A stretch of DNA of 64,000 nt from Beroe forskalii (taxonomy: Eukaryota; Ctenophora; Nuda; Beroida; Beroidae), in assembly GCA_011033025.1 (NCBI GenBank), contig WFMF01000623.1, positions 24,128-88,127 on the forward strand, read 5' to 3'. This document shows positions 1-64,000 of this stretch, piece after piece; position 1 is the stretch's first letter, and each line of letters opens with the position of its first letter. The notes beneath the pieces are model-generated. The model was not told the origin of the DNA, searched no databases, and was given only the letters and a program-made list of their open reading frames with translations. The position numbers and the translations under genes are program-made.

Positions 1-966
1 AATCTGCTGAATATGCTATAAAACGGAAAGGACTAAGACTTTTAGAAAAAGAATCTCACCATTTTGTTGAAAATTATGTTTTTCCCAAACCCGTTCACAC
101 TGGTTGATAAAACCTTGTTCCGGGGAAGTGTAACAGTCGAGAAATTTTCTCCGGCCTGTCAAACAACACCAGATACCTTTGACGGGAGGGGGAAATTATA
201 TCAATATTTTACTACCCAGTTTCCCGTATACGTGCTCATAAATTTGGAATTAACTTAAAAAGGGAAGAAATGGGGTTGGTAAAAAGGGAAATAAGAAGGG
301 ACCCGAGCTTATTATTCAGATGGTTTTTACATTAGGAATAGGAAAACTGTTTTCTATGATCTATCTATCCACTATCTCGAGTGGTAGGGATAACAACAAA
401 TCCAATATGAAATGTTCGATTATTTTTTTCAGTCTTTTAGAAAGCCCTTTTCGCAGATAGAGCATTATCAGAGAGCTCTCATAGTGAAATGGTGCTATTT
501 TGCAATAAATGGCGCTTCACATATTACCAAAATAAATTGGATCATTACTCAAAGGCAGTTTTGGTGAAAAACGAGAATGGTACTCATGAAGTTTTGGTAA
601 GATTATACCATATTTAGCAATTGAAAAGGGCATCAGTAAAATTTAGATACTGTGCTGTATTAAACTGCGCAACTTGTTTGAGTGACCAACCACCACGAAG
701 TTCCATAACTATTTTGGTGATTGATGTAAATCAATCATATCAATGCTTTTCACTGAATAGCAAAAGTATACCTAGTATCCATTGTACATTGTACAACAAG
801 TGTGAGTGTGTACCGACTGCCACATTAAAAACGTGGATTTACGGGTACGCACAAGAAGACATAGACGATTCAACGTCACCAATATAACAAAACCATTTTA
901 TTCCATGATATCATTATAATTCTTTCACGATATAATATGAAAATGAAGCATAAAGTAAGGAATTAC
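1..966. other. No gene recognised at left window edge
   Basis: AT-rich sequence in which I see no convincing exon on either strand. The remaining exons of the SETDB1-like gene should continue leftward on the minus strand, but the next expected tudor segment was not found here, so it is probably outside the window. Confidence 0.4.
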
Positions 967-2828
967 ATTTATTCTGCTTGTCCGGCACCTCCGCCACGGA
1001 ACCGGAGTAGAACACCCCGGGGGCTTCCGTGCTGTTGTACTCGGCGAGGACCTTCAGTCCGATCACCAGCTTCTCGTGCTTGTAATTCCTCACTTCGATA
1101 ACCTGGGGCACCACAGGCATGTTACTAAGGGTGGGAATAACTTGGGGGAATAATCTGGGGGGCACAGACATGTTACATAGGGTGGGAATAACCTTGGGGG
1201 GCACAGACATGTTATACAGGGTGGGTTATTGAGTTAGGTATTGGGTGAACAGTTAAGTCTATGAATGACATCTTCTGACCGTCTGAGATTGATTACCACA
1301 ACTGTATTCTGGTGGCAGTCTGTTGCTCAATGAGGCTCTTAAATGATTATTTATTGAGTATCCCAGGAATTTCAAAATCCCCAAAACTCCACGAAATCCA
1401 GCAATTTTAGACCTCTACGTCCGTACAAATGTCTGCTTTTGTCAGATCCTGCTCAGACTGCTCAGACTGCTCACTGCCCAGGTTTGCTAAAATAAAGTTA
1501 CCTGCTTTCTAGCAACGAGTTTCTCATCAAAGATATCATCAAATTTGATGAGCACAGGCCGTTGATTATCTGGTAAATAGGCATGGCCCAATAACCACTG
1601 CCACCCATGATGCTTTACTAGTACTCTTGACACTGAAATGTTTTTGAAGTTTTTAAAAATTAGAATACAATCAAGCAAAATTTCATGAATATGAATTTAC
1701 TAATTATCAAATTCAATGATGATACTTGGAAATGAAAGTGATATGAATTGGATAAGTATGAAAGTTGTGATCATACCTACCTATTTGTCAACTAAGTAAC
1801 AAATCATGAACATAATGCAATTGGAACACTGTATATTACCGACTGTTACTCACAAGGTAGTTGTATCAAATAATCTTTTTTAGACAATATGCTGCCATCC
1901 ACAAATCTGTCTGAAATCTGAGATCATAAGATAATAGTATATTTGTGTAAGAATTTAGTAAGCTATGAAAGTTAAGAGGGGGGGGGGGTCATAGGCCGAT
2001 TTTCAATTAATTGCTGCTTCTGAAAGAGTATAACACAACATGACGTTATTTATTTCCAAATAGTGAATTTGTGTCGTGCTTGTAGTTACAGTCATGTGCA
2101 TGTGCGAACTTCCATTGTAATTAGGTGAAAATGAACTTTAATACCTTTATTATAACGCGCAAATTTCGATGTAGGCCCTTGAAACTTATTAGTTATGTTC
2201 AAGGCTAGAAAAAGAAAACCAAACTTGCATCAAACCGATTTTGATTTACACTTTTTGAGCGAAAATAACAATTTTCAAATTTGACCACAGGCTAAAAAAT
2301 TGTAAAAAATAGTGATAACCAAATTTCAAATTGGATCTTTTCACTGCCTAAGCCGAAATCAAAAATTGACTCAATGCAAAGCTGTGCAAAGTTAATTTTT
2401 ATGCGTTATCAAGTTTCAAGGGCAAACCTACAGATGGCTGACATTCTATACTTAGGGAATCAACTGGAACTGAAATCAATCTCAAGTCCTCAGTACCCAG
2501 CCCCTTCAAATTTCAGAAGTTGATCGACCTAGAAAGTCCCAATATGTTTATATTATATTATAGCAGTGATAATTTAACATCCAATTTCTGTCAGTCAATT
2601 CTTACTGAAAGAAATGAATTGACAGTCATTATCTACTTCAGCTTGATTCATGCATCATGATTCAAGTTTGTTTTGAGAACTCATTGGATTTACCTGAAGT
2701 ATCTGACTTTCACATTCTGAAAGACAGGCAAAGAGTTTTTTCTGTATCCTCTCAATATTCTCTATCCTTGTTTTGATCATCTCAATAACTGGATCAGAAT
2801 ATGTAACCATAGTCTTAGGAGGTTGCAT
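967..2828 (-). CDS. SETDB1: SETDB1-like histone H3K9 methyltransferase, partial (tudor region)
   Basis: Three exons are visible: about 2694-2828 (possible start ATG at 2828), 1502-1632 and 967-1102. The first encodes a charged helical segment (SDPVIEMIKTRIENIERIQK). The other two splice in frame to a tudor-like stretch containing GWQWLLGHAYLPDNQRP, IKFDDIFDEKLVARKQ, then GLKVLAEY and GSVAEVPDKQNK. The last two resemble the second tudor domain of SETDB1, where 'VxAKY' and 'GIVAETPNxKNK' are typical. SETDB1 family proteins silence chromatin by trimethylating H3K9; their tudor domains lie N-terminal to the MBD and SET domains. Those domains are not in the window, so enzymatic function is inferred from family resemblance only. 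The join between the first exon and the tudor exons is not proven, and exons may be missing between them. Another tudor protein is possible. Confidence 0.58.
1088..1225. repeat. Echo copies of the tudor exon acceptor
   Basis: The acceptor edge of the exon ending at 1102 (plus-strand text GATAACCTGGGGCACC) is followed by two diverged copies built of GGTGGGAATAACTTGGGGG and GGCACAGACATGTTA blocks, with a period near 45 bases. The copies reproduce the GGTTATYCCC-like exon start beyond the real splice site. Confidence 0.55.
2145..2440. repeat. Short inverted-repeat element (MITE-like)
   Basis: TGTAGGCCCTTGAAACTT near 2170 and AAGTTTCAAGGGCAAACCTAC near 2413 are inverted copies enclosing about 230 AT-rich bases. 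No coding capacity. It lies in the presumed intron of the SETDB1-like gene. Confidence 0.45.
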
Positions 2829-3093
2829 AATGAAAAAGATGCTGAAATGGGGGGGGGAACAACCTCCTCAGCTTTGATGCTTTAATGGATGTGTAAATCA
2901 GCAATGAGGATTTAATTCAAAGGGGTTTAAAGGGTTACAGCCCCATGTGAAACTCCTATGTGCACAGCTTTTCCATGCACTGCAATGTCATGGCAGCTCC
3001 CTACCTGTCATGAACAGGAAGTGCCGTTAAAGATTGGGCCACACATGGAAAAGCCACACACACATATGAGCTCGACATGCCCCTGTAAGACTA

Positions 3094-4039
3094 CAGGGTG
3101 CGCCAAAAGTCTTTTCCCCTTTTACTTTTTTGATCATTCGAAAAATTCCGCAGATATTTTGATTCTGTAAAAAGTTTCTTTAAATACAACCAAAGAATGG
3201 CGGATTCTGAGATTTTTGGGTTGCTATGACGTCCCTAGCAACCACACGAGTTCCCATAGCAACCGACCTAAAAATTGAAGATTATTGGCATTTTTGACAT
3301 AAATCTAGACCAAATTTGCCTATTTGATTGGTCATCATACAGGATAGATATTTCGATTCTGTGAAATTTTTTAGTGATCATAACCAGTCAATGCTGAATT
3401 CTGAGATTTTCAGATTGCTTTGACTTCCATAGCAACCACACAAGTTTCCATAGCAACCGGGCCTAAAATTCAAGGATTTTCACAAAAATTAGCCCCAAAC
3501 TCCACCCAAGGAGACTACTTCGAACATGCCCTGAATCCCTTTTGAGCTAAATTCACTGTATTTGATGATTTTGTATTGTTTACTTCCATTTCCATCATCA
3601 ATAGAATTGAAATAAATGGCCGTTAGTGAGTTTATTTTTTTAAAGACGCCCAGATTCTTCCATTTTCAGCCCGGTTGCTATGGAGACTCGTGTGGTTGCT
3701 ATGAAAGTCAGAGCAAGCTGAAAATCTTAGAATTTATCGTTGACTGTTTATGATCACTGAAACTATTGATAAAATCGAAGTATCTATCCTGTATGATGAC
3801 CAATCAAAAGAGAAAATGTGGTCTAGATCTATATGTCAAAAATGCCAAAAATCTTCAATTTTTAGGTCGGTTGCTATGGGAACTCGTGTGGTTGCTAGGG
3901 ACGTCATAGTAACCTATAAATCTCAGAATCTGCCATTCTCTGGTTATATTTAAAGAAAGTTTTTACAGAATCGAAATATCTGGCGTATTTTTCGAATAAT
4001 CAAAAAAGTAAAAGGGGACAAGACTTTTGGCGCACCCTG
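3094..4039. mobile_element. Mariner-like foldback element, copy 1
   Basis: Ends are CAGGGTGCGCCAAAAGTCTT and its inverse, flanked by TA on both sides, as in Tc1/mariner-type insertions. The whole 946 bases fold back: the left half (GTTGCTATGACGTCCCTAGC, CCATAGCAACCGACC) is repeated inverted in the right half. No transposase frame; non-autonomous. The open frames inside are by-products of the palindrome. Two further copies lie at 14871 and 61977. Confidence 0.85.
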
Positions 4040-4439
4040 TAATTGGGATAATTTTTTTTCACTTGTGTTCAGTTTTGATGTTCATGTGGTAAGCTGACAA
4101 TCCCCCCTACCAGACAAAAACTTGAAGAAACTTTCGAAACTTGAAGAAAAAAACCAAAAATATTATAATAAACTAGATTCAATTAGCAAATTTTGGAGAA
4201 AAATTCCCCAGGTCAAAAATCCACTTTGCTACACTGATGGGAGTATGTGGACATCACTGATCCCAACTGCAATCCCTGCTGAACCCTAAATCCCTGCTGA
4301 AAAACTAAATTACATGTGCACCAAATCAATCAACTTCATTTGATTAACTGCTTCACATAGAAAATCCTTAATCTAGTGAGGAAATAACAATATTTTGTTA
4401 CAATAGTAGTGTGTGGGTTGGATTTGGCATTTATTCCCA

Positions 4440-4660
4440 TTAACTGGTCCATATAACGGCTCTGAGGGCCAGACTAAACGTCAATTTTCTTAAAACCTGG
4501 ACATCAATATAACCTTGTCCTAACCCCTGAACCTAACAAATCCTGACCCTAATCAGAACCCTAACCCTTATGCTTAAAGCGCTAGGTGCGCTTAATTATA
4601 TTTTTCTGAGTGACGTCATTGTCATAGATAATGAAGGCTCCCGTTTACATGGGAGACGTA
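4440..4660. repeat. Dispersed repeat with degenerate CCCTAA tract, copy 1
   Basis: Contains irregular CCTAACCC/CCCTAA words followed by GCTTAAAGCGC, TGCGCTTAAT and GAGTGACGTCAT. The same order of blocks recurs at 59390-59565 (GCTTAAAGCGC, ATGCGCTTGAT, GAGTGACTTCAT). The words are irregular, so this is a dispersed repeat rather than a telomere. Confidence 0.5.
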
Positions 4661-4799
4661 CCATTAACTGTGTCAATGATCAATCTAATAACATCAAACG
4701 AGGCCCATACAGTGCATTTGTTTAATTAACCTGGACATCAATATATAGCACAGATAACCTAATCATGATATTAACGAAGCTTGAAATGCTGGGTGAGGA

Positions 4800-5460
4800 C
4801 TTCGACGGGCGATGTGACGGGCGCAAAGTGACGTCCAAATGTGGAACGTTGCGCCGCGCGCGCGAGGGTAGGGTAACATCCTACGAGTGAGGACTAGGAC
4901 TGAGGACAACATAAGATATATTGGCTCTATTACAAGTCCTCTGAATAATACAAAAGGTTAATAACAGAATATTGCAGGCATAAGTCGAAAAGAAGTTGAT
5001 ACATTACAAGTATTTTTGACATGCGATATTTCCCCTAACCAGGGGTGTCGCGTCGTCGCGTCGGGTGTCGGATTGCTAAACACGTATACCATTGTTATTG
5101 TTGTAGGATGTTACCCTACCCTCCGCCGCGCACGCTACACGACCAGCTCCAAACTTCCGAGTGTTGCGCGCAGGGATGGGAGAAATCCATCAATTGTTAT
5201 TGCCACATGCTATGTGTCCCTGTTTGTTCGCGCGCGCAAGATAGGTCATACAACGTAGGACAAAACCGGGAGCCTGGTATAACGCGCACGGAGTGCGCGG
5301 CGCCACGCCCCTGGTTAGGGGAACAAATTTTTTTCCCCTAACCAGGGGCGTCGCGCCGCGCTCTCCGTGCACGAAACCAGTGCGCTGGTTAGGGCAACAA
5401 ATTCTTGGTTGAACAAATTCTCGGTTAAACAAATTCTTGGTTAAACAAATTCTCATTTGC
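4800..5460. repeat. GC-rich inverted repeats and short tandem repeat
   Basis: GGGTAGGGTAACATCCTAC at 4865 is matched in inverse by GTAGGATGTTACCCTACCC at 5104. A second, tighter palindrome at 5270-5395 pairs CGCCACGCCCCTGGTTAGGG with CCCTAACCAGGGGCGTCGCG around an AT spacer. It is followed by four AACAAATTCTTGGTT-type tandem copies (5396-5455). Probably overlapping foldback MITEs. Confidence 0.5.
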
Positions 5461-6326
5461 TTATTGCTCCTATTTCGTTTTATGAAATGTTTCAAAATTT
5501 TATCAGTACATTGACACCTATGCTCATGGATGAATGATGTAGTTTTGTGACATAAAGTTTGTTGTGGAACTGTGTTTCTGAAAAAGTGAAAAGCAAAAGT
5601 TTTTTAACTTTATACTTTAACTTTATATTTTATTGAATATTGATAAGATTTGTGATGGTTCAAGTTCATCATCATTGACTTTATACCCAACTATACTACT
5701 CTTAAATGTGTTGTAATGCCATCTTCCTAGACCTTTTGCCATGTTCTTGTGATCTTTATAGGGCGTTCTAGTGGAGCGCGCGCTGGCGTCTCTTCGGAGC
5801 GCCGCGCACCCTATTTTACCTGGCTACCTAATCATTTATGTTTATGAAGGAGCAGCGCATAAAAGGGCTGCGCGCCGCTAAAACTCTGTCTGTTGACGCA
5901 TTTCTCGGCTATTCATTTCTTTGTAGTATATCATTCGATTCATTATTCGTAAACTCTAGTTTCAAAATAGATGAGGTGTTGAGTTACTGAGTTATTGAGA
6001 TTTGGTGATGAAAGCAATAGGAGAGACAGGAGCAGACGAGAGAATTTGGAGGTCTTGATCCAATCAGAAAGGACTCTAAAATGGATTATTTATGATCCTA
6101 GAGGAGAGAACTGAATCCTAGAAAGATGGAAAGAAATCGAGGCGATGATTCAAATTGAAAGATTAAATAGTAGACGAAAATGTTGTGGAAATAAAATCAA
6201 AAGCATGAATAATTTGATGATAAGATCAACATCCTATTCTTAAATTTGGACGATAAGCTTGATTAAGGAATAAAACATTAAATTATTTCATGATTCGAAT
6301 CATTATAACATGAACATACTATCATA

Positions 6327-6490
6327 ACGCATATTTGTGGAGATGGATCGATTAAATGGGTGGATCGATAAAGACGCGCAATGGACCGAACTTTCGACAG
6401 AATTCTATGGAAAGTAAACGCGCGCGCGGTGAAATGTGCGTCTTTATCGATCACCTCTGTTCAATCGATCCATCTGCAAAAACATACGCA
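6327..6490. mobile_element. Palindromic MITE
   Basis: AGATGGATCGATT, then GATCGATAAAGACGCGCA, is repeated inverted as TGCGTCTTTATCGATC and AATCGATCCATCT with a short CG-rich centre. Outer ends resemble ACGCATATTTGTGG and its inverse. No coding capacity. Confidence 0.55.
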
Positions 6491-6892
6491 ATAATTACAA
6501 TATACACAACGTTCAGTATTATGGTAAAACACTGAAAAAACATCATATAGGATCCTATCTTAATTATAATGACTAATTGCAATACTGACATAAAATATGG
6601 AAATAAAGACCACAAAAATTACAATTGAGTAATTATGAATTCATGATAAAAGTTCCAAGAGCGAAAGTCATCATAGATTTGCTGCAACGAAAGTGGATTG
6701 GGATTCAATAAGGTCTAGATGATTGATGTTTCAGTTCTGACGTTGTTTCAGTTAGGCGGTTATTGTATAAGAATCATAGAAAGTGTACTAATAGCATTTC
6801 ATGGTTCATACTTTTTTCCAAGGCTTGCAGCATCTCACTGAATGTAGCAACCTAAATCATATAAATTTGCAATCACAAGATAAAATAATAAT

Positions 6893-9658
6893 CTAATAAA
6901 CTCCAGACCCAAGGATGAAGAACCTGCTTTCCTCCCTTCGGATCCACTTTAATAACTTATCAATGTTATTCAGAGCCACAGGACGCGTTACAAACGGTGA
7001 GAAAGTACAGTAGATCTCAGCGTTATTCATCACATAACCCACCATGGCTTCTCTCCCGTCCACATCGTAATATATCGCTAGTTTGTGGTCAGGTTGGTGC
7101 AGTTTGTCGTACACCAGACAGTACTTCGCGTGGAGGTGTTTCCTGTCTTCCTCGGCCGTGTACGGAGCTGTGTACTCCGGACATACGATCTGTGCGGAGC
7201 TCTGGCTTTTGTAGATGAAGTGCCGGAGGTGCGGGATCTTGGTGTCCGCGCACACGAAGGGCGTGGCCAGCACCCCCTCCAACTTTTCCAGGGTTTTCTG
7301 CGCTGTCATCTGCTCCACAATCCTCTGCTTGCACTCAATAATCGTGATATGTTGCTCCCGCTCATTGGTAATCAGCACCAAACTAATATCCTGAGTCTCG
7401 GAGATATAGGAATCATGCACGTAGAGATACCCTCCATCATTAAAATCAGGCAGACAGCAGGGCGCCCACTTCTCCCCATGTCCCCGGGTACTCCCTGTCT
7501 GCACATAGTTCATGAGCAAATGCAGGTCAGCTGGGGTGATCACGTACTGTTTAGGCCGGACTACTGCTATGATCTGTCGTTCGTAGAGCAGGATAGCGAA
7601 TACTAACTCAGGACACCGGTTGGAGAGGAGGATAGAGGCGATCTCGTTACCGGAGAGCGGACGGAAGGGGCAGGCACCGCACGGAGGAGACCAGGAAACT
7701 CACCTCCTCCTCTACGAATCCGATGATGCCTTTGAAGAACTTGGGCAGGCCGGTGAGTTGGCGACGCAGATCGTAGCTCTGTCGGTTCTTGAATAGCCGA
7801 GCCATGTGGGACTGGGTGAGGAAGAATATAGCCTGGTTTGTAACGTACCTGAGCTGGCGTCCTAACTGCTCCTCACTCTCGTCAGGGTGAGCCACCGCAG
7901 CCAGAACCAGCGGCGAGTGGCACCTGGAAACGGGGGTCAGACTGTCGGAGTGGGGGGGGGGGGAGTGGCACCTGATGATTGTTTAGGTAACACTAGGGGA
8001 CAGTGGCACCTGATGGTTAAAACTAACTTTACCGACATGGAATGATCTGTACTGTCTTACTGTGGTTGGTAGATAAAAATATTCAGAAGTCTAATACCTA
8101 GAAATACAATTATTTCAATAATTGCCTATATAGGACTCCTATTCCTTTCAAAATAATTCGAACAATGATATTTTAAAAATGATTGCACACTAAACAAGTA
8201 ACCAATTTTTTGCACCCCTGGGGTGTTTCCAATCTAACCTGAAGACGAAGAGCCTATCGCTGGTCCTGATGCACTGCAGTTCATCCTGATTATCCTGAAC
8301 ACAGCTGAGCAGGGCTTGCATGACCCCGAACAGTCCTACGATGTTCTCTTCCTTCCCGAACCTGCTGTAGATGGGCTTCCCAGCCTCGCTGAAGATGAAC
8401 ACGTGTTTCTGATCCGTGTACCACTCTGGCGGGTACTCCTGTGAGAGGAGGGGTGAGAGCGGAATTAAAGAGGCAAGAAGAAAGGGATGATGGAAGTGAT
8501 GGCTGGGGAAAAGATTTTAGTTCAATTTTCGAGGACGGAGGGATAGACAAATAAATGAGAAGCTCGATTGAATGGGAGGGATGAATTACTGAACTCTGAA
8601 ATGAACAAGTCACCTTTATCTCGCATTCGAATGACTCCTCTGCAGCTGGGACTTGTGTTGTCGACACGTCGTCATCACTTTCTCCTGATGAAGTAAATGT
8701 TTAGAATATGTGCTCAATTTTAATCAAGGAGATTTCTAGAGGCACAAGAAAAATATTCGTAAATCTTATTGATCACACTAAAACTAGTCTCAGTGAAGCC
8801 AATCAATTAATGCATGACTCAAAATTGTAAAGTCCCCCGACATACCAGGTGAGACTAGAGGTAAGCTCGTAGAATCAGTCCTTGGAGCGAGCTCCAGAGC
8901 TGCTCCAGGTTCAGGCTCTGTGGCATAAGACCCCTGAACCACCACTCCTCCGTCTGTCACTACGGGCAGGTTATCATCTGTTTCAGAGGAGGATTCAGGG
9001 AGGAACTCCTTGTGGGGAATCACCGGAGACACCTGGGATTGGAAAAACCTTTGAGTGAAAACCAGGAATAAGGGCTTGCCTCTTTTTGGTCGCAAAACAA
9101 AGCAAAATATACATCAATCAATCCATAATTATATCAATTTCCTGTCATTGGCTGTTACAGCTGATGGAATAGAAGTAAAACCTTCCGAAAACAACGTACC
9201 GTGATGATGTCATCATTGTCCTCCACCACTACTTTCTCCTCGTCTATACTCAGCGTACTGTCGTTCAGAGACCGGGTCAGCGAGCTGATGGGGCGGGGGG
9301 AGAGGGCTAGTCCGGGGGGCACCACCCCATTCTCAATCGAGCTCTCCAGGGAGGAGTCAGACAAATCATGATCGATTCTCTTAGGAGACTTCATCAGAGC
9401 AGCAGCCCCACTTTTTACAGGGTTCACAGCGTAGTCCGACGCATTGCTTCGCGGGCGGACTGGTGGGCTGGTTGTTTCGGGACGGGATTCAGCGTTGAGG
9501 CGCAGCCGAGGTACATCATCTACCTCCGCATTTTGCGGACGGATATCATCTAACTCAGCATTTTGCGGAGGGATGTCAATTAACTGGGCATCTTGCGGAG
9601 GGTCAGTGCTGTTTTCAGCACTAGTCAGCGAGTATTCACTTTCAGCTGCATCACCCAT
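6893..9658 (-). CDS. MON1: MON1, vacuolar fusion protein (Rab7 GEF subunit)
   Basis: Five exons: 9200-9658 (start ATG at 9658), 8846-9032, 8614-8684, 8239-8438 and 6893-7923; phases agree at every junction. The first 250 or so residues are acidic, low-complexity and contain an imperfect PQNAELDDI-type repeat. The conserved region begins at EYPPEWYTDQKHVFIFSEAG, followed by IVGLFGVMQALLSC, then HSPLVLAAVAHPDESEEQLG and, in the last exon, YVITPADLHLLMNY and LLKWIRREESRFFI. These are the longin-type blocks of MON1. MON1 pairs with CCZ1 to activate Rab7 in endosome-to-lysosome maturation. Within the last exon the frame shifts by one base near 7646-7665: RCLPLPSALR runs into TAA, while the homologous text continues as GNEIASILLSN in another frame. 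Since both flanks are well conserved, a sequence error is the simplest reading. Expected length is about 650 residues. It is the downstream neighbour of selenophosphate synthetase on the same strand. Confidence 0.88.
7905..8015. repeat. Echo copies of a MON1 exon acceptor
   Basis: The edge of the last MON1 exon (plus text CGAGTGGCACCTGG, exon start at 7923) recurs as GGAGTGGCACCTGATG near 7962 and GACAGTGGCACCTGATGG near 8000, both inside the intron. A run of 13 G separates them. Each copy carries a CAG/G acceptor in minus orientation. Confidence 0.6.
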
Positions 9659-9956
9659 GCATTGAACTAGAGGAGTGATGGGAGATTAGTCATTTGAGTG
9701 GTTATTTGAAAAGTTGATAAAATATTAATCAAAGTTTAACAAAAAATTAAACTAGCGAGGTGGTGAGGGGTTACACTGGTTATCTTATAAATCATCAGAA
9801 TTCTAATCAAATTTTCAACAAAAACATAGGCCATTTTAAAAGTATTTTGTCAAGGAAAAAGTATACACTACAATATGAATCAATCAGAGTCAATAAATGG
9901 CACAGTGCACGATAAATTAGAGGAAAAATCATATCCGAAGCAAATTTTTGGGAACA

Positions 9957-10022
9957 GTTAATTCGTATCGAACAATGAATTTCCACAAAGGATTTATTGC
10001 AATGTCGTCATAGAAAATTAAC
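9957..10022 (-). promoter_or_regulatory. SECIS element candidate in the selenophosphate synthetase 3' UTR
   Basis: On the minus strand, about 220 bases after the stop codon, GTTAATT and AATTAAC form a 7-bp basal helix. Inside it is ATGA on the 5' side and CGAT (NGAN) on the 3' side, giving the U-G-A/G-A non-Watson-Crick quartet. Next comes an 11-step helix with a wobble and three mismatches, then AAA in the apical loop and a small TCC/GGA mini-stem. This is the order and spacing of a form 2 SECIS, which recruits SBP2 and redirects UGA to selenocysteine. It was found by eye; the helix mismatches lower certainty. Confidence 0.7.
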
Positions 10023-10240
10023 ACACATTTCCTTCGGTCTGCTCACCTCAAGAAATGATTTCGTTCCTGGTTATTTGAAAACAATTATTGAAGTACAAAT
10101 CAAATTTTTAATAGAAAAAATCAAATTCTGAATAATTTAACTTATTGAAAGGAAAATATTAAATATGAATTATTAATAATAGTCAAATTAGAATCATGCT
10201 TATCCATGCCTAATAAGAAAACTCAATGACATTGGGATTC

Positions 10241-11775
10241 TCATTTATCTTTCGAAGTCTTGGACCCAGCCACGACATCCCCAATAATCCACGCAGTGCC
10301 CCCTTCCTTCCTCATCTCCTCCACAAAGTTATCCGCATCCTCCTTTCCCAAACACACCAACAACCCCCCTGATGTCTCTGACGAGGTGCCCTCCAGAAGT
10401 CTGAAGTTTCTGCCTCCCTTCTCCACCAGCTGCTTACACACCGCGTTAAATCCACTAAACACCGGCAGGGTGTGGATGTTGAAGTCCACATCAGCTTCTT
10501 GGAACTCAGCCAAGTTTCGAGAATGTCCCAGAATTCCGAACCCTGTGACATCAGTAGCAGCGTGAGCGTGGTGTTTGTGCATGAGCCGCGCAGCAGCTAG
10601 GTTTAGCGTTGTCATGGAGATGGTAGCGTCGTTGTAACCCTTGACAACAGCCTCAGGGGTGATGAGCTCCTTGGCAATGTTCCAGGAGGGGGTTTCCAAT
10701 GTCATCCACTGGTGCAGATTAACTGCTACCTGGGTTCCAATAGGTTTAGTCAACACGATCTTATCTCCAGCCACGGCTTTGTTTGGCATGATAAACTCAT
10801 CCTTAGCACACACAGAAGTAGCCACCCCACCTATAATCATCCAGGGGTTAACCACGGTCTGTCCCCCATTAATTGACACCTTCGCCTCCGCAGCCAGGTC
10901 TCTGAACCCCTCCAGTATCATGGGGATCACCACCTTTCTCTGGTCATTGGAGAGATCTCTAGAGACTCCCAAGAGTAGTAACATGTTGTCCACATCACAT
11001 ACTCCCATGGCGTACAAGTCACTCAGTACGTTAGCACACGCTATCTTACCTGGAGTAGGTGTTGTCAGTCAGGAAAACAATGCTTGTAGTATTCCTTTGA
11101 AGAGTGACAACACGATAGCCCAAATAATGATGCTTGATTAAAATTGTTGACCTTTCACTTCATATTTTTGAGAAAAAAAAAATTCTTCATAAATCTATGA
11201 ATGATATTCAATGGGTTACAAAACATTTAAATATTCAACGCATTACCCATGAGGTAGGGATCATTGATGAGAGGGTAGAAGAAGTCCGTGGTTTCCACCA
11301 GAGAGATACCAGGGTGCCGAGTGGGCAGAACACAGGAGTCCAGACCTATCCCAATGCTGTCTCCAGACCCTCCCAGGAGGGGGGAGGTGGGTTTCAGGGA
11401 TTGCAAGTAGAGGAGCAGCTCTGCTTGCGGTACCTGGGGCGAGAGGTGGGGTGGTACATGGAAAACAAGACTTTAAAGTATGGGGAGAGCAAATTTTCAA
11501 GAATGAAGCAATATAGATCGTCCCATCCTAAATTAGTACCACCGCAAAAATATCAAGTAGAAGGGGGGGGGGGGGGTTAAAAACCTTTTCTTAAAAGTGT
11601 CATGTACATTCAGATTGGAAGTTTCGATGAAAAAATTAGGTAAAAAGGCTATTTAGGCTGAAGCCTTGCACACTACCTTACACCCTCATCCTTTGAGTTT
11701 TGTGAAGTCCGTGAGGCGGAAGTCTTTATCCAGACCATGGTCCTCCGGCCGGAACTCCGACCTTCCAACCATTGC
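10241..11775 (-). CDS. SEPHS2: Selenophosphate synthetase, selenocysteine-containing (SEPHS2/SelD type)
   Basis: Three coding exons: 11677-11775 (start ATG at 11772 just after a CAG acceptor, so a 5' UTR exon probably lies upstream), 11247-11433 and 10241-11049; phases agree. The product is 363 residues if TGA at 11686-11688 is read as selenocysteine (residue 29). Context is [16 protein letters not shown], the SelD active-site motif, with Lys32 conserved. Then come [57 protein letters not shown] and [12 protein letters not shown], which build the ATP-binding AIRS-type fold. The enzyme makes selenophosphate from selenide and ATP for selenocysteine tRNA synthesis. A SECIS-like fold lies in the 3' UTR (9957-10022), which supports the UGA reading over a stop. 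The organism therefore probably uses selenoproteins. Confidence 0.93.
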
Positions 11776-11830
11776 CTACAGGGGGAGAGAGGGGTGATTA
11801 GTTGCCTACAGGGCGAGAGGGGGCAATTAG
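11766..11830. repeat. Duplicated acceptor upstream of the selenophosphate synthetase start
   Basis: ATTGCCTACAGGGGGAGAGA at 11771 is repeated as GTTGCCTACAGGGCGAGAGG at about 11809. Each copy offers a CTGTAG acceptor on the minus strand, so two alternative acceptors precede the start codon. Confidence 0.6.
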
Positions 11831-12627
11831 TATAGGGGTATGATATTATACAATATGCAAGGAAATACAACTATTTACTACTTAACTATTACGATGTACA
11901 CTGCATTGCGAAATGTATACATTACATGGCGAAGCTATCAGTATTATATTCTGATGTATACGATTATATGCAAGCTTTAAATGCTTTTTAGACAATGGAA
12001 AAAGTAGATCATTTCCCCTGAAAATAGTTATCAAAAAGTACAAAAGCTAATGAAAACTTAAGGCCACATTCAGGGGTTATTGAATATTCGTGATTTCACA
12101 AAATCCTTGACAAAATAAGGGGAATATTGGAATGATAACTTACAGGGTGATGTGAAAATCTGTTAAGCTGAAAACTCCATAAAAGTGAGCGTTTCAAAAG
12201 AGGAATAGACTTCTTAACAAGCCCAAGGCCTAAGTTCATAATCCTCAAATTTGATTGCATCACAATTTATGGTCAATTAAAAGAGCCAAAGATGAAAAAA
12301 AGTTCATTGGTGTCAAATTTGAACTAAATATGAATATTCCCATTTGTTTCAAATTGCAGAAATAAGAAACAGCCAGTCGAATAAAAATTGGACGCAGAAT
12401 GAATAGCTGGAAAGGAATTCGAAAGTAAATGAATAAAACTTAAAATTACTAAATAAGCTTTCAGATAGATAAACAAACAACCATAAATTGTGCTTTCTTC
12501 CGACAAAACAGGGAACTTCATAGTTCATCACAGCTCCATTGAAAAATTCCCCCACTTCAAAAACTGAATTTAAAAATTTAAAACAGATTAAATAATAAAT
12601 TACATCGTGCGCTCAAAACATGAAAAT
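11831..12627. other. Intergenic region, SEPHS2 to EBP2
   Basis: AT-rich, with no recognised exon. It should contain the 5' UTR and promoter of selenophosphate synthetase next to 11.8 kb and the 3' UTR of EBP2 next to 12.6 kb. The short open frames at 12.3-12.55 kb are hydrophobic AT-driven sequence without family resemblance. Confidence 0.4.
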
Positions 12628-13521
12628 TCACTTGTTTTTCGCTCGACTCTTCATATTTGCTCTCCTGTTCTTCCCTGGCCGCTGGGGCTTACCACCGGGT
12701 TTCCTCTTGTCATTCTTAGCACTTCGCTTAGGTTTACTGTGAATCCGTGAACTGAAGCTAGACACATCTTTGTAAGATTCCTGATCATTCTTCCGAGCGT
12801 TCTTCTTCTTACCCCCATAACCATACTTAGAATCCTTCGCTTTCCGTTTCCTGTTGATCCCATCTTTCTTCTGCCTGGGATTTTCTTCCTCAATGTTGTT
12901 TATCTCAAACTCATCCATGTCTTCCTTCTCAGCTTGTCCCTTCCGTATTTTCTTCACTGACTCCAACATCTGCTTCTTATCATCAGCCCGTTTCTTCAGC
13001 ACCTCCTGCTGGACCTTCTTCCCTAACTTCTTCATCTTCCTCATCTTGGAGACCTTCTCAGTACGCTCCAGAGTCAGTTGCTTACTCACCAACTTCTCCT
13101 TGACTCTTTTCATGTGCTCGTCACTCTTAACCATCTCAGCGAAGTAATCCTCCGGTCGAACCGTGGGGATACTCAGGGATTTGAGTCGAGCGATGGACTG
13201 CTGGGTCCCAACTTGGCACTGCTTGTAAAACAACATCTCCTGTTTGAGATTATCATTGATTATCGTCTTCAACTCGTCCTCTGGCACCTTCAAATCTACT
13301 GTTACATCAAGAGATTCCAACCAAGGTAACTTCTTCTCGATTGATGTGAGACGCTCCTTCAGCTTCCCAACATTGTTTACATGAGTGACAGTTTTCATGG
13401 CAGTTTCACTGATTTTTCCTGACGCCAGAGCCCCGGTAATTTCCATCTCCTCGACGACTCCATCTGAGTCGGACTCTTCTTCCACTGGATCTTCAAGCAG
13501 GGGGTTTTCTAACACTATCAT
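12628..13521 (-). CDS. EBNA1BP2: rRNA-processing protein EBP2 (EBNA1BP2 homologue)
   Basis: One uninterrupted coding exon of 297 residues, close to the usual length of about 300. An acidic N-terminus (LEDPVEEESDSDG) is followed by VNNVGKLKERLTSIEKKLPW, then EMLFYKQCQVGTQQSIARL and RPEDYFAEMVKSDEHMKRVK. These are the conserved blocks of the EBP2 family. The C-terminus is strongly basic (KPGGKPQRPGKNRRANMKSR), fitting a nucleolar protein. EBP2 acts in 27S pre-rRNA processing and 60S ribosomal subunit assembly. A TTTTTTTCTAG acceptor lies a few bases before the start codon, so the 5' UTR is probably split by an intron. Codon use and intactness suggest an active gene. Confidence 0.93.
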   Translation of the reverse strand: MIVLENPLLEDPVEEESDSDGVVEEMEITGALASGKISETAMKTVTHVNNVGKLKERLTSIEKKLPWLESLDVTVDLKVPEDELKTIINDNLKQEMLFYKQCQVGTQQSIARLKSLSIPTVRPEDYFAEMVKSDEHMKRVKEKLVSKQLTLERTEKVSKMRKMKKLGKKVQQEVLKKRADDKKQMLESVKKIRKGQAEKEDMDEFEINNIEEENPRQKKDGINRKRKAKDSKYGYGGKKKNARKNDQESYKDVSSFSSRIHSKPKRSAKNDKRKPGGKPQRPGKNRRANMKSRAKNK

Positions 13522-13840
13522 CCTACCTAGAAAAAAAGGAGAATTTAAGTAAACAAGTAAATAAATTTTTCTAAAAAGGATGTCTAGAAATTTGATGATA
13601 TTATGATTGAAAATGAATTTGAAGAAAAATTAGGTATACGTAAGGAATCAGCAATAACAATTTGAATATTTGATAGTCGATAATTCTTGTCAGTTATCAT
13701 CACAAGCTCACACAACAACTGGAACTTGTAAACAATCGGGGAGATCTAGCGAGTTCAAACGGACATACATATCCCAATCTATATCCAGACAGAGGTCATC
13801 TCGGTTTCATAAGAGCTTCTCACAATGAACTCTTCACTTC

Positions 13841-13951
13841 ATGCCCACTTGAGGCACCTTGTCTCTGAATGTGTCTCACGCCCACTTGAGACACCTTGTC
13901 TCAGAATGTGTCTCACGCCCACTTAAGACACCTTGTCTCTGAATGCGTCTG
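13841..13951 (-). repeat. 37-bp tandem triplication of the ZNHIT1 stop-codon region
   Basis: Three copies at 13841-13877, 13878-13914 and 13915-13951 differ at only a few positions. The copy nearest the gene is coding: it contains the last codons HSETRCLKWA and the stop. The other two lie in the 3' flank and still spell the same C-terminal residues in frame with their own unit. Confidence 0.9.
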
Positions 13952-14574
13952 ACCGCACCTGATAGTACAGTACTTAGTACCGCACACAATGCACTTGTAG
14001 GTTGACTTGTATCCGCAAACAGAGCAGAAGTTCCTGGCAGGGAGGCGGGAGGTGGGTACTTTAGCGGAGTGGTAGGTGGCTGCGTCAGAAGAGTTAACAG
14101 GGTCTTCCAACATCACCTGTGGGAGGGAGGAGAGGTTTATATGACCTGAGAGAGAGGGGAGGAGGGGTTAGGTGACAGAAGAGTTAACAGGGTCTTCCAA
14201 CATCACCTGAGAGAGGTTATTAGGCGATGTAGTAGAGGGTCGAAACTCGAAATACAAAAAGTTCAGAACTCTCAGTCGACCCCTGCTTCATAAGAATTAT
14301 CGGGCAAATGGATAAAATTTAAAACTTGCAATGTTGAAGTTAATGAATTAGTCAATTTTGACACCTGGAAAGATTTGGGAAATCTCTTCTTAGCGATTTT
14401 CTTCTTTTTCTTTGCAGCCGGTTTCTCCTCAAAAGCAGGAAGTTTAGCAGTGCTGATGTTCAGGTCCTCCTGAAAGTTATCCTTGTCCAGGGATTCAATG
14501 AACCGTTTTAGGCGGAGTTTCCTCTGGGCTGTGTCAAGGATGGTTCGAGTCCGTTGTGCTCTCTTTTCTACCAT
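13913..14574 (-). CDS. ZNHIT1: ZNHIT1, HIT zinc-finger protein of the SRCAP complex
   Basis: Two exons, 14365-14574 (start ATG at 14574) and 13913-14116, join in phase to 137 residues; family members are usually about 150. The N-terminus (VEKRAQRTRTILDTAQRKLR) and LPAFEEKPAAKKKKK region match the family, as does FPKSFQ before the splice. The C-terminal half is the HIT zinc finger: FCSVCG, YKCIVCGTKYC, RCGQTH and ETRCLKW supply the paired Cys/His ligands. ZNHIT1 (p18Hamlet, yeast Vps71/Swc6) is a subunit of the SRCAP/SWR1 remodeller that deposits H2A.Z. Both ends of exon 2 are duplicated in flanking DNA (13841-13951 and 14173-14211). Confidence 0.93.
14080..14211. repeat. Echo copy of the ZNHIT1 exon 2 acceptor
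   Basis: The exon 2 start (plus text AGAAGAGTTAACAGGGTCTT then CCAACATCACCTG, edge at 14116) is repeated almost exactly at 14176-14208 inside the intron, including the CAG acceptor. The spacer is a GGGAGGAG-rich tract. Confidence 0.8.
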
Positions 14575-14870
14575 GATCGGGGGTGTTAGTTAAGTTATCT
14601 GAAGGTCAGGAGACTGGGGGTACTAGATGATGGGAAGGAGATATTGAGAGGTCCCTACAGAGCTACAGGAGAATTGCAGGTTACAGTCAAGTGAAAGTTA
14701 GCAGGAAGTTGTCACTGGTCGATCATGTGGAAGTTACACCAAAGGTACACTCGTCTATCATCTACAAGACATTGCCTATGCTAGGGGAAGATGCGATTAT
14801 AATTATATCCAACCAAGCTAACTAAAGAAGATTTTTAAAAATCAAAAAAGAAAAAGGTATTTGCTAGTTA

Positions 14871-15547
14871 CAGGGTGCGCCAAAAGTCTTGTCCCCTTTT
14901 ACTTTTTTGATTATTCGAAAAATACAGCAGATATTTCGATTCTGTAAAAACTTTCTTCAAATATAACCAAAGAATGGCGGATTCTGAGATTTATAGGTTA
15001 CTATGACGTCCCTAGCAACCACACGAGTTCCCATAGCAACCGACCTAAAAATTGAAGATTTTTGGCATTTTTGACATATAGATCTAGACCACATTTTCTC
15101 TTTTGATTGGTCATCATACAGGATAGATAGTTCGATTCAATCAATAGTTTCAGTGATCATAAACAGTCAACGATGAATTCTGAGAGTGTCAGCTTGCTAT
15201 GACTTTCATAGCAACCACACGAGTCTCCATAGCAACCGGGCTCAAAATGGGAGAAAAATTGAACTCGCTAACTGCCATTTATTTCAATTCTATTGATGAT
15301 GGAAATGATAGTAAACAAAACAAAATCATCAAATACAGTGAATCTAGCTCAGAAGGGGTTCAATGCATGCTCCAAGTAGTCTCCTTGGGTGGAATTTGGG
15401 GCTAATTTAAGTAAAAATCCTTCAATTTTAGGCCCGGTTGCTATGGAAACTTGTGTGGTTGCTATGGAAGTCAAAGAATCGAAATATCTGCAGAATTTTT
15501 CAAATGATCAAAAAAGTAAAAGGGGACAAGACTTTTGGCGCACCCTG
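14871..15547. mobile_element. Mariner-like foldback element, copy 2
   Basis: Same CAGGGTGCGCCAAAAGTCTT ends and TA flanks as the copy at 3094, but about 680 bases long; the right half has an internal deletion. It lies between ZNHIT1 and the 3' end of ZGRF1. Non-coding. Confidence 0.85.
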
Positions 15548-15819
15548 TATGTAATGACACATACAAATTAAAAATAGGAAGTAATGGAAAACAAAATTGA
15601 ATTACAAAACATAATTATTGAAAATGAAATTGAAGATGAAGTAACAAAAATAAGTTATAGATTGACAAACTTTGCTCGTTACGAGCACCCTGTATTAAAA
15701 AAAAATTATCGCCTTGCCAAACGCCTACAATAACGAATTACATAAATTACATCAATATTTATCATAACCACCGAAATACTTGAATACTGGTATTAACTGG
15801 AAATTGTTATTTAGTTTGC

Positions 15820-18800
15820 TCATCTGAGCTTGTTCATGACGTCATCCAAGGTAAGGACCACCCCTCGGTCAGCACAGATCTGAATGATCGTTCCCCACAG
15901 CTGATTCGTGGATAACATTTGGATATTGCCTGAAATTTCATGATCTACAAGAATGGTTTCATATTTAAGGGAAAGGCACAATTATGCTTGAGGGTACAAG
16001 GAGTTTAGGATTGAGGGCAAAGGCCGGAACTCGGTTATTTCTTGGAAATTTCATATTATGTCAGTACACACTAATTGATACTCATTTTGATCCTCAAACT
16101 TAGTGAAAAATCCAAAGCCTACTAACCCAGAATAATGAGGTGTTCCTTGGCCCGGGTTAACGCGACGTTGACCCGCTTAGGACAGTCTGCAAACCCAATC
16201 CTTGTTGAGCGGACACAGGACAAGATAATGACGGGTTTCTCAGCTCCCTGCACAGCGTCCACAGTCGAAATCTTGAGAGCTTACAGGGGTTAATACAGAG
16301 GTTACGGGGGTTACAGAGGTTACAAGAGATACCACGTCCACAGTGGATATCTAGGCGTTACATGGGTAACAGATGCTACAAGAAGTAATCCTTCTACAGC
16401 GTCCGCTGCGGATATCAGGGGGTTTATAGGGGTTGTATGTCTTCTAAAGGTTTGTTCATTCAACCGTAAAATTTATGTCGCATTAAAACTCGTTGCGTTT
16501 TTTCTTCACTCAGGTAAAACTGTTTTCACCCATTATAGCTATTCTCGCCATGAAATTAAGTTCTCACATAGTTGCATCCAGGAAAAATTCCGCTCATATC
16601 GAATCCTTTCCAGTTCGGATGAAATTTCATTATTTTTGTACGTTTTGTTTCACCGCGCGGGCTGGCGGGTGTTGTGAAGATGGAGAAAATCACGAATAAA
16701 AGGATGATTCTAAGCGTAATATTTCTGAAATTAACGTAATAATTGGGATGTGCTCCAAGACACGCATCTCAAAGGGCCAATGATATGCGGCGTATTTCTT
16801 AAAAATTAGATTTTGTTGATATTTTAGCCTATTATAATATTTGTATGTATTATCGATCATAATTATTATTGTTTATATTATTGCCTATATTATGTAAAGT
16901 CACGGGAAAACCTACTTTCAATTATCAAGACCTCGTTCTAAGCTGCTATAAAGGAGCTACTGCTACTAATCGTTGCTTTCTTGAATTATGCGTTTGCAAA
17001 TTTTATTTCGTCTCGTATTTTTTATCCTCCCCGCAACACTATCTTCTGCTTACGGTGAGATAGTAACTGAGCATTCAGACAATAAATTGGCCCGAGTCCC
17101 GGGACATAAATTTAACAGATATCTGCACTTCTGTTCTGTGGCCGAGAGCACATTCTGCATCGTGGTTTGAAGATTTTACTTAAATATACGAAAGATTTGT
17201 TGCACAATTGATACTGAGTTCACACCTATTTGTACATTTCAGAATGGGGAACTACCACATCTAGTCCTTTTTTCAATGTCTTCCCCACATCAAATTCTGC
17301 TACCGAAGGTGAGATGCTTTTTCAATGTCTTCCCCACATCACTATCTGCTACCGAAGGTGAGATCTGGAAAACTAGGCGTGCTAATCATTCAATCAATGA
17401 ATATGACTCTTTTACAACCCCTCTCCTCTATCTATAAAGCCTGGAACATCACCTTTTGTACTAATATTTCAGAAGAAGAGTGGGGTTCTCCCGTAGAAAG
17501 CTTTGACTATGTGGAAGTACAAGAACCACTGTTCACTTTGCAATTTAAAACAGTTTGGACGATGAAAATGCCGGTAGATCCACGAATATGGATCATATTC
17601 TACGACAAATTCTTCAACGCAGCAGGAGCGTTTATAGTCTGGAAGATGAACACCACTCCGCAATTCCAGCTGGGTTATTGCTCCAGCTATTGGCAAGCCT
17701 TCCCCGTGGAAATCCTAGAGGGAAACACTAAAATGTGGACCATCGCCCGAACCGCAGAGGGCTTCGTGGTGTTCTGTGATGGTGTCAAATTGTGGGAAGG
17801 GGCGTTTGAGACAGCCTGCAATCGGAGGTTTAATAACGATAGGGAAACTTGGAGGACTTACTGGGACAAAGATGTTGCTTATGTGATGTTCCATAGTACG
17901 GATACTGCTTCAACAGCTTATCATGTCCCGATCAAAGGTGAGAATTCGAAATGAAGTCACAGGCAAATTTATTTGAGTAGCTGGGGAGCACCTATTGTGC
18001 TTATATAAACACTCGGCTTTCCCCTCGTGCAATTAGGCACAATATTTGCACTCGGCTACCCCTCGTGCAATTATTTTCATCATCGCATTTCTAGGAATCC
18101 TATCACATCACAGTATATATAATTTACCCGCCCTCCCAGAGAAGTGCCCAGCAGGGGAGCACCTATCGTTTACAGACTACGGAGTAGAGGTTTGCGTGGA
18201 GTGTCCCCTCAACACCTACAATAACAGGGAGGAAGGGGATTGTGTGAACCCTGCCCTGAGGGAATGTGGGCTCCACAGGGGTCAACCTACTGCTCCAAAT
18301 GTGGTGAAATTCTTTTGAATTTTATTTAGAAAGTTATAATTTTATTCCAACAGCCATACAGCTTATCGACAGGATTCGAAGGATCCCAAATGTGGAACAT
18401 AACAGACTATGTCACAATCTCATCCTTCAAAATGCTGAGATTCAAGATAAATAGGCATTTTCCAGAGTCAATGGTACACAGTATATTCTTTTGAATCATG
18501 ATTTGTTTCAGAAGTCGAGTCATTTCCTAGAGAGGAAAACAATGAGCGTTGCTATAGAACTGATAAATGCGAACGTAAGCTTGATACTTTGATGATAGTA
18601 TTCAGAGTAACTTTTACTGCATTTCTTTTTCTTCCAAACTTAGTGTGCTATTCGTGGTGGCAAATGCTTTCGTTGATTGAACAAAAATTACTCAATATCT
18701 TTTACCAGAATCTTGTATCTTGTTCCAGTATAACAGAGTCAAGAGCTTGAATAAACAAATCACTCTTATCATTGAATTTTGTGCGCCTCCTTTCCAAAGA

Positions 18801-21800
18801 CCCGATCCATGAAATCTTCCCTTTCCAGGCGTGAACCTCTCAGTATACGACTCAACTCTGGACAGCATCCTGCTCGACAAGTCGCCCAGCAGCGGGCTAC
18901 CGTTCTTGGAGTTAAAAATCTACACCGACGAAGGTCTCACGGATTTCTATTTCGAACACAACACCCTAGTGGATCACGTGAACGTGATTGTAGATGAGGC
19001 AGTATTCAAGGGTCTGATACAGTCTTTTGATCTGGATATCCGAGTTCTAATCCTGGAAGCCATTGATCTCGACGAACAAGAGAACTTTGATTATATGAAA
19101 AGATCGCGATGCAGAATTGATCCAGAAAGGGTCGATGAAATCGTTTTGCAGTCCCCCAATTGTGAGGGTTATCAGGTTACCCATCGCATCTTTAGGTTTG
19201 ACTGTGCCAGCCTGGTTGCAGCTGCAGCAGTTAGAATAGAGGCTTCTCCTTGGGGAGAGTTTTACGACGAAGAAGCAACTGTGTTCGAGGTGGAAGTGTT
19301 TGGGGAAATACTGCTGGAAATGGAGCGGCCTGCCCGGGGTGGGTTAGTTTCCGCAGCTCAAGCCTTGATCACCTCAACCAGTCAGACATCCTCCTCTTCA
19401 TACACTTCTTCCACAGAGGGTCCCACATCGGAGTTCGATGGGATGGAAATCCTGCGGAGTGCTGTGCCGTCTGATATCAAGGATTCAGACACCAACAACT
19501 ACGGGGTGATCTGGACACCCTCCTTTGATGGAAGTGTGACGTATGACGTGCTGATGTCAGCTCCCACAGTCGACAAAGAGGATGATATGGAAACGGGGAA
19601 GACGAGTGTCCTTGGATTTCTGGCAAATAGAGGCTACCTAGACTACGTGTTATCCGAGGAAAAGGACATGTCTAAGAAGGAAAGAGACGAAACTAAGGTG
19701 GACGAAAAGGACCTGTTAAAGTCGATAAAACTCTTCCAGAAGTTTAATGGATTCCCCGAGACAGGAGCGGTTAGTTTTAAGCATGTTGAACGCTCGTTTT
19801 ATGCGCTTTTCAATGCCCGATTTTGAAAAAAACTTGATAATATCGTGCATTTCGAAGTTTATCTGAAGCTCATTTTATTCTTATTTCAAGGGCAGTTTCG
19901 CAACTTTGTCCTTTGCTTCTAGGTATCCAAAGCCACGATAGACTACATGGAAGAGCCCCGGTGTGGAGTGAAAGATGTGGAATACTCCCAGACCAAATCA
20001 AGTGAGGAACGGAGACTGTGTTTCCCGGCCATTGTGGACGGGGCTATTGTGGACATGTACGCAAATGTGGACTGTCAGGGGTTGAGTTGGGGGAATAGAG
20101 AGCCTCTGGCTCAAGATGTGTGCAACCTCATGCCTACTTTCAGGTACTAAAGGAAGCGAACGGTTCACCGAACAAAAACGGGCCAATCGGTTAAACGAGC
20201 GTTTCAAATTTCTTTTTAGCCAACCAAACCGTAATCGAAAAATTTTGATTCCACAATTAACCGTTTAGGGAGTTAGGGAAATGGTCGGTTAACCGTAACC
20301 AAAAAAGGGTAAGCCCGTACTTTTTGCCAAACCGTTACCGGATTTATTGAGAAATGGTAACCGGTGGTTTGCTCCTAGGTATTGGGGCTACGTTGAGGAG
20401 GATCGGGGGTACTTTATTCAAGTGGACATCAAGTTCAAACCCTCCAAGAACATCAAGTGGGACTCCCTCGTCGAGAACTTCGCTATTTGGTATAACTTTG
20501 AAATTTTCAGTTTTTATTATTATCTCTATTCCTTTCATAGTTCAACATCAACATACTCTCTCTTCCTATGCTAGATGGCTTTTGTTATGATGCTATCAAA
20601 GACTTTTCTTTGGATCTCTATCAGCACGCTTCCCTGACCCTCGTTTTCCACAGGTATAACTTCGACGATACGATTGGGGGCACTCTAGGAGACGGGGATA
20701 TGATTCAGCTGTACGCCACGGAGTCTAGGTTTGGTTTCCAGTACCAGGTGCTAACAGAGGAAGACCGGAGACAAGAAGAGTTAGTGGGTACACGCTCAGT
20801 AGAGTGGAGTTGGAAAGGAGGGAGTTTAAAATCCGTATAGATGTGGAGGAGGGAGGGATTTCTTATCTCCTAATAAACGGGCATGACGTAGGGCAGCTGC
20901 GATATTACTACCCTATGAGGTCAGCTGCAGTGCTGCAGTATAAGTTCGGAGTTGCACACATTATCACTGCACGGATCTGCAAACAGCCGGACGACAGCGA
21001 GGTATGATTTTAGATATTTATTGTTCCTTTATCTTATCAAACAAACTTATCAACATTTAACATACTCTCTTGATAATTTCCCTTAATTGCTTTACTTATG
21101 GTTGCCATCTTCTTAGCGGGGGATGGGCCTAAGCATGGTGGATGAGAATAAGTTCCGGGCCATCATTCGATCTTTCAGATATGTCCCGCACATTTCCCAC
21201 TCAACTCATTCTTCAGGACGTGGACACGGCACGGAATCGAACCCGGGATCTTTCTATCGTGTGTCAGACTTGATACCATTACACCAACTCCCCAGGTCTA
21301 CCACCGGAAGAAGCGCGACACCTTCCTCTCCCTGCACAAGTGGGGGAGCAACACGATCACCTACAACTTCCAGAACTACAGTTCCCATCTGGGGGAGATA
21401 GGGACACGGCAAGCGGTGGTTCAGGCACTCAAAGTAATCAGCGAGTCCACACCTCTGACATTCATAGAGAAAGCACCCCATAGGACCGTCATGTTGACCT
21501 ACATGTTTATACGGGGCAGACACGCAGATGGCATGGATTTCAGGAGTAGCGGGTTGGAGAAAGCTCATGCTTTCACCCCCGTGCACAGTGAGATCCACTT
21601 TAACGACTGGGAGGCGTTCACGCTTGATAAGAACCAGCATCGCTTCGCTACGAGCATGTTCTATGTCGCACTCCACGAGACAGGTAAGTAGAGCTGTGAA
21701 AATTGAACTTCCCATAAAATTGGGACAAAATGATCATTGGATTAACTTTTTGGCAATTCAAGTGCACGATACCATCAAGTTTTATGAAAATCGGACAACG

Positions 21801-24800
21801 AGAAATGCTTAAAACGGGTGTTTTCAAACTCGTATAAAATGCAATGCGTCTCTACTAGGGCACGCTCTGGGACTCCGACACACGGACTATCTGGACGCGG
21901 TCATGGCGTCCGGGTACAAGGAGGACGCTTTTGATGTGAAGGACTTGCATAGGAAGGACAAGGAAGCCCTCATAAAGCAGTACCCGGGGGAGGGGAGAGG
22001 TAGGAGCCAATCAGAGGGCAGGATTGGTAGCGTGCTGCGTGATGATTGGTTGAACCGTTGAATATATTCAGTTTCACAGACCTAGATAATCAATCGTCCT
22101 TTTCTAAGGATTCAAGTCTATTTTTTCTCCTTATCTTAAATAATGGTAATTATGAATCGAAAAACACGATCGAACAATCTTTTCAGGCAGTGTAACGGAG
22201 TTGAGTATGGGCATGTCATTAGGAGTTCAGTCTCACTACTACAGGCCCCGACTACCACTGCCCAGGGAGTGTATTAGCACCATCGACGCTGGCTTCCTTT
22301 CAGGTATAGACATTATACGAGTTCAGGTAATAAACATCCTTTCAGGTATTTACATGACATTAGAACTATTGTTTTTAATTTACAACTTGTGATGTGCAAC
22401 ATTTCTTTCCATTCAGTTTGAGAAGTGCCCTTTGAGGATTCTATTTATTCATTTTCATACCCATTCAATTTCTTTTGGAGCGCTTGTTGATAGGCATTTG
22501 GTAACAATTATTAAATCAATCAATTGAGTGATCAATCAATCAATTAACCACCGCTCCTCGCAGGAGGTAAGATCTACCTGATCTCCAACACATTCGTATG
22601 GCAATACCACGCCGCCACGCTAGCCAGACTGGGGCCTCCAAAACGGCTCTCTGATGTGTTCGCAGGGTGGACTTATAGGACACGAGCAGCTTTTACAGGT
22701 GGGTAGGCTGATAGCATTAGCATAAGATAACTAACTCATGTCATAGTACATGGTTATGTGTCTAGCTCGGCCAACTCTGTGACTCTGTGAGCAGATTAAT
22801 TTTCAGAAGTTTAGCATCGGCAATACATTTTCCACGACTTTTTTATGGCAGATATACCATTTGACCATTGTTAACAATACTTCTTTCAGTGGGTCCAAGG
22901 CTGTTCCTGATCAGCAATGAAGCAGTGTACGTATACAAACAGTTCGGTTCGGTATTCATTACCGACAAGATCTCGACACCGAACGAGTTCCTGAACGGTG
23001 GAGGCAGCACTTACGAGTTTCCTCCTATCAAAAGCGCTTTTACCATCCCTGATGAGAGCAAAGGGTACATAACGATACTAGGTCGGTATTAGTTAAGTCG
23101 AGATCGTAAAACATTTTTATTTATTATAGAAAGTACTTTTAATGCTCTTCAAGAACTCTGACATTCTGAAATATTGCAATTCAGTAAGTTACGTAGAAAC
23201 TTTCTGCTTCATTATCCAATTTAATTTGACGATGCCTATTATAATGTCTAAAATGTACCTATGTCTCAAATTCCAATCTCCTCACACTAACAAAACATCG
23301 TCCATGTGTGATGTGACATCATATTATTACATCTCAGTGATTAGCAAGAGCGAGTATTACAAACTGCACTGGTTCAAGAAGAAGTATGTTAAGAAAGTGG
23401 AGAAGAGTGGGGATGGGACAGCTCTTATTGGAAGGGCCTTTGGGGGTGAGTAGGAGCGGATTTTAAAAATCCATCAGAATATCGGATAGATTTGCCTCTG
23501 ATATGTTGTCATTGCTACTTGAGATTTTGAGACAACCATTTTTCATACTGTACAATTTCATAGAACTAATATAATCATTAATCAGCGTTAGAATTCGTTC
23601 ATAACTCTTGCGCCTTCACTAGGTAAGGAGTTTAATGCCGCCATTCCTTACATGAGGAAAACAAAGGATGGCGAGTTCTTGGAGCTGTACAAATTCGATA
23701 GGGAGGTAAAATATATTATTAATTAAGCTTTTTCATTTCTATTTAAAATTTTTTATGAGCTTCTAAAAATTTCGCTGCCTTGGCTCTGCAGATAGTGATA
23801 AAGCCGGATACCAAATTTGCGTTTAAATTAATATTCCTACAAATCTCATCCTATTTCAGTGGGTGAAATCAGTGCAGATCTTTCCGGGAGAAGCCCGGTC
23901 TAAGGACCCAGCGGAGGAAGTTTCCAAAGCTTTCAACATCGACTCGTGGTGTCCTTCTAGCCTCAGCCAGAAATCTTAGCTCATTTTGCAGAGTGGTGTA
24001 CTTCTAGCCTCAGCCAGAAATCTTAGCTCATGTTGACATGCTGCTGAGAGCTTCAAAGATCGATTTTACTGAATATCATAAACTTTGACTCCTTGAAACT
24101 CCTCTAAATTAAACAAGACTTATCAATGACAATAGGACAGAAGTTGAGCTGCAAAAAAACTTGATCAGAGAATAATAAGTTTTCGCGCATGATAGGACAG
24201 GTAATTTCTTGGCGCTTATTCCGGCCTCTTTTGTCAAGTTTTAAAGCTTGAATTAGCAAAGGGCTCAAATTATGCGCGGCCATGTATACTTTATACCCTT
24301 CTCGCATGAAATTTGTGCAATAACAATAGAACAATTACTTTCATAAAGTTTTTGCATGAACAGAAAATTTATACCATTCATATTATGCAATGAATATTAA
24401 GATTTTTAATGAAATTGCAGAAATCTCGTTTTTAATTTGTTTCCAATTTCTATTTTCTACCTTGAGAGCTTTGGAGTTCGGCAGTTCCTTCTTCAGCAGC
24501 GATTCTTGGCCCCTGTACAGGGTAATGACGGCAATATCTTCCTTCTTAACTTTCTTTTGAGACAGCAGGGTATCAAGGAGCTCTGATATAGCTCTAACCT
24601 GGGCAGTGTGGAATGAAAGAATCTGAGAAGTGTAGTATCTATATAGATTTCAATGGGGTGAATAGAGCTTCAAAGAACACTTCAAGTGAACTTTTAATTA
24701 GTACCGCGACTATGTCCAACCATGTCCCGACTATTCCCAAACTATTCCTCAACCATGCCCCAACTACTCAACTACTCAACTAGGCCCAAATTAAAGCAAA

Positions 24801-27800
24801 CTAACCTCAGCACTGTTGGAGCAGCTATCCCCAAAGGAAGTTTCAGTCCCAGCAACACTGATGAACGTGAGGGGAGGTATGGGCAGGAGTGAAGTGATGG
24901 CGTCATCAGTCTCGTTACCATTAGCAACGCCACTGGTCACGTGCTCCTTGGTCACGTGATATTTCGTCGCATGACCATCCTTCAGCTCGCCCGAATAGAA
25001 CAAGGAGTTTGAAATGCTGGAGATGGCAGAGGGACATCTGTATTGCGTGCTGTGAGAATGGTGGTTATTGTCTGATCGGCTCCGCATTGGTTTAGACCCA
25101 CACCTTCCGGGCTGCGGGCCAAACCGGTTAAATGGCGTGGCTCGCACCCTCGGAAGTATGCCAAAATGACTCGATAGGCGGGGTGCGTGCCCAATGTCTA
25201 TGAATCTTAGAATCTACAAGTCCCAAAAGCACCTACTTTAGCATCACAGTAGGGTATCCGAGCTTGATGAGTCTATCAAACAGTGTCTGTTCTAGCCCCG
25301 GTGCCCACTCCCCCCTGACATGCTGTGTTTCTACAGTGGGAGGCAGTTGCTGGGGGTCTCCAACTAGCAGCAGGTGCTTACAGCTGGCGTAGATCAGGGG
25401 GAGTAAGGAGGAGGGTTCTGTTATCTGAGAGGGATATCAGAGGGAGTAATGAGGAGGGTTCTGTGATCTGAGAGGGATATCAGAGGGAGTAAGGAGGAGG
25501 GTTCTGTTATCTGTGAGGGATATCAGAGGGAGTAGGGAGGAGGGTTCTGTGATCTGAGAGGGATATCAGAGGGAGTAAGGAGGAGGGTTCTGTGATCTGA
25601 GAGGGATATCAGAGGGATTAGGGAGGAGGGTTCTGTGATCTGAGAGGGATATCAGAGGGAGTAATGGGGAGGGTTCTGTGATCTGAGAGGGATATCAGAG
25701 GGAGTAAGGAGGAGGGTTCTGTGATCTGAGGGGGATATCAGAGGGAGTAATGAGGAGGGTTCTGTGATCTGAGAGGGATATCAGAGGGAGTAATGAGGAG
25801 GGTTCTGTGATCTGAGAGGATATCAGGGGAGTAATGAGGAGGTTCTGTGATCTGAGAGGATATCAGAGGAGTAGGGAGGAGGGTTCTGTGATCTGAGAGG
25901 GATATCAGAGGGAGTAATGAGGAGGGTTCTGTGATCTGAGGGGATATCAGAGGAGTAAGGAGGAGGGTTCTGTGATCTGAGGGGATATCAGAGGGAGTAA
26001 TGAGGAGGGTTCTGTGATCTGAGAGGGATATCAGAGGGAGTAATGAGGAGGGTTCTGTGATCTGAGAGGGATATCAGAGGGAGTAGGGAGGAGGGTTCTG
26101 TGATCTGAGAGGGATTTCAGAGGGAGTAATGAGGAGGGTTCTGTGATCTGAGAGGGATATCAGAGGGAGTAGAGAGGAGGGTTCTGTTATCTGAGAGGGA
26201 TATCAGAGGGAGTAAGGAGGAGGGTTCTGTGATCTGAGAGGGGTGGGAGGGGGTAATGAGGAGGGTTCTGTGATCTGAGGGGGATATCAGAGGGAGTAAG
26301 GAGGAGGGTTCTGTGATCTGAGAGGGATATCAGAGGGAGTAATGAGGAGGGTTCTGTGATCTGAGAGGGATATCAGAGGGAGTAATGAGGAGGGTTCTGT
26401 GATCTGAGAGGGATATCAGAGGGAGTAATGAGGAGGGTTCTGTGATCTGAGAGGGATATCAGAGGGAGTAGGGAGGAGGGTTCTGTGATCTGAGAGGGAT
26501 ATCAGAGGGAGTAATGAGGAGGGTTCTGTGATCTGAGAGGATATCAGAGGGAGTAATGAGGAGGGTTCTGTGATCTGAAGGGGATATCAGAGGGGGTAAT
26601 GAGGAGGGTTCTGTGATCTGAGAGGGATATCAGAGGGAGTAATGAGGAGGGTTCTGTGATCTGAGAAGGATATCAGAGGGAGTAGGGAGGAGGGTTCTGT
26701 GATCTGAGAGGGATATCAGAGGGGGTAATGAGGAGGGTTCTGTGATCTGAGAGGGATATCAGAGGGAGTAAGGAGGAGGGTTCTGTGATCTGAGAGGGAT
26801 ATCAGAGGGAGTAATGAGGAGGGTTCTGTGATCTGAGAGGGATATCAGAGGGAGTAGGGAGGAGGGTTCTGTGATCTGGAGAGGGATATCGAGGGAGTAT
26901 GAGGAGGGTTCTGTGATCTGAGAGGGATATCAGAGGGAGTAATGAGGAGGGTTCTGTGATCTGAGAGGGATATCAGTAAGGGGAGGGGTTCTGTGATCTG
27001 AGAGGGATATCAGAGGGAGTAAGGAGGAGGGTTCTGATCTGAGAGGATCAGAGGGAGGGATATCTGGGAGAGGGAGGAGGAGGGTTCTGTGATCTGAGAG
27101 TAATGAGGAGGGTTCTGTGATCTGAGAGGGATATCAGAGGGAGTAAGGAGGAGGGTTCTGTGATCTGAGAGGGATATCAGAGGGAGTAATGAGGAGGGTT
27201 CTGTGATCTGAGAGGGATATCAGAGGGAGTAAGGAGGAGGGTTCTGTGATCTGAGAGGGATATCAGAGGGAGTAAGGAGGAGGGTTCTGTGATCTGAGAG
27301 GGATATCAGAGGGAGTAATGAGGAGGGTTCTGTGATCTGAGAGGATATCAGAGGGTAATGAGGAGGGTTCTGTGATCTGAGAGGATATCAGAGGGAGTAA
27401 GGAGGAGGGTTCTGTGATCTGAGAGGGATATCAGAGGGTTCTGGGAGTATGAGGAGGGTTCTGTGATCTGAGAGGGATATCAGAGGGAGTAAGGAGGATA
27501 TCAGTAATGAGGGGAGTAAGGAGGAGGGTTCTGTGATCTGAGAGGGATATCAGAGGGAGTAAGGAGGAGGGTTCTGTGATCTGAGAGGGATATCAGAGGG
27601 AGTAATGAGGAGGGTTCTGTGATCTGAGAGGGATATCAGAGGGAGTAATGAGGAGGGTTCTGTGATCTGAGAGGGATATCAGAGGGAGTAAGGAGGAGGG
27701 TTCTGTGATCTGATCTGAGAGGATATCAGAGGGAGTAATGAGAGGGTAAGGAGGAGGGTTCTGTGATCTGAGAGGGATATCAGAGGGAGTAATGAGGAGG

Positions 27801-30800
27801 GTTCTGTGATCTGAGAGGGATATCAGAGGGAGTAAGGAGGGTTCTGTGATCTGAGAGGGATATCAGAGGGAGTAATGAGGAGGGTTCTGTGATCTGAGAG
27901 GGATATCAGAGGGAGTAAGGAGGAGGGTTCTGTGATCTGAGAGGGATATCAGAGGGAGTAATGAGGAGGGTTCTGTGATCTGAGAGGGATATCAGAGGGA
28001 GTAAGGAGGAGGGTTCTGTGATCTGAGAGGGATATCAGAGGGGAGTAATGAGGAGGGTTCTGTGATCTGAGAGGGATATCAGAGGAGTAATGAGGAGGGT
28101 TCTGTGATCTGAGAGGGATATCGAGGGAGTAAGGAGGAGGGTTCTGTGATCTGAGAGGGAGGGATATCAATCAGAGGGAGGAGGGTTCTGTGATCTGAGA
28201 GGGATATCAGAGGGGGTTATATTGACAGGGGGAGTACAATATGGGGGGGTATCATGACTATGACGTTTTATTGCCTGAATATTGACACTACATAACTGTG
28301 GAACTTGGAGTGGTCAGAGAGAAATAACTGGAAGCGAGGTAAGCATGCCACCCTATATCCTGCTCACCTGTGAGACCTCGTCAAACAGGACAATGTCGTG
28401 TCTTGAAACCCCTGGGGAGGAGGCACAGGTTGTTCCCACCACTTGGAATCTGTCCAAGATTCCACGTACCTGCTCCTAAAAGATTGCAAAGTTAATATTA
28501 TAAGGGGATTTGGTCTGTGACCACTGACCAGTCATCTGACACAACCTGGAAGAGTTGGCGATAATTCGGCAGACTACGGAAACGGGTGCCGACTTACCAC
28601 CAACCTTGTAAATATTTAGCTTGACTCCTGATCTATGTTTTTAACATTTGGTGCATTTTGGGAGCACAAAGGAGGCTTGCTTTCTTCTTCGAGATTACAA
28701 GGTGAATGAGGATTAAGGGGTTTGGTTGGGCCTATCACCAGTCGTCCGAGAGGATGTAGGTTGACAGAATCCTAAACGCACCCTACCCTCGGTCCATTTT
28801 GAGTAAATCAAAAATACTGACGCAGATTCACTGAAAGTGCGGAACTTGGTCATGCAGAAGCATGATCACTTGGGGTTCTCCTTATGTAAATTATCGAGAA
28901 GTAATCAATAATTAATTAAAAGGTAGTTTCATCATGAATTCCAAGAACTAAATCTTAATTAAATTTAAAGTTGGCGAATTACCATATTATAACAAACCAT
29001 TATTCTGTGAGAACAATGGAGAAACGGTTTGTTATTAATCAAATAATCAAATAGCGAAAAGTCATGAGGTGGGAACAATTGAAAGCATAATTCAAATCTG
29101 AACTATTCTACACACCAAATCTGAACGACTATAACAGTCAACAAGCACACACGTGGATTGCTATTTCTATTCCTCGTGTTGCTTCATTCAAACAATTTAT
29201 GTTCCGTCCTGCTAGAACCTACGGTTTCACCAACTGGAACCAAAGGAGACTTTTCTCGGATTGATGTTCGTATTCATATTGTCAAAATTTGCTAAATACG
29301 ATTTTATAATCCTACCTCTTATTGTAAAATCCCACATTTTCGAACCCCAAAAATTTCGATCGCCAGAATTGTCCCACATGAAGACATGAATATTTCTCGT
29401 AGCATATCGATCGCACATTGAATACCAATGACTTGTTTGACCAGGCGACAAACTATCTCCCAATGGAATTCTGGGCAATCTAACGCTTATAATTATTCCT
29501 GCAGGGTAACATTTCATCTGCACCCATGTCCCATTCACAACCTTTACATGATTCAAAGTCGTTTCCTCAGCATGCAAATTTCATCGGTTCCCGTCAGCAT
29601 TGAGAACCTTCCCATGATTCACTTAGAGTAATTCAGAGTCAGCGTGCGTTGCTTCAGCATGCAAGGGTGCATTATACCTCTACGTACAGGGCCTTGGGTA
29701 TCTTATTTAACAAATACCCATTTGCATTTATAAAAGAAAATCTAGCGTTGGAGACGGCGATCTGGAACGAGTAGCAAGATAGATTTAAAGGAAAATCCAA
29801 GCTCAGTGGATCATTAAAATACGCCGCACTGTCTTGCACGCGACCACTGGGAGAGGGGGTTTAATAAACTGCTGATGCATTGTTCTCATTGGCTCGATAT
29901 ATGTTCTGGGCAGATATAAATAATCATAGAGAGGCTCACTGAATAAATATGAGCAAGGGAAGAGGCTTGAGGAGGGATAACGAGGGAGTTTAATTTGTAA
30001 TTTACTGATTTAGTTTACGTGTTTAAGTCGCCCAAACTCATTCACACGGAAAATGCTGGTGTTTTTTGCGAACAGTCGACAGAAACTCAGAGCTAATAGC
30101 CTCGTTAGCTCAATTCACATGGAGAGATATGACGACTCCTATAATATGTAAAATATTTAAGATATGAAAGATCTTACATATCCCTGACTGTGAATTGCTA
30201 TTGAGGCTGTTAGGGTTGGATTTTATATCGACTGAATCACCAGGGAACTCTGGCATTTCCCAATACTTCCCAGCTTATAATCTCAGGAAGATAAGTTATA
30301 AAATGATCGCTCTAAAAATGTATTCTATTATATTTAAAGATTCTCAGATTCAACAATCTGGAAGTTATTTAGATTTTTCGAAGAATCATGTCTAGCGTTT
30401 TAATCCAGTGAAAATTTATTGTTAGAATGACAAATAGGCTAGGTTAGATTAAGATATATATATCATATTGGATACTAACTTCAAAGGAAGCAAACTTTTT
30501 GCCGAGATTGAGTTTGGAAGTCACCAGAATCCTGTGCTGAGACCCCTCAATAACACGCACCAGGATGAGGATCAGTACTGCCAACATGAAGCTCTTACCA
30601 GACCCAAACACTCCGTGAACGCAAAGCACAATAACTGGGAGCATGGGTCGGCGTCATGGGTTGGAGCAACATGGGTAGGGGACCAAAATAAAGGGAACGG
30701 GTTGGGATCATGGGTTGGGATAATGGGTTTGGATCATGGATTGAGATAATGGGTTGAGGCCATGGGTTGGGATCATGGTTTAGGGCCATGGGTTTGGGTT

Positions 30801-33800
30801 GGGATCATGGTTTAGGGTCATGGGTTGGGGTCATGGGTTGGGATCATGGGTTGGGATCATGAGTTGGGGTCATGGGTTGGAAGCTTGGGAAGCTTGGGTT
30901 GGGGTCATGGGTTGGGATCATGGAAACCTTTGATTAAATTCCATATCATTATACTGGTGGTGCTGCTTAATTAAACTTTCTAAACCTCATAATTTCGTGT
31001 TTAATCACCTGAAACTATTGCAATCAGCCGCAGTTATAGGTATCTCAAATCCTCCAATGCACTACCACGGCAATGATTGAATGGTAATTAATTATACCAG
31101 GGTTATGGTAATTAATATGCTAACGACATAACAATGGAGGAAGAAGGTGGGCAATTGTTCCAGGTAATTGGAATAGTTTTCTTGGTGAAGTAAGGTGTTT
31201 CATGAGGCCCCGACCTATGAATTTAAATATTCATAGCTTAGGTTTTACCGTTCATCTCATTAGCGCCTAGCGGCAATTTCTTATCTCTCACATTTTATCT
31301 TACATAGAAACTTGCCCACATACAAAACCAAAGAAACTAGCAGGCCTAGATTGATCGTCCCATGCTTTGCATATTAGACCACGACCTAGATTGATTGTCC
31401 CATGCTTTGCATATTAGACCACGACCTATATTGATTGTCCCTTGCTTTGCATATTAGACCATGCCTTAATTGGGTCCACGCCACATGCCATGTGCCTAAT
31501 TGGATCCGTGGTGAAGAATCTCATTACTTGACCTTTTTAAAATAGTGCAGTTACCGTTAGCGTGGAAGTAACACAAAGGCCAGCATTTCGGAGAAGCCCT
31601 GTGAATCTCATTACTTGACCTTTTCATGCGAATCATCAAACAGCGACTGCCACAGGCTATTCCAAAGCGCCTGTTGTTCATACTTAATTTATCACATCAT
31701 TAAACGTTTTCAAGTTGCTCCCTCCTAAGTGCAGTTAGTATTTTCAAGTTGCTCCCTCTAAGTGTAGTATTACTGTTAGTGGGTGACGAGTGGTTTAAGG
31801 TTTAAAGTTCAAAGGAAGGGGGCGTGTGCAGGGTGGGGGGAAGGGAAGAGAAGAGGTTTGGGAAGGGTGGTGGTAGAGATGAGGTCAGGGGACAAAGAGG
31901 TCCCCTTAACCGTGTAGTTGTAACTGTTAGAGAAGTTTTAAGTGGAGTTACCGTTGGAGAGGGAGTTCACGAAGGCTAGCACTGCCTCCTCTTGTTTCTC
32001 GTTGAGCTGGTACTCCCGACACATCGTCATACAAACATCCCCCACATTCTCCACTAGCGGTATAGACATGTCACTTGTAGGTAGCTCCAACCTGAAATAA
32101 TTAGGAGTTGTTGCCATGGTTACCAGTTTGTTGCCATGGTCACCATGGTCTGTTGCCATGGTCAACGGTATGTTGTCATGAGCTGAACATTAATTGTTGT
32201 TATTTCTTACATTCTAAATCTATATTTTCGCTCCATCGCACTAATCAGTAACCTGAAATTAGAATAGAGATACACCTAAAGCTAAAAGCTTGATGGCAGT
32301 GTGGATAACCATCGCATGGCTTGTTCTTGGAACACTGCAGCCGGTAACAGGATGTAAGTATATTTCTAAAACTTTATTTATTGACATTTGATGAGCTTCG
32401 CATTATTCGAATTCCTCGGAATTCAAAGAACCATAAATCGCGGCGATGTAGCAAGAAAATTAAAGTTTCCATCTGCCGTGATTTGATAATTAATAGACAT
32501 TAATAGTGTTTGTTTATAAGGAGGAGGAGAATGCACCAGTAATAATATGACCATTGGCCAATTGTTCCCAACAGAGCTCTTAGGATTTGAGAGGCTGCCA
32601 CCGCCTCTCGCGTCAGCGGAGGCTTGTGACCTGAGGATTTTGCGCTAAAAAACATTTTAACCCTCCCAATTCCAGGGAAGTACTTTGAAGGGGACTGCTC
32701 CGTTCTTTGCACCGCTGCACTCCCAGTACAGGACTACCTGCTCGTACAAGTACGATACAAGAGGAACGCTCCAGGAGAACAAACCGTCAAATTCTACACC
32801 CCTGTAAACAATCGAGGTATTTCAAACTTGCTCTCTGATTGGCTAACAGATCTCGACCAAGCCCTCTGATTGGTTGGGATATTAATTAAAGCTGCTCCTA
32901 TTGCAGTCACGTGACATCGTACTCAAGGTATTTTACTCTACAAAACCACAATACAGAGTTGCTGCCACCGTAATTTGTCATACCAATTGTTAGTAGTAAA
33001 ACAGCAGAAAGGGGGGGGGAAATTCCCGCTGACCGACAACTGCCCCCCTACTGATAACCTGGATGATGTAAAAGGTATAAATTCCATGCTTTTGAGAATT
33101 TTCAATCAAGATAATATTATGAAGAAATCTTCTTCATATCTCTGACATATTTTGATCACATGGAGATTTCTTCAGCTGACGACGATAATCACAAGATTTT
33201 CGAAAGCTTCTGATTACAATTCTCTCGTATCAGTTATTTCGTTTATAAACTTCAATCTCTTGAGTTCTTCACAATAATTTATGATCAATATCTCTGACAT
33301 TTGACACATTATGATAACACCAATACCTTCAGATACGCTGGAGGACTACATTAAGTTTTATGACAAATCGCCGCAACAAACCCGTATCGGACATGGGTCG
33401 GGGGCTTGTTACTATACAAGACAAGTTGTGGCCGGAAGCGGGGTATCCGGGGAGTTCGCTACTTGGCAGATCCTTCTAACACCCACTGAGATACATCTCA
33501 AAATCAACGGTATGGTACACAGATTAGTGAATGAGTATTATTAGCGGTATCATACCGGTTTGTGAATTATAAATAATCAAGAAATTGGAGGGGAATCTTG
33601 TGAATTGCGAATATTTGCAGTCAAATCACAAGAAAATCACTGAATTACGGACATCTGACACAGTTAATCAGTTGATATTCATATCAAATTCTCTAAACAG
33701 GGAATTATCTGAGGGGCGAGTCCTCGGATCCATTTGTACGGGACCTTAAATGGGACGATGATGCTCCCTCGTGTTGGCACGAACCGGCGAGTGTCAATAA

Positions 33801-36800
33801 GATGACATTCCAGTCTACATCCGCCCTGTCTGTGGCGTCCATAGAATACAACACTTTACCAGGTCGCAGAGGGAGTGGGGATTTGATATTATAAATATAA
33901 ACATAAATATAAACATCGCCCCTCACAACATATCCAAGTCAATAATTGGGGATCATATTATTGAAATTCGCTGAAATTTGTTGATAAGATAGTACCTACC
34001 TTATACTATCATCTAAAGCTGCTGGACATTGTCCTATTGTCGTTAATGAGGGCCTTATTGAAGAGCTCCGAATTAAATACCGTATATATTTGTAAATCTA
34101 CAATGCCTACTATAGTGCCGGGTAGTGCCGTGAGTATTGAGTTTTGAGTAAATTGGGGATATTATAGTGCCGGGTAGTGCCATGAGTATTGAGTATTGAG
34201 TAAATTGGGGATACTGGGCCATTTGAAGAGCAGTGAGTACGTTAGCCGGAGTAGATACCGTATACCTTACGAGACATATATCTATAATGTTTATTGGGAA
34301 CCAACTTTTTGGATTTTTATGAAAAATCACCATATTTTCGTACCCCACAAAGTCTCAAAATGACGTCATCATCATACGTCATCATGTGTAATATTCCAAC
34401 AAATATCCCCAAATTTTGAACCCCCAAAATTTCGATCCCCAGAATTATTATCCCAAGTAAATTTATCTCGTAAAGTAGATGGTTTTTCATCTTTTAGCAG
34501 GTGCAGATGAATCCGCTATTAAACTGCACTTCATTGAGTTAATTGCTTGGATCGTGAACTTTAGCCATGGAGTATCACGGTATGACGGTAAAAATTAGAG
34601 TAATTACTTAATTGAGTAATCACCCTAATATTATGAGAACAATTACTTAATTGTGGATAAGATGAGTCACTGGGTCTATAGCATAAAATGTGGTCAAAGA
34701 GAAACGTCTTATTATACTGCAGCATCTATCATCTTATCAGGGGACCAGGGGACCGGGGGACCAGGGGGCCACCATCAAATTTAGTTAAGTTTTTGTGGGG
34801 TAATAGAGATCACACAATCCATAACAGAATAGCTAATGGAAACTACTATTGGTTGATCTGATAACCCTGATGGGACAAATTAGCAAATTAAGATTTTTGA
34901 ATAGAATGAACACTACCAATGCGCCTTCACTTAGATATCGTATTATAACATTTAGGTTTAGGTGAGCTAAAGTGCAACGAACGCTGATGGAGATGAGCCC
35001 TAGAACGCTGCAGGTTTCGTGACAGTCTTCAAACTTCCACACTGAAGTATGCTTGGAAAGAGGGGTAGGATTCCGTAAACATGCTAAATCATGAAAAAAA
35101 AATTGAATTTTTCGGCATTTTGCCTCCATAAAATGCAATGCTCCAGAAAAGATACTAGGTGCATTTTTCCGAAGCATTAATAACGATATCCGGCCCCAAA
35201 GAGGTGTCCTAACTACACCCCTAATTATATCTCCCCCATACGTAATTTGTCACAATTTCTCATAAATCTTTGTGATAAATAGCAGCTCGAGCTATTTATG
35301 CAATTTTAGCAGTGTCATACAGTCACAGATACTCCGTATATACAATTTATTCTCAGTGATTCAGTGAGTAATTCACAACCCTTTACCGGCACAATAATTA
35401 CTTGATCCGCTCATAGCAGAGGGCCTCATCAACATAAATATAATGCAATTCAGATTCACCAAGCCATTATTCTCGCAGCAGGCGAAGCACTCGATTTAAC
35501 CTTTATTTTGTTATAGATACCGGAAGATGGGTGGGAACTGAAAGCGATTAAATCTAAGTGTGTGTGTCTTTGTTAAGAGGAGCTCCGTGGCGACACAGTG
35601 ATTAGCAGCTCAACTAATGAGACTAGCCATCCTGGAGTAGTTCTCTTTAAATAGTGGGGCATCCTCATTTTAAGGTCAGTGGAGTAGTTATCTTTAAATA
35701 GTGGGGCATCCTCATTTTAAAGTCAGTGGAGTAGTTATCTTTAAATAGTGGGGGCATCCTCATTTTAAAGTCAGTGGAGTAGTTATCTTTAAATAGTGGG
35801 GGCATCCTCATTTCAAAGTCAGTGGAGTAGTTATCTTTAAATAGTGGGGCATCCTCATTTCAAAGTCAGTGGAGTAGTTATCTTTAAATAGTGGGGCATC
35901 CTCATTTTAAAGTCAGTGGAGTAGTTATCTTTAAATAGTGGGGGCATCCTCATTTTAAAGTCAGTGGAGTAGTTATCTTTAAATAGTGGGGGCATCCTCA
36001 TTTCAACGTCAGTGGAGCTAGTTATCTTTAATCAGTGGGGGCATCCCCATTTTTAAGTCAGTGGAGTAAGTTCTCTTTAAATAGGGGGGGGGGGGCATCC
36101 TCATTTTAAGGTCAGTGGAGTAGTTATCTTTAAATAGTAGGGGCATCCTCATTTTAAAGTCAGTGGAGTAGTTCTCTTTAAATAGTGGGGCATCCTCATT
36201 TTAAAGTCAGTGGAGTAGTTATCTTTAAATAGTGGGGGCATCCTCATTTCAAAGTCAGTGGAGTAGTTATCTTTAAATAGTGGGGCATCCTCATTTTAAA
36301 GTCAGTGGAGTAGGCTAGTTATCTTTAAATAGTGGGGCATCCTCATTTCAAAGTCAGTGGAGTAGTTATCTTTAAATAGTGGGGGCATCCTCATTTCAAA
36401 GTCAGTGGAGTAGTTATCTTTAAATAGTGGGCCTTAGTGGGGGCATCCTCATTTTAAAGTCAGCGGAGTAGTTATCTTTAAATAGTGGGGCATCCTTATT
36501 TTAAAGTCAGTGGAGCTTCGTCCTTCGATAGTACTCTTTAAATAAGTTATTAGGGGCTTTCTCATTTTAAAGTCGGAGGGTTTGATACCGATTCGATTTA
36601 GGTGTTGATGTTTTCTGGATTAAGTTCTCTTTAAATGGGGGAGAGGAGGGTAATCTTATTTAGTTATTTCGAAGTCTGGGGGTTTCGATATTGCGTGGAT
36701 TTTAGCGTTTAGGTTTTCTGACAACGCTTGCTGTCGATAGGATTACGCATATCGTAGTCAATAATTGCTTGATCTTTTGCTAAACAGACAGGTTTTAACT

Positions 36801-39800
36801 GCAAAATTGAATGGATGGGAACTCGGATAGTTGATACATTATGATAAGCAATTGGTCGTAAAAATCTTGTCACTGTAATCTAGCTACCATGTTATGTATC
36901 ACTTGTTAGATTGACCGAATTATTTTATTCTTGTAATCAAATAACTTAAGGGGGGGGGGGGGTTCAAGCCAAATTTTTGGGAAAACACGTTTCTGAGACA
37001 GCGGTTGACCCAAAAAATAGTGGGGAGCTTTCCTCAGGTTTTTTAGACCCACTGGCGCCGTGGTGCCGTGCCCAAATAAACAAAATGGGCATATTTTTTC
37101 GAAAAGCTTGGGCGGATCTCAGGTGTGCAATCGATAGATAATGGTCCCGAGTTACCAAGTCAGTGAGTCGATATCTCAAAAATGGCTGAGTTATGGGGGC
37201 ATGCCTCATTTTTGGGCATATGCGCGCAAGCCAATTCTGGCCCATAACTTGGGCAAATATCAATATTTTTGAATGAAACCAACTTTTAATTCGATAAATA
37301 GCGTTAAATTATGTATTCTCTGCAGTTTATGGTTGATTGCTGCTAAAATGGCGATTTGAGGTCCAAAAACCTTCTAAAACCACAAAATCGCCATTTTTTT
37401 TTCAGTTCGCGTTTTTCCAAAGTGCACTTACTCAACCTTGGTTACGATTGATATTTTGCATAATTTTTTTTGCCTGAAACCAGATTAAATTCCTCAGATG
37501 GAGCCGGATTTTGAGTTAGGGCTCCAATTTTTGGCGCCAAAAGCGCCAAATTTTTACAAAATTTGGCGCTTTTGGCGCCAAAAATTTTTGAAGGCCTGAC
37601 TCAAAAAATCCGAGTCCATTTGTATCTGAGGAATTTAGTCTAGTTTCACGTAAAAAAAAGAATTATTCAAAATATCAATCGTAGCCGAAGTTATAAGCGT
37701 TTGAGTAAAGTGCACTTTCGAAAAAACGCGAACTGAGAAAATGGCGATTTTGTGGTTTTTAAAAGGTTTTTTGGACCTCAAATCGCCATTTAAGCAGCAA
37801 TCAACCCCAACTTGCACAGGCCACAGAATACATAATTCAACGCTATTTATCGAATTAAGTTGGTTTCATTCAAAAATATTGATATTTGCCCTAGTTATGG
37901 GCCAGAATTGGCTTGCGCGATGCGCGTATGCCCATATATGGGCATACGTTTTTCGGCCATAACTCAGCCATTTTTTGAGATATCGACTTATGGTAACTCA
38001 AGGGACCATTATCTATCGATTGCACACCTCAGATCCCGCCCAAGTTGCTTTTGAAAAAATATGCCCATTTTGTGCCCATATTTGGGCATGGCGCCACGGC
38101 GGCGCCAGTGGGTCTGGGGGTACCAAACCCGGCCAAAAAGTTGGCCCACGGGGTATACCTTTTGGGTTGTCTCGGAAACGTGTTTCGGAAACGTGTTTTC
38201 CCAAAAATTTGGCTTGAACCCCCCCTTAATAGAATCAAGATCATGTGACGATACAAAGCAATATGGAAATGTGGACTTTGGTCGGTTTGGTGTTCCTCGG
38301 ATTGCTCCGTATCCGACCCGCACAGACACCACCTGATGAGCGTTAGTAGTTCAACAGTTTCCTACTCTCCTATATTTTACTGTATTTTTACTGTATTTTA
38401 AACTAGTCACTTATATTTTGATAAACAATTAGTGTTCTTACTGTATTTTAACAATATTTTAACAGAGTTGGACTGGTATTTCTAACAATTGGTATTTTAA
38501 GTGAACAACCATCTAAGATCGCATCAAAATATTACTTATCATCTAACATAAGAACACGATGTTTGTGGCTCTGATTCTAGAATCACCCATACTGAAGCAC
38601 TTATCACCTTGACATTGTGATTACAACCTTTTATTCTGAGTTTATCCTATTTATCCACCCATCCTGATTTCAGTCAATGGTTTCGATGCGGACCCCTGCA
38701 CCAAGACCTCCCCGTGTTTAGCAGTATTGCCCGTACAAGACAAAGACAACTTGCTGATCATAGAAATACGATACACGAGAAGTGGGGAGCAAGTTCAGGG
38801 AGTCGACCTGTTGACAGCCAACGGTTTAATAAGTTACCTTACGAGACATGTTTATAATGCGGGAAAAATTTGGGGCATTTTACGAAGATTTCCCATATTT
38901 TTCTCGCCCCATACAAAATGAAGTCAACATGAGAATATCTCCAATTTTTGGACCCCTAAAATTTCTATGCCCAGAATTATAGTCGGGCGGCACATAAATA
39001 TTCCTTATAAGTTAATTTCCTTGAGAATGAAAACGGTAGCACAGAACTTTAGGTTAATGGAACTGTAATGCTCCATTGCACCTTAGACAATAAATTATGA
39101 GATTAGATTAATAAATCTGATGAAAAGAACAATTAATTATTTTGTATTTTTCAGGAGATGTAGAGGATTTCATTCAGTTTCTTGACGGGTCTCCTCAACA
39201 AACACGTATCGGACATACGAAGGATGGATGTTATTATACTCGAGATATTGCTGGACGAAACTTAGTAATAGGAGACGTTGCGCACTGGAGAATAATACTT
39301 ACCCCGACACACATCTCCTTTCGAATCAACAGTATGGAGCCTTGTACATGATCAGGATAGGAATAAATAATCAGAACTAAGAGTAGAACTATAAGTGAAA
39401 TAATCAACAATTTACATTTTCTGATCATGTTACGAATAACATGGGTCGAAGATAGCGGTTTCAAAATAGTTGAGGTATAAGAGTATCAAGATTTATAGTA
39501 AGTAATATTATCAGGCAAGACAGTGAGAGACGACGACCCCTATGTAAGGGATTTAAAGTGGCAAGATACAGCAAGATGTCAACATGATGTACAGCCGATC
39601 GCCAGCATTAAATTCTATCCTACAAAAGATACGTCCGCAGAGTCAATTGAAATGAGAATTTTAGGTCAGGTCATGTGAGAAGTTGTTGTAAGTTATCCAT
39701 ACCACTCGCTATTCACCACTTGTTTTCACCACTTACAATCAAAGTTTTTAGGTCTTAATAAATTTCTTTGCTGTGAGTTGTACTGCATGCTGGCATGATT

Positions 39801-42800
39801 TAACCATGCCAGAATGCAGCATAATTGCAAGTAATACTTCGAGTTTTTAAATAGTAACGAGTACTATGATGGATGAGAAAGTGGGAGAGGGACTGAGAGG
39901 AACCGAGAAGGAAGTTGAGAGGAACTGAGGGATCTCACTCATCGAACGTGAGAGGCAGTGGATAGTTCGGGCAATGCGCCAATTCCCAATACGCAGAATC
40001 AAATAAGAGCCGTGGAACTTCAACCAATTCTGCTCTGTTAAGCCACTCTGCTCAATCTGTGATTAAAACCAACACCCCTCATTATTAAATATCAAATATC
40101 AAATATTTACTTAGTTGTAAACGTAGATATATCTCATTGCCCTTCTTACATGATGCTAGAATCCCGCAATCGAGCAAGAATCGCAGCAAGATTTAGGGGG
40201 CTCTCGGTTACAAGAACGTTGACTGAAATCATCGAACTGTCCAAAGTTTCCAGAATACTACTTTTTCGGAGGTTTTTACGATAATAGTTTTACAGCTTTG
40301 CGATTGTTTGAGCCCCCTTGGCCTTTAGTCCATTTTGCTCTAGAACCCTCAGCAGCACAAGTCGTTGATACAACGAACTGTACAAAAAATTGACCTAAAT
40401 AATTCACCAAGTACAATCGGAACTTGGTGAAATTCTAGTTTTTCTAAAACTGTGACAATAAATCCAATACCGACAAACCAACATACTCCATTTCAGAACT
40501 CACTGTTTCTTGAGAAGAGCCGGCAGTATGGGGAGACTCTGCACCCTCTCCAAAGCTCCGATAATATCCAGTTCTGAGACAGCACGGAGCGCTTGGAGGG
40601 CGCTCACTCTCACTCCACAGGCTGGGTGGCGTGGGGAGAGCAGCCGCAGCTCCACCCAACCACTGCTGCTGGGGCCGTAGAACGTGCTGGAGAAGATGGA
40701 GGGGTCCGAACTGTCTGGGGAATGTTTGGAGTGATGGACAAAGTACATTTCATAAGTGTTAGGCGAACAGTATGAACATTGAATATTATGAAAACTGCCA
40801 ATTTTATCTTGGTCAGATACTGTTTCACTTATGTAAACTATGATAACTTCGTTTCTTGCATACGATTCCTGTATAAAGTTTATTGATTAGTTTAGCAATT
40901 AATTACCTGGATCAATAATCCATATATCATCCACATTGTAGTTACAGTGTTTGTCTTGGACTGGTAATTGGAGCAGGTAAAGGTTGCTATTACTTTTCCG
41001 CTTCAGCTGACAGTCATTGTAGAAACTGAAGTAACGATGTCAAGTTGATTAGGGTACTTTAAGCTCTCATTAATATAGTTTAATCTATTTCTTGAACAGC
41101 TTAAACTTATTTTTTATCATCTTTTACTCATGATGCTTCAAAGAAGTAAGAAACGATATATACTGATGGTTTTTAGATTTAATGATTGGAATTATGCGAT
41201 TTGATAAATTTGATTTATTTAAACATTGCTTTACCTAGTTAAGTAGTTAGTTTTCAAAATAAATATTGAAATTTCGCGAATGAATTCGCAGCTAGAATTT
41301 GCAGGAGCAACTAAGACCATACCTTACTCCGACTTTCGAATAGAAATTGAATGCTTCTTGGGGGCTTTTTGGGATGCACGTTGTTTCACTCCATTTGAAT
41401 AAGTCACATGCTTCTGAAAATCGTAGGAATGTTAATGCTCGTAGACCACAAACAGGTTTCCACCACCAAATTCTACGACTGATTCCGTATCACATGCAAT
41501 AGCGAGAGGCAAGAGCACAAGAACATGGAACTTGCAAGTAACTTACTTCTTGCGCAAGTGTAAAACTGTCGTCCTTTATTAGGTCCATCCTTTGCCACAG
41601 TACACAACTTAGCAGGACCATGTGTACAACTCACAGCTGCTGAGGAACTCTTCTGTACGCCCGACTGTGGTTTTATCCTGTCATACTTCTCACGGACTTT
41701 AACCAAACTAACGTTCAGATGCTCTGATGAGAAGAGACGTTAAAGTTGGTAGAATTGTACGTACTGGCAGAATTGAATTGTGCGGAAAGGGTTAGAACTG
41801 AGCAGAAAGTAACAAATTTGACATAGTTTAAGTCTCAAAGAGGTCTGATATCAAAACCAGATACGATATGTTTCACAACATACCGTATATCACATCGAGC
41901 ATGGTTTTCTTGTATTCGTTTGAGGAAGAAAACTCTAACGGGATGGTGCAGTGTCTCTTCTGGGGCTCAGTTCCAAACTTCAGCTGAAATGTTGAAGTGT
42001 CACCATCTGGAAGTCAATATAATTCCATCCGATGGATGATGAAAAAATAGGAATGCAAGTTTTTTTGCATCGAAATCCGAGGTTCACAAAAATTTTGACA
42101 ATAGAATTCTACAAAGCGACAGAGATTGAACGCAAACGCGCGTGAACGATTTGCTGAAAGATACTATCTGAACGATGAATTTGCAGCGCGCCGTACGCAA
42201 ACACAACATTTCCCGTGAAATTTATTGTGACCGATGGGGCACTGAAACCTGATTGGAGTGACTGCGGTGAGCTGTAGGATGTCGGAAGTGGTTTTCGGCC
42301 CCAGCAAGAAATGGAGTTGTAAATCCCTTCTTCTTCGAGTCAACCCTTTCTGGGGCAGCTGCACTGAAACGAACTATCATCAATGCATAATTAACTCAAT
42401 TAAAGAAATGAGCGAAATTTTAAGGTTTGTCGACGAAAAGGCCTAATTTAGATTCAATAAGGAAACTCAATTAAGAAAATCGTAACGAAAGCCATTACCT
42501 CGGTTTCATGACAGACTCATCAATTCTTCTCCTCTTACTGCACTTTTCAATCGCTACATCACTAGCTTTACCCATGTACGATTCCCCAATATCCCAATGA
42601 TTATCGTGAGTGTATTGATTTGCAGGCACTTTCTCAGGACAGTCACTGGATATAACTGACTTCCCACTTTCAGCATTAGATCCTTGCATTGAAGAGTCTG
42701 GGATCTCTGACAGCTCACAATCGGTTGCGTTATTTTCATTCATATCTGCAGTGACGTTTACTTGAGTTCCAAGAGCTATCACTGTGGGGTCAAATGTCTC

Positions 42801-45329
42801 CTCAACTACATCTTCATCGCCGAATATGTCGAAATAATCCACAGTTTCAAACACAGGTTGATTTTCCGTCGAACAATCCGTAGTTTTATCAGAAGAGCCT
42901 GTGATAATTGGTGCAGTGGCTGCGTTAACCTTGTCTTCTATCAGTCTATCAAGCGATGATGAAACACTGCTTGAGTCGCACTGATCTGTTGTACTGGCTG
43001 AATCATTTTCACAGGACTGATTGGAAATATGAAGCTGCGAAGGGGATGTGGGATTAGCGTTGGTGTCAGACCCTGTTGTAAATGCTGACGGAGAGCCAAT
43101 TTCAGTATTGGCGTTTATTGAATGGGTGGTGATTTCAGCTTCTGCTATAGATGTTGATTCGTTGGGAGACTCGGGACTGAACAAAGCTTCATCAATAAGG
43201 TCGAATGACACATCAGTACTTTCTATTTCTGGGCATTCGCCGTTTAGTGCCCTGAAAATGCTGTCTACAGATCTCACTTCATTGGGAGTACCACTAAACT
43301 GACTGTCATTGAAAGAGGGGCGATCCTTTTCTAACAAAATGTTGAATTGTGAGCTACTTTCTTCTTGAGCTTGAAGGGATCCTAAGTCGATGTGGGCCTT
43401 ATTCTGAATGTAATGCTGAGTTTGAGGCTTTCGTGTTGAAAATAAAGGGGAGGAATTTATCGCATGTTCTTCTGAGTCTGACATTGTGCTGACATGTCTT
43501 CTGTTAGTGGTGGGTGGTTCTAAGAACTTGCTCAGGTCTGAAACACTGCGTCTTGAGGCTGGGAGACTGGGAGAGAAAGTTATGTCATCATGTGGTCTAC
43601 TCATCTGATTGGATGATTGGGTCGGGAAACCCAATCCATTCCTCTGACTGAAGTCACGTGAGACTGAAGCATTGTTTTCATTGGTTACAGCCTCGCTGGA
43701 GTTAAATGTTCGGGAGAGACTGGTCACCAAAGCTGGAGGTTGTCGTACAGCCTGAAATTAGATTGATATCTTAAAAACTGGCCAGAGATATCAGGAAGAA
43801 TCAAAATTCTTCCTGATAAACACGAGCATACTTAAGCACAGCATCATAGAAAGCTTTGAAGTAGCCATGCTAAGACCATGGATTATACTCTCATCTTTTC
43901 AAGAGTGTAGATTCAAACTTTATCAAAGTATCCTGAAGTATCAAGATTGCTTATTAAAGCTTACCTTTCTTGACTGGAAAGTAGACAGAAGATTGTATTT
44001 CTCAGTGGGTTTGAGCGAAGGAGAACCCGTCACTGCAGAGGTATCACTAGGAGGTCCCCTCACTGGAGAATCAGTGGGGAGTGGGAGGGGTCTCCTCACA
44101 TCAGAAGAATCAGTGAGAAGTGGGAGGGGTCTTCTCATGGCTGGAGGTGTGAACTTCTTAGACACGAAGCTGGGTCGGATACTGGGTCTGACTGCTGGCT
44201 GAGCTGCTGGTTTAGCAGCTTGTGCGGGAGGAGGGGCGTTCTCTTTGTCCACAGCCTGCCGGTGTGGGAGGTGGTAACAAGCAAAGAACTCAACATGTTA
44301 ATTTAAATCTTCTCTAGTTGTCTTTTTTCTTAAGTTAGAAATACTCTGGGACCACAGTCCACAACTGAAGCCTTTACCTAGCTTTCGAAGCAACAGTACG
44401 GATGCAGCCGTCATATCGATTCATATTCACCATGACACAATGATCATCCATCATGATTATCCGAATTTTCCTATTTATACTTTGATTTACTCGACTGCAA
44501 AATTAAAGCCAGGCGAGCCAAGTGTTCGAGTAAAATGCAGTTTATTATTACATTTACGCTAAAATAAGATAACTGTGATGAATGAGATCACATTACAGTA
44601 GAAACAAAGATAATTCCAGAAAACACGTTCGAGGGTATTACGTATACCTAAAACGTATTTTCTAATTTTTGTATCACAATGTATTTATTACGTCATCTTA
44701 CATTCTAAAACGTGATACGTTAGTGTCAATCTCTTCCACGATATAGACTACCCAGAAACCTCCCTTTCGCGTTTTTAATCAATGCAATCAAGGGAATATT
44801 AATCACACATTTAACATGAATTCCAGTCAGAAAAGCTTCTTCCCATGTACTCACATCTTTGAGACTGCTTTTATGGGTGCTTTATTTGCTTTATCTATCG
44901 ATAGGTTTAGCACGCGGACAAGTATTAATCAAATTATATCACAATCCTTGAAATCAACTTCCACACTCACATCTATGAGAATGAGGTGTCCGTCACTCTC
45001 AATCTCATCCCCAACTGAGATGTTCTCTGACAAAGTGAACACTGACTCAATGAACCGGCCATTGGCACCACTCAGACAAAGCTTGGTGTTGTTCACTTCA
45101 CTCAATATACCATCCTGAGATACAGGGTGGAAGGGATTAGGGTTTGAAGTGAGTAAAATGGGATAGAAAATCTAGGTACTTAAAACTTTAAAAGAAAAAA
45201 GGGTGCTAGATATTCCAAGTATCAACTAAATTCAAAAAATCTTACCCAGTTTGTTAACAAATCACAAACCTGCCAAACTTTAGACTTTTTAGACTTTTGG
45301 TGCGTGTACAGCACTTTATACTTCTTCAT
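15820..45329 (-). CDS. ZGRF1: ZGRF1, GRF zinc finger and UPF1-like helicase
   Basis: Eighteen exons over 29.5 kb: 45270-45329, 44971-45114, 43965-44255, 42499-43751, 42249-42363, 41884-41983, 41547-41723, 41323-41413, 40907-41025, 40504-40714, 31952-32091, about 30480-30634, 28368-28475, 25237-25424, 24806-25049, 24461-24598, 16127-16271 and 15820-15929. All junctions are in phase, giving about 1260 residues. The N-terminal DUF2439 domain shows YKVLYTHQKSKKSKVWQ and GDEIESDGHLILID. A long Ser/Asn-rich disordered part follows. The GRF finger has CTHGPAKLCTVAKDGPNKGR, FYTCA, then CDLFKW. Helicase motifs: Walker A HGVFGSGKS, DEVSQ, LLLVGDPQQLPPT, TQYRCPSAIS, STVDAVQGAEKPVIILSC and NVALTRAKEHL. 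ZGRF1 is a 5'-3' helicase acting in crosslink repair and recombination. The exon or exons for motif Ia (STNVAVD in relatives) were not found between 30480 and 28475. Introns after exons 10 and 16 contain plus-strand genes. Confidence 0.93.
16271..16440. repeat. Echo copies of a ZGRF1 exon acceptor
   Basis: Plus text ACAGCGTCCACAGTCGAAAT at the edge of the exon ending at 16271 recurs as CCACGTCCACAGTGGATATC near 16333 and ACAGCGTCCGCTGCGGATAT near 16396. Between them are short GGTTACAGAGGTTAC tandem units. Confidence 0.65.
16988..23979 (+). CDS. Secreted matrix metalloprotease with extra N-terminal domains and hemopexin-like repeats, nested in ZGRF1
   Basis: Eighteen exons, 16988-17054, 17473-17937, 18140-18303, 18354-18480, 18512-18574, 18829-19769, 19923-20143, 20379-20489, 20654-21001, 21117-21182, 21296-21683, 21859-21999, 22187-22303, 22564-22698, 22890-23081, 23338-23445, 23623-23705 and 23860-23979, give about 1285 residues. 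Order: signal peptide (FRLVFFILPATLSSAY); unknown beta-rich domain (23-177); Cys-rich receptor-like repeat (CPAGEHLSF..CVECPLNTY); a large unknown segment; a peptidoglycan-binding-like fold (LLKSIKLFQKFNGFPETG); cysteine switch PRCGVKD; about 200 extra residues; furin site RKKR; catalytic domain with HETGHALGLRH and Met-turn AVMA; then hemopexin-like blades bounded by Cys (ECIST..SWC). Family knowledge: such enzymes cleave extracellular matrix, the propeptide Cys holding the zinc until removal. Exon 20654-21001 has a frameshift near 20788. Substrate is unknown. Confidence 0.85.
17020..17365 (+). repeat. Echo copies of the metalloprotease exon 1 donor
   Basis: TTTTTCAATGTCTTCCCCAC ... TGCTACCGAAGGTGAGAT occurs twice in tandem (about 17269-17312 and 17319-17363). 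It resembles the 3' edge of exon 1 (TCCTCCCCGCAACACTATCT then TGCTTACGGTGAGAT). Each copy keeps a GTGAGAT donor, so decoy donors follow the real one at 17055. Confidence 0.55.
21225..21297 (-). ncRNA. tRNA-like sequence (SINE head or tRNA pseudogene)
   Basis: On the minus strand TGGTGTAATGG (21276-21286) fits the Pol III A box and GGTTCGATTCC (21233-21243) fits the B box exactly. The spacing is as in tRNA genes. The anticodon region resembles a valine tRNA (CAC), but the anticodon stem, T stem and acceptor stem do not pair well, so it is not a working tRNA. It abuts the acceptor of the exon starting at 21296. It could be the tRNA-derived head of a SINE. Confidence 0.6.
22290..22360 (+). repeat. 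Echo of a metalloprotease exon donor
   Basis: CTTCCTTTCAGGTATAGACA at the exon end (donor at 22304) recurs as CATCCTTTCAGGTATTTACA about 43 bases downstream, copying the donor edge. Confidence 0.5.
23950..24035 (+). repeat. Tandem duplication of the metalloprotease stop region
   Basis: CTTCTAGCCTCAGCCAGAAA then TCTTAGCTCAT, which encodes the C-terminal residues and stop, is repeated about 44 bases downstream in the 3' UTR (from about 23996) with almost no change. Confidence 0.85.
25421..28215. repeat. 43-bp minisatellite grown from a ZGRF1 exon edge, about 65 copies
   Basis: Unit on the plus strand: GGAGTAAGGAGGAGGGTTCT then GTGATCTGAGAGGGATATCAG. In minus orientation each unit holds a pyrimidine tract, a CTCAG acceptor and codons for ITEPSSLLPL, i.e. 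the start of the ZGRF1 exon whose true edge is 25424. The exon start is itself a partial unit, with GTTATC for GTGATC. Copies alternate between AAGGAGG, AATGAGG and AGGGAGG variants. A few are truncated or rearranged at 26950-27110 and 27420-27520. It fills most of the intron before this exon. Confidence 0.95.
29325..29425. repeat. Dispersed repeat R1, copy 1
   Basis: Block TTTCGAACCCCAAAAATTTC, GATCGCCAGAATTGTCCCA and ATTTCTCGTAGCA. It is shared with 34310-34490 and 38830-39030 in diverged form. Non-coding; possibly an old MITE family. Confidence 0.45.
30650..30945. repeat. Short minisatellite beside the ZGRF1 Walker A exon
   Basis: About twenty imperfect copies of GGGTTGGGATCAT (13 bases). 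They start next to the acceptor of the Walker A exon (edge at 30634) and reach to about 30.94 kb in the intron. Confidence 0.85.
31345..31470. repeat. 46-bp tandem triplicate in ZGRF1 intron
   Basis: Three copies of a unit containing AGATTGATTGTCCCATGCTT then TGCATATTAGACCACGACCT. No coding sense. Confidence 0.8.
31540..31990. repeat. Echo copies of a ZGRF1 exon donor
   Basis: The donor edge of the exon at 31952-32091 reads GTGGAGTTACCGTTGGAGAG and GAAGGCTAGC on the plus strand. GTGCAGTTACCGTTAGCGTG with AAAGGCCAGC at 31545-31590, and AGTGTAGTATTACTGTTAGT near 31760, look like diverged copies. TCTCATTACTTGACCTTTTT is also duplicated (31518 and 31606). Confidence 0.45.
32293..33894 (+). CDS. 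Small secreted protein of unknown function, paralogue A, nested in ZGRF1
   Basis: Four exons, 32293-32353, 32676-32816, 33333-33509 and 33701-33894, all joined in phase 1, giving 190 residues. A signal peptide (VWITIAWLVLGTLQPVTG) is followed by a Cys-containing domain: CSVLCTAALPVQDYLLVQVR, IKFYDKSPQQTRIGH, CYYTRQVV, ATWQILLTPTEIHLKING and DPFVRDLKWDDDAPSCWHE. The last exon could instead end at CCAG/GTCGC near 33861 and continue downstream. The gene has the same exon phases and an identical third-exon length (177 bases) as paralogue B 6 kb away. Alternating hydrophobic strands suggest a beta-sandwich. I do not recognise a named family. A weak resemblance to the first domain of the nested metalloprotease (W-x-I near a G-x-x-L strand, then F-x-S-T) suggests a shared fold. 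Its host intron belongs to ZGRF1 on the other strand. Confidence 0.75.
34085..34230. repeat. Tandem duplicate downstream of paralogue A
   Basis: TAGTGCCGGGTAGTGCCRTG then AGTATTGAGTAAATTGGGGA occurs twice with a period of about 60 bases, inside a ZGRF1 intron. Confidence 0.75.
34255..34490. repeat. Dispersed repeat R1, copy 2
   Basis: Contains CCTTACGAGACATATATCTA, CACCATATTTTCGTACCCCA and AAAATTTCGATCCCCAGAAT. The same three blocks occur in order at 38830-39030. Non-coding. Confidence 0.5.
34500..35630. other. Gene-free part of a ZGRF1 intron
   Basis: No exon recognised on either strand. The open frame at 34833-35177 (minus) has no family resemblance and no good splice context. A GGGGACCAGGGGACC tandem run lies near 34740. 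Confidence 0.4.
35632..36540. repeat. 47-48-bp minisatellite, about 19 copies
   Basis: Unit: AGTGGAGTAGTTATCTTTAA then ATAGTGGGGGCATCCTCATT and TTAAAGTC. Copies are very alike in the middle and decay toward 36540-36680. It lies in the ZGRF1 intron between the two nested paralogues. I see no related coding sequence next to it. Confidence 0.92.
36950..38225. mobile_element. 1.28-kb foldback element in a TTAA site
   Basis: Both sides are flanked by TTAA (36946-36949 and 38226-38229), the target of piggyBac-type transposons. Ends are a G run, then TTCAAGCCAAATTTTTGGG, and its inverse. The element is one long palindrome centred near 37555 (GGCGCCAAAAGCGCC / inverse). Paired blocks such as ATCGATAGATAATGG and ATGGCGATTT occur on both arms. 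No transposase. The open frames inside are palindrome artefacts. The right end lies 37 bases before the start codon of paralogue B. Confidence 0.88.
38263..39678 (+). CDS. Small secreted protein of unknown function, paralogue B, nested in ZGRF1
   Basis: Four exons, 38263-38341, 38674-38823, 39155-39331 and 39515-39678, all joined in phase 1, giving 189 residues. Signal peptide (WTLVGLVFLGLLRIRPAQT), then CTKTSPCLAVLPVQDKDNLL, IQFLDGSPQQTRIGH, CYYTRDIAGR, AHWRIILTPTHISFRI and DPYVRDLKWQDTARCQHD. Exon layout and sequence show it is a tandem duplicate of the gene at 32293. The identity is clearly partial, so the duplication is not recent. No transmembrane segment after the signal. Its start codon sits 37 bases from a TTAA foldback element, so its promoter is either inside that element or displaced by it. 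Function unknown; probably extracellular. Confidence 0.75.
38830..39030. repeat. Dispersed repeat R1, copy 3
   Basis: CCTTACGAGACATGTTTATA, TTTCCCATATTTTTCTCGCC and AAAATTTCTATGCCCAGAAT, within the second intron of paralogue B. Compare 34255-34490. Confidence 0.5.
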
Positions 45330-46088
45330 GGCAGTTGTATTTCTCAGTCATCCTTGGAAAAGATTGTCATTCAAAACCGGTTTAAATACTAGGTCTTATA
45401 TACAGTATTTTAATATTAGAGTCCAGCATGAATCAAAATACATAATTATTCACGTAATTTTGAAAAGACTCGTAAATAAGCACATGAACTCATAAAATAC
45501 CGTAAACATTTTAGAAAAGTATTGTCCGAATTATCTGAATATTTTATTTCATGAAGTAAAAGTCAGAAGACCCCAAAATAACTCAACATTGTGTAAGTAA
45601 CAAAACAATCATTTGGAATTAATCGACAAGAAATAGGTACAAAAACTCAAACAAAAACTTTACATATGCTCAAGTTCAAATATTGAAATTGGGAGCATTG
45701 GGTATAATACAACAGTGCCTTCAACACAGCTTACCACAAAACTGCGCACATTCTGTGTTTAAAATAAATATCGAATTAACATGAATACATCTTCATTATG
45801 TTAGTTGTATGTAGCTGACAATAACTAGTAATACTGTCGGATGCTTCACTGCTTCAGCTTTCATTAAAAAAGATGAAATATTTTCGAGTTGAAAGTTTAA
45901 AATCGAAGTTCAGTGCTCTTCAGCCAGCTTCAGATGTTGGGTTGAAAGTGATTAAACGAAGTTAAATGTAACAATGAAGTATGCATAACCATGGCGCATG
46001 TAAATCGTTTTTTCAAGCCAATTTGCAGTAAAAAATCGGCGGTTCAAATTGTCAAGAGCTTTGAAATGATGAAAAATCAATAAAACAA
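45330..46088. other. Presumed ZGRF1 promoter and mLST8 3' UTR region
   Basis: 760 bases between the ZGRF1 start codon and the mLST8 stop codon, both minus strand. AT-rich. No exon and no unambiguous promoter motif seen. Confidence 0.4.
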
Positions 46089-47202
46089 TTAAAAGCTTTG
46101 GGCTTCCTTATCCCAGAAGGCGATGGACACAACAGCTTTCTGGTGTGCAGCATACTCCTGTTTAGGAGAACTCGAAATCTGTGAATCCCACAGCCGCACA
46201 GTTCCATCTGACGATGCTGTGAAAAGAAACTGAGAGTCCGTCGAGAACACCGCATCCCAAACCCATTTCTGGTCAGGAGATGTGAATGTCTCGAAAAGAG
46301 AAATATCATCCTCGATTATATTCCACAACTTCGCTGATGCATCTGCACTTGTGGTGGCAATAGTTGCACAATCAGGCGAGAATGTGCATTTCAGTCCTCT
46401 ATTGGCATGACACTGTTTAGTTGTTATACATTTCGGTTCTGATGTAATGTCCCAGAGTTTGAGAAAACCTTTGTTATCGATTGTACACAGCTGACTTGCT
46501 ATGTTGTTAACTGCCACACTCTGGACACTGCCTTCCTTGATTGGGTTCTTATGTATGACTACTTCTTTATCTTGCCTCAAGTCCCAGTACGAACAGCTCG
46601 TGTTTTCCTGACCAATGAAAAGACTAGTTTGATCAGGGTGCAATGCAACTGAGTTGACTGATGAAGCTAGCTTGATCTTCCTTTGACATGAGGCAGTTCT
46701 GATATCCCATATACAAACCAGTCCATCCTCACCACCCGTGTAAATCCACTGTTTTAACCGCTGAAAACCAACTGCAGTAACATTTTTATTGAGTTTATCG
46801 TAAGTCATAGATGGGTATGGGGAGGGTGATATGAGATCGTAAACTCGGATTTGCTGATGACCAGCAGCAGCCAAATGCTTCCCGTCACTGGAAATATCCA
46901 ACTGATTTACCTGGTGAAATGTATATTTAGTGCAGAAGAATCCCTCCCCATTTTTGGATAATGGCATTTCTAAATCAATGGTAATGCAGAAGGTATTAAT
47001 GCAGGAGTTGAAAATAAATTTCCTCAGTATTTAAATACAGGACAGAAGGTTATCAAGCCCAAGAAAAGAAGAAAGTAGAGAAAACACTTACCTGGCTATC
47101 TCTGTGAGAGAGCTTCTTGAAGCATGTTGCATTGTGGGGGTACCATAGCCTGATCATTGGGTCAAAGCCTGCTGATGCCAAAATCAACTCCATTTGGGAC
47201 AT
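46089..47202 (-). CDS. MLST8: mLST8 (GbetaL), WD40 subunit of TOR complexes
   Basis: Two exons, 47092-47202 (start ATG at 47202) and 46089-46910, join in phase 0 to 310 residues; the family is usually 310-330. The protein is all WD40 repeats: ILASAGFDPMIRLW, HLAAAGHQQIRVYDL, NVTAVGFQRLKQWIYTGGED then GLVCIWDIR, SVALHPDQTSLFIGQ, TFSPDCATIATTSADASAKL and FLFTASSDGTVRLWDSQ, ending QEYAAHQKAVVSIAFWD. The order and the 'NKNVTAVGF...YTGGEDG' and 'HQKAVV' signatures are those of LST8. It binds the TOR kinase domain in TORC1 and TORC2 and supports nutrient signalling. The CAG acceptor of exon 2 falls inside a longer open frame, so the true residue after DSQ is VNQLDIS. Confidence 0.95.
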
Positions 47203-47422
47203 ATCTCAATTAGTTAATTAAGATTATATTGTGAATGAAGCTTTACATCAATAATGAAACTTTTAGCACACTAGAAGCAAGAATGTCTCAACACAGTTCA
47301 ATTCAATGAAAAAAGCTTTCATTTCAAATAAAAATGAATATGTATACAAAGTGAGAAGAGGAATATTATATAAATAGACAATTATAACAAGTTATAAATA
47401 CTATTTTATCAATTATGTCATA

Positions 47423-48210
47423 TCTTATATATAATTTCGTAAGAGCACGTGAATTATGTCTGTGCGGGCGCACAGTTTAAATTTGAGCTTGCCAAGAAAA
47501 TATCAAGAGAAACGAAGGCTAAGCTGGGCTAAGTCGCACCGTTGCTATGGATACAGGTTTTGTGCACGTGCAGATTATGTTCAGTTCTATGCGAGTGCTT
47601 TCTATTACGCAACGACTGTTTAATGCTGTGCTGTAGCTTTTTGAAAATTTTTGATGATTCCCTTACTTCAAATTTAAGATATCAACTTGAATAACGGAAG
47701 ATAGGTATTCCATATAGATTGCTTTAATCGTGGCAGAGGAATTGGTCGATAATCAAAGTTGAGTCGGTGAAAACAGTAGTAACTGCAGTTGTGAAATTAA
47801 CCGTTAATAAGGTTACAACGTGTGCACAATTCAATCGAGTCGAATGTAGGTGTATAGTAGCAGATTTCGAAGACAGTTCCTGGCCTGGATCAATTGTGAA
47901 CAAAACAAAATTATCCAATGTCAGTAAGTCAGTATGAGAATCAGTTGTCACAATTAACATCATCTTGCGATCGAAACGGAACAAATTAACAAAAGTCACA
48001 TGGTTTAGCACGACAAAGACTAACCAAGGAATTCTATTTTCCACTCTGCTCCTTCATAAAGTTTTTGAATATTTGGAATCTAATTGGAATTTTTTGATGC
48101 GGTAAAAAGTGCCCGATCAATTTGAATGGTAGTGTTTTGAACTTGCGAACAAGGTGCTGCGTAGCAGCGCCGACTGAGCTGTGTTTTTGCAGGCCCAACG
48201 GGCCTGCTAG
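47423..48210 (+). mobile_element. Helitron-like non-autonomous element, tandem copy 1
   Basis: Begins A/TCTTATATATAATTTCGTAA and ends with the hairpin GCAGGCCCAACGGGCCTGC followed by CTAG. TC start, terminal hairpin, CTRR end and A/T target are Helitron hallmarks. A CACGTGCAGATTATG block and CAGCGCCGACTGAGCTGTG lie inside. No Rep/helicase coding. The next copy starts at the very next base. Confidence 0.72.
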
Positions 48211-48808
48211 TCTTATATATAATTTCGTAAGAGCATGTGAATAATGTATGTCTGTGCTTCCGTACACAATTAAATTTGAGCTTGCCAAGAAAATATCAAG
48301 AGAAACGAAGGCTAAGATGCGCATAATGGTACCGTTGCTATGGAAACAGATTTTTGTGCACGTGCAGATTATGATCAGTTCTATGCGAGTGCTTTCTATT
48401 ACGCTACGACTGTGCTGTAGCTTTTTGAAAATTTTTGACGTTTCCTTAACTTCAAATTTAAGATCTCAAGATGGAGAAAGGACATAACTTGAATAACGGA
48501 GGATAATGCAGATGGATGGTTTTCATAAACCTGTGGCAGAGGTCGTTCGATATTTAATGCTGAGCCCGTGATAACAGTGGTGAATGTAGTTTTGAAATAA
48601 ACCCTTATTAAGAGCAATTCAAGGTTTACAAAAGTGTACAATTTAATCGGGTCGAATATGGGTGTAGCAGATTACGAAGACAGTTCCTGGCCAAAATCCG
48701 TTCTTTTTCAAAATTTGCGAACGAGGTGGCGCGAAGCGCTGCCGAGTGAGCTATATATCCATTTATATATCATTCTAGCAGGCCCAACCGGCCCAACGGG
48801 CCTGCTAG
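48211..48808 (+). mobile_element. Helitron-like non-autonomous element, tandem copy 2
   Basis: Starts TCTTATATATAATTTCGTAA directly after the CTAG of copy 1 and ends with GGCCCAACGGGCC hairpin and CTAG, followed by T. The two copies are head to tail in what looks like one A/T target. The open frames here are not conserved genes. Confidence 0.72.
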
Positions 48809-49783
48809 TATTAGCAATAAGATTTAATAAAATGTTTCAGTCATAAATTTATCTTCCACATCAAAAGAGATTACTGATACAAATAAATAGATAAATGTTT
48901 CTGGATAAGCACATAATGAAAGTATACCCACCACCCTTCATATGAAAAACCTCATATGCTTAATTAATTTAGCATGCAGAAAAGTTCTCTATTTATCAAT
49001 ATCACTTTCGAATGTTTACATAAAACCAGGTCGCTGATCGGCGCCGGACGTGCGCCGATCGGCGCCGAGTCGGCGATTTTGCAATGTGGTCATTTGCCAT
49101 TGATTGTATACTTTTTACCGCATCAAAAAATTTATATCGGGTCCAAAGTTTTAGCTATGAGCAAAGAAATAAAATATTCTAATTTTACGAAGGAGCAGAG
49201 TGAAAAATAGTTGACGGTTAGTCTCAGTCGTGCTTAACCGGAGACGTCTTCGTTTCTCACTCCTACGCACAACATTGGAGGCTCTTCGTGGAAGTAGGAC
49301 CATAAAGAGGACTTTCATCCATCGTGCATGGAAAGTTGTTGATATTGATTTTGAGTTGATAAACAATAAAAACTCTGATAAAATGAACATTTAATATATA
49401 TTTTTGTTTGTTTCTTTTATCAATGATATTATTTTCAAGATTTTTGTGGGGAATAATTATACTGTAACATTGTTGCTGTATATAATTTTATATTTTGTTT
49501 GCTAAAAAGTTGTTTCGTTGGTTTTTCATTGTAAGGTTATTTAGCTATTTCATTTGCGCGTTGTAAATATGTAAATAGATTAATTGTAAATGAATTTCAG
49601 TTTACCGTTGTAAATATGTAAATAGATTGTAAATAGATTTTTCATAATTTTCACATAATTTCGTAATTTTTCCGTAATTTTGTAATTTTTCCGTAATCAG
49701 TTAGGTTATAATCAATTATATATTTTCGTTATTTTACCATATTTTATAGATAAATTGTCGAGATTCAGTAACTCATTAACCTA
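48809..49783. other. Gene-free stretch
   Basis: No gene recognised. A palindromic GATCGGCGCCGGACGTGCGC / inverse lies near 49035, with TTTTACCGCATCAAAAAATT nearby, which also occurs in the Helitron-like family. TTGTAAATATGTAAATAGAT is repeated near 49562 and 49609. Confidence 0.4.
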
Positions 49784-49785
49784 TA

Positions 49786-50640
49786 CCTTAGTACAGGAAA
49801 TTAAGAACTCCGAAAATTAAGAAGGCACAATATTACGCAGCACCAAATTAAGCATTTTTTGTGGCCCCAGTGCTTAATTTTATGCTACTTAATTTTATGC
49901 TTTCTTAATTTCCTGCACGTAATTAATTCGAGTTAAATTTCGGCAGTAAGAATGAGACCATTTTCATTTAATAAGTAACAAAATTTTGTTATTAAGTTAA
50001 ATATTAATGATCCATTGGGCTTCTTAAGTTCTTAATCACAAATTTAAATGTTTGAGAACGTATCTAGTAGCTGGTCTACTGATGGATTCCTACACTCCCG
50101 AATCGCTCTGAGAATACCAGCTCCCTTCCACCCATTGATTATTATCTTCCTTGCTTCTTCTGTTTTAAAGAAACCATAAGACTTGGAGATTGCTCGTGCG
50201 TATAAGGGCTTGAGCTTGCTTAACACAATATCCATGGTAGGAATATTGGCAACGATTTCTGCAAGAGAACTTGAAAAATATGTTGAAAAAATTCCTTTTG
50301 CTCAAAAAACTTCAGAGATTTGTTCACAGTCAGATCTAGAGGTGAGGCTAAGTGAGTAAAATTCTTTGAGATTTCGACTATCACGATATTAGGTGATGAA
50401 GCAAGCTGACTATCCTTAATCGATAACTGGTGTATCACTTCTGCATCATATTTCTTTGTCTGATTATCTCATGACATGGTTGAATATGCGCGGTGCACGT
50501 TTTGATTTGATTCTGAGATAAATTAAGAACGCATTTAATGTCGGACCATTAAGAAAGCACATTACTACGTTACATCAAATTAAGCATTTTTGGCGGCTGG
50601 AGTGCTTAATTTTCTGCTTACTTAATTTCATGTACTAAGG
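49786..50640. mobile_element. Pogo-like element 1 with transposase remnant
   Basis: TA-flanked inverted ends CCTTAGTACAGGAAATTAAG and (inverse of) CCTTAGTACATGAAATTAAG define an 855-base element. Inside is the broken DDE transposase fragment at 50044-50438. A TA target and DDE_1 transposase fit the pogo/Tigger group. Confidence 0.75.
50044..50438 (-). pseudogene. DDE_1 (pogo/Tigger-type) transposase fragment, frameshifted
   Basis: Two frames join to the C-terminal part of a DDE_1 transposase. FTHLASPLDLTVNKSLKFF corresponds to the 'THLLQPLDLTVNK' motif of the family. LSKLKPLYARAISKSYGFF and IINGWKGAGILRAI correspond to the 'LKPLHA..I...Y' and 'GWK.AGI' segments. The frame changes near 50270-50290. 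Only about 130 residues remain, and the N-terminal DNA-binding and first catalytic Asp regions are absent. It is a relic inside the element at 49786-50640. Confidence 0.7.
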
Positions 50641-50697
50641 TAATCTAGTATTTCATTATATATCTAAATTTCTATTTCATTATGCAGGATGTATATA

Positions 50698-51346
50698 CCT
50701 TATTGTAGGAAATTAAGCACTCAGAAAATTAAGCACCAATGCCTCTAAAAGGGCCTAATTTCATGGTGCTTAATGACGTGCTGGCTTAATTTTTGAATAC
50801 CTCAATTGTCAATTAATTTTGGGATTCAAAATGGCATAAAATGTTCGATATTTTGCTACATTTTCAGTGATAACGTAAAGCAATGAAAGTACAGAATTTG
50901 CCAACTTACAAATCTAAGCCCACCACATATTTCATATTGTCATTTAGATATCAGTAGTTTTTGAATATGATTAAATCATATAAATATAATGAACTCACTG
51001 TGTGATTAAGGTAAAAAAGCGGCAATTAAAGAATCATGTATCAACTTATACATGATACGTAATACATACATACATAGGAAATACCTGCGTTTCATTTCAT
51101 TATGATAAAACAAATTTTAATGCCTTGATTTATGCTACTCAAATCTGTTTATAACAGACGCACATAAAAAATTACGTGTAATTTGAATACATTATGGAAA
51201 CATTGCATTAAGCTTCATGAAATGAAGCCTACATTTAATTACCCTAACATGTAATTAAGCACCAGACCTCTCAAAAGGGCCTAATTTCATGGTGCTTATT
51301 GACGTGTTGGCTTAATTTTTTGAGTGCTTAATTTCCTACAATAAGG
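50698..51346. mobile_element. Pogo-like element 2 (non-autonomous)
   Basis: Ends CCTTATTGTAGGAAATTAAG and its exact inverse at 51346, with TA on the left and TG (one change from TA) on the right. Subterminal repeats GGGCCTAATTTCATGGTGCT occur at both ends. No coding. Its ends are a variant of those of element 1. Confidence 0.72.
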
Positions 51347-51649
51347 TGTGACTTTTGTTCCGTTTTGATTGCAAGATGATGTATAGATTCTGACAACTGA
51401 TTCTCTTACTGACATCGGACAATTTTGTTTTGTTCAAATTATTCTAGGAACTGTCTTCGTCGGCAAAATGGTACCACAGGAACACGACAAAAATTAGCCT
51501 CCATTAGCCTCCATGGAGGCTGAGTGGAGGCTGAGTGGAGCCTAAGTGGAGGCTAATTTCAAAAATTAGCCTCCACGGAGGCTAAAGGAGGCATGAGGCT
51601 AGTTTTTGAAAAATAGCCTCCACTATGGAGGCTAATTAGCCTCCAACCA

Positions 51650-52130
51650 GCCTCCACTAGGCTCCACTAGCCTCCACTCAGCCTCCACTCAGCCTCCGTG
51701 GAGGCTAAATTTTTGGTTTAGCCTCCACTAGCTTCCACTCAAGAATTAGCCTCCATTAGCCTCCATGGAAATTTAAAAAGTCATTTTTTGGATTCTATGG
51801 AAGCTATTTTGACAGTGCTAGTGGAGGCTATAGCCTCCAAATGGAGGCTAAAATCATGAAAAAACACAAATAATATGCTAGCCTCCACAAAATTAAATTT
51901 ATGTCATGTTTTTACAAAAAGAGTACATTTTTAACATAGATCAAAGTTATTAATCCAGCTAGTATTAAGACTATCTGGCCCTCCACTAGATCCACTCAGC
52001 CTCCACTAGAATTCACCAGCCTCCACAAGGCCCACCAGCCTTCACTGCCCCTGCCTCACTGACCACCTCCACTGGCTTTAGCTCACTGTTTTCACAGCTC
52101 ACCAGCCTACCAATTTGGCTGGAGCCCGGG
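51650..52130. repeat. GCCTCCACT satellite words inside the transposon
   Basis: Irregular array of CAGCCTCCACT, TAGCCTCCAT and inverse GGAGGCT words; the right end of the element has the same. Non-coding. Confidence 0.8.
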
Positions 52131-52685
52131 GGGGGCTGGGGGGGCCCTGGGAGGCTGGGAGGGGAAATGGGGGCTGAAAATGAGCCCCGGACTGATGGTA
52201 GTGGGGGCCATGGGGGTGAGGAGCCGGGGGGCTGGTGGGGCCCAGGGAGGCTAATGAGCCAGTGGGAGGCTATGGGATTTTAAATGGAGCCAGTGGGCTT
52301 TTGGGGGGCTGTGGAGGCTAGTGGGGGCTAGTGGAGGCTGAGAAAAAAGGAAATTTAAAAAAAAAATTGGGGTTTTAAAAAGGCCCTTTTTTTTTAAAAA
52401 TTTTAAAAAAAACCCCTTTTTTTGGTGCTTTTTTCTTTTGGGTTTAATTTTTTTTTTTTTTTTTTTTTTTTTTTGGGGGTTTTTTAAAAATTTTTTCCGG
52501 GGGTTTTTTTTTTTTCTTTTTTTAAACCCTTAAAATTAAAACCCAAAATTTTTTCCCAAATTGGGGGGGGGGGGGGAAAAAAAAAAAAATTTAAAAAAAA
52601 GGGGGGGAAAAAGGGAAAACCCCAAAAATGGCCTCCAAAAAAATTTTTCCCCCCGGTTTTTTTTACCCCCCCCCCCCCCCCCCCC

Positions 52686-52716
<31 letters not shown>

Positions 52717-54292
52717 CCCATTTTTTTTTTTTAAAGGGGGAAAAAAAATTTTTGGAAAAAAAAGGGTTTAAAATTTTTTTAAAAAAAAATTTTTTTTAAA
52801 AAAAAAAATTAAAATTTTTTAAAAAAAAATTTTTTAACAAGAAAAAATTTTAACCCCCCCCCTTCCCCCCGGGCCCCCCTTCCCCCCCCCCCACTCCCCT
52901 TTTTTTCCCCCCCAAAACTTTTTCCCCCCCCCCCCCACGGGGCCTCCCCCCCCCCCCGGTTTCGGGCCCCCCCCCGGGGGGGGGCCGGGGGGGGGGAATT
53001 GGGGGGGGAAAAGGGGGGGGGGGGGTTTTGGGGGGGGAAAAAAAGGGGGGGGGGGGGGTTTGGGGGGTTTTTGGGGGGGGGGGGGGAAAAAAAGGGGGGG
53101 GAGGGGGGGGGGGAAAATTAGGGGGTGGGGAAAGGGGGGGGGTTGGGGGGGGGGGTTAAGGGGGGGGGGGGGGGGGGGGAAAGGGGGGGGGGTTTTTTAG
53201 GGGGGGGGGGGGGCCTGGTGGCCCCCGGGGGGGGGGGAAAAAAGGGGGGGGGGTTTTTTGGGGGGTGGGGGGGGGGGGGGGGGGAAAAGGGAGGGGGGGG
53301 GGGGGGGGCCCGGGGGGTTTTGGGGACCCGGGGGGGCGGGGGGAAGGGGGGCCCTGGGGGGCGGGGGGCCCCCCTTTTGGGGGGGGGTTTTGGGGGGGGG
53401 AAAGGGAAAATTTGGGACCGGGGGGGCCTATGGGGGGGGGGTTAAAGGGGGGGGGGGGGGGAGGGGGGGAGGGGGTGGGGGGGGGTTGAGGGGGCCGGTG
53501 GGGCTGGGGGGGGGGCGGGGGGGGGGGGCCTGGTGGGGGGGGGGGGGGGGGGGGGGGAGGCTGAGGGGGGGGAGGGGGGGGGGGGTTTGGGGGGTTTGGG
53601 GGGGGGGGGGGGGGAAAAAGGGGGGGGCAAAGGGGGGGGGGGGGGGGGGGAAAGGGGGGGGGAAATTTTGGAAAAAATTTAAAAAATTTTAAATTTTTTT
53701 TTTTTAAACAAAAAAACCCCCCAAAAAGGTTTTTTGGGGGGTTTTTTTAAAACCCCCCCCCCCCTTTTTTTTTGGGGGGGTTTTTAGCCTGGTGGAGGCT
53801 TGGGGTAGGGGTGGGGGGTGGGGGGGGGGGAAGTGGGGGGGGGGGGTTTGGGGGGGAAATTGGGGGGTGGGGGGGGGGGGGGGGAAAGGGGAAGGGGGGG
53901 GGCCCGGGGGTTGGGGGGTTTTAAAAAGGGGGGGTTTTTGGGGGGGGGGGGAAAGGGGGGGGGGGGGGGCGGGGGGGGGGGGGGAAAAGGGGGAAAAAAA
54001 GGGGGGGGGCCCAGTGGGCCCGGGGGGGGGGGGGGGGGGGGGACCCCCGGGGGGAAGGGGGCCGGGGGTGGGGGGGGGGGGGGGGTTGGGGGGGGTTTTT
54101 TGGGGGGAGGGGGGGGGGGGGGAATGAGGGGGGGAGGGGGGGGGGGGGGGGGGGCCTGGGGGGGTTGGGGGGGGGGTTGGGGGGGGGGGGGGGGGGGGGG
54201 GTTTTGGGGGGAAGGGGAAAAAGGGGGGGGGAAAAAAGGGGGGGGAAAAAAAAGGGGGGGTTGGGGGTTGGGGGGGGGGAAAAAAAAGGGGC

Positions 54293-54333
<41 letters not shown>

Positions 54334-54998
54334 GGGGGAGGGGGGGGGGAAAAGGGGGGGGGGTTGGGGGTTTTAGGGGAGGGGGGTTTGGGGGCCCCAG
54401 GGGGGGGGGAAAGGGGGGGGGGGGTTGGGGGGGGGGGGGGGTGGGGGTAGGGGGGGGGGAAGGGAGGCTGAGGGGGGCCGGGGGGGGGGGCCGGGGGGGG
54501 GGGGGGGGGGGGGGGGGGGAAAAAGGGGGGGGGTTGGGGGGAGGGGGGTTTTGGGAAAAATTTTTAATTTTTTTTTCCCAAAAAAAATTTTTTTTGAAGG
54601 TTTTTTTTTTTCCCCGTTTTTCCCCCTTTAAGGGTTCCCCCTTTTTCCCCCCTTTTTTTTGGGGGGGGGGGGTTTGGGGGGAGGGGGCGGGGGGGGGGGG
54701 GGGGGGGGGGTGGACCCAAGGGGGGGGGGGGGCCCCCCCCGGGGGGGGGGGTTTGGGGGGGCCCGGGGGGGGGGTTGGGGTTGGGGGGGGGGGTGGAGGC
54801 TGGGGGGGGGAGGTTTGGGGGGAGGGGGGGAAAGGGCCGGGGGGGGGGGGGTTTGGGGGGGGAAAGGGGGGGGGGGGGGCCCTTTGGGGGGGGGGGGGGG
54901 GGTTTTGGAGGTTGGGGGGCCCCCGGGGGGGGGGGGGGGGGGGGTTTTTTGGGGGGGGGGGGAATGGGGGGGGGGGGGGGGGGGGTTTAGGGGGGGGT

Positions 54999-55031
<33 letters not shown>

Positions 55032-55583
55032 GGGGGGGGGCCCCTTTTTAAAAGGGGGAAAAGGGGGGGTTGGGGCGGGAAGGGGGGGGGGGGGGGCCAA
55101 GGGGGGGGGGGGGGGGGGGGGGGGGGGGTTTGGGGGGGGGCCTAGTGGAGGCAAGGGGGGGGTTTGGGGGGGGGGCCGGGGGGCTGAGGGGAAGGGGGGG
55201 GGGGGGGGGGGGGGGTTTGGGGGGGGTTTAGGGGGGGAAGGGGGTTAGGGGGGAGGGGGGGGGGGGGGGAAGTGGGGGGGGGGGGCCCCGGGGGGCCCAG
55301 GGGGGGGGGGGGGGGAAAGGTGGGGGGTTTGGGGGGCGGGGGGGGGGGGGGGTTTTGGGAGGGGGGGGGGTTTGGGGGTTGAGGGGGGGGGGAAGGGGGG
55401 GGGGGTTGGGGGGGGAAAAAATTTTAAAAATTTTTAAAAAAAAAAATTTTTTAAAAAAAATTTTTTTTTCCAAAAATTTTTTTTAAAATTTTTTTTCCCC
55501 CCCCCAAAACCCAAAAAATTTTTTTTTTTGGGGGGGGGGGGTTGGGGGTAAAAGGGGGTGGGGGTTTGGGGGGGGTTGGGGGG

Positions 55584-55625
<42 letters not shown>

Positions 55626-55665
55626 TGGGGTGAGGGGGGGGGAGGGGGGGAGGGGGGGGAAAATT

Positions 55666-55698
<33 letters not shown>

Positions 55699-57059
55699 TT
55701 GGGGCCTTGGGGGGCCCCAGGGGGGGGGGGGGGGGCCTAAAAGGGGGGGGGTTTGGGGGCCGTTTTTTTGGGGGGGGGGGTGGGGGGGGGGTGGGGGTGA
55801 TTTTGGGGGGTGGGGGGGGGGGAGGGGGGGGAGGGGGGGGGGGGGGGGGGTTTGGGGGGTTTGGGGGCCCAGTGGGGGGGGGGGGGGGGGGGGGGGGGGG
55901 TTTGAGGGGGGGGGAGGGGGGGGGGCCCGGAGGCTGAGGGGGGGAGGCTGATTTAACCCGGGGGGGGGGGCCCCGGGGGGGGGGTTTGGGGGGGGGGTGA
56001 GGGGGGGGGGGGGGGGGGTTGGGGGGGGGGCCCCGGGGGGTTTGAAAAATTTTTTTTCCCCAATTAAAAAATTTTTTTTTTGGGGGGGGGGAAAAAAAGG
56101 GGAAAAAACCCCCTTTTTTCCCCCCCAAAAAAAATTTTTAAAAAAAAAAATTTTTTTTTTTGGGGGGGGGGGAAAAAGGGGGCCCGGGGCCCCCCAGGGG
56201 GGTTAAAGGGGGGGGGGGGGGGGGTTTTTTTCCCCGGGGGTTTTTTTGGGGGGGGAAGGGGGTGGGGGGGGGGGGGGGGTTGGGGGGGGGGGGGGGTTTG
56301 GGAAATTTGGGGGGGGAAAAAAAAAAAAAATTTTTTTTTTCCGGGGGAAAAAAAACCCAAAAGGGGGGGGGGGGGGGGGAGCCTAGTGGGGTGGGGGGGG
56401 GGGGGGGTTTTGGGGGGGGGGGAAAAGGGGGGGGGACCCCCGGGGGGGGGGGGGGGAACCCGGGGGGGGGGCCCCCGGGGGGGGTTTTAAACGGGGGGGT
56501 TTTTTTTTTTTCCCCAAAAAAATTTTTTTTTGGGGTTTTTTTGGGGCCCCGGGGTTTTTCCCCTTTAAAAGGGGGGAGGGGGGGGGGGGGTTGGGGGGGG
56601 GGGGGTTTTTTGGGGGGTTTTTTTTAAAAAAAAATTTTGGGGGGGTTTTTGGGTTTGGGGGGTTTTTGGGGGGGGGCCCCCCCCCCCCCGGGGGGAGGGG
56701 GGGGGGGGAAAAAAGGGGGGGTTTGGGGGGGGGGGGGAGGGGGGGAAATTGGAGGCTGGGGCCCCGGGGGGTGGGGGGGGGGGTGGGGGGGGGGTTTGGA
56801 CCCTTGGGGGGGCCCGGGGGGGGGGGGGGGTTTGGGGGGGGGGGGTTGGGTTGGGGGAAAGGGGTAAAGGGGGGGGGGGGGGAGTGGGGGGGGGAGGGGG
56901 GGAGGCTGAGGGGCCGGGGGGCCGGGGGGCCCAGTGGGCCCCCAGGGGTTGGGCAGGGGGGGTTTTTTGGGGGGGGGGCCCGGGGGGGCCTGGGGGGAAA
57001 GGGGGGGGGGGGAAAAAGGGGGGGGTGGGGGTTGGGGGGGGTTTTTTGGGGGGGGGGTT

Positions 57060-57094
<35 letters not shown>

Positions 57095-57598
57095 CTTGGG
57101 GGGTTGGGGCGGGGGGGGGGAAAAGGGGGGGGAAAAAAAAACCCCAAAAAAATTTTTTTTGGGGGGTTTTGGGGGGTTTAAAACCCTTGGGGCCCCCCCC
57201 GGGGGGGCCCTTTTTTGGGGAGGGGGGAGAAAGGGAGGGGGGGGGGGGGGGGGGTTTTTTGGGACCGGGGGGTTGGGGGGGGGGGGCCGGGGGGGTTAGG
57301 GGGTTTTAAAAAAAAAGGGGCCCCCCTTTTTTAAAAAAAAATTTTTTTTAAAAAGGGTTTCCCCCCCCGGGGGCCCCTAGGGGGGGGCCCGGGGGTTTAG
57401 GGCCGGGGGGGGGGGGGGGGCCGGGGAGGCTGGGGGGGGGAGGGGGGGGGTAGTGGAGGGGGGGGGTTTGGGGGGGGGGGGGCCCCCGGGGGGGGGGGAA
57501 AATTTTTAAAAAAGGGGGGGAGCCGGGAAGGCTGGGGGGAGCCTGGGGGGGGGGGGGTTTGGGGGGTGGGGGGGGGGGGGTTGGGGGGGGGGGGGGGG

Positions 57599-57632
<34 letters not shown>

Positions 57633-58360
57633 GGGGGGGGGGCCGGGGGGGGGGGGGGGGTTTTTTTTTTCCCTTTTTTAAAAAAGGGGGGGTTTTTGGG
57701 GGGGTTTAAAGGGGGGGGCCCCCCCCCCTGGGGGCCCCTTTTTGGGGGTTTAAATTAAAAAAAATTTTTAAAAAAAGGGGGGGGTTTTGGGGGGGGGGGG
57801 CCCCGGGGGGGGGGGCCTTAAATTTAGGGGGGGGAAGGGGGCCCGGGGGGGGGGGGGGGGGGAAAAAGCTTTTTGTTTTTTTTTCCCCTTCTTTTAAAGG
57901 GGGTTTTTGGGGTTTTTTTTTTGGTTTCCCCCCCCCCACCCCTGGGGGGGTTTGGGGGTTTTTTGGGTTTTTTTTTTTTGGGGGGTTTCCTTTTTAAATA
58001 AATTTTGGGGGGAAAAAAATTTGGTTTTTTTGGGGTTTAAACCCGGTTTTTTTCCCCCCTTTTTTGGGGGGTTCCTTTTTAAAAAACCCCCCCCCCCCGG
58101 GGTTTTTTTTTCCCCCCCAAATTTTGGTTTAAAAAAAAATTTTTTTAAAAAAATTCCCCTTTTTTTTTTCCCTTTTCCCCCCATTTTCCTTTTTAAAAAA
58201 TTTTTCCAAAAAAATTTTTTTTTTTTAAAAAATTTCCCCCCAAAAAATGTAAAAAAAAATTTTTTTTTTGGGGGTTTTTTTTTGGGGAAAAATTTTTTTT
58301 TTTAAAAAAAAAAATTTTTTTTTTTTTTTTGGGGGAAACGGGGGGAAAAACTTAAAAAAA

Positions 58361-58391
<31 letters not shown>

Positions 58392-58530
58392 CCCCCCCCA
58401 AAAAAAAAACCAAATTTTTTAAATTCGGGGGAAAAAAAGGTTTTAAAAAAAAAATTTTTGGACCCCCCCCAAAAAAACCCCCCCCAAAAGGGTTTTGGGA
58501 AAATTTTTTTCCCCCCAAAAAAAGGGTTTA
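52130..58530. other. Homopolymer-run sequence, probably failed consensus over a satellite array
   Basis: About 6.4 kb made almost only of runs of G, then A, T and C. Islands such as GGAGGCTGAG (54463, 55930), CCTAGTGGAGGC (55140) and CCTGGTGGAGGCTTGGG (53788) show that the underlying DNA was a GGAGGCT-type array like the element ends. Base order and length cannot be trusted. The long Gly- or Pro-rich open frames here are artefacts of G/C runs. Confidence 0.9.
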
Positions 58531-59389
58531 AAAATTAGGCTGGGTGGAGGGTTAATTAGCCTCCATAGTGGAGGCTATTTTTCAAAAATTAGCCTCATGC
58601 CTCCATTAGCCTCCGTGGAGGCTAATTTTTGAAATTAGCCTCCACTTAGCCTCCACTCAGGCTCCACTCAGCCTCCATGGAGGCTAATGGAGGCTAATTT
58701 TTGTCGGGTTCCTGTGGTACCATTTTGCCTCTTCGTAATCTGCTACACCTATACTCGACTAAATTGTACAATTTCGTGAACCTTAGATAGTTAGATTGCT
58801 CTTAATGGTAAATTTCAAAACTACCGTTACTACTGTAATCACTGACTCAGCATTGATCTTCGACCGACCTCTGCCACAATTTTACGACAACAGTCCATCT
58901 GAAATATCCCCCATTATTCAAGTTATGTCCATTCTCCATCTTGAAATCTTGAATTTGAAGTTAAGGAAACGTAAAAATTTCAAAAAAAACTACAGCACTG
59001 CATTTAAAATTAGTAGCGTAATAGAAAGCACTTGCATACAACTGATTATAATCTGCATGTGCAAAAATTGGTTTCCATAGCAACAGCGCCCTCTTTTCTC
59101 CCTTTTGCCTTCGTTTCTCTTCGCTCAAATTTAATTGTATACGGCGGCACAAACATTATTCACGTGTGACTTTACTTTATATAGAAGACGAGAAAACCCG
59201 TTGAGTATTCTCTTTTATTTCGATTATTTATTTCGATTATTTATTTCGATGTATATTCGATTGGACGTAGGGTTAATTGGACGAATTATAGAATCGAAAT
59301 TTTGAAAAGTTGAACACTTTATGGCACTTATGGTCATCTGGAGCAATTTTACGGAAAGTCTCCCAATACATAAACGGCGTTGAGTGACA

Positions 59390-59565
59390 TCACAAATCTA
59401 AACCTAAATCTTTTTGTATCCTAAGCCTTAACCTAAACCTAACCACCACCCTAACCTTGATCCTCACCCTAAACCTTACAAGCCCTAACCCTAATCCTTA
59501 AAAGCTTAAAGCGCAAGATGCGCTTGATTTTATTTTTCCGAGTGACTTCATGGCCATAGAAGGAA
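59390..59565. repeat. Dispersed repeat with degenerate CCCTAA tract, copy 2
   Basis: CCTAAACCTAACCACCACCC, CCCTAACCCTAATCC, then GCTTAAAGCGC and GAGTGACTTCATGGCCATAG, matching 4440-4660. Confidence 0.5.
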
Positions 59566-59574
59566 AGTTGTCGA

Positions 59575-59710
59575 ACCAGTGTGAGGCATAGTTGACACCA
59601 GTATGAGGTATAATTGACATCAGTGGCATCCACAATTGACACCAGTTTAGTGTATAGTTGACACCATTTTGAGGCGCCAGCTAGTGTAAGTTATAGATGG
59701 CACCAGTGTT
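59575..59710. repeat. Short tandem repeat
   Basis: Five imperfect copies of a unit near 28 bases: GAGGCATAGTTGACACCAGT and variants. Confidence 0.75.
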
Positions 59711-59769
59711 ATTTTCAAAGATTTTTCTTCCTGGGAACCTCCCACTCTCCCAGCATACCCCTAAAATTA

Positions 59770-60330
59770 TGATGGCGAAAGATAATCACCGATTTTATTT
59801 ATCACCAAAATTGCTAAGTATTTGAATAAAATGTTCAAACCTTTCTTTTCTTTTCTTGCCGTTAATTGAGCCTCTTGTAGTAAACGTTGATAAATCTTCG
59901 GCCGCAAACTTTTTACCGAACTCGAAAATTCCGCTCCGAACGTAAGTTGTGATTTTCAACAGTTGAAACGTTTCAAAAAGAGCAAACAACGAAATGGCAA
60001 CTGCATCGTGAAAGTGGTGCGCGCGTGCACGTGCACCTTGCACGTTGCATAGCAATGGCGCAACTGGTGAATAGCGGCATTAGGAGCATTTCTCAACCTT
60101 GTTTTTTGCAACGCTTTTTCCAACTTTGGACGTTAATTACGGAAAAAGTAAAGCTTAAACTTAAGATTTGAAACGGCCGTCGACACCGAAATCCATTTTT
60201 CCACCTACCTGCAAAAAATTGCGGCGTTTCATCTCCATTTGGTGCAGTTATTTGGGCTCAACTGAGGGTACTGAGCAATTCCCCCTCTTTCCTTTATATT
60301 AAAGACTAGAAGGCCCGTTGGGCCTTCTAG
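59770..60330 (-). mobile_element. Helitron-like subfamily 2, copy 1
   Basis: Shares ACCGAACTCGAAAATTCC, GGAAACGTTTC-like text, ACGAAATGGCA, a CACGTGCA block and CGCAACTGGTGAAT with 60975-61400. At 60306-60333 the hairpin AGAAGGCCCGTTGGGCCTTCT, bounded by CTAG on both sides, marks a junction. On the minus strand a new TC start (TCTTTAATATAAAGG) follows it. Coordinates of the left end are uncertain. Confidence 0.5.
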
Positions 60331-60333
60331 GCC

Positions 60334-60970
60334 ACAGGACACCCGACCATTTCAATGCTGGCTACAGAGTACCACAATGGTAACATATAATTGCTCTAAC
60401 CAGGACCCTGGTTTCTTAAAATATGGACATACACAGTATTTTCAAAATTCATGGATCACAATGCAGATTTCGTAAATATTGAATTATAGAAATTAATGAC
60501 AAAAACAAATGTTTGTAAAACGTATCAAACATGATCAATTGCGTTTTTTAAAGTTTGGAAGTGTCTAATGTGATATCTTACACTAAGTAAGTCATTGATG
60601 CAATTTTTTGTTACTGGGGGTGGGGGTGCAACGTAACGAAATTGCGAAATATTCACATAGGCTTTGAAAATAAATGAAAAAATTTTACGATTGCATATTA
60701 AACTCAAGCAAACAGTTGGTAATTAAGAGGAACAATGTTCTTTGATCTAAAATTCAGATTAGGAGAATAGATGGGCAACAGAGTTGAATCCAAGCTCATT
60801 GAAATCAATTTAATTGTTCGCAATTTCATCTGTTTATAACCCACTTCTAGCTGCAGTAAATATAAATTCTTCATTCCGTCGATTTATCGCAGCAAACCAT
60901 CGAAACTACAATTAATACCTTCACATGTGACATGAATGAATTTTCGCTGATGTTCACTATGGAACAAAAT
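60334..60970. other. Gene-free stretch
   Basis: AT-rich. No gene or clear repeat boundary recognised. Confidence 0.4.
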
Positions 60971-60974
60971 GTTC

Positions 60975-61405
60975 AACTCTTACCTTTTCTCCTCTCCTAA
61001 AATATTGATAGTCTCCTGCAGTCGTATACTTTTTTACCGAACTCGAAAATTCCATTGGGAAACAGTGGAAACGTTTCCAAAATACACAATAACGAAATGG
61101 CAGATTCTTCGTTAAAATGCACGTGCAGTTTTGCGCGCGCTAGCCCATGTATCCATAGCAACGCGCGCAACTGGTGAATCAAACCTATAACTCGATCTTA
61201 TTTTTCGCGACCCTTTTTCCAACTTTGAGCATTAATTACGGAAAATCTCAAGCCTTTACGCAAAAAATAAGAATGTAGCAATACGGAGACACCTTTTTCA
61301 TACCACCCTGCAAAAAATCGCGGGTTTCGAGCTCCTAGTGTGTCAGATTTTCTGGGAGAGCGGAGGCTCCAACCTTGAACTACCTCTCTCGATTATAATA
61401 ATAGA
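60975..61405 (-). mobile_element. Helitron-like subfamily 2, copy 2
   Basis: Diverged copy of 59770-60330, with TTTTTACCGAACTCGAAAAT, TGGAAACGTTTCC, ACGAAATGGCAG and CGCGCAACTGGTGAAT. The minus-strand start may be TCTATTATTATAATCGAGAG near 61405. The short open frames within it are not genes. Confidence 0.5.
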
Positions 61406-61976
61406 TGAGATCACTTAGGACTTAAGAATAATTCAGAATAAGAAAAAATATACTTAATACTTACAGTAGGTAATCTTATATATAACTAGTAATAATACTA
61501 AGCATAATTAAAGAAACCATGTTTCAAACGTGTTGGACAATTTTGTTGGACCAAAGGTCCTTCAACTACATAAACTGTGAATACTTCCTGAGAATTAGAA
61601 ATTTGAGTTTTTATAGGGCGAAAACTTTTAATAACATTATAGTGTTGTTCGTCATTTCCTATATACTAACTGTCACGGTCTATTATAGCTTGTAAATAAG
61701 TAAATAGACAAATATTCAAAAAAGCTAATGACTGTCTAGGATGCATAAAAGATTTGTGGTTACTTAGATTTTAATAATAATTCTCATAACTTATTTCCCT
61801 GTCGGCAATTAAATTTTCTAACTATAAGCCGCCGTTCAGTGGTTATGAACCGAAGGTGTTCACAAACTCACAAAAATGCGTCTCAAAGCGGAAATGAAGT
61901 ATTTATGTTGGGGCTGCAAATCGTTCAAGAATGAATAGTGGGCTGCCAATTTGTTAAACAAAAGCTCTAGAAGCTA
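61406..61976. other. Gene-free stretch
   Basis: AT-rich, without recognised exons or RNA genes. Confidence 0.4.
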
Positions 61977-62899
61977 CAGGGTGCGCCAAAAGTCTTGTCC
62001 CCTTTTACTTTTTTCGATTCTGTAAAAAGTTTCTTTAAATACACGCAAAGAATGGCGGATTCTGAGATTTTTGGGTTGCTATGACGTCCATAGCAACCAC
62101 ACGAGTTCCCATAGCAACCAACCAAAAAATTGAAGATTATTGGCATTTTTGACATAAATCTAGGCCAAATTTGCTTATTTGATTGGTCATCATACAGGAT
62201 AGATATTTCGATTCTGTGAAAATTTTTAGTGATCATATAACCAGTTAATGCTGAATTCTGAGATTTTCAGGTTGCTTTGACTTCCATAGCAACCACACAA
62301 GTTTCCATAGCAACCGGGCCTAAAATTCATGGATTTTCACTAAAATTAGCCCCAAATTTCACCCAAGGAGACTACTTCGAACATGCACTGAATCCCTTTT
62401 GAGCTAGATTCACTGTATTTGATGATTTTGTATAATTGTTTACTTCCATTTCCATCATCAATAGAATTGAGATAAATGGCCGTTAGTGAGTTTATTTTTT
62501 TAAAGAAGCTCAGATTCTTCCATTTTGAGCCCGGTTGCTATGGGGACTCGTGTGGTTGCTATGAAAGTCATAGCAAGCTGAAAATCTCGGAATTCATCGT
62601 TGACAGTTTATGATAACTGAAACTATTGATAGAATCGAAGTAGCTATCCTGTATGATGACCAATCAAAAGAGAAAATGTGGTCTAGATCTATATGTCAAA
62701 AATGCCAAAAATCTTCAATTTTTAGGTCGGTTGCTATGGGAACTCGTGTGGTTGCTAGGGATGTCATAGTAACCTATAAATCTCAGAATCCGCCATTCTC
62801 TGGTTTTATTTGAAGAACGTTTTTACAGAATCGAAATATCTGCTGTATTTTTCGAATAATCAAAAAAGTAAAAGGGGACAAGACTTTTGGCGCACCCTG
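61977..62899. mobile_element. Mariner-like foldback element, copy 3
   Basis: CAGGGTGCGCCAAAAGTCTT and its inverse at the ends, TA on both sides, and the same foldback interior as 3094-4039. Slight shortening after the left end. Non-coding. Confidence 0.87.
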
Positions 62900-63140
62900 T
62901 ATGATTTCAAGGAGAGTTCATTCTTGTTAACATATTTCCATTTTTTCTGCCACTTTTGATAATTTGATTTGAATATATTCAGCTAACTATTTTTATTTGT
63001 TTAATTTTCAGGCGTGATTTTCTTAATTCTTAATATAGCTTTATAGCCATGAAAATTAAATAACTTGTTGTGAAACCGGTAAACAGCAAAAAATATTATG
63101 AATCCGTTTATACCTTGAAGTTAATAATTTTATGAAAATA

Positions 63141-63601
63141 CTAGCAGGCCCGTTTGGCCTGCTAATAAACAGCTCTCTCGGCACTGCTTCGCAGCACCTC
63201 GTTCGCAATTTTCAAACAATGCAATTGGCACTGCATCGAAAAATTCAAACCAAAAACAAAGTTATGCTCGCCAGTAGAGTAGCGTAACAAAATCAACAAA
63301 TCAAGAAATGAAATTCACACACTAAACATGTTACCAAAGCAACGCAAGCGCTTCCCACTATCTGCACGTGCATGCCGACACAAACCCATACACACATCGA
63401 CACAGTGCCCATACACACGGTTTTCCCATTCTAATCTATGATGCCGACACAATGACCCATACACACGCCGACACAAAATCCACACACGCCGACACAGTGT
63501 CCATACACACGGTTTTCCTATTCTTATCCATGATGCCGACACAATAATCCACACACACGCCGACACAAAATCCATACACTTTTACGAAATTATATTAGAG
63601 A
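63141..63601 (-). mobile_element. Helitron-like element, tandem array copy a
   Basis: On the minus strand it starts TCTCTAATATAATTTCGTAA (63601) and ends with GCAGGCCAAACGGGCCTGC and CTAG, followed by T. The start directly follows the CTAG end of copy b. It contains the 63340-63580 minisatellite. Confidence 0.68.
63340..63580. repeat. Minisatellite inside Helitron-like copy a
   Basis: Blocks ACACACGCCGACACAAAATC and CCATACACACGGTTTTCC alternate in a roughly 100-base higher-order unit (ATGCCGACACAAT marks the start). The minus-strand open frame through it has no family. Confidence 0.8.
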
Positions 63602-63859
63602 CTAGCAGGCCCGTTGGGCCAGCAAATACACAGCTCACTCGGCGCTGCTATGCAGCACCTCGTTCTCAAATTTCAAATCAACTTAATACTTTTTACCGCA
63701 TCAAAAAATTCCAATCATATCAAAAGTTATGAAGCTCCGAAATCAAAACAGCATTAAACGCGCGCGCAATTAATCTGCACGTGCATTTTTGCCCCATTAC
63801 GCACGCGTTGCCATGGGGCGTGACGTAAAAAAACACGATTTGCGACTTTATAAGTAAGA
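63602..63859 (-). mobile_element. Helitron-like element, tandem array copy b
   Basis: Minus strand: starts TCTTACTTATAAAGTCGCAA (63859), ends with a CTGGCCCAACGGGCCTGC hairpin and CTAG at 63602. Contains TTTTTACCGCATCAAAAAAT and CACTCGGCGCTGC (plus text), as in the other copies. Confidence 0.68.
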
Positions 63860-64000
63860 CTAGCAGGCCCGTTAGGCCATCTAATACACAGCTCACCCAG
63901 AGCTCGCAAATTTCAACCTATACAATTGAAATCAACTAAAAAAAATTTACCGCATCAAAAAAACTCCGATCGCGCAACGTAATCAAAACTTGTCAGACGT
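63860..64000 (-). mobile_element. Helitron-like element, tandem array copy c (cut by window end)
   Basis: Hairpin CTAGCAGGCCCGTTAGGCCATC at its 3' end on the minus strand, then AGCTCACCC and TTTACCGCATCAAAAAAACT blocks. It continues beyond the window. Confidence 0.62.

Follow-up and report, generated by a model that had tools for sequence, protein, structure and literature searches.

The window examined here, a stretch of 64,000 nucleotides, raises the question of why short imperfect copies of exon edges should lie in the non-coding DNA beside the exons themselves. A preliminary description had proposed a recurring local duplication process with a bias for exon borders or, alternatively, survival bias, in which copies spilling into exons are removed. 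Short local duplications abound in this genome, and some place a copy of an exon edge (with a splice site or a stop codon) in the adjoining non-coding DNA. The recurring process is present: in a 250-kb sample from outside the window, 170 events were counted and 13.8% of the bases lie within copies. Over 314 kb there are 200 events at a score of ≥16 against 0 in one dinucleotide-preserving shuffle, so that, taken together, the duplications greatly exceed chance. In the first 32.3 kb of the window (spacing ≤120) the real sequence gave 27 events at a score of ≥12 and 22 at ≥13, compared with means of 3.7 and 1.4 over 10 shuffles. Arrays of 3 or more copies occupy 52,899 of 314,000 bases; these were masked for our self-trained exon finder, which until then had called minisatellite arrays exons and which served solely to supply splice-site weights and approximate exons for the window.

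Eleven edges had been singled out beforehand. Six are clearly duplicated at the places given (1088-1225, 11766-11830, 13841-13951, 14080-14211, 25424 and 23950), one duplication is real and displaced, three matches are weak (12–14 bp), and one edge is without duplication. On the minus strand, the acceptor and exon start of a SETDB1-like gene (boundary 1102/1103) are carried into the intron by a 39-bp unit in about three copies with indels (1093-1225), and the acceptor immediately preceding the SEPHS2-like ATG (boundary 11775) is repeated as a 22-bp copy at 30-bp spacing with a score of 16 (11772-11823). On the plus strand, the final coding bases and stop codon of a metalloprotease form a 47-bp unit of about two copies (23946-24035; score 37). 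Exon 1 of this gene, said to be echoed at 17020, gave no match there; the real duplication is that of the exon-2 donor CGAAG/GTGAG (boundary 17308), with a 49-bp unit present twice (17269-17364, plus strand; score 38). The weak matches are those at 7905-8015, at 16271 (score 12, off the edge) and at 22290. The first of these, at the MON1 acceptor (boundary 7923), consists of the core AGTGGCACCTG three times, only 12–14 bp in length (7915-8015, minus strand); the last, at the donor 22304 of a middle exon of the metalloprotease, consists of TCCTTTCAGGTAT with a second copy 42 bp further on, 13 bp only (22295-22349, plus strand). Since the shuffles also give a few events of score 12–13, these sites are possible and individually unconvincing. 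At the ZGRF1 exon at 31952 no local duplication was found. With the complexity filter off, the window boundaries spanned by a repeat unit are the acceptors 1102, 11775, 14116 and 25424, and the donor 17308. Two further observations concern coding sequence: MON1 has, by eye, an apparent 1-nt frame break, and a repeat lies within coding sequence at 9515-9602, so exonic survival is greater than zero.

The anatomy of these copies is plain in ZNHIT1 (minus strand). A 37-bp unit containing the C-terminus and the TGA stop (13913-13915) occurs three times at 13839-13950, and two of the copies lie beyond the stop. Surplus copies sit on the non-coding side of the edge, in keeping with the earlier statement that nearly all copies are in non-coding DNA. 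The authentic exon-2 acceptor (boundary 14116) lies in a 41-bp unit at 14086-14126, and 90 bp upstream is a decoy copy (14176-14216) which matches it at 39 of 41 positions, is identical over the first 34 bp, and retains CAG/GTGATG. Reading continued from the decoy acceptor runs into a stop (as VMLEDPVNSSVT, then the stop). When the stretch 13780-14400 was searched against the assembly only the self-match was returned, with no second copy or haplotype; the many dispersed near-identical copies of an introner-like mobile intron were likewise not found in this search, which was made with the ZNHIT1 locus alone.

The best case of exon-edge duplication is ZGRF1, where a minisatellite on the minus strand (25393-28214) is built of 43-bp units comprising the 3' splice site (CCTCTCAG) and the first 32 bases of the exon. 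The true exon start at 25424 is the last unit of this 2.8-kb array. TRF reports 66 copies, and we recognised 58 units, of which 57 retain the AG; the claim that a usable acceptor or donor survives in many copies is borne out. The unit length is not divisible by three, and stops interrupt the array, as read, in every frame.

The same anatomy recurs in unrelated genes, at both 3' and 5' boundaries, among 59 independent loci anchored by Pfam (62 acceptors, 46 donors). Repeat units span six acceptors (L034, L037, L041, L043, L057 and L075), one donor (L033) and the start codon of L051. One exon is found in near-identical form on two contigs, its 40-bp repeat having five units in L075 and two in L076; as these are homologous copies (alleles or paralogues), L076 was left out. 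The two parts of the split L041 array were counted as a single event, the acceptors of L043 and L035 were moved to 386 (by hand) and 470, respectively, and L051 was reclassified as a start codon. Among the last 20 loci four (L067, L074, L077 and L078) were kept without a trusted acceptor, and several acceptors, e.g. those of L068 and L072, are based on low scores or reading by eye.

Do the duplications prefer exon borders? As a general statement this part of the proposal is not supported. In the placement test the acceptor and donor spanning events of the 59 loci number 7, compared with 7.21 expected from random placement (p 0.66). Nor was exon-edge enrichment found in the first 32.3 kb of the window, where 7 of 72 edges, set by hand through reading, fall in a copy against 13.2% of the bases (score ≥14, filter off); with the complexity filter on, which drops the 25424 edge, the values are 6 of 72 and 10.1%. 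Two earlier forms of the test were set aside. One measured coverage: with automatic edges at the 52 anchors of the first Pfam-anchored set and spacing ≤140, copies contained 6 of 49 acceptors and none of 47 donors, compared with 6.3% of non-coding points. It was replaced because an array can hold an exon edge only in its terminal unit, which makes coverage a poor yardstick. The first placement test put acceptors at 9 vs 4.0 expected (p 0.0055, falling below 0.001 with spacing ≤140) and was judged inflated, since the acceptors assigned automatically to L035 and L051 proved wrong, L076 duplicates L075 and the L041 array had been split. After correction the acceptors number 6 against 3.75 expected (p 0.13, main setting). 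Survival bias fits the data better than border bias, there being no wholly exonic duplication in 12,483 sampled exon bases against 7.5 expected.

It is probable that these exon-edge duplications are "mirage" minisatellites, the product of plain tandem duplication genome-wide together with selection against exonic copies. Short tandem duplications with units of ca. 25–90 bp would arise throughout this repeat-rich genome, probably by slippage or unequal exchange; some would grow, and perhaps be homogenised, into arrays, and some would span an exon edge by chance. In the latter, the copy still joined to the exon body would stay functional, splicing presumably proceeding correctly past the decoys, and the surplus copies would land on the non-coding side, in an intron, 3' UTR or 5' leader. 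Selection would remove most duplications lying wholly within exons. With exonic duplications removed and the working copy kept, what survives at an edge would come to look like an echo of the splice site, stop or start there. An acceptor excess, a donor deficit or an excess of acceptor-like motifs in array units is, however, not predicted by a plain uniform process.

Acceptors may be preferred to donors, but the data are no more than suggestive. On one rival reading, which we consider unlikely, 3' splice sites are the preferred birthplaces of minisatellites, the C-rich polypyrimidine tract with CAG/G promoting slippage or breakage. Units span 6 of 62 acceptors and 1 of 46 donors, but this difference has a Fisher p of 0.23. 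Acceptors exceed expectation in some settings, with 6 vs 2.46 at spacing ≤140 (p 0.018) and 6 vs 3.19 at a score of 20 (p 0.06), and donors fall below it in some (1 vs 3.46, p 0.08; 0 vs 2.61, p 0.03); against this, the main acceptor value is the p of 0.13 given above, and the others with spacing up to 300 range from 0.06 to 0.19. Outside the window 33 of 118 array units exceed an acceptor score of 5, compared with 11% of reversed units, 15% of shuffled units and 13.5% of unique DNA. With related arrays removed the figures are 27 vs 10 of 101 (p 0.0015), and a donor excess is absent; at thresholds of 4, 6 and 7, however, p is 0.09, 0.04 and 0.07. These statistics come from several settings and thresholds, and a generic effect of C-rich CAGG motifs, unrelated to splicing, would give the same picture. 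The fuller proposal, that genome-wide 3' splice sites nucleate minisatellites by recopying the C-rich tract, CAG/G and the first 10–60 exon nucleotides upstream, that about one intron in ten (from the six of 62 sampled acceptors) ends in duplicate acceptors, and that the spliceosome picks the last of up to ca. 60 near-equal sites, the one on the exon body, is in our opinion doubtful.

Intron gain or splice-site renewal, with AG- or GT-bearing duplications kept as a source of new introns and exon ends, would account for the AG or GT retained in many copies, and a model of this type has been proposed for lancelet globin mirages (PMC3087553). Here it is very improbable: splicing to the ZNHIT1 decoy would run into a stop, the unit in ZGRF1 breaks frame and its array, as read, is closed in every frame, and there is no overall excess at edges. 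We would give equally little credence to an artefact of assembly or haplotype merging. The assembly is in 1134 contigs, the L075/L076 exon lies on two of them, and the apparent MON1 frame break might be so explained, but the copies mostly diverge by substitutions and small indels, unrelated genes have the same anatomy, and the sampled exons are spared, which is unexpected of an artefact.

Arrays like that of ZGRF1 offer a natural experiment in how a 3' splice site is chosen: a spliceosome taking the first good AG would err there, while choice from the exon side (exon definition) would let the last unit win. Mirages present annotators with spurious exon starts and make assembly unstable. As to the evolution of genomes, they illustrate how closely plain tandem duplication with exon selection can approach a purposeful-looking pattern. 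Were 3' nucleation true and the host something other than a lancelet, mirages would be common outside cephalochordates too; our literature search for mirages outside cephalochordates found no description. As a test for a lancelet host, searches for a fluorescent protein derived from lancelets and for the GFP family gave no match, though neither included a positive control.

The phenomenon itself is not new. Tandem repeats of exon-intron boundaries have been published as "mirages" in the lancelet Adh3, globin (BflGb6, BflGb9), troponin C and PGBD5 genes, with unit lengths of 10–72 bp (Adh3) and about 150–160 bp (globins) (PMC3087553, PMC3902484). The lancelet repeats and ours have in common boundary-spanning tandem units at both 3' and 5' boundaries, an AG or GT intact in many units, and a unit number that differs between homologous copies, as between L075 and L076; unlike them, ours include an array of ca. 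60 units in ZGRF1 and copies of stop and start codons. Studies of intron gain by tandem genomic duplication reportedly concern AG/GT segments; there, too, the duplicated segment includes a potential splice site, but the copies described here lie within existing introns or UTRs. The human IFI6 minisatellite, which Turri is said to have described in 1995 as having multiple donor sites, likewise has a splice site in its unit, in that case a donor rather than an acceptor, and in a single gene.

The assembly containing the window is eukaryotic and comprises 216 Mb in 1134 contigs. Genes are packed densely in the first 32 kb, which carry a SETDB1-like gene, MON1, a SEPHS2-like gene, a long single-exon frame, ZNHIT1, a metalloprotease gene and ZGRF1, names which we take from the preliminary description or from translations read against human proteins. 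In the SEPHS2-like gene (minus strand) a TGA at 11686–11688 is read in frame (KLKG-TGA-GCK), a context expected of a selenocysteine codon. The MON1 exon at 6896–7923 (minus strand) has, by eye, an apparent one-base shift of reading frame at about 7650, which appears to be a sequencing error or a real change, and a tandem duplication survives in the first MON1 coding sequence exon (9508–9602, minus strand; 30-bp unit, approximately three copies, in frame).

Eleven sites between 1088 and 31990 had been put forward as exon edges copied into adjoining DNA. Self-comparison of every position at spacings of 10–300 bases (ungapped, +1/-2, low complexity excluded), together with TRF, revealed clear copies at six and a real but displaced one at a seventh; three sites have weak matches of 12–14 bp and the last has nothing. 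The copies include an acceptor-bearing 39-bp unit in the SETDB1-like gene (approximately three copies), a second copy of the ZNHIT1 exon-2 acceptor and exon start 90 bp upstream, three copies of 37 bp each of the ZNHIT1 C-terminus with its stop codon, a 22-bp copy at a spacing of 30 bp in the SEPHS2-like gene, two copies of 49 bp of the metalloprotease exon-2 donor, and a 47-bp unit (approximately two copies) at the metalloprotease stop. From the translation, a stop would be met on entering from the ZNHIT1 decoy acceptor. The ZGRF1 exon sequence ITEPSSLLPLIYASCKHLLLVGD directly follows CTCTCAG, and the array at 25393–28214 is built of a 43-bp unit, not a multiple of three, made up of 11 intron bases (ATCCCTCTCAG) and the first 32 exon bases. 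TRF counts 66 copies and our own scan recognised 58, 57 of which keep the AG; their median acceptor score equals that of the true site, and stops are present in the array as read.

Further minisatellites lie at 31345–31461 (40-bp unit, three copies) and 35633–36515 (48-bp unit, 18 copies). A repeat element in three related copies (3096–4040, 14871–15550 and about 62000–62800) has inverted ends (CAGGGTGCGCCAAAAGTCTT...) and internal repeats of 194–196 bp, and is probably a non-autonomous DNA transposon. A G-rich low-complexity block of strong skew and up to 75% GC (52000–58500) has TAGCCTCCA repeats on either side, at 51488–51769 and 58608–58703.

Background frequency was estimated from 25 stretches (10 kb apiece) that stop approximately 15 kb upstream of a match to an arbitrary 12-mer (24 from one search, one from another) among the matches listed, on contigs numbered up to 564. 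At score 16, window and sample contain 200 local duplications in 314 kb, and one dinucleotide-preserving shuffle contains none. Since 30 of these events fall in the 64 kb of the window and 170 in the 250 kb of the sample, the window is not enriched; 13.8% of the sample bases lie inside copies. Arrays of at least three copies take approximately one sixth of the 314 kb, and very long ones mask 5722, 4051 and 5858 of the 10,000 bases in stretches L008, L019 and L021, respectively.

The preliminary description proposed either that duplication favours exon borders or that survival bias is at work, copies being removed from exons. Within the window, 7/72 hand-set edges lie in a copy (acceptors 4/33, donors 1/28, starts 0/5, stops 2/6) against 13.2% of the first 32.3 kb (score 14, complexity filter off); with the filter on the values are 6/72 and 10.1%. 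An independent set of exons matched by Pfam PF00271, PF00227 and PF00004 was picked blind to repeats; the stretches taken around them measured approximately 1 kb in 40 cases and 361 bases in 20. Curation, in which one homologous duplicate was dropped, left 59 loci with 62 acceptors and 46 donors, the borders being inferred from Pfam match, open frame and splice-site scores. Of the 22 events at score 16 and spacings up to 300, six cross an acceptor, with one more across a donor and another across a start codon. Placing these events at random, with exon entry allowed for the end unit only, predicts 3.75 at the 62 inferred acceptors (p 0.13) and 3.46 at the 46 inferred donors; together, seven were observed and 7.21 expected (p 0.66). 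Wholly exonic events number zero in the 12,483 inferred exon bases of this set, where the non-coding rate predicts 7.5. Edges as a whole are therefore hit at approximately the same rate as intron DNA, and events are kept out of exons: a bias to exon borders is not supported as a general rule, and the clearing of exons is what the counts favour.

A modest preference for 3' splice sites is hinted at, no more, by the acceptor to donor split (6/62 vs 1/46, Fisher p 0.23) and by an excess of acceptor motifs in array units. In the Pfam set the acceptor p at spacing 300 is 0.19, 0.063 and 0.055 at scores 14, 20 and 25; when the spacing is capped at 140, it is 0.018 and 0.016. At these other settings donors lean to a deficit (p 0.03 to 0.11). 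Acceptor scores exceed 5 in 33/118 units of the sample arrays, as compared with 11% in reversed sequence, 15% in shuffles and 13.5% in unique DNA. With related arrays removed the count is 27 vs 10 of 101 (p 0.0015; p 0.09 at threshold 4, 0.04 at 6 and 0.07 at 7), and these arrays have no excess of donor motifs.

Despite the lack of a net edge bias, the independent cases are striking. At L041, six 77-bp units repeat an acceptor and approximately 60 nt of exon (GLDIPSVSCVINY...), the array extending past the fetched stretch; a 25-bp unit with CCTCCCAG|GTTATTGAG occurs four times at L057, where the exon is PSMB5-like. L043 has five units of 84 bp, L034 approximately eight units, and L037 two copies at a spacing of 74 bp; at L033 a donor is repeated eight times. 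At the 5' end of L051 (L051:1-1151, minus strand) a PSMA2-like start codon lies in three 67-bp units, and both upstream copies begin short frames (MSER and MSERYSFSLTNHPYPS, each followed by a stop), possibly upstream ORFs. L075 and L076 are homologous copies of one exon (91/97 exon bases identical) sharing a 40-bp acceptor repeat, in five units and two, respectively; such arrays therefore change length. Within the final batch of 20 loci, a local repeat at a score of at least 12 is present in this pair alone.

The most likely mechanism is frequent tandem duplication, with some arrays growing and homogenising, and selection on exons. Short duplications would arise often, by slippage or unequal exchange as we infer; the uniform ZGRF1 units and the L075/L076 pair suggest that some arrays expand and homogenise; and selection would preserve one intact exon-attached copy and clear exons, edge copies surviving because the end unit still serves.

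One study reportedly concerns tandem repeats altering the structure of human genes (PMC2812944). The edge repeats described here are a real structure of an already known kind, and local duplications abound in this genome. Among the matches listed, in searches that cover few subscription journals, only PMC3087553 and PMC3902484 treat "mirages". The former describes these tandem repeats across exon-intron boundaries in lancelet Adh3 and the globins BflGb6 (haplotypes of six and three units) and BflGb9, reportedly leaving regular splicing undisturbed, and proposes a role in intron gain (PMC3087553); the latter adds troponin C and PGBD5 (PMC3902484). The assembly gave no match to the GFP family, which is at most weak evidence against a lancelet host. 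The repeats of the window and of the sampled loci have the same anatomy as these lancelet mirages.
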